From: a virus
IMG/VR virus record: IMGVR_UViG_3300022700_000127
Span: 1-34,948 of that record
Reading direction: 5' to 3' (one strand)
DNA: 34,948 bases
In this document: positions 1-34,948 of the stretch, one piece after another
How positions within the stretch are numbered: position 1 is the first letter of the stretch
How the letters are laid out: each line of letters opens with the position of its first letter
Notes under the pieces: generated by a model
Databases searched by the model: none
Seen by the model: only the letters and a program-made list of their open reading frames with translations
Told to the model about the DNA's origin: nothing
Program-made: the position numbers and the translations under genes

Positions 1-99
1 TCACAAAATTCAGAAGGTACTTCAAATGAAGAGGGTTTAAATAAAGAAGAAGATAAACCCAATTCTGAAGGTAATTCTGAAAAGCAGAACATGCAAGGT
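1..99. repeat. Terminal direct repeat, left copy (circular contig overlap)
   Basis: These 99 bases are identical to 34850-34948. The reading frame open through the right end (codons complete at 34948) continues in frame from base 100, so this is the overlap left by assembling a circular or permuted molecule. A real short terminal repeat is less likely because the repeat lies in the middle of a gene. The unique genome length is 34,849 bp. Confidence 0.93.
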
Positions 100-462
100 G
101 AAAATGAAGAAAATAATTCAGAAAATAATTCTCAGGATAATTCTGAAAAATCTGACTTGGACAAGACTCTTCGTGAGATGATACCAACAGATAGTGATGG
201 TACATATGCTCTTGAAGTATTTGTAACCGATGGTAAAATCGACTTTGGTACACTATTCGCTTATACCTATAAGGATTTAAAATTTGAAAAAATGGTAGAG
301 CAATTTGAACAATTAAAGCAGGAAAATGAAAAATTAAGAAAAGAACCTGCAGCTAAACCAGTATTTTCTGAATTTAAATCAAAAACAGTAGATAATAAAA
401 GTAAAAAAGAATTTAAAAATAACTTAGAGTATCAAATGCATAGATTGGGTTTAGATGACTAA
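1..462 (+). CDS. Prohead protease/scaffold, C-terminal part (joins 33914-34948)
   Basis: This is the 3' end of the gene that starts at 33914; bases 1-99 duplicate 34850-34948. The joined product is 465 residues. This part is extremely acidic and rich in Asn, Ser and Glu at first (NSEGNSE-type repeats). It then has a folded-looking stretch and a predicted coiled coil (FEQLKQENEKLRKE), and ends in a basic/amphipathic tail finishing HRLGLDD. That layout (charged linker, coiled coil, short C-terminal helix) is typical of capsid scaffolding domains, whose C-terminus contacts the major capsid protein. The capsid gene follows 80 bp downstream, which fits. An apparent start at 91 is only an internal Met. 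The scaffold role is inferred from composition and position; the protease identity comes from the other end of the window. Confidence 0.85.
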   Translation, partial: SQNSEGTSNEEGLNKEEDKPNSEGNSEKQNMQGENEENNSENNSQDNSEKSDLDKTLREMIPTDSDGTYALEVFVTDGKIDFGTLFAYTYKDLKFEKMVEQFEQLKQENEKLRKEPAAKPVFSEFKSKTVDNKSKKEFKNNLEYQMHRLGLDD

Positions 463-481
463 GCACCAAGCTATCAATTTT

Positions 482-490
482 TCGTTATTA
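482..490 (+). promoter_or_regulatory. TCGTTATTA motif, candidate late promoter before the capsid gene
   Basis: TCGTTATTA lies 60 bp upstream of the capsid ATG in the only gap between scaffold and capsid genes. It is one of five intergenic copies of this exact 9-mer. Here it also forms the left arm of a short inverted repeat (TCGTTA/TAACGA). Promoter function is inferred from recurrence and position. Confidence 0.5.
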
Positions 491-541
491 ATTTAACGAA
501 TAAGATACTACAAAAATAATTTAAAATAAAAATATAAAAAT

Positions 542-1471
542 ATGGCTTTTAAATCAGTAACAAGCAGTTATACAGGTGATGCATTAAAGAAATATATTCT
601 ACAAGCATTGATAGGCGGGGAAACGCTTTCAACTAATGGTATTAGTGTATTAACTGGTGTTAAATACAAAAGACACTTGAAGAAACTTACTTCAAGCAAC
701 ATCGTTCAATCTCATTCTTGTGATTTTAATCCAAGCTCTGGTGTAACAATCTCAGAGGGTGTTTTAGAACCTCAAAAGATAAAAATAAATGAAAAGATAT
801 GCTTCGATGAGGTATATGAACTGTGGGATGCTGCTGATATGGCAGATGGAACTAATAGTGAACAGTTTCCACAGGAATTAGCTGATGCTCTTACAGAAGA
901 ATATATCAATCAAGCAGCTAAAGAAGTTGAAGAAGCTGTATGGCAAGGTGATGAAGATGGTTCAACTGGTGGTATTAAAGACCTATTTGATGGTTATGAA
1001 CTTATCTTATCAGAAGGACATACTGCAAATTGTAGTGGTAATACTCTTACTGCAACCGGACTTACAGTTGATAACATTGTAACAGAGCTTAATAAAGTAT
1101 ATGCTGCACTTCCTTCTGCTGTTAAGAAAAAACCTAAAGGTGATTTAGTAATTTTCTTATCACACGAAGCACTCGCATTATATGAAATGAACCTTGCGAC
1201 ACAGGGAATGAATACTTCAGTACAAGGTGGTAATCCAACATTATATGGAATCGAATTGAAGCCTGTAGGTGGATTGTCAAGTGACAATAACATTGTAATG
1301 GGTGAGAGAGCAAACTTCTATATTGGTACTGATTTGGTATCTGATTTCAATGAATTGAAGATGATTGACCAAAGAGACATCACTATGGAAGATGCTGTAA
1401 GATTTGGCATGAAAGCTAAGATTGACGTTTCTATTGCTTACCCTTGTGAAGCAATTTTCTATAAGGAATAA
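542..1471 (+). CDS. Major capsid protein (HK97-fold type)
   Basis: The product is 309 residues and probably builds the icosahedral shell. I assign it from size, its position directly after the protease/scaffold gene, and its composition: an N-terminal arm, an acidic helical stretch around 95-135 (ELADALTEEYINQAAKEVEE) like the HK97 spine helix, then alternating beta-rich segments and a closing beta segment ending CEAIFYKE. There is no long N-terminal delta domain, which fits a scaffold supplied by the preceding gene. The start ATG at 542 follows an A-rich leader without a Shine-Dalgarno site. A strong inverted repeat follows the stop. A different shell protein is conceivable, but no other gene in the window is a better candidate. 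Confidence 0.82.
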   Translation: MAFKSVTSSYTGDALKKYILQALIGGETLSTNGISVLTGVKYKRHLKKLTSSNIVQSHSCDFNPSSGVTISEGVLEPQKIKINEKICFDEVYELWDAADMADGTNSEQFPQELADALTEEYINQAAKEVEEAVWQGDEDGSTGGIKDLFDGYELILSEGHTANCSGNTLTATGLTVDNIVTELNKVYAALPSAVKKKPKGDLVIFLSHEALALYEMNLATQGMNTSVQGGNPTLYGIELKPVGGLSSDNNIVMGERANFYIGTDLVSDFNELKMIDQRDITMEDAVRFGMKAKIDVSIAYPCEAIFYKE

Positions 1472-1525
1472 AAGAATTAATTTGACCTAACTTGAAGTGG
1501 CACTTCAGGTTCAGGTCAAATTCTT
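1472..1525 (+). terminator. Long hairpin after the capsid gene
   Basis: AAGAATT..TTTGACCT pairs with AGGTCAAATTCTT, and inside it ACTTGAAGT pairs with ACTTCAGGT, giving a stem of about 20 bp interrupted by a small bulge. It starts right at the capsid stop codon. There is no U-tract after it (TTCTTAAAAAATAA), so it may stabilise the 3' end of the capsid mRNA or attenuate read-through rather than act as a classical terminator. Confidence 0.6.
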
Positions 1526-1561
1526 AAAAAATAATAATAAAAAAAATAAAATTAATATAAT

Positions 1562-2080
1562 ATGAGTTGTTTACTAACAGCCGGAGTTTCAAAAGAATGT
1601 GCTCACGCATTTGGCGGAATTAAGGAATTAAAAATAGGTAACTTTGATGAGTTGGATACTATTACTTATGATGCTGATGGTGCTATATCAGGCATGACAC
1701 TTGTCTCTGGTGCTACTTTATATGATTTCGAATACGTTAAAGACACAGGACAAGCTCTTGAAGAACTCCAAGAAAATGGTGCAAGTTCATTTGTTAATCA
1801 AACGATTAATGCACAATTCAATAATATAACACATGAAAAGAAAAAAGTACTTGATAGTTTATCTCTTGGAACTTTCTTTGTTATAGTTAAAAAAACAGAC
1901 GATAAGTATTGGCTATTTGGTGAAAAAGCTAAATCAGCAGGTCTTGAAGCAACAGCAGTTACCAATGATACAGGTACTGCACAAGGAGATGTTCAAGCAG
2001 CATCAGTAACACTTGTTGGTGGTTCATTAAACTATGCACCAGTAATTTTAGATGGTGTTGTTGACACTCTTGGAGCATAA
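1562..2080 (+). CDS. Probable major tail tube protein
   Basis: A 172-residue, beta-rich, acidic protein following the major capsid gene. It begins with a short N-terminal segment (CLLTAGVSKEC) and then GGIKELKIGNFDEL. A central part alternates short beta strands (INAQFNNITHEKKKVLDSL, FFVIVKKTDDKYWLFGEK), and the end is SVTLVGGSLNYAPVIL. This pattern (GIKEL..NFD, ADG.I..., VIVKD..GKYW.LG, a C-terminal VTLxGxxxxYAPxxL strand) recurs in a family of structural proteins of Bacteroidota phages and prophages. I take it as the tail tube subunit because no other tube candidate is present. A capsid decoration protein is the main alternative. A strong intrinsic terminator follows at 2132. Confidence 0.6.
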   Translation: MSCLLTAGVSKECAHAFGGIKELKIGNFDELDTITYDADGAISGMTLVSGATLYDFEYVKDTGQALEELQENGASSFVNQTINAQFNNITHEKKKVLDSLSLGTFFVIVKKTDDKYWLFGEKAKSAGLEATAVTNDTGTAQGDVQAASVTLVGGSLNYAPVILDGVVDTLGA

Positions 2081-2131
2081 GATTTTTCTATTTTCTTCTG
2101 ATTTTTCATAATTTAAATTTAAAGTTAGACT

Positions 2132-2170
2132 AAAGGAACATCCTTTTATTAAAGGGTGTTCTTTTTTTTT
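2132..2170 (+). terminator. Intrinsic terminator after capsid/tail tube unit
   Basis: AAAGGAACATCCTTT pairs with AAAGGGTGTTCTTT (14 pairs with one bulged G and one G-T pair), loop TATT-type, running into ten T residues. The TCGTTATTA motif begins two bases beyond the T-run. Confidence 0.9.
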
Positions 2171-2171
2171 G

Positions 2172-2180
2172 TCGTTATTA
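2172..2180 (+). promoter_or_regulatory. TCGTTATTA motif, candidate late promoter before the large adhesin
   Basis: Exact copy of the 9-mer, followed by TAAAAATAG, 27 bp upstream of the ATG at 2199 and immediately after an intrinsic terminator. That arrangement is expected if transcription is restarted here. Confidence 0.6.
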
Positions 2181-2198
2181 TAAAAATAGATATAGAAT

Positions 2199-5100
2199 AT
2201 GGCTGTTACTTTTTATAATCAAATTAGTATAGATGTTGAATATAATTCAAATACTGATACTGTTAGCATAACTGGTAGTGATCAAAGTCTTAAAATTTCA
2301 CCGTATATAGATACCACTTGTGATACATTAGTTGAAAATTTTATGTCTAAGATTATGGTAGGTGCTTTTAATGAAGCACCTGATAGAGTATTTCCTAATT
2401 TAAGTGTTACTTTTTTAACTAAGTATTCTGGTGGTGGTGATTTATTATATAATTTTTCATATAGTTGTTCAGGTAAGTATTATAATGATAATATAAAAGG
2501 TCGTCCTTTTGGTACTAGGATTTATGAGTATGATGATAATGATCCAGAGTCAATATATAAATGGAGATTATACAGTCATACATTTAATCATATTAATTTA
2601 AATGATTATTGTGCAGGTATTTTAAAAAGTGAAGCTGAAGCAAATGTTTCAATATATTCACAGCCACCAAGTGAACCAGCAATACCAACATTTATATTAA
2701 CTGAATTTTGTAAAAATGATGTTTTAACTAATGAAATTGAAATAACATCTCCTGATTGGACTAATGTTGATTATATTGAGATAAAAAAGAAGGATACTAC
2801 TGGTAGTACATATAATGTTGTTAAAACAGTATATGAAGGTGATAGCTTAATATATACAGATCAAACAAATATAGATGGATTTTACAGGGTTTATGCTCAT
2901 AATGATGCTTATGATAAATTTGGTGAAACTAAATTAGCATCATTCTCACCAAATATAGAAGCACAAACTACTAATATAGATACATTAGAATTTACAGCCA
3001 AAACAACTAATTTTTGCTCAAATGTAGAACAAGTTAATTGGTATATTGATGGTAATTTAACTAATACAACTATTGGTAATACATTTACAGGTACACTTCC
3101 AAATAAAACAGATTTCTTTGATATAACAGCTAAATATGTTATTAATAGTGAATTAACATCAAAAAGTAATACAGTTAAAGTTGTTTTTTATCAAGAAACC
3201 CCCAAAGAACAGACATTTACATCAGATGGTTCATTTGAAATAGAAGATGGTTATAATAGAATGGATGTGTTAATTGTTGGTGGCGGTGGTGCTGGTGGTA
3301 CTGCCAGAGGTGATTATGATGATAATGGTTATGGTGGTGGCGGTGGTGCTGGTGGTGTAATTCACAAAAGAATTAATAATCCAACACCCGGACTTTATGA
3401 TGTTATTATTGGTTCTGGTGGTATTGATGGAAGTAGTGGTGCTGAAAATAGTTCTTTTTATAATTTAATTGCCAATGCTGGTCATAATGGTGGTCAAGGT
3501 AATGATTATAATGATACTGCTTCTTATACTACCCCTGTACCAACAAATGATTATGGTTCTGGTGGTGGCGGTGGTGGATTTACTAATATAAGTATTGAAT
3601 ATGGTAAAGGATCGTATGGAACAGAACCATATGGTCATGATGGTGCTAATGGTGCATCTAATCGTGGTGGTGGTGGAGGTGGTGCTGGTTCTGCTGGTTC
3701 TGGAGGATCAGGTGGTTCAAGTAGAACTATCACTATTGGTAATAGCGAATTTACTGTATCTAAAGGTGGCGGAACAAGAACATCACACGGTTATGGTTCT
3801 AATGGTACTAATTATGGTGATGGTGGTGGTGGTGCAGCAAGTATTAATAGTACTTCTTATATTGATGGTGGTAATGGTGCAGATGGTATTGTTCATATAT
3901 TTTTATCTAATCCACCCAAACCAAATAAAGCAACTGGATTAACTACATCAAGTATAACAACAACTGGTGCAACAATAAGTTGGGTAAATAATAATACTGC
4001 TGATGTATCTGGTAATAGTATTAGAATTTTTAGTGGTAATACTTGGATAGAAATAGCTGATTTATCATCTGGAGCAACATCATATAACATTACTGGATTA
4101 ACTCCAATACAAACATATAAAGTTAAAATTGTTGCATATAATACATTACATTATACTCATTCAGATGAAAACACATTTACAACATTAGACCCTAAACCTC
4201 TTAATTTATCAAGTACTGTTTTATTTAATTCTATAACTCTTGATTGGGAAATAAATGACCCACCATTTGGTGATTCAATACGTCCTGAAATTAGAATCTC
4301 TGGTGATACAACTTGGAATCAATTACCGGAAATTGCCAATGATGCTACGACATATACATTTGATAAATTAGAGTATTTTACTACATATGAGCTTAGAATG
4401 GTTAGAATTGGTAGTGAATATGAATCTGAAATTGTTACTTCAACTACAAGTGATTTTCCAGTGCCAATTAACTTAACAGCAAGTGAAATATATTCTACAC
4501 ATGCTAAATTAGAATGGTCTAATCAAAATACTTATGATAGTCTATATCTTTATTGGTATGATAATTATGGTAATGATGGGTATGAAGAAATAGACCCACC
4601 AACTAATGAGTATTATTGGTTATATGAGATACATCCTGATAGAAATCATTGGTTTTATCTTGAAGCTACAATTGATGGTGTTAGTGATTTTTCAGATACT
4701 TATTTATTTACGACTGAACCATTTCCAGTACCTAAAAATCTGACAACAACCAAATTATATCCAACTATTGCTAAATTTGCTTGGAGTAATGAATATACTT
4801 ATGATGATTACGATGAGTTATATTTAAAATGGTCTGATAATATAGGTAACAGTGGTTCTGTTGAAATTGTACCTACATATTATGAATCAGCATGGTTCTA
4901 TGACCTATATGAAAATAGATACTATGAATTTTACCTTGAAGCTACAATTAGTGGATACACTGATGTATCAGAATCTACATATGTTAGTCCACCGAGACTT
5001 GTAGAGTTTTGTGATGGCACTAATTATTCCAAAACTGATGCTTCTTGTGGAGATAATGATGCTGAAATAACTATAAATTCAGATTTTAATAATTTATATA

Positions 5101-6938
5101 ATTTTACTCTTTATAATACAACAGGTGGTACATATTCAACAATCGAAATAAACCCTGATTTTATTAAAATAACCGGATTAACATCAGGTTGGTATAAAAT
5201 AGTAGCAACTCCAACAATAAAAGGGTTAAATAATTACAATTTAAGTGAATGTGAGGTTAACTGGATACCGATTGAGACATCGAATAGTTCAGTATCACTG
5301 TATAATTTTAAAGAAAAACCCATTCAATGTGGTCCGTTTGATGTGCAGAGGGGTAGATTATCTTGGTCTATTTCAGGGGCATCATCAATATATTCTTTTT
5401 ATATTTATAGAGAAGAAAAACCAACTGAAATTGAATACTCAAATGTTGGATTTAGTGGTGATAATGCTATTTATTCTAACATAATTAAAGGTGGATGTTT
5501 CTATGGTGAAATAGTATCTGAAGATGATGGTTGTATTTATTTAATAGATAAGGTTTGTATTAAATCAATTCCTGTCTCATCAATAGGTGGTATTAGAAAT
5601 TTATTTATAACACCTTGGTCATTTGACATTGACTATGATTACTGGAAAACATCTGATGAGGATTATTTCTTAGAAGTTGAAGATACCTCTAAATTTATAT
5701 CATCTAAAATAAATAAATATAAGACATTATCTGGTAATGCCATTCAATGGTACAAAATACCAGTTCTTGGAACAATGTCACTCAATCAATCCTTCAATAA
5801 GACAAGACAGGGCATAACATTCCAAGATACTTTGAATGTCGATGTACCATTTACAGCAATAGATAGGTTTGATGAGTTTACTGACCTGCTTGAAAATAAA
5901 TATGTATTTATTATTGAGGATAATATGGGTCAATGGTGGACTGGTGGTTATCAAGTTGGTGCTTCAATAGAGAGTTATTCTAAGCAAACTGGTCAAAGAG
6001 ATGGTCAGAATATGTACTCATTTGAAATAAAGACAAAATCAGCAGATAAATTGCTTACAGCACTTGATAAACAATATATTAATGATTATATATTTAGTGA
6101 ACCTGAAGCACCTTATAATTTAACAGTAGATGATAAAACTACAAGTTCAGTAACTATTAGTTGGGATTTTCTTGCACTTAATGAATCATATACTACTCAA
6201 ATTTATAGTGGTAGTACTTGGAATGATGTTGCTCAAATACAATCAACTTCATATACATATGAAAATCTAAATTCAGACACATCTTATGATTTTAGAGTTA
6301 TTAATAATTATCTTGATAGTCAATACATAAGTGAGAGTATTACAACCTCAACTCCAAAAGCATTGAATGATGGTATATATTCTTATTTTAAATTAGATGG
6401 TAATGGTTCAGATTATTATGATAATACATTTTTAAGTTTAGGTACAGTTACTTGGATGAGCGGTTTAATAAATGATGGTATGCGTATTAATGATGCTGCT
6501 AATACTAATTTTAGTATTGATAATTTAGTATGGTCATTATCAATATGGATTGAATCATATTCACAAAAAACTGAACCTGAAGATATGTTAGGTATTGATA
6601 CTGATTATGTTTTTAGAAAAACAACTGATGATAAAGTATGGTTATATGTATATGAACAAGGTTTAGAATTAGATTTAGGAGCAATGAACATCAATGAATT
6701 CTATCATTTTGTTATTACTTATGACGGTAGTAATTTAGAAATTTATAAGAATAATAATTATATGGGTAATTATTCAGCAAATATAAATAGTAATAACCGA
6801 TTTTTTATTGGTTATGCTTGGTATGATGATTATTTATTTAGTGGTTTATTTGATGAAATTGGTTATTGGTCAAGAGAACTCAATGAATATGACATAGAAA
6901 AATTATATAATAATGGTAATGGTTTAAGACCATTTTAA
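2199..6938 (+). CDS. Giant multidomain tail adhesin (glycine-rich, FN3 and LamG-like domains)
   Basis: A 1,579-residue virion protein, probably a tail-tip or tail-fibre adhesin. Order of parts: an N-terminal region with Cys-containing beta domains (1-335); a glycine-rich domain (about 338-569) with many GGGG/GAGG runs opening TFTSDGSFEIEDG; four fibronectin-III-like repeats (about 571-935, each ending in a Y.F.LEATI or TYxVKIVA-type strand); a Cys-bearing SprB-like segment (about 936-1040); a phage structural domain (about 1128-1300) related to the product of the next gene; another FN3-like repeat (about 1300-1385); and a C-terminal LamG/concanavalin-like domain (about 1387-1579, ending RELNEYDIEKLYNNGNG). 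Glycine-rich domains of this kind are receptor-binding tips in other phages. It has its own candidate promoter. Attachment to the tail is inferred. Confidence 0.8.
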   Translation: MAVTFYNQISIDVEYNSNTDTVSITGSDQSLKISPYIDTTCDTLVENFMSKIMVGAFNEAPDRVFPNLSVTFLTKYSGGGDLLYNFSYSCSGKYYNDNIKGRPFGTRIYEYDDNDPESIYKWRLYSHTFNHINLNDYCAGILKSEAEANVSIYSQPPSEPAIPTFILTEFCKNDVLTNEIEITSPDWTNVDYIEIKKKDTTGSTYNVVKTVYEGDSLIYTDQTNIDGFYRVYAHNDAYDKFGETKLASFSPNIEAQTTNIDTLEFTAKTTNFCSNVEQVNWYIDGNLTNTTIGNTFTGTLPNKTDFFDITAKYVINSELTSKSNTVKVVFYQETPKEQTFTSDGSFEIEDGYNRMDVLIVGGGGAGGTARGDYDDNGYGGGGGAGGVIHKRINNPTPGLYDVIIGSGGIDGSSGAENSSFYNLIANAGHNGGQGNDYNDTASYTTPVPTNDYGSGGGGGGFTNISIEYGKGSYGTEPYGHDGANGASNRGGGGGGAGSAGSGGSGGSSRTITIGNSEFTVSKGGGTRTSHGYGSNGTNYGDGGGGAASINSTSYIDGGNGADGIVHIFLSNPPKPNKATGLTTSSITTTGATISWVNNNTADVSGNSIRIFSGNTWIEIADLSSGATSYNITGLTPIQTYKVKIVAYNTLHYTHSDENTFTTLDPKPLNLSSTVLFNSITLDWEINDPPFGDSIRPEIRISGDTTWNQLPEIANDATTYTFDKLEYFTTYELRMVRIGSEYESEIVTSTTSDFPVPINLTASEIYSTHAKLEWSNQNTYDSLYLYWYDNYGNDGYEEIDPPTNEYYWLYEIHPDRNHWFYLEATIDGVSDFSDTYLFTTEPFPVPKNLTTTKLYPTIAKFAWSNEYTYDDYDELYLKWSDNIGNSGSVEIVPTYYESAWFYDLYENRYYEFYLEATISGYTDVSESTYVSPPRLVEFCDGTNYSKTDASCGDNDAEITINSDFNNLYNFTLYNTTGGTYSTIEINPDFIKITGLTSGWYKIVATPTIKGLNNYNLSECEVNWIPIETSNSSVSLYNFKEKPIQCGPFDVQRGRLSWSISGASSIYSFYIYREEKPTEIEYSNVGFSGDNAIYSNIIKGGCFYGEIVSEDDGCIYLIDKVCIKSIPVSSIGGIRNLFITPWSFDIDYDYWKTSDEDYFLEVEDTSKFISSKINKYKTLSGNAIQWYKIPVLGTMSLNQSFNKTRQGITFQDTLNVDVPFTAIDRFDEFTDLLENKYVFIIEDNMGQWWTGGYQVGASIESYSKQTGQRDGQNMYSFEIKTKSADKLLTALDKQYINDYIFSEPEAPYNLTVDDKTTSSVTISWDFLALNESYTTQIYSGSTWNDVAQIQSTSYTYENLNSDTSYDFRVINNYLDSQYISESITTSTPKALNDGIYSYFKLDGNGSDYYDNTFLSLGTVTWMSGLINDGMRINDAANTNFSIDNLVWSLSIWIESYSQKTEPEDMLGIDTDYVFRKTTDDKVWLYVYEQGLELDLGAMNINEFYHFVITYDGSNLEIYKNNNYMGNYSANINSNNRFFIGYAWYDDYLFSGLFDEIGYWSRELNEYDIEKLYNNGNGLRPF

Positions 6939-6954
6939 ATTAAAATAAGTTAAC

Positions 6955-7524
6955 ATGCCATACACAAATATATTAGAACATAAAGGTCACTCAATTGGTG
7001 GTGTAAAAGACTTCAACATAGCAGCAAGAAACAGTGATGGTGGTGTTATTGTGTTTCCACTTGATATAACTATTCAGTCAGGAACTACAAATACTGTTCA
7101 GACCTATGTTGATTTTGATAACAGGACAATAAGATTTAATACAAATACTCTTATTGATTTCAGACATATTCAACCAGATAATGTTGAATATAATGAAGAG
7201 GAAGTTGAGGATAGACGTGGATTGTATTACAGAAAAACACTAACATTTTCAATACCAAAGGTTAACTTAACAACACAGAACCAAATTAATGATTTTTTAT
7301 TTGATTCTGCTGGTGAGTTCAGCACAAATGGTATTATTTTGTTTTTTACAGATAGTAATAATCAAAAATGGCTTGCCAATTATTCTGTTCCTTTTATTTT
7401 AGAAGAATTTGAAGAGGATACTGGTTCAAGAGGTGATCCAAATGGATATACATTTACCTATGTCTGTAGAGATTATTATCGTTCGACAAAATTTAATGAT
7501 AAATATAGTTTCGGTCTTGTTTAA
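6955..7524 (+). CDS. Tail-associated structural protein (related to a domain of the upstream adhesin)
   Basis: 189 residues, no membrane segment. The C-terminal two thirds (LTFSIPKVN..., IILFFTDSNNQKWLANYS, FEEDTGSRGDPNGYTFTYVC) align by eye with about residues 1128-1300 of the preceding protein (LNVDVPF..., YVFIIEDNMGQWWTGGY, YSKQTGQRDGQNMYSFEI). Both have the order hydrophobic strand, D-N-x-x-Q/G-W loop, glycine/tyrosine strand, TG.R.G.N.Y strand. It is 16 bp downstream of that gene and has the TTTTAAATTAAAA element before its ATG, so the two are probably co-transcribed. A role as a baseplate/tail-tip connector is inferred; the exact function is unknown. Confidence 0.6.
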   Translation: MPYTNILEHKGHSIGGVKDFNIAARNSDGGVIVFPLDITIQSGTTNTVQTYVDFDNRTIRFNTNTLIDFRHIQPDNVEYNEEEVEDRRGLYYRKTLTFSIPKVNLTTQNQINDFLFDSAGEFSTNGIILFFTDSNNQKWLANYSVPFILEEFEEDTGSRGDPNGYTFTYVCRDYYRSTKFNDKYSFGLV

Positions 7525-7536
7525 ATTAAAAAATTG

Positions 7537-7545
7537 TCGTTATTA
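7537..7545 (+). promoter_or_regulatory. TCGTTATTA motif, candidate late promoter before the fibre module
   Basis: Exact copy of the 9-mer 13 bp after the preceding stop codon and 65 bp before the ATG at 7602. The 77-bp gap contains no other recognisable site. A 15-codon frame starting at 7548 inside the leader is probably not a gene. Confidence 0.5.
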
Positions 7546-7601
7546 ATATGAAAATGGAAAGAAACTGTAAATATAAATACATAGTATTAACATAAAAAAA
7601 T

Positions 7602-7982
7602 ATGAGCGTAACAACAAGTGATAGATTAGGAGTTAGATTAGATATAACAGCCAGAAAAGGTGCTGATTTCCATCGTAGATTTCACACGCAAACATCAAGT
7701 GGTGATACATATGTTAACTTTGATTTTAATGAATATAATGATGCTACACTGGCAGTTAAAAGAAAGCCAAATTCTCCAATTGTAGAACTTAAATTTACCA
7801 CAGAGGATGGGAGTATCAATTTAGGTTCAGATGGAAGATTTGAGCTTAAATTGGACGCTGAGACAATGGATAAAATTCGTGAAGGTACTTATCATTATGA
7901 TATGTATTTATCAAATAATAATTATTCCAAGAGGGATTTCTTATATGGAATGTTTATAATTGAAGATAAAATAACTAAATAA
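7602..7982 (+). CDS. Small baseplate/fibre-attachment protein
   Basis: A 126-residue all-beta protein. The pattern (GVRLDITARKGADFHRRF, Y.DATLAVKRKPNSPIVELKF, TEDGSINLGSDGRFELKL, GTYHYDMYLSNN, YGMFIIEDKIT) matches small beta-sandwich proteins that often come just before tail-fibre genes in phages; several resemble the N-terminal domain of baseplate upper proteins. It ends 5 bp before the coiled-coil fibre gene, so they are almost certainly one transcript. Joining fibre to baseplate is inferred from context. No catalytic motif is visible. Confidence 0.6.
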   Translation: MSVTTSDRLGVRLDITARKGADFHRRFHTQTSSGDTYVNFDFNEYNDATLAVKRKPNSPIVELKFTTEDGSINLGSDGRFELKLDAETMDKIREGTYHYDMYLSNNNYSKRDFLYGMFIIEDKITK

Positions 7983-7987
7983 TTAAT

Positions 7988-9970
7988 ATGGCAGATTTAA
8001 ATATAATTCCAGAAGAAATAAAAATTTTTGTTAATCCAGACCCTGTTAAATGGATTTATACTGGTGGAACATTAACAAATGCAATTGGGTCTGGAAGTAC
8101 AACTGTTACTACTTCTGGTGATACAATGATTGTATATACTGCACCCGGAGCAACATCTTGGGGTAATATAAATGGTACTTTATCTGATCAAACTGACCTT
8201 CAAAATGCTCTTGATGGTAAGTTGAATGAGGAAACATTTAATACATATACTGGAACTACTGGTAATTATATAACATTATCTGCTTTTGATACTTATACAG
8301 GGGATACAGAGACAGAATTAATAGCTTTACAGGGTGATATAGACACAGTTAGTGGTGATACAGAACAAAATACTACCGATATAATTGCCTTAGAAAGTGA
8401 TATAGATACTATTTCTGGTAATACAGAGCAAAATACCACTGATATAATTGCCTTAGAAAGCGATTTAAATACCATTTCCGGACAAACTGATACAAATACC
8501 TCTGATATATCATCTCTTCAAACAAGTAAGCTAAATACTACTTTATTTGAAACATATACAGGGAATACTCAGACTACTTTAACCAATCTTGAAAATGATA
8601 AATTGGAAATAACCACCTTTAATACATACACTGGTGATACTGAAACAGAATTAAATGCATTAGAAAGTGAATTTGACAATTATGTACCAGCATCTGGTGG
8701 AACATTTACAGGTGATCTGCAAGGTACATCACTCCAATTATCTGGTGATTTAACAGTTAATGGTACAATGAATACAGTGCATGCACAGGAAGTATGGACT
8801 GAGAATGATTTCATTTATATGAGAAGTGGTGCTACCACAGGACTTGGAGTAGGTGAAGTAAGTGGTATTGCAGCATTAAATGTAGATGGTAGTACTACTG
8901 CAGTAATGGGTGTTACAAATGATGGTTTGATTCGTGTTGGATGGTCAGGTGATACACTTCAAGCTGTTGCCACAAGAGAAGATGCACCAACTGATGAGGG
9001 ATTTGCTCAATGGGATACCACTACCGAAAAATTTGTTACAACTGGACTTACACTTAGTCAGTATAAGAGTTTTACTGCAAGTACTTTAACAAATTTAGTT
9101 ATATCATCACCAACTCAAAATGAAGTACTTGCATATAATGGAACAAATTGGGTTAATAAATTAAGTTCGGATTATAAAGAGGTATATAACAATGGTGCTT
9201 CAACAATACCAGCGGGTACACTTATCACAATAACTGATTCAGCATCAGTTGTAATTGTATCAGTAGCTGATAAAGATACCAATGATGTTGTTTCTGGTAT
9301 AGCTGTAGAAGACATTGATCCTGCTACTACTGGAATAATGCAAATTAACGGAAGTATTCAAAAGAGTTTTATTAACACCTTTGGAATGTCAGGTGGTGAT
9401 AAATTATATCTCTCAGATGATGGTGGATATACAAATATAAAACCAACATCTGGTTATATTATTCAAATTGGTATTGTTGGATTGGTAGCATCATCAAGTG
9501 GCAGTATTGTACTTAATCTTCCTGCTACTGAAGTATTAGAGGTTAGTGATTTTGAAACATATACAGGTAATACAGAGACTGAATTAATTGCATTACAGGA
9601 TGATATAGACACTATTAGTGGTGATACAGAGCAAAATACTACTGATATAACATCACTTGAAAATAATAAAGCTGATAAAACAGCAACCATTAATTCAATT
9701 TCAACGTCTCAATCTGTTCAATCTGGATGGTCAAATGAGATAATTGAAGCAATAGGAACGATAACAATAACACTTCCAACTGGACTTAATGATGGATTTC
9801 AATTTACTGTTGTAAATGTTGGCACAGGTACAATTAGTTTTTCTGCAGGTACAGGAGCAACATTAAATTCAAAGGATAATAATACTTCACTTGCATCACA
9901 GTATGGTGCGGTGACAGGATACTATAAATCAAGTTCAGATACTTGGGTAATCATAGGAGATTTATCTTAA
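7988..9970 (+). CDS. Long tail fibre with trimeric coiled-coil shaft
   Basis: 660 residues. The N-terminal 90 residues are probably the attachment part. Residues about 90-220 form a shaft of repeats, TYTGxTETELxAL and DIDTxSGxTEQNTTDIIALES, with Ile/Leu spacing of a trimeric coiled coil; three tandem 21-residue units begin at residue 117. A beta-rich section follows, including FTGDLQGTSLQLSGDLTVNG, a pattern seen just before collagen-like or chaperone domains of long tail fibres. A second short coiled coil lies at about 523-560. The C-terminal domain (about 565-660, ITITLPTGLNDGFQFTVVNVGTGTISF) looks like a small beta-sandwich tip. A neighbour on each side is also adhesin-like. No autoproteolytic chaperone motif was recognised. 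Confidence 0.78.
   Translation: MADLNIIPEEIKIFVNPDPVKWIYTGGTLTNAIGSGSTTVTTSGDTMIVYTAPGATSWGNINGTLSDQTDLQNALDGKLNEETFNTYTGTTGNYITLSAFDTYTGDTETELIALQGDIDTVSGDTEQNTTDIIALESDIDTISGNTEQNTTDIIALESDLNTISGQTDTNTSDISSLQTSKLNTTLFETYTGNTQTTLTNLENDKLEITTFNTYTGDTETELNALESEFDNYVPASGGTFTGDLQGTSLQLSGDLTVNGTMNTVHAQEVWTENDFIYMRSGATTGLGVGEVSGIAALNVDGSTTAVMGVTNDGLIRVGWSGDTLQAVATREDAPTDEGFAQWDTTTEKFVTTGLTLSQYKSFTASTLTNLVISSPTQNEVLAYNGTNWVNKLSSDYKEVYNNGASTIPAGTLITITDSASVVIVSVADKDTNDVVSGIAVEDIDPATTGIMQINGSIQKSFINTFGMSGGDKLYLSDDGGYTNIKPTSGYIIQIGIVGLVASSSGSIVLNLPATEVLEVSDFETYTGNTETELIALQDDIDTISGDTEQNTTDITSLENNKADKTATINSISTSQSVQSGWSNEIIEAIGTITITLPTGLNDGFQFTVVNVGTGTISFSAGTGATLNSKDNNTSLASQYGAVTGYYKSSSDTWVIIGDLS
8336..8524 (+). 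repeat. Three tandem 63-bp units in the fibre shaft
   Basis: Units at 8336-8398, 8399-8461 and 8462-8524 each encode 21 residues (three heptads) of pattern DIDTxSGxTEQNTTDIIALES. Units 1 and 2 are nearly identical, unit 3 has diverged. A further related stretch of about 95 bp (8291-8385) is repeated at 9557-9651 in the same gene. Confidence 0.8.
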
Positions 9971-9971
9971 T

Positions 9972-11696
9972 ATGGGATTTAGTACAGTATTAAAGCACGG
10001 CATAGTTTCACAAGTGGGTGAATTATCGTTTCCAACGAGTGGATTAATTTCTTATTATAGGTTTGATGAAACAAGTGGAACTGTTGCTTATGATTCGCAT
10101 AATGGATATGATTTAACAAAATATAATACAGTAATAACATCTAATGCTATGAATAATAATGCATTAGATTTTAGTGATGATACTTCAATGGTTTATGGTT
10201 CATCAAGTTATTTTAATTTTGAAAGAACTGATTCATTTACATTTTCTTTATGGGTAACTAATTTGGTGAATGATGTACAAAGAAGATTTATAAATAAACA
10301 GATAGGTAATCCATATACAGGTTATAGATTTTTACAAACGGATATAAATTTTTTTCAATATGAATTGAGAGATACTGATGGAAAAAGAATTATTGTTGAT
10401 AGTAGTGATTTATATGATTTAACTGGGTATCATCATTATGTTTTTACATATGATGGTAGTAGTGATGCAAATGGTTTAAAAATTTTTATTGATGGTCAAG
10501 AAATAAATCTTACGATAAATAAAAATGAAGGATTAACTGGTAGTATACAAAATAATGAAAGATTTACAATTGGAAATTGGGATACTTATCAAACTCGTTC
10601 ACAAAGAGGCTATATGGATGAAATAGGTGTTTGGAATCGAGTCTTAACCCAAGAAGAAATAAGTAATTTATATAATGATGGTAATGGATTATTCTACAGA
10701 GTAGATGTTACAGGTATTAGTTTAGATACCAATACTGCTGATATACAAGAAGATGATACATATCAATTAAACTATACAATTACACCAAGTAATGCAACTA
10801 ATAAAGATGTTACTTGGTCAAGCAGTGATGAAACAAAAGCAACAGTTGATAGTAATGGACTTGTAACTGCAGTTGGTAATGTTGATGATACTTTTACAAT
10901 AACAATAACTACAGAAGATGGTGGATATACTGATAGTTGTGATTTTACAATTATTGAAGCAGTATTCGAAGCCACGGGTGGTAATGTATATGATGATAGT
11001 GGTTATCGTTACCATGAATTTACATCAGATGGAACATTTACCGTTGAATCATCTTCATCTGAAATTGAATACTTAATTGTTGCTGGTGGTGGTAATGGTG
11101 GCAGAGCTACTAATGGTAATGGTGGTAATTCATATCGCTATTTAGCTGGTGGTGGTGGTGCTGGTGGTTTAAAACAAGGCACTACTACAGTAGATAGTAA
11201 CACTGGTAATTATTCAATTAATGTTGGAAGTAATGAACAAAATTCATCAGCATTTGGTGTAACATCCAATGCAGGTGGTAGAGGTGGTGATGCTGGTTAT
11301 TCTACTAGTGATTCTGAAGATGGTCATAATGGAGGTTCTGGTGGTGGTGGAGCTGGATCAAGTGTAATTAATTCTGTTGGTTACGGTGGTTCTGGAATTT
11401 CCGGACAAGGATATGATGGTGCAAAAGGTAGTAATGGTAATGATTATTCTGGTGGTGGTGGTGGTAAAAATTCTGCTGCTTCTGAAGAAAGTGGAGGTAA
11501 TGGTAAATCAGTATGGGGTTCAACATATTCAAAAGGTGGTAATGGAAGATTAGATTATAATAATGGTTCTGGTTCTAGTGCTGCTGCTAATACTGGTAAT
11601 GGTGGACAAGGTGGTGCTGTTAATTCCAATGATTGGGTAACATACAATGGTGGTAACGGTGGCTCTGGAATAGTAATAATAAGATACCCTATATAA
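9972..11696 (+). CDS. Tail adhesin: LamG-like, Big2-like and glycine-rich domains
   Basis: 574 residues, one base after the previous stop codon, so translation is probably coupled. Residues about 20-242 are LamG/concanavalin-like (GLISYYRFDETSGTVAYDS, HHYVFTYDGSSDANGLKIF, GYMDEIGVWNRVLTQEEIS). Residues about 245-325 are a bacterial Ig-like group 2 domain (VTGISLDTNTADI, NKDVTWSSSDETKATVD, NGLVTAVG). Residues about 340-574 are glycine-rich and begin FTSDGTFTVESSSS, closely matching the start of the glycine-rich part of the protein at 2199, and end with a hydrophobic strand SGIVIIRYPI. The domains suggest carbohydrate and cell-surface binding at the fibre tip. The same building blocks as the giant adhesin appear in a different order. 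Confidence 0.78.
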   Translation: MGFSTVLKHGIVSQVGELSFPTSGLISYYRFDETSGTVAYDSHNGYDLTKYNTVITSNAMNNNALDFSDDTSMVYGSSSYFNFERTDSFTFSLWVTNLVNDVQRRFINKQIGNPYTGYRFLQTDINFFQYELRDTDGKRIIVDSSDLYDLTGYHHYVFTYDGSSDANGLKIFIDGQEINLTINKNEGLTGSIQNNERFTIGNWDTYQTRSQRGYMDEIGVWNRVLTQEEISNLYNDGNGLFYRVDVTGISLDTNTADIQEDDTYQLNYTITPSNATNKDVTWSSSDETKATVDSNGLVTAVGNVDDTFTITITTEDGGYTDSCDFTIIEAVFEATGGNVYDDSGYRYHEFTSDGTFTVESSSSEIEYLIVAGGGNGGRATNGNGGNSYRYLAGGGGAGGLKQGTTTVDSNTGNYSINVGSNEQNSSAFGVTSNAGGRGGDAGYSTSDSEDGHNGGSGGGGAGSSVINSVGYGGSGISGQGYDGAKGSNGNDYSGGGGGKNSAASEESGGNGKSVWGSTYSKGGNGRLDYNNGSGSSAAANTGNGGQGGAVNSNDWVTYNGGNGGSGIVIIRYPI

Positions 11697-11727
11697 TCAA
11701 TTATAATTTTTAATTAAAAAAACTAAA

Positions 11728-12018
11728 ATGTGCCATATGACACAACAGCAACAAGATAAATTAAATGTATTTCTAAAATACTTCAATTCAGTACTTATGA
11801 CATTTATAACATTGCTTCTAATTTATGGAGCAGCTACCGTAAATGATTTGTCAAAAAAGATTGATTCTATGAACGTTAAATTAGAAAAAGAAATAATTCA
11901 AAGACAGTCAAATACTTTAATTTTAAAAGATCACGAGAAAAGAATAAGAAATATAGAGGGTACAATTGTTGATACCAAAAGTTGGGTAGACAAATACTTT
12001 CAAAGAAAGGATAATTAA
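11728..12018 (+). CDS. Small membrane protein with coiled coil (lysis-associated, XhlA/spanin-like)
   Basis: 96 residues. A transmembrane helix spans about 20-40 (SVLMTFITLLLIYGAATV), followed by a long charged coiled coil (LSKKIDSMNVKLEKEI, HEKRIRNIEGTI). This one-helix plus coiled-coil layout is found in holin accessory and spanin-like proteins. Its stop codon abuts the next gene, a two-helix holin candidate, which supports a lysis role. The start may be 11728 or the in-frame ATG at 11737 three codons later. There is no lipobox and no enzymatic motif. The lysis assignment is inference. Confidence 0.55.
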   Translation: MCHMTQQQQDKLNVFLKYFNSVLMTFITLLLIYGAATVNDLSKKIDSMNVKLEKEIIQRQSNTLILKDHEKRIRNIEGTIVDTKSWVDKYFQRKDN

Positions 12019-12246
12019 ATGAGACAATTTTTAATTAAACTATTAAAAAATGAAAACAATGAAATAAGTTCAAAGAGATTTTTGGCTATTTTTATTTATA
12101 CTCCTGTGTTAATTTTTGCCATTTTTTTTGGATTTGAAATTAATGTACTATATTTAATTGCTGGTCTTGTACTCTCCCTTTTAGGAGTTACTTCAATAGA
12201 AAAATTTTCAAAGAATTTGAGAAAAAATGATAGAAATAAATTATAA
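12019..12246 (+). CDS. Putative holin, two membrane helices
   Basis: 75 residues with a charged N-terminus (KLLKNENNEISSKRF), two hydrophobic helices (about 21-40, LAIFIYTPVLIFAIFFGF, and about 43-60, VLYLIAGLVLSLLGV) and a lysine-rich C-terminus. Size, topology and charge fit small class II-type holins, and the sequence style ISSKRF...LLGVTSIEKF is familiar from Bacteroidota phage holins. It starts on the base after the preceding stop codon. The endolysin candidate is far away at 21082, so the lysis genes are split. Confidence 0.6.
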   Translation: MRQFLIKLLKNENNEISSKRFLAIFIYTPVLIFAIFFGFEINVLYLIAGLVLSLLGVTSIEKFSKNLRKNDRNKL

Positions 12247-12271
12247 TTTTTTATAATAAATAACAATAATA

Positions 12272-13540
12272 ATGAGTGAAAAAGATAAAATAAAAGAAGG
12301 TCTTCAGAAAGAAGGATTTGATAGTGTAAAGGAAGTTGAAGGCAAAGAAAAATTTAACTATGTAATACCTGCATTTGAGAAGATGTATGCTGAAATAAAT
12401 CCTCGTCAAGTTACACTTAAAAACAACATTATCTATCTCAATTCAACAGAAGATAGAAATGATAATGCATATATGTTTCAATGCCAAGACCTATATAGAA
12501 ATGCAAGTGCCACTCATTCAGCTTGTATAAACCTAAGGCATGATTTAACAGTTGCAAATGGATTAGAACCAGTTAATGAAGACCCTGCTACACAAGAATT
12601 TTTGGATAGAGTAAATAGAGTTGGTGATACTTGGCAGGATATATGGGAAAAAATATGCTTTGATCAACAATTGCATGGTATGTTTTCACTCCAACTCCTC
12701 TACAATAGAGAACAGGAAATACCTGAGGTTATTCACATTGATATATCAAATGTCAGAGCAATTTCAAATAAGGAAAATGAAGAATTTGTGCCATATATAG
12801 ATACTTGGGCATTATCAAACAAATGGGCAGATATATCCACTAAAAATAGATATACTCCAAATAATTCTGCAGCATCTATTGCTAATTTTAATCCAAATTC
12901 TTATAAAGAAGATGGATATAGACAGTTATTAGTGCACAGAGATTACCAATCTGGTAATTTTCCTTATGGATTACCACACTATAACAGTGTACTTAAATAC
13001 ATACAATTGGATAATGAACTATCAAAATTCCATTTAAATAAAGTTAGTGGTGGATTCTTTCCCAATGTTATTGTAAAGCTGGCTGGTAATCCATCAGAGG
13101 AAGAGAAGGATGAATTTGTAAGGAATTTTAAAAGAAAATACTTGGGTACTGACAATGAAAAAGTAATGTTTATCTGGAATGAAGGAGAGGACGTTGAACC
13201 AGAGATTATTCCATTTTCCACAAATGATGATAATCAAATCTTTGAAATACTTGATAGAGTAACTACTCAAAAGATACTTACTGCAAATCAAATTATGCCT
13301 GAGCTTGCTTCATTACCATCTGAGGGTCAATCACTTGGTGGAGATGCAAATAAAATCAATGTATCAAGGCAATATACAATTGAGACAGTTATCAAACCAA
13401 TTCAAAAATCAATGTTAAAGACTATTAATAAGATTTTTAAACATAATGGACTAAGCAGTGTGACTGTTACAAATGAGGCATTAAAGTTAAATGAGCAAGA
13501 GAATAAAAATAATAATGATAATGCACCTGAAACAAACTAA
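12272..13540 (+). CDS. Portal protein
   Basis: 422 residues, about the size of HK97/SPP1-type portals. It forms the dodecameric ring at the capsid vertex through which DNA is packaged. Signs: an N-terminal arm; a helical/beta clip and stem region (FDQQLHGMFSLQLLYN); VSGGFFPNVIVKLAG (about 260) and the acidic segment after it; then ILTANQIMPELASLPSEGQSLGGDANKI (about 340-365), the typical portal sequence in which a Gly-rich Q-S-L-G-G segment is followed by a long helix; and a C-terminal helix (VIKPIQKSMLKTINKIF). The next gene is a head-tail adaptor. It lies after the lysis genes instead of beside the terminase, an unusual place. The C-terminus is Asn-rich and probably disordered. Confidence 0.85.
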   Translation: MSEKDKIKEGLQKEGFDSVKEVEGKEKFNYVIPAFEKMYAEINPRQVTLKNNIIYLNSTEDRNDNAYMFQCQDLYRNASATHSACINLRHDLTVANGLEPVNEDPATQEFLDRVNRVGDTWQDIWEKICFDQQLHGMFSLQLLYNREQEIPEVIHIDISNVRAISNKENEEFVPYIDTWALSNKWADISTKNRYTPNNSAASIANFNPNSYKEDGYRQLLVHRDYQSGNFPYGLPHYNSVLKYIQLDNELSKFHLNKVSGGFFPNVIVKLAGNPSEEEKDEFVRNFKRKYLGTDNEKVMFIWNEGEDVEPEIIPFSTNDDNQIFEILDRVTTQKILTANQIMPELASLPSEGQSLGGDANKINVSRQYTIETVIKPIQKSMLKTINKIFKHNGLSSVTVTNEALKLNEQENKNNNDNAPETN

Positions 13541-13552
13541 TAAAAGCGAGAT

Positions 13553-14077
13553 ATGAAAGATATATTATTAATTACAAGTGAGGAAATAAAGGACAATGCT
13601 CCAATTAGTCAATCAATTGATCCACAATTATTAGAACCATTCATACCACTTGCTCAGACATTTCATCTGAAGCCAATTTTGGGTGATCCACTCTTTAATG
13701 AATTGATTACATCAGTATCAGGTGACACATTGTCCGGTGATAATTATACCCTTATATATACCTATATTGAACCAGTTGTTTCTTGGTTTGCATTATATGA
13801 GGCATATCCATTTATATGGTCGAAAATTAATGCAAAGGGTGCTACAAAATCATTCTCTGACAACAGTGAATCTCTGTCAAAGAAAGAATTTGAGCTAATT
13901 AAGCAAGAGATATACGATAAGGCAGTTACATTTAAGAACTTACTTATTGATTATTTAAATGACAATGATGATAAGTTCCCATCATATCGAACTGAAGGTA
14001 GTTCAACCAAGAGCAATTCTTCTGGAATCTATTTAGGTAAGAATTATTACCGTAATTACAATGATTATTGTTGGTAA
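13553..14077 (+). CDS. Head-tail adaptor-like protein (DUF6712 type)
   Basis: 174 residues, mostly helical, 12 bp after the portal gene. The pattern LLITSEEIKDNAPIS, IDPQLLEPFIPLAQTFHLKPILG, LFNEL, then YIEPVVSWFALYEAYPFIWSKI, is that of small helical adaptor/connector proteins common next to portals in Bacteroidota phages (DUF6712). The C-terminus is Ser/Tyr-rich (SGIYLGKNYYRNYNDYCW). It probably docks on the portal ring as the first neck component. A hairpin with terminator character follows within 10 bp, so this is likely the end of the long rightward late transcript. Confidence 0.65.
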   Translation: MKDILLITSEEIKDNAPISQSIDPQLLEPFIPLAQTFHLKPILGDPLFNELITSVSGDTLSGDNYTLIYTYIEPVVSWFALYEAYPFIWSKINAKGATKSFSDNSESLSKKEFELIKQEIYDKAVTFKNLLIDYLNDNDDKFPSYRTEGSSTKSNSSGIYLGKNYYRNYNDYCW

Positions 14078-14080
14078 AGT

Positions 14081-14110
14081 AAAGAGAGTGTACTATCATA
14101 CACTCCCTTT
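14081..14110 (+). terminator. Hairpin ending the late transcript
   Basis: AAAGAGAGTGTA pairs with TACACTCCCTTT (11 of 12 pairs) around a CTATCA loop, starting four bases after the adaptor stop codon. The T-tract is short (CCCTTTG), so termination may be partial. Confidence 0.65.
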
Positions 14111-14313
14111 GAACCTCGTTTGATGCACCTATATAAGATACTTAGTGAGTGGTTTATTGCATATTTTTTTATGTTATATACTCCCTCACTTAAAGCTGTC
14201 AAACCAGCTTTTACAAAAATAACAATGAAAAGACATTATCTTATACGTAGATAATAAAAAAATGTTACAAATTTAATTGCATTTTTTATCTAGTTATATT
14301 TTCATTCTAATAG

Positions 14314-14348
14314 CTTCTGTAACTCCCATTGAATAAGTTTTACAGAAG
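14314..14348. repeat. 35-bp inverted-arm element, copy A
   Basis: Arms CTTCTGTAA and TTACAGAAG are perfect inverted repeats separated by 17 bases (CTCCCATTGAATAAGTT). The same design recurs at 14949-14983 and, with one degenerate arm, at 14540-14574. A T-run (ATTTTTTT) follows, so copy A could also terminate rightward RNA. Confidence 0.8.
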
Positions 14349-14465
14349 GTATTTTTTTATCACACTCAAATTTCATTCTACGAAATTTGAAAATCATCAC
14401 CATAAAAGTTATGATGATGTTTATACTACCCCCCCAAAAATAATCATCACATTATAACTTATCAT

Positions 14466-14497
14466 GTCAATTAAATTTTGGCGGAAAATTAATTGAC
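14466..14497. other. Strong hairpin with GGCGG loop
   Basis: GTCAATTAAATTTT pairs with AAAATTAATTGAC (13 pairs, one bulged A) around the only G-rich loop of the region. No T-tract follows, so it is probably not a terminator. A protein-binding, single-strand-initiation or packaging structure is possible. Confidence 0.6.
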
Positions 14498-14539
14498 AGT
14501 ACCAACATCGATCGACTTGTTTAATTTTAGCTTAACTCA

Positions 14540-14574
14540 AAAATAGAATTCCCATATAATAGGGGTTACAGAAC
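14540..14574. repeat. 35-bp element, degenerate copy C
   Basis: The right arm TTACAGAAC matches eight of nine bases of the arm of copies A and B. The 17-base centre TTCCCATATAATAGGGG keeps the TCCC and AATA positions. The left arm is lost. Confidence 0.5.
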
Positions 14575-14690
14575 GGTAAAATTTTAGTTTTATATGAAAA
14601 TTGCACAAATCGACTTTTATTTTCTCTTCTGGTTCGGTTCAGCTTAAAAATTTTACAAAACAAGTTATAGTTCTTCTTCAAGTTTGTTAT

Positions 14691-14741
14691 TTTCCAAAAT
14701 TGTTCAAAATGAATTATAATTCATTCACCCCCTTTTGGAAA
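14691..14741. other. Nested palindrome (possible cruciform)
   Basis: The outer arms TTTCCAAAA and TTTTGGAAA pair perfectly. They enclose an 18-bp perfect palindrome, AATGAATTATAATTCATT, at 14708-14725. Double nesting in a short stretch suggests a protein-binding or structural site. Confidence 0.65.
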
Positions 14742-14802
14742 TGCCTATGAATTGGGAGCTAAAGAAGACAGTTTTTATAATTGTATTTATTAAATCACTG
14801 AC

Positions 14803-14845
14803 ATAAAAAAAACAACTCACTTTCACGTTAAGTTGTTTTTTTTAT
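14803..14845. terminator. Bidirectional intrinsic terminator
   Basis: ATAAAAAAAACAACT and AGTTGTTTTTTTTAT are perfect inverted repeats of 15 bp with a 13-base loop. An A8 tract on one side and a T8 tract on the other let it stop transcripts from both directions, as expected between the convergent rightward late and leftward operons. Confidence 0.88.
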
Positions 14846-14856
14846 CGACCACCTTA

Positions 14857-14875
14857 AAAAATCAGATTGATTTTT
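14857..14875. terminator. Short symmetric terminator-like hairpin
   Basis: AAAAATCA and TGATTTTT pair perfectly around GAT, flanked by A and T runs. It is a second, weaker bidirectional stop between the convergent units. Confidence 0.55.
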
Positions 14876-14948
14876 ATCAGAATGTTTTTTCAATTATACC
14901 CCAATGAAATTTTTCCTTCACGAGTAACACCATTTTCAATTATACCCA

Positions 14949-14983
14949 CTTCTGTAATCCCTATTTAATAAGCATTACAGAAG
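14949..14983. repeat. 35-bp inverted-arm element, copy B
   Basis: Arms CTTCTGTAA/TTACAGAAG are identical to copy A, with the same 17-base spacing and a related centre (TCCCTATTTAATAAGCA). It ends 7 bp before the stop codon of the last leftward gene, so its RNA hairpin could form the 3' end of that transcript. Confidence 0.8.
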
Positions 14984-14990
14984 AAAGTTG

Positions 14991-15320
14991 TTATAAATTC
15001 AATTGTTTTTCTATTGCCTTTTTTATCTTATCCTGATTTTCATCATCCATTTCAATTATTTCCAAAATAACATTTAACATATCTCTCTCAGATAGTATAT
15101 AACCACTACCTTCAAACCTTATTTTATTGTGATTCTGAATAGTATTTATATTGAATCTTTTAAAGACATGCTCACTAATCTGTCTTATTAGCTCTGTGTT
15201 TACTTGCTTCTCAAATTGCTCTTTTGTCACTTCCAATGACTTGAATTCATCTTCAGTTATCTTGTGATTAACTTTGATTAGCTTATTTTGTAGATTAAAA
15301 ATCTTGTTTGTTTCATTCAT
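14991..15320 (-). CDS. Hypothetical helical protein, last gene of leftward operon
   Basis: 109 residues, predicted almost entirely helical and rich in Glu, Lys and Asn. There is no membrane segment and no recognised domain. A central segment (VNTELIRQISEHVFKRFNINTI) and RFEGSGYILSERDMLNVILEIIEM could be two helical hairpins. Unlike most genes here it has a clear Shine-Dalgarno-like AAGGAG nine bases before its ATG, together with an A-rich spacer. It is the last gene of the leftward operon and ends next to the non-coding region. Function unknown; a regulatory or host-takeover role would be a guess. Confidence 0.75.
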   Translation of the reverse strand: MNETNKIFNLQNKLIKVNHKITEDEFKSLEVTKEQFEKQVNTELIRQISEHVFKRFNINTIQNHNKIRFEGSGYILSERDMLNVILEIIEMDDENQDKIKKAIEKQLNL

Positions 15321-15355
15321 AATTTATTTCTCCTTATTTTAAAATTGATTATTGT

Positions 15356-16009
15356 TTATATTAATTCTGGATTATTAATCATTTCATTCATAATTTCCAT
15401 TTGATTTATTATTGCTTTAACATCATACTTATTTAAATCAAACCATTCACCATTTATATTTGCATATGAGTATTCCTTATGTAATTCATGTTCAATGTCA
15501 CAATTACAAGTACTAATTAAATACATTTCTTTTTTATATTCTCCTTGTAATTTTTTTAATCTTTCATTAACATTTCTTGATCTACCAATTTTATAATTAT
15601 CACCATCAAAAATAAGATATGTTTTAAATGATGGTCGCAATACTTTAAAAAAATCACCAGATTCAATAGCATTAACAAATTTATTTATATCAATAAAATT
15701 TATCATAAATTGAGCATATATTTCTGGTGATAACCATTTACAAAATAATAATAATAATCCAATTTCTATCCAAGTATTACCATTTTTACCAGCTTTTGTA
15801 ATATATGGTTCATATTTATATTCCTTTTTAAATAAATTAATATAATCATTTACATCGTATCTACTACGAAAGTCTTTCATAGATTTTTTACTTGATGATT
15901 TTTTATTATGCTGTTTTATTAAATCTGTAGCATCAAAAAATCCATCTGATAATCTTTGAGTGAGATTATAATCACCCATTTTTCTAATCATTACTTGATT
16001 TGTTTTCAT
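15356..16009 (-). CDS. KilA-N domain protein with T5orf172 (GIY-YIG-like) domain
   Basis: 217 residues. Residues about 7-115 match the KilA-N DNA-binding domain: RLSDGFFDATDLIKQ near the start, then ITKAGKNGNTWIEIGLLLLFCKWLSPEIYAQF. Residues about 128-192 match the T5orf172/MUG113 branch of the GIY-YIG nucleases: TYLIFDGDNYKIGRSRNVNERLKKLQ, then a Cys/His-containing stretch and ANINGEWFDL. KilA-N proteins of phages are often antirepressor-like or regulatory; the second domain may cut or bind DNA. It is in the leftward operon with a ribbon-helix-helix protein. The start follows an ATTTTAAATTTAAAAT leader. Whether nuclease activity is retained cannot be told: a clear GIY-YIG pair of motifs is reduced to YLIF/YKIG. 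Confidence 0.85.
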   Translation of the reverse strand: MKTNQVMIRKMGDYNLTQRLSDGFFDATDLIKQHNKKSSSKKSMKDFRSRYDVNDYINLFKKEYKYEPYITKAGKNGNTWIEIGLLLLFCKWLSPEIYAQFMINFIDINKFVNAIESGDFFKVLRPSFKTYLIFDGDNYKIGRSRNVNERLKKLQGEYKKEMYLISTCNCDIEHELHKEYSYANINGEWFDLNKYDVKAIINQMEIMNEMINNPELI

Positions 16010-16019
16010 AATTTTAAAT

Positions 16020-16508
16020 TTAAAATGTTTTCATTATTTGTAATGTTTCCTGAAAATTATAATTATTTGCCTCGTGTGCATAGATATACTTATCCCCTAT
16101 AATTTGATATGTATTATCCAAAAATAAGACTGTTTTTGGAACTTTTATCCTTGAATTGATAAAACCCCAACCACGTTTATTTAACTTAAAAAAACCGCTT
16201 CTATTTGGCTTATAATCATCTTGATTTTCAGCATCTATTAAATCCCAAGGCATTCTTGCAAGTCTACCATATGAGGTGAGACTATTACCAAATACTTCCT
16301 TTAGCTTATTATTCACATCTTCATAGTGATGGTATCTGTTACCAGTATCTTTTGTAAGCCATGCTAAAATAAGCAGCCATTTAACATATCTACCTGTTAG
16401 AGAAGTTTTATATCCATCATTTGGGGGTGGAATTGGAATATATGTATGCTTTTCATAATACTCCAATTGCTCTTGTCTTGTCAGTGAATACCAATTACTC
16501 ACTTCCAT
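16020..16508 (-). CDS. Conserved phage hypothetical protein (winged-helix-like)
   Basis: 162 residues from the ATG at 16508; an in-frame GTG two codons upstream (16514) is possible. The sequence has SLTGRYVKWLLILAWL, HHYEDVNNKLKEVFG, SYGRLARMPWDLI, then SGFFKLNKRGWGFINSRIKVPKTVLFLDN. The last part looks like a winged-helix strand-turn with a basic G-W-G-F segment, and the whole pattern recurs in phage proteins of unknown function. The start is preceded by a good Shine-Dalgarno core, GGAGG, six bases before the ATG, lying inside the end of the upstream gene (14-bp overlap). That suggests coupled but independently initiated translation. DNA binding is inferred. Confidence 0.72.
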   Translation of the reverse strand: MEVSNWYSLTRQEQLEYYEKHTYIPIPPPNDGYKTSLTGRYVKWLLILAWLTKDTGNRYHHYEDVNNKLKEVFGNSLTSYGRLARMPWDLIDAENQDDYKPNRSGFFKLNKRGWGFINSRIKVPKTVLFLDNTYQIIGDKYIYAHEANNYNFQETLQIMKTF

Positions 16509-16662
16509 AGTCACCCTCCCCTCTTTTTATTTTCTCATAATATACCTGTTCAGCTTCCTGAACATCACGTATCATTCTTTCAACTGCTTCCCAATGTTGT
16601 GGGTCATTTGAACTAATTTCTTTTTCTCTTACTTCCTGTAAAATTTCTTCTGTTTTTTTCAT
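16495..16662 (-). CDS. 55-aa hypothetical protein
   Basis: 55 residues, highly charged and predicted helical (EEILQEVREKEISS, HWEAVERMIRDVQEAEQVYYEKIKRG). It overlaps the start of the next gene by 14 bp and begins 24 bp after the ribbon-helix-helix gene. The TTTTAAATTAAAA element precedes the ATG by 10 bases on the coding strand. The compact fit inside the operon and the leader support a real gene. Function unknown. Confidence 0.65.
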   Translation of the reverse strand: MKKTEEILQEVREKEISSNDPQHWEAVERMIRDVQEAEQVYYEKIKRGEGDYGSE

Positions 16663-16686
16663 AGTAATTTAATTTTAATTTAAAAG

Positions 16687-16857
16687 TTATTTTTTTCTGA
16701 AATTCTCTTTATTCTTTTTCTTTTCTAATTCGTCAAGATAGTTACTAACTATAAAATTAGCCATAAAACTAATCTTAAGACCATTTTCATCACAATGCTC
16801 TTTTAGTCTATTGTGAGTTTCTTCACTTAAAGTTACATATTTTCCATTTTTTGCCAT
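16687..16857 (-). CDS. Ribbon-helix-helix (CopG/Arc-like) DNA-binding protein
   Basis: 56 residues. GKYVTLSEETHNRLKEHC followed by GLKISFMANFIVSNYLDEL gives a short beta strand and two helices with the spacing of Arc/CopG-type regulators, which bind DNA as dimers through the strand. The C-terminus is lysine-rich. It is the first gene leftward, about 135 bp from the divergent rep gene and directly beside a leftward TATGTTTG -7 box. It is therefore well placed to repress one or both divergent promoters or to control copy number. That target is inferred. Confidence 0.75.
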   Translation of the reverse strand: MAKNGKYVTLSEETHNRLKEHCDENGLKISFMANFIVSNYLDELEKKKNKENFRKK

Positions 16858-16925
16858 AATTCAAATTATTTTAGTTATTATTATTTTCTTTCATTTACAA
16901 ATAAATACCAAATTTTTTAAAAAAA

Positions 16926-16933
16926 CAAACATA
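16926..16933 (-). promoter_or_regulatory. Leftward promoter -7 box
   Basis: On the minus strand this reads TATGTTTG, a match to the Bacteroidota primary-sigma -7 consensus TAnnTTTG. No good -33 TTTG is visible at the usual distance. The leader to the ATG at 16857 would be about 60 bases. Confidence 0.55.
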
Positions 16934-16961
16934 TGATTAGTTTTTTTTAAATTTTTTTTTC

Positions 16962-16969
16962 TACCTTTG
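16962..16969 (+). promoter_or_regulatory. Rightward promoter -7 box for rep
   Basis: TACCTTTG matches TAnnTTTG exactly, 23 bp before the rep ATG at 16993. The -33 region is only T-rich (TTAGTTTTTTTT). It is back to back with the leftward promoter, so one DNA-bound regulator could affect both. Confidence 0.72.
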
Positions 16970-16992
16970 TATTTATAATTAAAATATAAATT

Positions 16993-18048
16993 ATGGAAAA
17001 TATGAAAAATAAAAAATCAAAAAGAATTAAAACAGTTAATGCAATCACTGTTGAAAAGAACTACACTAAAATACCTAATGGTCTATGGAATTTAGATGCT
17101 TCAGAATTTAAAATCTTTTGTTGGTTATTATCAAACAAAAATGAATACACATTTAGTCAATACTTTATGTCAAAGGTATTGAATATGGATTATCGAACTA
17201 TTAAGAAAAAGCTATTTAATTTAGAAAAGTATAATTTAATTAAAATGGATGATAATTTAATTACTATTAGTTCGTCAACTAATAGTTCATCAACTAATAA
17301 TAGTCAGTCAACTATTAGTTCGTCAACTACAATTAATAGTAAATCAACTAATAGTTCATCGACTAATAATAGTCAGTCAACTAATAGTAAAACTAGTTCG
17401 TCAACTATTAATACTAGTCAGTCAACTAATAAAATAATGGTTGACCAACTAACGAATAATACTAAACAAGATTATAAACAAGATAAAGTTGGAAATAAGA
17501 CTTCAACTTATTCTGGGAAATCTGCTTTTGATTTCAATGCTTGGTATAAAAAAAAGAAACATATTATTGAGGATAAATTAAATTTATCATATTCTGATTT
17601 TAGAAAAGAGGTTAGTATATTCTACAATAAAAATAAGGATAAGTATGGTAATGATTATAAAATAATGGTAACAGATTGCTTAAATCATTTGCTTGATAAT
17701 AAACCAACATCAAATAATTCAACATCACAAGAACCAACATTTAATTATAAAACTAAATATATTGAGGATAATAAATCATTCAACAATATATATCAAGAGT
17801 TTAAATTAAGTAATATAATCCAACCAGAGAAATTTGAAAAGTGGATAATCCAAGATGTGTTAGAAAGATTTGGTGAAGGATATGATAATCCAATTGCAAT
17901 AGATGTTGAATTTCCAAAGCAATGTGAACATATTAATGAAATTATTTCAATTATTAGAAGTAGAGCAAGAGACATTTTCAATGGACAAATTAGTTTAGAT
18001 GAAATTGATAACGATTTAAATAATCCAATGATAACAATTAAATGGTAA
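16993..18048 (+). CDS. Replication initiator protein (Rep) carrying the origin in its gene
   Basis: 351 residues. Residues about 20-95 form a winged-helix domain (NGLWNLDASEFKIFCWLLSN, TFSQYFMSKVLNMDYRTIKKKL, LEKYNLIKMD) like those of phage O-type and plasmid initiators. Residues about 95-150 are a Ser/Thr/Asn-rich linker whose DNA is an array of direct repeats. The C-terminal part (about 170-351) has SAFDFNAWYKKKKHIIEDKLNL and further helices and may recruit the host helicase or its loader. Placing initiator-binding repeats inside the initiator's own coding sequence is the lambda O arrangement. No phage polymerase or helicase was found, so replication must use the host's. The linker length suits a flexible join between DNA-binding and recruiting parts. 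It is the first gene after the rightward promoter. Confidence 0.78.
   Translation: MENMKNKKSKRIKTVNAITVEKNYTKIPNGLWNLDASEFKIFCWLLSNKNEYTFSQYFMSKVLNMDYRTIKKKLFNLEKYNLIKMDDNLITISSSTNSSSTNNSQSTISSSTTINSKSTNSSSTNNSQSTNSKTSSSTINTSQSTNKIMVDQLTNNTKQDYKQDKVGNKTSTYSGKSAFDFNAWYKKKKHIIEDKLNLSYSDFRKEVSIFYNKNKDKYGNDYKIMVTDCLNHLLDNKPTSNNSTSQEPTFNYKTKYIEDNKSFNNIYQEFKLSNIIQPEKFEKWIIQDVLERFGEGYDNPIAIDVEFPKQCEHINEIISIIRSRARDIFNGQISLDEIDNDLNNPMITIKW
17267..17454. repeat. Iteron-like array inside rep, putative replication origin
   Basis: Nine copies of a core TCAACT (one is TCGACT), with starts at 17275, 17290, 17308, 17323, 17344, 17359, 17377, 17401 and 17422, plus a variant CCAACT at 17445. Most are preceded by TAGTT or TAGTCAG and followed by AATA or ATTA (consensus about TAGTYNRTCAACTAATA). 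Spacings are 15-24 bp and multiples of three, as required inside a coding frame. The region is locally AT-rich and next to the winged-helix coding part. Origin function is inferred. Confidence 0.7.
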
Positions 18049-18129
18049 TAGTTCAATGATAACAATGCATGGTAATAGTTCAATGGTAATACTCACTGTT
18101 AACAATAACCATATCCCAAGGGATAGGTT
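18026..18129. repeat. Tandem repeat and hairpin at the rep 3' end
   Basis: A 27-28-bp unit starts at 18026, 18054 and (partial) 18081; the 17-mer ATGGTAATAGTTCAATG is exact at 18042 and 18069. The array overlaps the rep stop codon. It is followed by a bulged inverted repeat AACCATATCCC/GGGATAGGTT at 18107-18129. The gap on to the next gene (18227) has TACTTAAAT twice but no gene. It may be a second initiator or regulator binding array. Confidence 0.6.
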
Positions 18130-18190
18130 GAAAAAGTGCAGTTCCGCCAATTCGGTATTGAAGTACTTAAATTACTTAAATAAAAAAACG

Positions 18191-18221
18191 TTACTATGTT
18201 AAGAAATTTTAATTATCTTTA
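18191..18221 (+). promoter_or_regulatory. Weak host-type promoter before the first sigma-like gene
   Basis: TATCTTTA at 18214-18221 differs from TAnnTTTG in the last base; GTTAC lies about 20 bp upstream where the -33 element belongs. A start point just after it would fall at or near the ATG at 18228, so the mRNA may be nearly leaderless. Confidence 0.4.
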
Positions 18222-18227
18222 CATTGT

Positions 18228-18950
18228 ATGAAAAAGAAAGGTTATTGGAGTGAAATAGAAGATAAATTATGCTCTGACTTTATATTGGCAGATAAAAGGT
18301 CAGAGAAATATACTATCTACAAACAATTATATCCCAAATTCGAATATATGATAAGGTCAATAATGCATCGTTATTTTTCAATTTCATCGCTATATTTTGA
18401 AGACTTTTTTGTTTTGACACTATCACACGTATTTTTAAAATTGGATGGATATAATGAGAAAAAAAGGGGTAAAAATGGATGGTATTCATATGTGCAAACA
18501 CTTGCTAAAAACTATTTAATTGATCTTGTAAAAAAACAGCACAGTGAATTAAATGCTGCAATGACAATAACCAATCGTGATGAGAAAGATGTGTATGAAC
18601 TTGAAATAAGTGATAATAATCATTATGAGAATTCTAAATTAAAAGATACTTTAATCGAACATTTTGAAAATAAAATCAACATAGTAAAAAAGAATATAAT
18701 AAAACACGCTAATGTATCAAGTGAAAGATTTTTAAATTCATTAAAAAAAGAGATTATTTATTTAGAATTACTTATTGATTTTATAATTGAACATGATAAT
18801 TATACAATTGCTAATTTTATTGAGTATCTGTATCATTCACATAGTGATAAATTAAAGCGACTTGATATAGTAACTTTTACAAATAAGTATTTGAATCGAA
18901 ATATGAGCTATAATAAATTCAATGAGCTTGATAAAGAGGAAGGTAGATAA
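18228..18950 (+). CDS. RNA polymerase sigma-70-like factor (region 2 present)
   Basis: 240 residues. Residues about 30-105 follow sigma region 2: YPKFEYMIRSIMHRYF, then YFEDFFVLTLSHVFLKLDGYNEKKRG and WYSYVQTLAKNYLIDLVKKQ, with the acidic helix, F/L-rich core helix and basic DNA-facing helix in the right order. The C-terminal 120 residues are helical and Lys/Asn-rich with no clear region 4 (TFTNKYLNRNMSYNKFNEL could be a helix-turn-helix). It is the first gene after rep, preceded by a weak host-type promoter. A phage sigma factor could redirect the host polymerase to phage late promoters. The class is confident; the exact target is inferred. Confidence 0.7.
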   Translation: MKKKGYWSEIEDKLCSDFILADKRSEKYTIYKQLYPKFEYMIRSIMHRYFSISSLYFEDFFVLTLSHVFLKLDGYNEKKRGKNGWYSYVQTLAKNYLIDLVKKQHSELNAAMTITNRDEKDVYELEISDNNHYENSKLKDTLIEHFENKINIVKKNIIKHANVSSERFLNSLKKEIIYLELLIDFIIEHDNYTIANFIEYLYHSHSDKLKRLDIVTFTNKYLNRNMSYNKFNELDKEEGR

Positions 18951-19019
18951 TAAATGGAAAAAAAGTTTTATAATTTTTTGAATTTTTTAAATTTATGACT
19001 ATTTATTATTGAATTTAAC

Positions 19020-19050
19020 TTGACAGGTAAAAAAAATAATAGTATCTTTG
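19020..19050 (+). promoter_or_regulatory. Good host-type promoter between the sigma-like genes
   Basis: TTG (19020-19022), 20 bp, then TATCTTTG (19043-19050), an exact TAnnTTTG at standard spacing for the Bacteroidota primary sigma factor. The start point would be near 19057, 12 bases before the ATG at 19069. This is the best host-type promoter in the window. Confidence 0.78.
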
Positions 19051-19068
19051 AAAAAGAAAATTTAAATT

Positions 19069-19461
19069 ATGACAATAGAGTTCTTTATAGTAATGCTTTC
19101 AGTTGCAATGATGGCAATTCAAGTGGTGAGTAGCACTCTTTCTTTAAAAATAAAGCGTCTTTTAGGAGTAAATTTGCCATATCGCTACTCAGCACTTTCT
19201 AATATATATTTTTATACTAAATGGCTAAATTTAGGGGTAGATGCAACAATTTTATTGAGTATACCCCTACTTTTGGTTACAACATTTTTTAAAATACACA
19301 GATTCATAGCAGAACTATTTGGTTGTCCTTATTGCATTGGATTTTGGATTAGTCTTGCAGTGAACTATTATTATTTTAATTTTGCTTTAATAACATCACT
19401 TTTATATGCTCCATTGGCACTTGTTTTTGTTGCTATTTTGGATAAAATAATGTCACAGTAA
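19069..19461 (+). CDS. Polytopic membrane protein with CPYC motif (DUF1360-like)
   Basis: 130 residues with about four hydrophobic helices (5-30, 62-82, 92-110, 112-127). Between the second and third is ELFGCPYCIGFWISL, a Cys-x-x-Cys followed by G-F-W. This signature is shared with small DUF1360-type membrane proteins found in phages and bacteria. The cysteines could bind metal or act as a redox pair. It is four bases from the second sigma-like gene and shares the promoter at 19020, so it is expressed with early/middle regulatory genes, not lysis genes. Function unknown; superinfection exclusion is one guess from the location. Confidence 0.62.
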   Translation: MTIEFFIVMLSVAMMAIQVVSSTLSLKIKRLLGVNLPYRYSALSNIYFYTKWLNLGVDATILLSIPLLLVTTFFKIHRFIAELFGCPYCIGFWISLAVNYYYFNFALITSLLYAPLALVFVAILDKIMSQ

Positions 19462-19464
19462 TTA

Positions 19465-20013
19465 ATGAACACAGGATATACAACAGTTGATAACTATTTT
19501 AAATCAAATTATGACACTTTAAGAGATTACTGTCAAAAATATAACATAGATGAAGATAAAATCAATGATATATATCTCAAGATGAAGAGATTAAATCCAA
19601 CTGGCATGACAATAAATCAGATGTTTCAATACACAAGGACAGGAATTTGGAATAAAATAAGAGATGAGAGCAGACTTAGAACAAGAAGAGGTCACAGTAT
19701 TGAAATAAATGAGTGTAACATTGATAGAGTAGAGGAAAAATTAAGAGAAGAGGATTATTCAGATAATTGGCAATACAGGGATGAAATAGAATGGCTTACA
19801 AAAATGGTATTTTTATATATATCTCAAAGAAAAATCTTCTCTGACATTGACGTTTTTATATTAAAGAGCTATGTTTTTACTGACAAAACATATGCTGAAT
19901 TAGAAAAAGAGATTGGTATAAGTCAGGATATATGTAAGAAAACAATGCGAAAGTTTAGAAATGATCTTAGAAATAATTTTATTGATTTCATAAAAAAATA
20001 TAAAAATGGGTGA
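19465..20013 (+). CDS. Second sigma-like factor (regions 2 and 4, ECF-like)
   Basis: 182 residues. The N-terminal half (FKSNYDTLRDYCQKYNI, DEDKINDIYLKMKRL, FQYTRTGIWNKIRDESR) resembles a divergent sigma region 2. The C-terminal part about 130-175 (DVFILKSYVFTDKTYAELEKEIGISQDICKKTMRKFRNDLRNN) is a convincing region-4 helix-turn-helix that would contact the -35-type element. A basic RLRTRRGH linker separates them. It starts three bases after the membrane protein gene and overlaps the next gene by 8 bp. Together with the gene at 18228 the phage has two candidate polymerase-redirecting proteins; this one is the better candidate for promoter recognition because region 4 is intact. Confidence 0.7.
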   Translation: MNTGYTTVDNYFKSNYDTLRDYCQKYNIDEDKINDIYLKMKRLNPTGMTINQMFQYTRTGIWNKIRDESRLRTRRGHSIEINECNIDRVEEKLREEDYSDNWQYRDEIEWLTKMVFLYISQRKIFSDIDVFILKSYVFTDKTYAELEKEIGISQDICKKTMRKFRNDLRNNFIDFIKKYKNG

Positions 20014-20209
20014 TAGATTAACAAAAGAGCAAATAAAAGAGGTAATGGAACAACCCAAAACACAGGCGTTAATTCCAATGTATAAAAAAATTTGGAAGCA
20101 AGCAACCGGTAAGGAATTTGAAGGTTGTAACTGCAGAGGTAATTTTCAAAGACTCTATAAACTGTGTTATAATTACTATAAAAACAATTTTAAATTAAAA
20201 ACAATATGA
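20006..20209 (+). CDS. 67-aa conserved small phage protein
   Basis: 67 residues, basic, mostly helical (TKEQIKEVMEQPKTQALIPMYKKIWKQATG), with GCNCRG and a third Cys in RLYKLCYNYYKNN. The Cys pair could bind metal. It overlaps the upstream sigma-like gene by 8 bp and the downstream microprotein gene by an ATGA junction. Its last residues (NNFKLKTI) are encoded by the AATTTTAAATTAAAA element that also serves as the leader of the next gene. Function unknown. Confidence 0.65.
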   Translation: MGDRLTKEQIKEVMEQPKTQALIPMYKKIWKQATGKEFEGCNCRGNFQRLYKLCYNYYKNNFKLKTI

Positions 20210-20313
20210 TAATAATTGAACTTGGAGTGCTCATAACATTAATTTTAATTGTTTTTGAGCTAAATGAATTAAAACAAGAAATTAAAGAAAAAAAAGAAAG
20301 GAATAAAAAATGA
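20206..20313 (+). CDS. 35-aa single-pass membrane microprotein
   Basis: Thirty-five residues: a hydrophobic helix (about 1-17, IIIELGVLITLILIVFEL) followed by a charged helix (NELKQEIKEKKERNKK). Both ends are ATGA overlaps: its ATG overlaps the TGA of the upstream gene, and its TGA overlaps the ATG of the downstream gene. The AATTTTAAATTAAAA leader lies 5 bases before the ATG. This tight double coupling is the main evidence that so short a frame is translated. Role unknown; a membrane anchor or small lysis or exclusion peptide is possible. Confidence 0.62.
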   Translation: MIIIELGVLITLILIVFELNELKQEIKEKKERNKK

Positions 20314-20789
20314 ATTTACAGCAATATAAATACGTAGAGAAAGTCTACAATGAAATTATAAGAACAAATCTCTTAAAGCCACGTGAGATTAAAACAGCAG
20401 CTAATTATATATTAGACAATGATGAAAATGCATTAATCTCAATACCAAGAGCAAAAACAATTATCTATTCATTTATGAACCATCAGGCAGAGAAGTTCTT
20501 AAAAGCATTTGAAGAGGTTTTAGAAGATGTAGATGACGATGACAAACAGGTAGACACTACAGATACAAATGCACCTGAACCACAGCCAACAAAAGAAGAA
20601 CAATCACACAGTGAACAGGTACACTATGTTGGTATTAAAGAGCAAGAAGAAGACAGTGAAGATTTGAATGCTGTAAAACAGCAAATTGAGGAGTTAAAAC
20701 AGAAAAAAGAAAACTCAAATGATTCAAATCAGAAGAGAAGTCTGTCAATGAAAATAAATTATTTAAATAAGAAATTGAAAGAAGAATAA
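20310..20789 (+). CDS. Hypothetical protein, helical head, acidic linker, coiled-coil tail
   Basis: 159 residues. The first 75 are helical (YKYVEKVYNEIIRTNLLKPREIKTAANYIL, IYSFMNHQAEKFLKAFEEV). The middle is acidic and rich in Asp, Thr and Pro (DVDDDDKQVDTTDTNAPEP). The tail is a coiled coil (DLNAVKQQIEELKQKKEN, KRSLSMKINYLNKKLKEE). No catalytic motif. The start ATG overlaps the preceding TGA and has a weak AAAGGA upstream. The layout suggests an adaptor that joins two partners. Function unknown. Confidence 0.7.
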   Translation: MNLQQYKYVEKVYNEIIRTNLLKPREIKTAANYILDNDENALISIPRAKTIIYSFMNHQAEKFLKAFEEVLEDVDDDDKQVDTTDTNAPEPQPTKEEQSHSEQVHYVGIKEQEEDSEDLNAVKQQIEELKQKKENSNDSNQKRSLSMKINYLNKKLKEE

Positions 20790-20793
20790 TAAT

Positions 20794-21057
20794 ATGTTTA
20801 TACTAAGAAGAGTGACATCAGAATATAATCAAATAAATCAAATAATTGGTGATAGTTATAATCTTGTAATTAAGGATATGCATAAGCATGAATTTGATAG
20901 AACCTGTCAGATAAATCAATGTGATTCTGATAATGTATTTGGATTTGTAGTCTATAATGATGGCAGTAGAATTTATAGATTATATAAAAAATCAACTTAT
21001 TTAATGTATACCTCAACAGGTGATTTATTTGAGAATTTAAGTAATTATAATAATTAA
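20794..21057 (+). CDS. Hypothetical small protein
   Basis: 87 residues of mixed alpha/beta character with many aromatic residues (VFGFVVYNDGSRIYRLYKKSTYLMY) and two Cys (CQINQC). No membrane segment or recognised domain. It begins four bases after the preceding stop codon and ends 24 bp before the endolysin. It reads as a normal co-transcribed gene. Function unknown. Confidence 0.65.
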   Translation: MFILRRVTSEYNQINQIIGDSYNLVIKDMHKHEFDRTCQINQCDSDNVFGFVVYNDGSRIYRLYKKSTYLMYTSTGDLFENLSNYNN

Positions 21058-21081
21058 ATAAAAAAAAAATAAATAAAAAAT

Positions 21082-21510
21082 ATGCCGGAATTTTCAAAAC
21101 AATCAGCAAATAATTTATCATCATGCCACAGTGATTTAATAATGCTTTTCACTCAACTGATAAAGTATTATGATTTCACTGTATTGCATGGTCACAGAAC
21201 ACCACAGGAGCAATATGAACTCTATCTCAAAGGTAGAGAAAAACAGGGTGATATAGTAACCTATAAAGATGGTTATGAGAATAAATCAAAACATAATTAT
21301 TTACCCTCTAAAGCAGTTGACATAATAACATATCACAATGAAAAACCACATTATAGGTGGGATAATAAAGATGAACATCAGTATTTAGGTGGTCTTGCAA
21401 TGGGTATGTATCATAGATTAAAAAGAGAAGGATTAATTAAATCAACTATCGAATGGGGTGGACATTTTAATAGTCTTTATGATCCATTTCACTTTCAAAT
21501 TAAAGAATAA
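21082..21510 (+). CDS. Endolysin, M15-family peptidase
   Basis: 142 residues, the size of a single-domain M15 L,D/D,D-carboxypeptidase or endopeptidase that cuts the peptide part of peptidoglycan. Zinc ligands and catalytic residues are in place: H71 and D80 in the SKHNYLPSKAVDI motif, E124 in the EWGGHF motif, and H137 in the PFHFQ motif near the C-terminus. An HGHRTPQEQ segment (36-44) is also characteristic of these phage enzymes. There is no signal peptide or cell-wall-binding domain, so release must depend on a holin; the candidate holin is far away at 12019. It lies within the middle genes upstream of the terminase. Confidence 0.88.
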   Translation: MPEFSKQSANNLSSCHSDLIMLFTQLIKYYDFTVLHGHRTPQEQYELYLKGREKQGDIVTYKDGYENKSKHNYLPSKAVDIITYHNEKPHYRWDNKDEHQYLGGLAMGMYHRLKREGLIKSTIEWGGHFNSLYDPFHFQIKE

Positions 21511-21511
21511 T

Positions 21512-21667
21512 ATGGAAAATAAAACACATGACATTCCAAAAGGTAGTGTAATAATCAAACAGGAAGAGCTAGAACATCTCAAAATGTGTGAGCAAAAAAT
21601 GATTTATTTTGAGAAGATGGTAAATGAACTGCAGAAAGAGAATTTTAAATTAAAAAAGAATGAATAA
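21512..21667 (+). CDS. 51-aa coiled-coil protein
   Basis: 51 residues from the ATG just after the endolysin stop codon; a longer in-frame extension inside the endolysin gene is not believable. The N-terminus (KTHDIPKGSVIIKQEELEHL) is followed by a coiled coil (KMIYFEKMVNELQKENFKLKKN). Its end is encoded by the AATTTTAAATTAAAA element that forms the next gene's leader, and it overlaps that gene by 8 bp. Function unknown. Confidence 0.6.
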   Translation: MENKTHDIPKGSVIIKQEELEHLKMCEQKMIYFEKMVNELQKENFKLKKNE

Positions 21668-21845
21668 AAAAATAGAAGATTTACATTTAGAAGATTTAAC
21701 TATATCTCAATTAGAGTCATTACTCCCTGCATATAGAGAAGATGTGGATATGGCAATACAAAACAGAATAAGAGAATTGGAAACATTAGAATCCATAAGA
21801 GACACTCAGAGAAGGATTCAGAAGAGGTTGAATCTAACTGACTAA
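21660..21845 (+). CDS. 61-aa helical hypothetical protein
   Basis: 61 residues, strongly helical and charged (EDLTISQLESLLPAY, AIQNRIRELETLESIRDTQ, RRIQKRLNLTD). It overlaps the upstream gene by 8 bp, with the AT-rich leader 4 bases before its ATG, and lies 51 bp before TerS. It may act with the upstream coiled-coil gene as a pair. Function unknown. Confidence 0.6.
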   Translation: MNKKIEDLHLEDLTISQLESLLPAYREDVDMAIQNRIRELETLESIRDTQRRIQKRLNLTD

Positions 21846-21896
21846 TAATCAGTTTTTTATTTAATTAAAAAGTAGGTAAAGATAGAGATAAACGTA

Positions 21897-22376
21897 ATGG
21901 GAAGAAAACCAGCAGCTTACACAGAGATAAGACGCAATGATATAAGAGAGTTGATGCTTGAGGGTAAATCAACATCTTATATTGTTGCTGTTATGAATAA
22001 TGAGTATGGTATAAGTAGAAAAGCCGTTGAGAAGGATATAACTATAATCTATAAGAGATTAAGAAGTGAATTAGATACTGAAAGTAAAGAGTTAATGCTT
22101 AAACATATTGCTCGATATGAGCAAATATATTCTTTCTATATGGATAAAGGAACTGAAGAAGAACCCAATATGTATTTTAATCCAGAATTAGCTATGAAAG
22201 CATTAGAAAAAAAGGAAAGATTATTAGGATTTTTAAATAAGCAGAATGAGACTATTGTAAATAATTACCAACAAAACAATTACCAACAAAATATAATAAA
22301 TGATGAAGTACTTAATATGTTAAAATCAAATGATGTAGATGGTTTAAAGAATATGTTAAATGAAGAAAATGATTAA
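21897..22376 (+). CDS. terS: Terminase small subunit
   Basis: 159 residues. The N-terminal region (about 10-60, RNDIRELMLEGKSTSYIVAVMNNEYGIS, KAVEKDITIIYKRL) is a helix-turn-helix domain of the kind by which TerS binds the packaging site. The middle is a helical oligomerisation part (LMLKHIARYEQIYSFYM, LAMKALEKKERLLGFL). The C-terminus is Asn/Gln-rich (ETIVNNYQQNN) and then acidic, as in many TerS proteins that contact the large subunit. It lies one gene upstream of TerL. The pac/cos site is not identified. The assignment rests on domain pattern and location. Confidence 0.82.
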   Translation: MGRKPAAYTEIRRNDIRELMLEGKSTSYIVAVMNNEYGISRKAVEKDITIIYKRLRSELDTESKELMLKHIARYEQIYSFYMDKGTEEEPNMYFNPELAMKALEKKERLLGFLNKQNETIVNNYQQNNYQQNIINDEVLNMLKSNDVDGLKNMLNEEND

Positions 22377-22381
22377 TTATT

Positions 22382-22660
22382 ATGATGGAAATTGAAGAGT
22401 ATTATGCTGTAAAAAGACTAACAAAACTTGAGAGAAGATTATTGGATGAAGGTTATTGGAGTTTTGGGTTTACTGATCCAAATAAACAAGAAGGGGTAAT
22501 CTTTCATTCAACTCTTAAATGGGATGATATGATAGTTGTAATTCTTGATGGTAAAAATAAGAACCAATTAATAACTGAGCAGGAAATAATTAATTATTTA
22601 GATAATCCACCATCATCTAAAACCATAGAAAAAATTAAAAATAAGAGCTTTTTAGACTAA
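22382..22660 (+). CDS. Hypothetical protein between the terminase genes
   Basis: 92 residues, mixed alpha/beta. YYAVKRLTKLERRLLDEGYWSFGF near the start, WDDMIVVILDGKNKN in the middle (hydrophobic strand then turn), and a helical LITEQEIINYLDNPPSSKTIEKIKNKS. Five bp separate it from terS and 21 bp from terL. Because it lies inside the terminase unit it may take part in packaging, but nothing in the sequence shows how. Function unknown. Confidence 0.65.
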   Translation: MMEIEEYYAVKRLTKLERRLLDEGYWSFGFTDPNKQEGVIFHSTLKWDDMIVVILDGKNKNQLITEQEIINYLDNPPSSKTIEKIKNKSFLD

Positions 22661-22681
22661 AAATATAGGGTTGTAATAGTA

Positions 22682-24175
22682 GTGAACGATAAACTAACAA
22701 AAGAGCAAAAAAATGCATTAAAAATCGAAATTCGAAGGGAATTATTTAGGAAATCATTCTTTGAATTTGTGAAGTGGGCAGCTAAACTATTAGAACCAAA
22801 TACTCCTTGGTCTTGGACTAAGTATCACGAGTATCTTTGTGATGTATTACAAGCAGAAACAATTCGAATTAAAGAAGGTAGAGAAAGAGATAAGCATCTT
22901 ATCATTAATGTACCCTTTAGAAGTGGTAAGAGCTTAATTACTTCAGTATGTTATCCAATATGGTCTTGGATTATAAATCCTACAATGGGATTTATTAATC
23001 TGTCTTATAGTGACAATCTGTCAACAACCCATTCCAATAAAGTATTTGCAATAATAAATAACCCCAAATTTCAAGAACTTTTTAATTGGCAGTTTGATGA
23101 TCAACAAAGGTCAAAGACCGATTTTAAATTAAAAAATGGTGGTGAAAGACAATCAGGTGGTGTAACAGGAACAGTTTTAGGTAAGGGTGCTGATGTAATT
23201 GTAATTGATGATGGTAATAATACACGTAGATTATCAGAGGTAGAGAGAAATAATACTATAGAGGCATGGAGAGATACAATTTCAACAAGACTGAATAACC
23301 CCAAAACAGGACTGTTTATTAACATTCAACAAAGACTCCATCATCAAGACCTTACTGGTTATTTATTGGAAAATGAACCAGATAATTGGCATCACATTTG
23401 TTTACCTGCAACTGTTGATGATAATGTATCACCAAAAGAATTAGTTGATATATATGACAGTGATGGTTATCTATGGCAAGATAGGTTTTCAAAAAAGGTT
23501 CTAAATAATTATTTGACAGTACTTGGAACAACAGGATATAATAATCAGCTTCAGCAAAAAGCAATTGCAGATGAGGGTAATATAATTAAAAGGGATTGGA
23601 TACCAATTATATCATATGAAGAGTTTAAACAATTATTGGATGCTGGTGTAAATTCACTAACAAAAAAAGAAAGAAAGCATACAGTAAAATGGGAAATGTT
23701 TATTGACAGTGCTTATACTTCTAAACAATCCAATGACCCATCTGCTGTATTAGTTGCAACTAAATTTAATGATAATTTATATGTTAGAAAAGCATTTAGA
23801 CAATGGCTTGAATTTCCTGAACTAATAAAAAAGATAAAACAAATACACAGTCTATATTGCAGTAATTCATCAAGAGTATTTATTGAAGCTAAAGCAAGTG
23901 GATTGGACATTATTAATTCACTTAAAGGTAATTCTAAATTAAATGTAGTAAAACTGCCAACACCTATTGATGATAAAGAAACAAGATTAAATTCAGTATC
24001 ACCATATATAGAAGCAGGTAGATTTATTTTAATTGAAGACCCATCTAATGATATGGTTATAGATGAAATGTCAATGTTTCCTAATGCAAAGCATGATGAT
24101 ATAATGGATGTTTCAGTATATGCTCTTCAAAAATATATAGCTAAAGCATCGAACTTTAATTATGCGTTAACATAA
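22682..24175 (+). CDS. terL: Terminase large subunit
   Basis: 497 residues, the ATP-driven packaging motor and nuclease. Walker A is P78-FRSGKS-84 and Walker B about 170-177 (ADVIVIDD). The C-terminal nuclease has a first acidic motif at about D342 (MFIDSAYTSK), a second around 398 (VFIEAKASG) and a third near 470 (AKHDDIMD). All are in the order expected for the RNase H-like fold. Start codon is GTG; the first in-frame ATG lies about 10 codons later. It sits with terS, but the portal is 10 kb away on the circle, which is unusual. It is followed after 33 bp by the tail chaperone. Confidence 0.93.
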   Translation: MNDKLTKEQKNALKIEIRRELFRKSFFEFVKWAAKLLEPNTPWSWTKYHEYLCDVLQAETIRIKEGRERDKHLIINVPFRSGKSLITSVCYPIWSWIINPTMGFINLSYSDNLSTTHSNKVFAIINNPKFQELFNWQFDDQQRSKTDFKLKNGGERQSGGVTGTVLGKGADVIVIDDGNNTRRLSEVERNNTIEAWRDTISTRLNNPKTGLFINIQQRLHHQDLTGYLLENEPDNWHHICLPATVDDNVSPKELVDIYDSDGYLWQDRFSKKVLNNYLTVLGTTGYNNQLQQKAIADEGNIIKRDWIPIISYEEFKQLLDAGVNSLTKKERKHTVKWEMFIDSAYTSKQSNDPSAVLVATKFNDNLYVRKAFRQWLEFPELIKKIKQIHSLYCSNSSRVFIEAKASGLDIINSLKGNSKLNVVKLPTPIDDKETRLNSVSPYIEAGRFILIEDPSNDMVIDEMSMFPNAKHDDIMDVSVYALQKYIAKASNFNYALT

Positions 24176-24208
24176 TAAACAGAAGAATTTTAAATTAAAA
24201 TAATATAT

Positions 24209-25024
24209 ATGAAGACAATAGAATTTAAAGGAGAAAAATATAAAGTCCCTACAAGTTGGAGTGAAATTACTCTTGAAAAACAAATACAGGTATCAAATGA
24301 TCAAACTGAATTTAAGAATGATATAACAAAAAAATTATCTCTTATATCTGCATATGCAGAAATACCTATTGATATAATAAAACATTCAACACCAGCAGAG
24401 GCTGGTAAGTTATTTCAGCATATGAAGTTTTTAAAAAATGATATACCTGACAAGCAAATTGCTGAATTTACATTTAAAGGAGATAAGTATTATGTAGCTC
24501 AGAATTTACTGGATAGTGAATTTCAGGATTATTTATCAATGGAGATTGCAATACAGAATAATGAGGGTAAAATATATAATGCACTACCACAAATGATTGC
24601 TGTACTTTGTAAAAAACAAAAGGAAGATGGTGAGTTGGAAACCCTTGATGATTATGATGTCAATGAAAGAGCAGAGATGTTTAAACAACTTCCAATCTCA
24701 ATAGCTAATGGTTTAGCGGTTTTTTTTTATCAATCAGAGAAAATCTCCAAAATACGTTCCCTCCTATATTCGAACAAAAACCAGATAATACTGAAGAAGG
24801 CAGAAGAAGTAGAGAATACTTTGAAAAAACAGGGTGGAAAGGGGTTGCTATCTCGCTTGCTAATTGGGATTTTACTAAGTTACATAAGATATATAAAACG
24901 AATTGCGCAGAAGTCCTCGAATTCTACTCAATCAAAATCCTTCACTCACAAATGGAAAATGATTTGCAGGAAATTCGCAATAAAAAACTTAAGCATCAAC
25001 AAAAAGCAAAAAAATAAAAAATGA
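24209..25024 (+). CDS. Tail assembly chaperone with probable -1 frameshift (G/GT-like)
   Basis: The unshifted product is 271 residues. Residues 1-173 read as a conventional helical chaperone (YKVPTSWSEITLEKQIQVS, KKLSLISAYAEIPIDIIK, ending LPISIANGLAVFF). After the T-run at 24720-24728 the frame continues as a very basic tail. The -1 frame gives instead LSIRENLQNTFPPIFEQ, later TGWKGVAISLANWDFTKLHKI and TNCAEVLEFYSIKILHSQ, ending at 25017. The fusion of 269 residues looks much more like a folded protein. Tail chaperones of long-tailed phages commonly use such a shift to make short and extended forms that guide the tape measure. A homopolymer error is the main alternative. TTTTAAATTAAAA precedes the ATG. 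Confidence 0.7.
   Translation: MKTIEFKGEKYKVPTSWSEITLEKQIQVSNDQTEFKNDITKKLSLISAYAEIPIDIIKHSTPAEAGKLFQHMKFLKNDIPDKQIAEFTFKGDKYYVAQNLLDSEFQDYLSMEIAIQNNEGKIYNALPQMIAVLCKKQKEDGELETLDDYDVNERAEMFKQLPISIANGLAVFFYQSEKISKIRSLLYSNKNQIILKKAEEVENTLKKQGGKGLLSRLLIGILLSYIRYIKRIAQKSSNSTQSKSFTHKWKMICRKFAIKNLSINKKQKNKK
24721..24727 (+). other. Candidate -1 slippery heptamer T TTT TTT
   Basis: In the frame of the gene at 24209 the codons are GTT TTT TTT TAT, so T TTT TTT is a perfect X XXY YYZ site inside a nine-T run. Slippage by -1 joins residue 173 to a frame that stays open for 96 codons to the stop at 25015-25017. No obvious downstream pseudoknot was identified by eye. Confidence 0.6.
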
Positions 25025-25113
25025 TTTGGAAATTAAAATTATTATTTATATATTTGAATTGAATTCTGTTATAAGTTCTTTTAAAAGTTTTTTCATTAGT
25101 TTAATTTAATTAT

Positions 25114-25151
25114 AAAAAGGCAGTGGGTAATTTTCCCCTGCCTTTTTTTTT
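25114..25151 (+). terminator. Intrinsic terminator after the tail chaperone
   Basis: AAAAAGGCAGTGGG pairs with CCCCTGCCTTTTT (one bulged base), running into nine T residues. It ends the transcript from the sigma/terminase region; a TCGTTATTA motif follows 12 bp later. The gap from 25025 to 25187 has no gene besides this. Confidence 0.9.
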
Positions 25152-25162
25152 GTTAATTTCTG

Positions 25163-25171
25163 TCGTTATTA
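25163..25171 (+). promoter_or_regulatory. TCGTTATTA motif, candidate late promoter for the tail genes
   Basis: Exact 9-mer followed by TAAAAAGGT, 25 bp before the ATG at 25188 and 12 bp after an intrinsic terminator. With the copy at 2172 it is the clearest case of terminator plus motif. Confidence 0.6.
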
Positions 25172-25187
25172 TAAAAAGGTTATAAAA

Positions 25188-25643
25188 ATGACATTAGATA
25201 GTTTCTTAGAATACTTCAAAAAAATAAGCACATCACATAGAGAGGTAAAGGATTTTTACGTTGGTAGTGATTACAATCAAGCAGAGCAAGTAACTCATAA
25301 ATACCCAATGATTTTTTATGAATTGCCTTATTTTATAAACTACTCCCTTAACCCATCAAGATTAGTAGATGAGGTTCAATTCTCATTTAATGTATTTGTT
25401 TCTAGTAATTGGGATAATATAAATGATGATCATAAAGCAATCTCAATGGCAAAAGAGATTGGTGATGGTATTATCACATATATTAATGAGAAATCAAATA
25501 AATTTATATTTACAAGAGTAGATGCAACATCAGTGAGAGAGTTTACTGATGACAGTGTAGCTGGTATGAGGTATGAGACAACTCTGCAACTACCAAGAGA
25601 GATATGTGAGAGTACAAATTGGGTTGATATATTTAACTTTTAA
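25188..25643 (+). CDS. Tail completion/terminator protein
   Basis: 151 residues, mixed alpha/beta. FLEYFKKISTSHREVKDFYVG, then KYPMIFYELP, VQFSFNVFVSSNW, SMAKEIGDGIITYINE and AGMRYETTLQLPREIC follow the order (helix, strand, strand, helix, strand) of small phage tail-terminator proteins that cap the tail tube or join it to the neck. It is the first gene after a terminator and a candidate late promoter and precedes a neck-like gene and the long tail genes. Family assignment is by fold pattern only. Confidence 0.6.
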   Translation: MTLDSFLEYFKKISTSHREVKDFYVGSDYNQAEQVTHKYPMIFYELPYFINYSLNPSRLVDEVQFSFNVFVSSNWDNINDDHKAISMAKEIGDGIITYINEKSNKFIFTRVDATSVREFTDDSVAGMRYETTLQLPREICESTNWVDIFNF

Positions 25644-25669
25644 TTAAAAAAAAATAATATGAAAGATAT

Positions 25670-26134
25670 ATGGCATTAACAAAGGACATAAAAGATGAGT
25701 TGCAATTGCTACTGAAGGATTTAATTCCACAGTTAAATAAACTTACAATTAGGTATATGACTCAAAATGGCATTGAGAAGGGTTCTAATTTAACTAAATC
25801 AGTTGAGTATGACCTTGAGGATAGTGGAATTCAACTTGTAGCAAATAACTATTGGTATTATGCTTCTCAGGGACGTAGAGCAAGGACATCTAAAGTACCA
25901 ATTAAAGCACTTATTGACTATATAAAGAGATATAATATAAGACCAAGGGGTAGTCAGACAATAAATCAATTAGCATTTGCAATACAGACAAGTATATATA
26001 GGCAGGGTATTAACCCTAAAAATTATGCTCAAAAGGTTATAGATGGGGTTGCTGATCTGACACAAGAGACACTTTTAAATGAACTCTCTGAGGACATTGC
26101 AAATGAAATAATAAATAAATTAAAACAAAAATAA
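25670..26134 (+). CDS. Neck/tail completion protein (HK97 gp10-like pattern)
   Basis: 154 residues. An N-terminal helix (IKDELQLLLKDLIPQLNKLTIRYM), a beta-rich middle with NNYWYYASQGRRARTSKVPIKALIDYIKRYNIRP and a C-terminal helix pair (INQLAFAIQTSIYRQGINPKNYAQKVID, LSEDIANEIINKLKQ). The GRRA...K.P...I..YI...I.P signature followed by an L-A-F-A-I-x-x-S-I-Y helix is common in small neck proteins of siphoviruses. It follows the tail-terminator-like gene by 26 bp. A role at the head-tail joint is inferred. Confidence 0.6.
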   Translation: MALTKDIKDELQLLLKDLIPQLNKLTIRYMTQNGIEKGSNLTKSVEYDLEDSGIQLVANNYWYYASQGRRARTSKVPIKALIDYIKRYNIRPRGSQTINQLAFAIQTSIYRQGINPKNYAQKVIDGVADLTQETLLNELSEDIANEIINKLKQK

Positions 26135-26136
26135 TT

Positions 26137-26316
26137 ATGCCAACTCCAACAAGTAATGAATCGCATGATGATTTTATAGAAAGATGTGTTCCATACGTTA
26201 TAGATGAGGACAATGAAATAGATGACAATGAGCAAGCTCTTGCTTATTGTGAATCCATTTGGAAAGAACAATCCAATGGATTACAGAAATTACTTTTTAA
26301 ATTAAAAATAGATTAA
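26137..26316 (+). CDS. 59-aa small structural-type protein (D-F-I-x-R-C motif)
   Basis: 59 residues. TPTSNESHDDFIERCVPYVI, then an acidic stretch and EQALAYCESIWKEQ, match a short motif (DFI.RC ... Q..A.C...W) that occurs widely in phages, alone or attached to portal, protease or minor head proteins. It starts two bases after the preceding stop codon. Its end (LLFKLKID) is encoded by the TTTTAAATTAAAA element that precedes the next gene. Both cysteines are present. Function unknown; a head or neck accessory is likely. Confidence 0.62.
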   Translation: MPTPTSNESHDDFIERCVPYVIDEDNEIDDNEQALAYCESIWKEQSNGLQKLLFKLKID

Positions 26317-26321
26317 ATAAA

Positions 26322-29012
26322 ATGGCTGTATATATAGAATGTGATGGTACAAGTGAAAGAGAATTAACGGTAGCACTTGGAATTGATGCTGAATTAAAAA
26401 CACGTACTTGGGTATCTGGTAATTATGAGTATTATGAGGAATATAAAGATGCTCAATTTACTGTATCACCAACACCACAAGAGGATTTAACTATTGACTA
26501 TAGTGTTGAATCATCAAGTGATACATCTGGTAATTGTCAAGAAGGTACTTATACTAGACAATATAAAACAATTGAGTTATTAGCTGGTCAATCAAGTTAT
26601 TCAAAAGAACTTATATATCGTAGAACTGAATGTTATACAAAGACAGGTGCTCCTGAAGGATCACCTTGTACTACACTTGATTGTTTTTGGTATCAAAATT
26701 ATCAGGTAGAAGAGCAAACTGATGCACCTATTTGTGATCCTGCTCCTGATTGTCAGGTAACAATTGATAGTGTAACTGATGTGTCAATAAGAGGTGCTGC
26801 AGATGGTGAGATACAAGCATCAGCAACACCAACTGATGCATCAACATATACTTGGTATTTAAATGGTGTTGAATGGGCATCATTGGCTGATCAATCTGCA
26901 GTTACATTTACTAATTTAGAACCCGGATTTTATAATGTCAGAGCAGATGTGGATACTTGCGTGAATTCAGTAAAAGATGTACAGGTAGAAGAAGGAGCAT
27001 TTAGAACAGGTGATATGCAAATAAGAGAGCCATCTAATTTAACTGCAGCAGAAAATCCAATTTTATATGACATTAAAACAGCAAGATCATCAGATGGTAG
27101 ATATGCTATTTGTGAATTTGAAATAAAAGATGATGCAACAATTCAGGATGGTGATTACTTTAAATTTGTATTGACCTCACCATTTGAATATACACAAACA
27201 TTTTATGCTAAAGGATTTCCAAGCCAATCTAATTATTTTCTTGCAACTCAATTGACCGATGATGATGGTGTGAATTATACTGAAAATACTACTGAGGAAA
27301 TTGCTCAATCATTTGCTGATGCACTTCAACAGGATAAGGTAATACCAAAGGTATATGCTATCTCATATAATGGCGATAGAAAGGTCACATTAAAAGCAAA
27401 AGAGATTACAAATAGATTAACATTGTCAAGTCAAAATGTCTTTACAAATACCTCTAATTTAATTGTAAATAAGATACAGTCAGGTGAGAATAAATATGAT
27501 GGACAACAGCTTGATAGTTATTCAATTTATGTTGAAGTATTTAGAAATGATGATAGTTTTCAATACCCAAATGCAGGACAAAATGATGACTATATTAGAG
27601 TAGCTGAATTAGAACTTCCATTTTCACAGGATAATGATCACAGATTTAATTTATCACCTATTCTGAAAAATGATGTATTTACAACAAGACCAAGACCATC
27701 TAAAACAGGACATACAGTTCAACCAGATATGTTAAAACCATATAAAATAAGATATGGTGAAAAGTATAATGTAATTAAAAATACCAATACAAAGAAGAAA
27801 AGATATAAAGGTTCTTCTGACATTAAATGGTTTATTAATTCAGCATTGGGTCACTATCAGGTGAATGATATGAATGAGCATGGTTTTTTAGGTAATTATT
27901 TTCATAATCTTAAAGCTAATTTTAAGGGTGATATAACTACATCTGCAGATACTCTAACAATTGACATCAATGATTATAAATATGATGACAGTAGAGAGGA
28001 TACTGATTATCAATTTAAATTCATATCTAATAGTATGGGTGATAGTGGATGGCAGACAGGTTCTACATATACATTTACCGGATACCCTGAACCATTTAGC
28101 GATTCAGGTAGTGTTTCTATAAGTGCAGTAACATCTGGTATTACTATAACATATGATAAAGATTGGTATGTTTTAGATTCATTAGACGGTGAGGGAACAA
28201 TTGAAGGATATAGTAATAGAGTTGAAAAAGTAGCTAACATAAATTTTTTAACTAATTCTCCAAATCCAAAATTAATTCAAAGAAATTCACAGGAGTATTT
28301 GTATTTTATTTTGCAGGGTAATTATAATGAAAAACTTATAGTAAAAGGTGACCTGTATTTCTATGATGGCAGTGAAGAATTAGACCAAGAATTTTTTACC
28401 ATACAAGAATCATCTGGTAATACTGCCGGGGGTGTACTTGCACTTAATTTATCATATGATAAGTTAGGACTTAGTGATTATGAGACAACCACAGGTGCTG
28501 AGAGAAGAATTAAAAGAGCTGAGATAGCTGTATATCAACAGGACAGTGGTGGTAATGAATTACCATATACAAATGCAAGGTCATATAGATTTGAATTTAA
28601 AGACAAACCAAGAAAATATGGTGTTATATTCCAGAACAATCTTGGTGGATATGATAGTGTATCATTTGTTGGTATTGTTGAGGAATCAATTAATAGAGAA
28701 TCAGGTAGATATACAGTGCCTGTTGATTATACTATTGATGGTTCTGCAAATGAAGGATTCAAATCCTCAACCACTTATAATACAAGAGTAACTAATAAGG
28801 TAACTGTAAATACAGGGTGGATTGATCAGGATCATTTCAATTGGCTTAAAGAATTAATGCAATCCAATGATATATATTCAATTACAACAGAGAATTTGAA
28901 TTATCTAAATTTAGATAGTTTTAAATATAAAAAATCATCACTTGATGACCTCTATGAAGTTGAGTGTACATTTATCGAAACTATTTATTTAAATTCAATT
29001 GATGTAAATTAA
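26322..29012 (+). CDS. Large tail protein with SprB-like and Ig-like segments
   Basis: 896 residues. An N-terminal Cys-rich part (residues 1-145) is followed by an SprB-like repeat (about 147-225: CQVTIDSVTDVSIRGAADGE, then YTWYLNGVEW and LEPGFYNVRADVDTC). Several beta domains and a conserved C-terminal domain follow (about 765-896: YGVIFQNNLGGYDSVSFVG, TGWIDQDHFNWLKELMQSN, IYSITTEN). The C-terminal style is common in Bacteroidota phage and prophage tail-tip proteins. Position between neck genes and the baseplate-hub-like gene suggests a distal tail or tail-tip component with an adhesin insert. There is no enzymatic motif. The precise place in the virion is inferred. Confidence 0.6.
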   Translation: MAVYIECDGTSERELTVALGIDAELKTRTWVSGNYEYYEEYKDAQFTVSPTPQEDLTIDYSVESSSDTSGNCQEGTYTRQYKTIELLAGQSSYSKELIYRRTECYTKTGAPEGSPCTTLDCFWYQNYQVEEQTDAPICDPAPDCQVTIDSVTDVSIRGAADGEIQASATPTDASTYTWYLNGVEWASLADQSAVTFTNLEPGFYNVRADVDTCVNSVKDVQVEEGAFRTGDMQIREPSNLTAAENPILYDIKTARSSDGRYAICEFEIKDDATIQDGDYFKFVLTSPFEYTQTFYAKGFPSQSNYFLATQLTDDDGVNYTENTTEEIAQSFADALQQDKVIPKVYAISYNGDRKVTLKAKEITNRLTLSSQNVFTNTSNLIVNKIQSGENKYDGQQLDSYSIYVEVFRNDDSFQYPNAGQNDDYIRVAELELPFSQDNDHRFNLSPILKNDVFTTRPRPSKTGHTVQPDMLKPYKIRYGEKYNVIKNTNTKKKRYKGSSDIKWFINSALGHYQVNDMNEHGFLGNYFHNLKANFKGDITTSADTLTIDINDYKYDDSREDTDYQFKFISNSMGDSGWQTGSTYTFTGYPEPFSDSGSVSISAVTSGITITYDKDWYVLDSLDGEGTIEGYSNRVEKVANINFLTNSPNPKLIQRNSQEYLYFILQGNYNEKLIVKGDLYFYDGSEELDQEFFTIQESSGNTAGGVLALNLSYDKLGLSDYETTTGAERRIKRAEIAVYQQDSGGNELPYTNARSYRFEFKDKPRKYGVIFQNNLGGYDSVSFVGIVEESINRESGRYTVPVDYTIDGSANEGFKSSTTYNTRVTNKVTVNTGWIDQDHFNWLKELMQSNDIYSITTENLNYLNLDSFKYKKSSLDDLYEVECTFIETIYLNSIDVN

Positions 29013-29020
29013 AAAATAAA

Positions 29021-31015
29021 ATGAGCATTAAGACAAATATAAAAATACAAACTGAAGATGGTAGAAATTTAGATTATACTACTCCTGAAGAGTTAGATAT
29101 AACTCTAAATAGAAAAGCTGATGATAATAATCAACCTGATTCAAGATTTGGTGAATTCTCATATAGTTTTTCTCTACCTAAGACAAGGAATAATAACAAA
29201 ATTTTTAATTATGCCAACACGTTTAATTCACAAAGGAAATTCAAAGTTAATCCCATCAACGTCAATGTATTTAATAACGACACGTTGGTATTATCAGGTT
29301 TGTTGGAACTCGAATCAATCAAAAGAGACAGTTATGATTGCAGGTTTTATTCTAAATTGACAGAACTAGTAGATGCTCTTGAAGATGTTAATCTAAGAGA
29401 CATTGATACAATGCCAATGATTGATGATTTTCAGTATGAACAGACCATAAGAGACCATATAAATGCGGAATATAAAGACAGTGATGAGACATCATATCAA
29501 TTTCCACTTATATTTTATAACACATTCTTCACTCCATATGGTGTTTATGATAATATGACAGACCTTGAAGGGTATGATTTTCCTGATTCTGGTGACAGAC
29601 CACAACAAAATTTCTACTATATTTTAAATAGAACACCTACACTTGATGACAATGAGTTTTATTTTCATCAATTTCCAGTGTGTTTTTATTTAAAATCAGT
29701 TTTAGAAGGTCTATTAGAGTATGCAGGATGGTCATTGTCCGGTTCATTTTGGGATACACCAGAGGCTAAGAAAATAATTATGACATATGCTGGTGAAAAT
29801 GATGTATATGATTCATCTACCCTGTGGAAAAATACTTCAACTGGTGAGTATATTGCTCCAACTGGTGATACATTAACACCACCATCTGGATATGTTGTGG
29901 CAATTAATACCAATGAATTTTTACCTGACATGGAAGCATTGGATTTTTTAAAGTCAATTATCAATATGTTTAATATGTATTTTTTTATTGACATTAATAA
30001 TCGAATTATTTCAATGGAAAATTATGATACTGTATTTGGACACAATGTAGCACCATATGATTTAAATAATAAAATTGATTATGATACCATATCTATATCC
30101 ACAGTTGAAAGTGATAATTTCTCAATAGTGTTTGAAGAGCCAGAAAATAAAAATCATTTAGGTGATAATTATTTCTTTGGTAAAAATGATAATAATGCTC
30201 TTAATTTAGAAAACTATAAGAAAACATCAAATGCTTTTTATGATGGTGTTTATAATAATAAGGTAGACAGTGACAATGAAATTGAAATAAAATTTGCAGC
30301 ACCTAAGATAAAGCGAATGCATATAAGAAATGTTGAGAATTATGATGCAAGTATATTGAACCGGGGTTACAAAACATTGTTCATACCTGATATGTCAGAG
30401 CAAACAAGATATGACAATGGAAATAATTCATTTAATGGTGGAACAGGTGAGACAGTGGTTTATAATGAAGAAGATACTATTAAATTCAAAGGTAAACCAA
30501 TGCTAATGTATTATTATGGCATATCAAATTCTGATTTTGAGCAAACATCTGGTGATGGTAATTCTGGTGATTATTTTTATCTTAATATGGATGGTGTAAA
30601 ACAGAAAATAGGTATAGCCTCACCATTTGCATATAAAGCATATAGAGACGTTATAAACACTCAATTAGAAAAAGGGTCATCTGGTAGCACTGCTTCAATG
30701 TACGGCTCTTATTTGCAAACTATTTATCTTATGATGGGTAGTAGTTATTCCAATCCACCACGATATAGTTTAACATTTGGAGAAAGTTATTCAATGGTAG
30801 ATACTCTATTTACAAGATTTTATCAAAATAGAATTAACAGGTATAAAAATTCAGAGGTGATTGAAGGTACAATTAGAATAAATGATACTGATTGGAAAGA
30901 GATGACATTAAATCAACCGTTATTATATAATGGTGAAATATATTCACTCATGTCAATAGACAATTATAGTATAGTAACAGGTAGTGCAAACATAAAAATG
31001 ATAAAACATCTATAA
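29021..31015 (+). CDS. Distal tail/baseplate hub-like protein
   Basis: 664 residues. The N-terminus (ELDITLNRKADDNNQPDSRFGEFSYSFSLPKTRNNNKIF) is the recurring start of a tail protein family in Bacteroidota phages that sits beside the tape measure. It has F.ysfslPkT.nN followed by a beta domain with VFNNDTLVLSGLLELESI. Residues about 215-245 (QFPVCFYLKSVLEGLLEYAGW) and 305-330 (LPDMEALDFLKSIINMFNMYFF) resemble the helix-strand pattern of phage hub proteins. The remaining half is beta-rich with a Gly/Asp-rich insert. It ends 5 bp before the tape measure gene. Dit/Tal-like function is inferred. Confidence 0.65.
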   Translation: MSIKTNIKIQTEDGRNLDYTTPEELDITLNRKADDNNQPDSRFGEFSYSFSLPKTRNNNKIFNYANTFNSQRKFKVNPINVNVFNNDTLVLSGLLELESIKRDSYDCRFYSKLTELVDALEDVNLRDIDTMPMIDDFQYEQTIRDHINAEYKDSDETSYQFPLIFYNTFFTPYGVYDNMTDLEGYDFPDSGDRPQQNFYYILNRTPTLDDNEFYFHQFPVCFYLKSVLEGLLEYAGWSLSGSFWDTPEAKKIIMTYAGENDVYDSSTLWKNTSTGEYIAPTGDTLTPPSGYVVAINTNEFLPDMEALDFLKSIINMFNMYFFIDINNRIISMENYDTVFGHNVAPYDLNNKIDYDTISISTVESDNFSIVFEEPENKNHLGDNYFFGKNDNNALNLENYKKTSNAFYDGVYNNKVDSDNEIEIKFAAPKIKRMHIRNVENYDASILNRGYKTLFIPDMSEQTRYDNGNNSFNGGTGETVVYNEEDTIKFKGKPMLMYYYGISNSDFEQTSGDGNSGDYFYLNMDGVKQKIGIASPFAYKAYRDVINTQLEKGSSGSTASMYGSYLQTIYLMMGSSYSNPPRYSLTFGESYSMVDTLFTRFYQNRINRYKNSEVIEGTIRINDTDWKEMTLNQPLLYNGEIYSLMSIDNYSIVTGSANIKMIKHL

Positions 31016-31020
31016 TACAT

Positions 31021-33858
31021 ATGGCTAAAAGAAATGTAGCATTTGATTTAGACTTTAATGTCCAAGGTCAAAAAAGTATTGGTCAATTGGAAAATACTAT
31101 TGAGCAGATTAATGAAGAGATTAAAAATGTTGATACTAATTCAGATGCGTTTAAACAATTATCTTCTCAAGCACAACAGGCTAATTCTAAATTAAAAACC
31201 ATAGATCAATCTATGGAAGGTGTAACTTCCACAGAAAAAGCGGAAGGAGTTGTTAGACTTGGAGAAGGATTAGCAGGTGCTTTCGAAGCTGCAGCAGGAG
31301 CATCTTTGCTGTTTGGTGAACAAACATCAGAAGAACTTGAAAAGGTAATTCAACAAGTAGGTGGATTAGTAGCTGCTATGGATGGTATTCGTAGAGTAAC
31401 AGAAGCTCTAAGTGCTGAAAATTTAAGATTTGTAAAGGCAGCAGTAGCTGGTTTTAAAAGGTCGGCTGTTGCAGCTAAATTCTTTGGTAATGCTACTCGT
31501 GCTGCAGTTACAGCGACAGGACTTGGTATTATAATAACACTCATTGGATTGATCATTGCCAATTGGGATAAATTAACCTCATTTGTCAAAGACAATATGG
31601 AGAGCATTAAAAAATATATAATGTTTGCTTTACCACCGTTGTATGTAATAATTGAAGTAGTTGAAGCAATTCAAGAGAAGTTTGGTTCACTTGGTAATTT
31701 AGTTAAAGGTGTTGGTGCTGCTATTAAGCAAGCATTTACATTTGATGGTAGTGGGTTAGAAGGTATTAATAATGCATTTGATGAAACAATTGAAAAGCAA
31801 AAGGAAATTAATAGACTTGAAGAGGAAAGAAATGAACTTGCTCAAGAAAGAGAGCAATTAGAGAATAATGGTCTTAGGATTATTAAAGCTCAAGAAGATA
31901 CTGAGAAAGAAGTTCTTAATGTTAGAGAGCAAATGCTTATTGATCAAAAAGAGAATCTTCAACAATTGAAATTACAGAGGGATTTAACTGAGGATGAGAA
32001 AGAAGAACTTAGAGATGTTAAAGTAGAACTTGAAATAATTAGAATAAAGAGAAATCAAATAAATGAAGAGGAAGAGGAAGCTGCTGAAAAACGTAGAAAG
32101 GAAAGAAGAGAAGAAAGACAAGCACAAAGAGAAGCAGCACAAAAAAGAAGGGAAGAATTATTAAATGAGATTGAACTTCTTCAGAAGCAAAATGAAATAG
32201 AGAGTGATAGTTTAGAATTTCGTAGAAGATTATTAGAAATTGAAAGAGCAAAAACTGAACTGGCAAAGGAAGACATTCAATTACAATTCGATTATCTAAA
32301 AACATCTGAGAACATTGATGATGTTATGCGTGATGTTATTGACAATAGTGATGTTATTAACAATATAAATGAGAAGAGAAACGAAATTGAAAATGATTAT
32401 TTGCTCTCACAAAAAGAAAAAGATAGATTACTCGATGAGCTTGAAGCAAAAGAAACTAATTATCTTAACGAAGTAATGGGTAAACTTCAAGATATAGGGG
32501 GGGAACTTAATGAAGAAGAAAGACAAAGATTGGTAAATCTTCAACGTCAAAGAGAAGAATTAAAACTTGAAGAAGAAAGGCTTGAACTTACTAAAAATAA
32601 TAATCAAGATAGAATTGATGGATTAAGAGATGAGCAAGAAGAAATTCAGAAAAGAATTGATGCTCAAGATGATTCTCTGGAAGGTCAAAAAAGAGCAGCA
32701 GAATTAACTGAGGAAAAACAAAAATTAGAAGGTGATATAATTAATCTTCAAAAAGATAATGCTCAAATTGAAAGAGATAATGCTGAAATTCAAAAAGATA
32801 AAAATGATTTAAGAGAGGATGAAAAAGAAATTATTGCTGAAATAATAGCTGAACAGAAAAAATCAGGTGATCAGGCAGAAGATAATAGGGATTCTACAGT
32901 TAAATTTATTGAAGATGTGTTGGAATTTGCTAAAGTTGGTGCAGATGCTATTGGTAATATAGGTGAATTAAGTGCTGCTTTAAATCAAAGGCAAATTCAA
33001 CAAATAGAAGATCAAATTATTGATGCAAGAACAGAACTTGAAGAATTTTATGATTATCAGGAAGAGAGAGAAGCTGAACTGCAAGAGCAAAAAGAAGAGA
33101 ATAAAAAGAAAGAGGAAGAACTTGTTGAGTTACTTAGAGATGCTGAAGGTGAGAGATATGACCAAATTAAAGAGCAATTAGCTGGTGTAAGAGAAGCTGA
33201 ACAATCAAGAGCAGACCAGCAAGCAGTATTAGACCAGCAACAAGCAGAAAGAGAACATAAATTAGCACTCTTGGAATGGAAAAGAGAAAAGAAATCATTG
33301 GAAGCTGAAAAAGAAATGGCTGCATATAGAAAAGCACAGGCAGCTATTGATGCAACCATTCAAACAACTCTTGCTGTTATTCAAGCATTGCCAAACATTC
33401 CACTTTCAATTGCTATTGGTGTGATGGGAGCTGCTGGTGTAGCTTCAATTTTAGCACAACCACTTCCATCTACTAAAATGCCACCTAAACCTGAATCACC
33501 AGAAGCAATTGATGCTGGTGGTGATGGTAGAAGAAGATATGCAGAGGGTGGTTATCTTGATGGTAAATCACACAGTCAGGGTGGTATTCCTATTGAAGCA
33601 GAAGGTGGTGAATATATTGTAAATAGGGATTCTACTTCAAAGTATTATCCAATTCTTGAGGCAATAAATGCAATGAAGTTTCAACAAGGTGGTATGGTAT
33701 CGCAAACAACACCTCAAATTGAGCAAACTGAAGGTGACATTATAAATTATGACAGACTTGCTCAGGCAATGGCAAATCAACCTATTATGGCATCTTGGAC
33801 TGAAGGTGAAAATGTAGGTAGAAGACTTAAATTTACTGAAAATAGAAGTAGCATATAA
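31021..33858 (+). CDS. Tail tape measure protein
   Basis: 945 residues. It sets tail length and probably assists DNA passage. An N-terminal helical part contains a hydrophobic hairpin (about 160-216, ATGLGIIITLIGLIIANW and FALPPLYVIIEVVEAI). Long Lys/Glu/Gln coiled coils cover about 250-760 (RLEEERNELAQEREQLEN, QKRIDAQDDSLEGQKRAAEL). A second hydrophobic segment lies at about 785-818. The C-terminus (AEGGYLDGKSHSQGGIPIEA, EGGEYIVNRDS) is a hallmark of tape measures in this host group. At about 1.5 angstroms per residue, a rule known for tape measures, the tail would be near 140 nm. No muralytic domain is visible. Absence of a tail-sheath gene favours a siphovirus. Confidence 0.88.
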   Translation: MAKRNVAFDLDFNVQGQKSIGQLENTIEQINEEIKNVDTNSDAFKQLSSQAQQANSKLKTIDQSMEGVTSTEKAEGVVRLGEGLAGAFEAAAGASLLFGEQTSEELEKVIQQVGGLVAAMDGIRRVTEALSAENLRFVKAAVAGFKRSAVAAKFFGNATRAAVTATGLGIIITLIGLIIANWDKLTSFVKDNMESIKKYIMFALPPLYVIIEVVEAIQEKFGSLGNLVKGVGAAIKQAFTFDGSGLEGINNAFDETIEKQKEINRLEEERNELAQEREQLENNGLRIIKAQEDTEKEVLNVREQMLIDQKENLQQLKLQRDLTEDEKEELRDVKVELEIIRIKRNQINEEEEEAAEKRRKERREERQAQREAAQKRREELLNEIELLQKQNEIESDSLEFRRRLLEIERAKTELAKEDIQLQFDYLKTSENIDDVMRDVIDNSDVINNINEKRNEIENDYLLSQKEKDRLLDELEAKETNYLNEVMGKLQDIGGELNEEERQRLVNLQRQREELKLEEERLELTKNNNQDRIDGLRDEQEEIQKRIDAQDDSLEGQKRAAELTEEKQKLEGDIINLQKDNAQIERDNAEIQKDKNDLREDEKEIIAEIIAEQKKSGDQAEDNRDSTVKFIEDVLEFAKVGADAIGNIGELSAALNQRQIQQIEDQIIDARTELEEFYDYQEEREAELQEQKEENKKKEEELVELLRDAEGERYDQIKEQLAGVREAEQSRADQQAVLDQQQAEREHKLALLEWKREKKSLEAEKEMAAYRKAQAAIDATIQTTLAVIQALPNIPLSIAIGVMGAAGVASILAQPLPSTKMPPKPESPEAIDAGGDGRRRYAEGGYLDGKSHSQGGIPIEAEGGEYIVNRDSTSKYYPILEAINAMKFQQGGMVSQTTPQIEQTEGDIINYDRLAQAMANQPIMASWTEGENVGRRLKFTENRSSI

Positions 33859-33880
33859 AAAGCACTTAATCAAAAAATAA

Positions 33881-33889
33881 TCGTTATTA
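33881..33889 (+). promoter_or_regulatory. TCGTTATTA motif, candidate late promoter for head genes
   Basis: Exact 9-mer in the 55-bp gap between tape measure and protease genes, 33 bp before the ATG at 33914, followed by an A-rich stretch. Confidence 0.5.
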
Positions 33890-33913
33890 TTTAAAGTAAA
33901 AAAATAAATTAAT

Positions 33914-34948
33914 ATGGAAAATGATTATCCGGTTTTTGAATTTAAAATAGATGAGAATGGGACTTCTACTGGCATGTTAGGTATTTCACTTGTTGATGAG
34001 CCAGCAGTTGAGTCAGAATTTCTTACTTTTAATTCAGAAAAAGTAGTTGATAAACCACAATATATCTTTTTAAAGGATGAAAATGGTCAATATAAGAAGG
34101 AGTTATTAGGTGCTGCATTGAGACCTGACATTCCAATTCTTAGAAAAGATGAACAGAGTGGTTCATATTATTATGGAGTTTTTAGAAAAGATACAATCGA
34201 AAAGATTAGAAATAAATTTCATAAGCAAAAAAATACTTCAAATGTTAATCTTCAACATGATCCTAATATAACAATTAATGCATACCTCAATGAATCTTAT
34301 ATTATCCAAACTCAGCAGCAATTAGACGCTGTTAAAGCAATGGGTATTGAAGATGTTGAATTAGGTAGTTGGATTGTAAGATATAAGATAGAATCAGATG
34401 AGTTATTTGAGCAGATTAAAAATGGTGAGATAAACTTAAATGGTTTTTCAGTTGAAGTGTTATTAAATAAAGAGTTAATAGAAGCAAATAAAAATAATTT
34501 TAATCAAAATAAATCAATTATGTCAAAATTTAATGAGCTTTTAAATAAGTTTAAACAAGTTCTTTCTGAATTTGAAGAAGAAGATACTTCAGGTGAAGGT
34601 GGTTCTGATGAAAATAAATTTGAAACAGCTAAAATTGCTGGTGAAGATGGTCAAACCATATCTTGGACTGAAGTTGAAGAACCTGCGTATTATGTAAATG
34701 ATGATGGTTCTTTAGGTGATTCTCTTCCTGATGGTACGTATGACCTTGAAGATGGTCGTCAAATTATAATTACAAATGGCGTTGTATCTGAAATAAAAGA
34801 AGCTGGTTCTGAAGAAAATGAAGAAGGTGATATGAATAGTGAAGATAATTCACAAAATTCAGAAGGTACTTCAAATGAAGAGGGTTTAAATAAAGAAGAA
34901 GATAAACCCAATTCTGAAGGTAATTCTGAAAAGCAGAACATGCAAGGT
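33914..34948 (+). CDS. Prohead protease (XkdF-type) fused to scaffold, N-terminal part
   Basis: 345 codons up to the window end; the gene continues in frame at base 100 and ends at 462, 465 residues in all. The first 200 residues match XkdF-like prohead serine proteases: GMLGISLVDEPAVESEFL near the start, NVNLQHD with the likely catalytic His115, GSWIVRYKIESDELFEQI, and NGFSVEV with Ser179. From about 203 on it becomes scaffold-like: MSKFNELLNKFKQVLSEF, then acidic linkers and a coiled coil. The protease would process the scaffold and capsid shell during maturation. The capsid gene is next. An internal ATG at codon 203 could start a separate scaffold. Confidence 0.87.
   Translation, partial: MENDYPVFEFKIDENGTSTGMLGISLVDEPAVESEFLTFNSEKVVDKPQYIFLKDENGQYKKELLGAALRPDIPILRKDEQSGSYYYGVFRKDTIEKIRNKFHKQKNTSNVNLQHDPNITINAYLNESYIIQTQQQLDAVKAMGIEDVELGSWIVRYKIESDELFEQIKNGEINLNGFSVEVLLNKELIEANKNNFNQNKSIMSKFNELLNKFKQVLSEFEEEDTSGEGGSDENKFETAKIAGEDGQTISWTEVEEPAYYVNDDGSLGDSLPDGTYDLEDGRQIIITNGVVSEIKEAGSEENEEGDMNSEDNSQNSEGTSNEEGLNKEEDKPNSEGNSEKQNMQG
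34520..34522 (+). other. Candidate internal start for a nested scaffold protein
   Basis: An in-frame ATG at codon 203 of the protease gene follows an A/T-rich leader (CAAAATAAATCAATT) much like those before separate genes here. It falls where the protease domain ends and the scaffold-like part begins (MSKFNELLNKF). Translation from it would give a 263-residue scaffold, as lambda Nu3 arises inside gene C. Confidence 0.5.
34850..34948. repeat. Terminal direct repeat, right copy
   Basis: Identical to bases 1-99. Annotate only one copy of the sequence when the genome is written as a circle. Confidence 0.93.

Follow-up and report, generated by a model that had tools for sequence, protein, structure and literature searches.

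The late promoters of bacteriophage T4, which depend on gp55, are -10-only promoters, and the T4-type late promoter box is TATAAATA. The Nonlabens phage P12024L (Inhavirus) shared orthologous protease, capsid, portal, and other genes with the DNA studied here and encoded a sigma-70 region 2 protein, gp35, upstream of its terminase gene; its record annotated no promoters, and P12024S, another Inhavirus phage, was known here only as a search match. The phages phiEco32 and 7-11 are enterobacterial phages (PMC4331800), and the words 'ECF' and 'leaderless' had 0 occurrences in the accessible text of that paper. On the host side, the accessible parts of two studies described mapped host mRNAs as mostly leadered (PMC6847099, PMC9723704), and Flavobacterium psychrophilum had a mapped ECF motif, SM6, marked by a CGT -10 box (PMC9723704).

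The DNA analyzed here, a viral stretch of 34,948 nt (IMGVR_UViG_3300022700_000127; hereafter the window), contained a recurrent 9-mer, TCGTTATTA, which (with its core CGTT) was very probably the -10 element of an ECF-type late promoter belonging to the phage itself and read by a phage sigma factor. Five plus-strand copies started at 482, 2172, 7537, 25163, and 33881, just where the sequence-only reading had located them, and all were sense, intergenic, and 25–65 nt ahead of an ATG (60, 27, 65, 25, and 33 nt from motif start to ATG, respectively), as that reading had also held; the distance from the C of CGTT to the ATG varied from 24 to 64 nt. The further antisense copy that it had reported, at 29272–29280 on the minus strand inside gene 29021–31015, was present as well and was probably a chance occurrence. 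The both-strand shuffle count that it had proposed gave six exact copies versus a mean of 0.27 in dinucleotide shuffles of the window, a total reached in 0 of 100 shuffles. Both this excess and the placement of the copies were direct observations: TCGTTATTA was held by five of the six gaps of at least 50 nt in the virion block versus none of the seven elsewhere (Fisher P 0.005), in a window whose non-coding share was 7.2% by the gene list used. Among the 18 sense gaps, it was the sole 9-mer with at least two G/C to reach five copies, while such 9-mers peaked at four copies when these gaps were resampled 2000 times under a first-order Markov model. One-mismatch copies were not in excess (18 versus a mean of 13.76; at least 18 in 14 of 100 shuffles); one of them, TAGTTATTA at 16872, lay in an early-region gap, and the near-match TCGTTATTT noted earlier at 18368 was found there. 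Two known promoter types were tried and rejected: the repeated element, TCGTTATTA, was not the TATAAATA box of T4-type late promoters, and 0 of the 5 copies fitted the TAnnTTTG box of a host sigma A promoter, in agreement with the earlier statement that the motif was no such box.

We infer promoter activity, its timing, the start positions, and the reader protein from this arrangement. The predicted transcription starts, some 12 nt past the C of CGTT, were A495, A2185, G7550, A25176, and A33894 (a purine in all five cases), with predicted leaders of 47, 14, 52, and 12 nt at the first four. The copy at 33881–33889 preceded a gene assigned by sequence to an XkdF-like prohead protease; because the contig ends overlapped by 99 bp, this gene ran from 33914 round to 462 (465 aa). 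The copy at 482–490 preceded gene 542, the product of which was likely the major capsid protein. These two copies had GCA (at 33862–33864 and 463–465, respectively) 17 nt upstream of CGTT, a -35-like element spaced as in relatives of the window clade, and no relative-like -35 was seen at the other three; the CGTT core was present in all five. The copy at 2172–2180, with AGG in the -35 position, preceded gene 2199 (1579 aa; tail or fibre-like by eye only), and directly before it lay an intrinsic-terminator-like hairpin with a T tail at 2132–2165 on the plus strand (fold of 2125–2172, -18.8 kcal/mol; terminator-like sites in this region numbered 4 versus 3.7 in shuffles). The copy at 7537–7545, with TGT in the -35 position, preceded gene 7602 (126 aa), which headed a block extending to 14077 and closed by the portal gene and one resembling a head-completion gene. 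The copy at 25163–25171, with TTT in the -35 position, preceded gene 25188, the head of a block extending to 33858 whose second gene matched gp43 of P12024L, and corresponded by position to the site preceding gp42 in P12024L. Ahead of it, a plus-strand hairpin with a T tail at 25114–25147 (fold of 25112–25160, -18.3 kcal/mol) was missed by the terminator scanner, probably owing to a bulge. The same gap contained a host-type box with TTG at 25049, so the unit behind 25163 might also be read early.

Sense-strand TAnnTTTG boxes occurred in gaps at 16962, 19043, and 25049: the -7 box TATCTTTG at 19043–19050, with TTG 20 nt upstream, stood before genes 19069 and 19465, and TACCTTTG at 16962–16969 stood before gene 16993, with the divergent minus-strand box TATGTTTG nearby at 16933. 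A sigma-70-type consensus scan was set aside as ill-suited to this host. From TAnnTTTG promoters of host type the early genes, including the pair 19069–19465 with its sigma-like protein, would be transcribed; the phage sigma would then recruit the host's RNA polymerase to five promoters marked by TCGTTATTA, each at the head of one virion-gene block and two of them behind terminator-like hairpins.

The sequence comparison was also applied to relatives of the window. Single-protein scans of viral_contigs with the window terminase, capsid, 19465, and 18228 proteins retrieved no relatives, and positions 1–20000 of the window had no nucleotide match among phages; relatives were retrieved from viral_contigs via the P12024L capsid protein, followed by alignments, and their capsid proteins were about 21–34% identical. 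The first set comprised 34 relatives (L144 and L125 omitted as duplicates of P12024L and L140; L124, again P12024L, unused; nine loci swapped for fuller contigs), and the second set, fetched afterwards, comprised 77 of 80 loci (L131 already in the first set; L234 and L242 short). Joint deduplication reduced 384 upstreams to 377, so about seven upstreams of the second set resembled the first.

The single exact TCGTTATTA of P12024L stood 13 nt ahead of its gene orthologous to the window protease, and five more of its genes had CGTTAATA 12 nt ahead of them; its sites sat 12 nt before the ATG with an AAAAC -35, whereas the window copies lay at varied distances. With upstreams aligned on the ATG, 29 of the 181 in the first set had GTT at -11 versus a mean of 3.45 per offset, and AAC lay at -32 or -31 in 20 of these 29 sites. 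The second set repeated the GTT signal at -11 (18 of 203 upstreams versus a mean of 2.50 per offset), which ranked only fourth in the blind trinucleotide list; the AAC spike was not repeated at its 18 GTT sites (top offset -30, 4/18), GCA and ACA being found in place of AAC, and GCAAA at -32 had a count of 7 versus a mean of 0.40 in the window clade. When both sets were pooled, 34 of the 46 sites carried AAC, ACA, or GCA at -33 to -31, versus 51 of 331 other upstreams, a pattern picked after inspection of both sets; this second element lay 16–18 nt upstream of the first. The -10 core letters were CGTT, AGTT, TGTT, or CGAT, and promoter letters differed from phage clade to phage clade, G003 and some other relatives having different letters at the -12 position. 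The sites preceded unit-heading genes (gp05 15/21, gp01 12/31, and gp40 4/6) and were missing before the internal genes gp02 (0/10), gp03 (0/27), and gp50 (0/16), counts for which the orthologue labels were partly transitive and some doubtful, with near-duplicate loci included; the strict -12 pattern was missing before many orthologues, e.g., in 19 of 31 gp01 rows. Per-genome word discovery in the relatives returned mostly AT-rich words, the ATG-aligned test being far more sensitive. The longer word TCGTTATTATAAAAA occurred in at least 120 stretches of viral_contigs, and among the matches listed 110 of 120 lay inside ORFs and 10 of 120 outside, so it was no general phage signal.

This promoter-like -10/-35 arrangement was itself observed before corresponding genes of many diverged, sigma-bearing relatives. 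The conserved unit is an ECF-type -10 (CGTT or close variants, then A/T) rather than the 9-mer, accompanied in the relatives by a clade-specific -35 and by a start codon at the expected transcription start. The expectation that the motif would be conserved before the same genes in relatives was thus borne out for the kind of promoter, but the exact 9-mer was not what was kept; likewise, the idea of a phage-specific late promoter stood, the kind being kept before the same genes of relatives with a sigma present, and was refined to an ECF-type -10. Since distant relatives kept a like switch in a like place, TCGTTATTA was most likely a switch read by a virus-encoded factor. With the element 12 nt before the ATG and a -35-like triplet upstream, the late mRNAs of the relatives look leaderless, while the window has predicted leaders of 12–52 nt.

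Sigma searches took in 16 plus 15 chosen records; an ECF-like sigma gene turned up in 13 of the 14 longer than 20 kb, the window included, and in 0 of the 17 shorter ones. The ECF sigma model TIGR02937 matched proteins of six relatives in the first record group, with one match above the cut-off, and of six in the second, with none above it; over-cut-off Pfam matches were Sigma70_r2 in 2/6 and Sigma70_r4 in 1/6, the relatives' sigmas being small proteins with sigma-70 regions 2 and 4, as expected of ECF sigma factors. In the window, the favoured reader of TCGTTATTA, at about an even chance, was the 182-aa sigma-like protein encoded at 19465–20013 on the plus strand (TIGR02937 E 3.3e-5, positions 6–163 of 165, below the cut-off). 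Against the sigma profile of the relatives it topped the 38 window ORFs, at 9.7 bits, a score no better than that of unrelated proteins from other genomes; the 12 proteins scoring at least 155 bits on this profile were those used to build it. The second sigma-like protein (240 aa; 18228–18950, plus strand) matched TIGR02937 below the cut-off as well (E 8e-5). Pfam and PHROGs searches gave no sigma match for either, tblastn against phages gave no match, hhalign with the relatives' sigma alignment A2 gave probabilities of 3% for 19465 and 4.5% for 18228, and sequence searching among solved structures returned no match for 19465 and only alpha-parvin (E 0.49 or worse) for 18228. Single-sequence structure models of 18228 and 19465 were poor (pLDDT 57.6 and 42.2, respectively), so no weight was placed on fold matches, among which ECF sigma L was listed first for the low-confidence 19465 model (E 0.19).

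The same five promoters might be read by 18228 instead, as a region-2-only factor hardly needing a -35, like T4 gp55. Its TIGR02937 match spanned only the region-2-like part (positions 4–128 of 165), three of the five window copies had no relative-like -35, and the window was the only one of the 13 sigma-bearing records with two matches; but the sigma profile of the relatives gave 18228 a score of -8.9 bits, two copies kept GCA in the -35 place, the poor model of 18228 had no useful fold match (best E 0.88), and the viral_contigs scan gave no relative of it. This reading appeared unlikely. Reading by a host ECF sigma factor was distinctly improbable: flavobacteria have several ECF sigmas and the mapped CGT -10 motif, according to the accessible part of PMC9723704, but promoter letters varied between phage clades and a phage sigma gene was carried by nearly all of the longer records (13/14). 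Slightly less probable still were readings of the motif as the site of a phage regulator (activator or repressor) or as an mRNA-level signal for translation. The motif lay close to the ATG, and by eye the 482 copy fell within the inverted repeat TTCGTTA...TAACGAA, but such a repeat was present at only one of the five copies, the distances to the ATG varied in the window, and the relatives had a second element upstream and no sites before the internal genes. Chance recurrence of an AT-rich word was scarcely credible, even with one-mismatch copies at background and one exact copy antisense inside a gene, as the observed counts were reached in neither the 100 shuffles nor the 2000 gap resamplings and the GTT offset signal recurred in the second set of relatives.

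The phage-sigma reading, if true, would supply a late-promoter grammar for a common Bacteroidota phage group (a capsid-protein relative was encoded in 588 of 600 candidate stretches, among the matches listed), would make late genes callable from sequence alone, and would offer a natural series of sigma/promoter pairs that may diverge together. A wider picture, of a large and mostly uncultured Bacteroidota phage family with an ECF sigma late switch, leaderless virion mRNAs, a promoter on the start codon, and clade-drifting letters, in which the window has leadered promoters largely without a -35, is put forward tentatively, as somewhat less than an even prospect. Among the open-licence PMC papers that the searches listed, none described such promoters in these phages by its title or abstract opening.

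Compared to the T4 late promoters, those of the window were possibly alike as -10-only promoters of virion genes but had other letters, and a -35-like element was present at two of the five window copies and at most sites of the relatives. SM6 of F. psychrophilum concerned host genes and host sigmas, whereas the window motif preceded phage virion genes, and only 5.5% of the mapped F. psychrophilum mRNAs were leaderless, whereas the late genes of the relatives look so (PMC9723704, accessible part); leaderless late mRNAs would, if real, be unusual for hosts with mostly leadered mRNAs (PMC6847099, PMC9723704). The proposed transcription scheme resembled that of phiEco32 and 7-11, in which, as proposed here, early genes were assigned to host promoters and later genes to phage-sigma promoters by inference from sequence, in the accessible text of PMC4331800.

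All copies of the 9-mer TCGTTATTA on which the sequence-only reading had based a possible phage-specific late promoter were found in place, starting at 482, 2172, 7537, 25163, and 33881 on the plus strand and lying at 29272-29280 on the minus strand. The six exact matches in the window, against 0.27 expected, were far beyond chance, and the excess was gone when one mismatch was allowed. The non-coding share of the window was 7.2% by the gene list used, and the sense gaps held five exact copies; no 9-mer with at least two G/C reached five copies in 2000 resamplings of these gaps (0/2000). Among gaps of at least 50 nt, the motif was present in 5/6 of the virion block and 0/7 elsewhere.

The contig ends displayed a 99-bp overlap (1-99 identical to 34850-34948), so the map was treated as circular, the contig being probably a closed circle or a circularly permuted genome. 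The copy at 33881 headed the protease gene, that at 482 the likely capsid gene, that at 2172 a large tail or fibre-like gene, that at 7537 a block closing with the portal gene plus its neighbour, and that at 25163 a block from 25188; these five units spanned genes 25188 round to 14077, with the terminase gene (22682) outside them. A 15-codon open frame MKMERNCKYKYIVLT (7548-7595) began 10 nt past the C in the 7537 copy, stopped shortly before the gene at 7602, and is possibly a near-leaderless leader peptide.

The nearest isolates found were Nonlabens phages P12024L and P12024S, with a capsid 26% identical to that of the window. P12024L (whose gene numbers, gpNN, also label orthologues) contained a single TCGTTATTA, 13 nt before gp01, which is orthologous to the XkdF-like protease of the window (35% over 167 aa), and CGTTAATA began 12 nt before the ATG of five further genes. 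Relatives were collected with the P12024L capsid protein (seven loci) and a capsid alignment search (33 loci, not all of them new, plus one Lutibacter-bin contig). Set 1 comprised 181 deduplicated upstreams from 34 relatives, the window and P12024L being left out: GTT occurred at -11 in 29/181 (mean 3.45 per offset), and 20/29 of these sites had AAC at -32 or -31. Afterwards, 80 loci nearer to the window were fetched and the GTT test was repeated on 77 (set 2), giving 18/203 at -11 (mean 2.50); the AAC spike of set 1 was absent from set 2, which had GCAAA at -32 (7 vs 0.40) and [CAT]G[AT]TAT at -12 (21 vs 0.72). In the pooled sets, the -10 pattern lay at -12 in 46/377 upstreams from 31 records (mean 2.73 at other offsets), and AAC, ACA, or GCA started at -33 to -31 in 34/46 of these sites vs 51/331 other upstreams; the pooled patterns were picked after inspecting the data, and the independent test was the set 2 GTT count.

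The strict -12 site was tallied by gene in set 1, P12024L, and the window. It was present in 15/21 rows of gp05, 12/31 of gp01, 4/6 of gp40, 2/3 of gp08, 2/3 of gp46, 1/2 of gp06, 1/6 of gp42, and 1/1 of gp45, at 3/103 unlabelled genes, and in no row of gp02 (0/10), gp03 (0/27), or gp50 (0/16). This distribution favours a putative promoter heading transcription units over a translation signal.

ECF promoter geometry sets the expected start position relative to the -10 element. The late mRNAs of the relatives look leaderless, because their ATG sits about where this geometry puts the transcription start. The same rule predicted window leaders of 47, 14, 52, 12, and 20 nt, and all five predicted starts fell on a purine. 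GCA was kept at the clade's -35 place at copies 482 and 33881; AGG, TGT, and TTT stood there at 2172, 7537, and 25163, respectively.

The ECF sigma model TIGR02937 matched 13/14 records longer than 20 kb, the window included, and 0/17 shorter records; the sigma proteins of 12 relatives formed one family by a profile built from those same proteins. P12024L and two other relatives (G010 and G006) carried the sigma gene a short way upstream of the terminase gene; window gene 19465 was likewise upstream of its terminase gene, at a larger distance. Both sigma-like window proteins were weak candidates, 19465 matching the model over nearly its full length and 18228 in the region-2 part only; with the relatives' profile, 19465 ranked first of 38 window ORFs at 9.7 bits, which is background in other genomes. 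The favoured candidate reader of the motif is 19465, with about an even chance of being so. The leftward early cluster encoded an antirepressor-like protein with KilA-N and T5orf172/MUG113 domains (15356-16009, minus strand), and 16993-18048 encoded a weak HTH_36 match plus a long Ser/Thr/Asn/Gln-rich repeat coded by near-repeated DNA.

A terminator-like hairpin lay directly ahead of the 2172 copy in a scan whose terminator counts were at shuffled level, and another, ahead of the 25163 copy, was seen by folding only and missed by the scanner. Host-type boxes in sense orientation occupied gaps at 16962, 19043 (preceding the gene pair 19069 and sigma-like 19465), and 25049 (TATATTTG, with TTG 20 nt upstream); the last was ahead of the hairpin and the 25163 copy, and a clean early/late split is blurred because they share one gap. 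The sixth virion-block gap (1472-1561) was motif-free and had, by eye, a long inverted repeat instead. This hairpin-like repeat (1472-1525) separated the likely capsid gene from the one that follows, and many relatives had, by eye, a G/C hairpin then T in the ~50-nt gap before the gp03 orthologue; a hairpin after the capsid gene could damp downstream transcription.

TAnnTTTG is described as the housekeeping box, and leaders exceed 10 nt in 87% of predicted F. johnsoniae transcripts (PMC6847099). A study of F. psychrophilum reports an ECF-type motif whose -10 box is CGT, and gives 5.5% as the proportion of leaderless mRNAs (PMC9723704). Sigma factors encoded by phages and serving promoters of their own are already known, for example from phiEco32 and 7-11 (PMC4331800). 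A class of ECF-type late promoters with apparently leaderless mRNAs, spread over a broad Bacteroidota phage family, appears new, as does its putative leadered variant in the window.

Follow-up and report, generated by a model that had tools for sequence, protein, structure and literature searches.

A putative tail-chaperone gene with two overlapping, apparently selected endings, probably produced by slippage on a run of T in a phage family

Introduction

Phage lambda makes two proteins, gpG and gpGT, in a ratio of about 30:1 (PMC5009743). The two share an N-terminal domain, the C-terminal domain is present in the long form alone, and the long form is a low-level product of a -1 shift at G_GGA_AAG in a gene of the structural region that lies just before the tape measure gene. 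Phage P2 likewise makes two forms, gpE and gpE+E' (Phage_TAC_7), by a -1 shift at a T-rich site, with E stopping 20 nt past the annotated site. Such short forms end soon after the site; among the SEA-PHAGES cases the mean distance from the site to the zero-frame stop is 26 nt (PMC10885494). A change of frame can also arise during transcription, and slippage at A9/T9 has been described for Shigella mxiE, Thermus dnaX and IS elements (PMC1088944, PMC5009743), where the site is an unbroken stretch of A or T, about nine long or longer, RNA structure is unneeded and an inserted base leads to the other frame. In paramyxovirus P/V/W mRNA editing (PMC8204654), G insertions by the viral RNA polymerase give proteins with a shared N-terminal part and overlapping alternative C-terminal endings.

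Here we analyze a gene in an IMG/VR virus record of 34,948 bases, the whole of which we call the window. The gene resembles lambda G/T in its shared N-terminal domain, in a C-terminal domain confined to the long form, in its place in the structural region and, presumably, in a low level of -1 product. It differs in having a homopolymer of T9-T11 at the site, in showing no detectable sequence relation to the lambda gene, and in following the terminase gene rather than preceding the tape measure gene. Unlike the short forms of lambda and P2, its short form ends in a separate tail that is 22-88 codons long in relatives and longest in the window (98 codons) among the matches listed, which places the zero-frame stop 66-294 nt past the site. 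The mxiE, dnaX and IS cases lie outside phage tail genes, and dual coding of both endings does not feature in those descriptions as we read them. The likeness to P/V/W editing would hold if polymerase slippage is the right reading, and the genes and hosts are unrelated. Genes gp38 + gp39 of phage P12024S and gp40 + gp41 of P12024L (Inhavirus) belong to the same family and have the same T9 site, with a zero-frame tail of just 25 codons compared to 98 in the window. Tail-gene frameshifts and A9/T9 slippage are already known; what this locus adds is a long zero-frame tail and apparent selection on both frames.

Results

A run of nine Ts between two open frames

Around the site the zero frame reads GTT TTT TTT TAT (24719-24730, codons 171-174 of the ORF). 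The heptamer T TTT TTT at 24721-24727, correctly picked out by the initial annotation, sits in frame within a longer homopolymer of nine Ts (T9, 24720-24728). Past the site, 96 codons can be read in the -1 frame before a stop at 25015-25017 and 98 in the zero frame before a stop at 25022-25024, and ORF reading confirmed both lengths as initially annotated. The features of the locus, with E values from family profiles built without the window where held-out profiles are named, are as follows:

22682..24175, + strand: terminase large subunit, directly upstream, a conserved neighbour (phrog_38, E 7e-85)
24209..25024, + strand: zero-frame ORF of 271 aa, the short form (N-terminal domain plus zero-frame tail); N domain against held-out family profile, E 2e-17
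24209..24727, + strand: shared N-terminal domain, 173 codons, phrog_32199-like in relatives (pLDDT mostly >90 in the model of relative L022)
24720..24728, + strand: T9 run, the putative slippage site; an unbroken 9-11 T in every frame-shifted relative among the matches listed
24727..25017, + strand: -1-frame tail, 96 aa plus stop, the predicted C-terminal domain of the long form; held-out family profile, E 5e-11
24728..25024, + strand: zero-frame tail, 98 aa plus stop, the short form's own ending, overprinted on the -1 tail
25188..25643, + strand: gene at the place held by phrog_30964 in relatives, assigned by position only
25670..26134, + strand: neck or tail-completion-like gene, phrog_29822 (E 2e-5); the same family follows in relatives
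31021..33858, + strand: probable tape measure gene (phrog_339, E 0.003), encoding a long coiled-coil-like protein

The window's -1 frame has 96 codons, and no start codon occurs among them until codon 75. The -1 domain therefore could not be made as a separate gene, and we rejected a separate start for this ORF. In 9 of 83 clusters among the matches listed, the -1 frame has no start codon at all.

A 170-base gap (25018-25187) separates the -1 stop from the next gene, and it contains a second T9 run (25143-25151) 3' of an inverted repeat, AAGGCAGTGGG...CCCCTGCCTT, that resembles a terminator. In many relatives, unlike in the window, the next gene starts at or adjoining the -1 stop codon.

The protein of 25188..25643 has no PHROG match. 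Four genes, two at neck or completion positions and two large ones, lie between the frameshift gene and the probable tape measure gene. The order of terminase, frameshift gene, phrog_30964, phrog_29822 and large tail genes is kept where tested, and the terminase lies directly upstream in P12024S and, where tested, in IMG/VR relatives as well. By the major-capsid-like protein the nearest isolates are the Nonlabens phages P12024S and P12024L (26% identity), and the window's genes point to a siphophage of Bacteroidota, with host and morphology both judged from gene content.

A gene family that shares the change of frame

The window protein alone, used as a query, returned no close relatives in viral contigs, genome contigs or phages. 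The family surfaced only once the query was the -1 fusion of P12024S, followed by those of two further loci (L009 and L013). Four family scans found at least 556, 128, 569 and 543 relatives, and 80 from each scan entered the analysis. No family copy was found in 84,980 bacterial and archaeal species genomes, a terminase-based search gave no syntenic loci among the five phages viewed, and a match to Vibrio phage 168E36-1 (E 0.7) was set aside as chance, its context being unrelated. We found no description of this gene family in the literature searched.

In P12024S and P12024L the gene comes directly after the terminase, has IPTSQSEITLKQYI near its start and carries T9 in the same register as the window; past the run, 25 codons are open in the zero frame and 81 in the -1 frame. 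P12024S gp38/gp39 (L007, 23136-23830) and P12024L gp40/gp41 (L008, 23946-24640) are each the two halves of one frameshifted gene, annotated in GenBank as separate hypothetical proteins and split between PHROGs 32199 and 38404.

More distant sequences were also seen. Flavobacterium phage 6H gp10 (L261, 10352-10927, minus strand) is a candidate remote relative of the N domain (profile E 9e-4) that ends soon after FFY at TTTTTTC, where the -1 frame closes immediately and a longer ORF then follows in that frame. Five single viral proteins of 234-267 aa in BFVD (A0A6J5N0W0, A0A6J5MY57, A0A516L611, A0A516L5A8 and A0A6J7XA66) gave matches, some of them weak, to the model of the N domain as well as to that of the -1 tail, which suggests that distant relatives have the two parts fused in frame.

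Among the matches listed, 320 relatives have both halves, and 319 of these carry the C-terminal domain in the -1 frame (165/165, 77/77 and 77/78 loci by set, the latter two sets having been retrieved with patterns away from the slippage site). The sole exception among these (L291, 958-985) has an extra T, reading GTT TTT TTT TTA, that fuses the N- and C-terminal parts, and its former zero-frame tail is still open for 88 codons in the other frame; the extra T is either a natural variant or a sequencing error. This conservation supports a programmed change of frame that would make two products with a shared N-terminal part, and the -1 shift of the initial annotation stands to that extent, with the ribosome no longer its sole reading.

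Polymerase slippage is favoured over ribosomal frameshifting

Conventional programmed -1 frameshifting by the ribosome, of the lambda G/T and P2 E/E' kind and here at T_TTT_TTT, would account for several features of these sites. T_TTT_TTT is in phase in every shifted relative parsed among the matches listed, the direction of the shift is -1, and the length of the run could be ascribed to amino-acid constraints (Val/Leu-Phe-Phe-Tyr in one frame and Phe-Phe-Leu in the other). P2 tail gene E uses T_TTT_TTG, and conservation of the tail-chaperone shift is widespread among long-tailed phages (PMC5009743).

The form of the run speaks against this reading. A ribosomal heptamer T_TTT_TTT requires just 7 T, whereas each of the 318 loci parsed among the matches listed, 270 of them distinct, has an uninterrupted run of 9, 10 or 11 T, in several registers of phase and length, with phases 0, 1 and 2 all represented; one locus outside the script-parsed set (L315) also has T9. 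Wherever the codon before the run was not NTT, the run was lengthened at its opposite end, pairing AAT, AGT, TCT or GAT with TTT TTT TTT and GGT with TTT TTT TTG, among the matches listed. A change of TTT to TTC at the last Phe codon, which in the common register is silent in both frames and keeps the heptamer, occurred in none of the 83 clusters listed, an absence with a probability of 5e-10 from Phe codon usage when clusters are taken as independent (9e-6 for the first 42). Pseudoknot-free folding of about 60 bases on either side of the site revealed no stimulatory RNA structure, with a mean z of about 0 over 42 clusters. Bacteroidia ribosomes ignore Shine-Dalgarno sequences (PMC9976891), which makes a stimulator of that type unlikely.

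These lengths fit what is known of slippage during transcription. In many bacterial genomes, selection against slippage becomes visible at nine A/T (PMC1088944), the slippage literature also names 'Tn, n > 8' (PMC3711429), and slippage at A/T runs consists mostly of single-base insertions (PMC5574713). The third frame at our sites closes after a median of 2 codons. A/T runs are depleted in coding sequence elsewhere; we had considered T-run depletion as a way to separate polymerase from ribosome, and it fails to discriminate since both kinds of run are depleted. That the run never falls below nine Ts, that TTC is never used and that no RNA structure was found together favour slippage by RNA polymerase, which we judge about twice as likely as ribosomal frameshifting; the latter is the foremost rival, and both may contribute.

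Both frames of the overlap appear constrained

When the codons of the -1 tail were redrawn by each locus's own usage, the probability of a zero frame open to its observed length was small (P<0.05) for 55 of the 83 clusters among the matches listed. Combined over these 83 clusters the result has a Fisher p of 1e-69, a value that overstates independence because the clusters are related, and controls within the gene are the stronger argument. Codon usage of the -1 tail had a mean z of -2.8 inside the overlap versus +0.05 past the zero-frame stop, and was lower in the overlap in 71 of 76 clusters listed. The ratio p3/(p1+p2) was lower in the overlap than in the N-terminal part in each of the 15 listed clusters where both vary. 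Mean p3 over 21 of the listed clusters was 0.184 in the N-terminal part, 0.107 in the overlap and 0.135 past it; the clade of L118, with tails of about 39 codons, shows weak third-position constraint in the overlap. Zero-frame residue identity between clusters was 0.304 versus 0.231 by codon redraw (z 15), compared to z 2.5-2.8 for the same virtual frame past the overlap and z 0.3-2.0 for the N-terminal part. At the level of the family, these comparisons support constraint on both frames within the overlap.

For the window we replaced the codons of the -1 tail by synonyms drawn according to its own codon usage, and the zero frame was open for 95 codons in 0.4% of redraws (p=0.004). In the reverse test, with the zero-frame protein fixed, the -1 frame stayed open in 0 of 20,000 draws. 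The initial annotation had called ATC, CTC, TCG and ACG rare codons that are used in the -1 tail, and this held: ATC, CTC, ACG, TCG, GTC and CGC account for 1-6% of the codons for their amino acids elsewhere in the window. Codon-usage z was -4.7 for the -1 tail versus 0.1 in the N-terminal part of the same gene, on a scale that is overdispersed in the window (sd 1.4); the overlap had the lowest z of 457 window segments, with one segment of the gene at 29021-31015 reaching -4.8. Usage was still odd (z -4.5) when an open zero frame was required, which suggests constraint on zero-frame residues beyond the avoidance of stops. The window's zero-frame tail is high in Lys, Ser and Ile and shows no sequence similarity to the zero-frame tails of relatives. 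The case for dual coding from the window alone is moderate and is strengthened by the family, where the signatures support the initial proposal that both products are selected.

The gene at 29021-31015 has its odd codon usage (z -4.8) around codons ~32-160, and a 79-aa ATG ORF in the +1 frame (29121-29360) lies near that part; this could possibly be a second overprinted frame, or an atypical segment.

It might be argued that the phage needs nothing beyond the -1 product and a truncated short form and that the long zero-frame tail is a functionless by-product, a reading that gains from the variation in tail length among clades (22 to 98 codons in the matches listed) and from the window tail being unlike those of its relatives. 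We consider it improbable, because openness, codon usage, third positions and residue conservation all indicate zero-frame selection, and this selection is confined to the overlap. A long zero-frame tail does set the gene apart from lambda, as first noted, but with 22-88 codons in relatives it is not peculiar to the window phage.

That the real gene has ten Ts and one simple frame, misread through sequencing or assembly error, was the objection raised with the initial annotation, and homopolymers are indeed error-prone and L291 is single-framed with an extra T in this register. Yet it is the sole exception among the matches listed: 319 of 320 loci, drawn from many metagenomes and from the two isolate genomes P12024S and P12024L, are shifted in one direction, relatives in this register have T9, and an error would leave the odd codon usage inside the overlap unexplained, so that for the family we regard this reading as already refuted and for the window as very improbable. 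DNA-level phase variation, in which changes of run length would toggle the long form on and off, can point to the homopolymer and to the one-T difference in L291, but it predicts mixed in-frame and out-of-frame states where 319 of the 320 listed loci share one, and is just as improbable.

A probable tail assembly chaperone

Matches to known families were weak: Phage_TAC_7 (best E 0.006, 3/40 members), the phrog_166 'tail protein' (E 2.5e-4, 12/41 members) and the BFVD 'tail assembly chaperone' ctCpR1 (E 0.06, prob 0.94). No fold in the PDB matched the models, and hhalign profile comparison with the P2, 186 and Mu chaperones gave nothing (probability 0.1%). The parts were modelled separately. 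In the L022 model the N domain is confident and the zero-frame tail is helical at low confidence; the window's -1 tail was modelled as helical. The gene does not directly precede the tape measure gene, unlike chaperone genes of the lambda G/T type. Two forms sharing an N domain, encoded in the structural gene region, follow the chaperone design, with which the weak matches agree, and we infer that the gene is a probable tail assembly chaperone. The name given in the initial annotation stands as a probable assignment, for a gene that adjoins the terminase and not the tape measure gene.

Discussion

We propose that this gene yields two proteins with 173 shared residues and different endings. Faithful reading would give the short form, composed of the N domain and the zero-frame tail. 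Miscopying of the nine-T run, most simply by RNA polymerase adding one U, or alternatively ribosomes stepping back one base on T_TTT_TTT, would lead into the -1 frame and so to the long form, composed of the N domain and a helical C-terminal domain. If the pair works like lambda gpG/gpGT and P2 gpE/gpE+E', the short form, in many copies, probably coats the tape measure protein, and the long form, in few copies, probably recruits the tail tube protein; the short form would have its own selected tail, read from bases that also encode the domain of the long form. Judged from sequence comparison, a slippage-made chaperone-like pair with two selected endings is the likely explanation of the locus. 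The fuller proposal, of a widespread chaperone-like family, found in phages related to those of marine Bacteroidota, in which slippage of RNA polymerase on nine or more Ts sets the ratio of the products and the overprinted tail of the short product is functional, is more tentative, and we put it slightly below an even chance.

The family is unannotated, its P12024 members standing as two hypothetical proteins in two PHROGs, and its long proteins are consequently absent from databases. With 270 distinct natural variants of the site among the matches listed, the slippage rule could be tested directly with reporters. If our reading is right, a classic recoding event of tailed phages would be carried out by RNA polymerase instead of the ribosome, and polymerase-based recoding may suit hosts whose ribosomes ignore Shine-Dalgarno sequences. 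It would also mean that the short form of a chaperone can bear a selected tail, with two endings packed into 66-294 bases, and that the chaperone pair of these phages would consist of two proteins whose different endings both work, in place of one cut-short form and one extended form.
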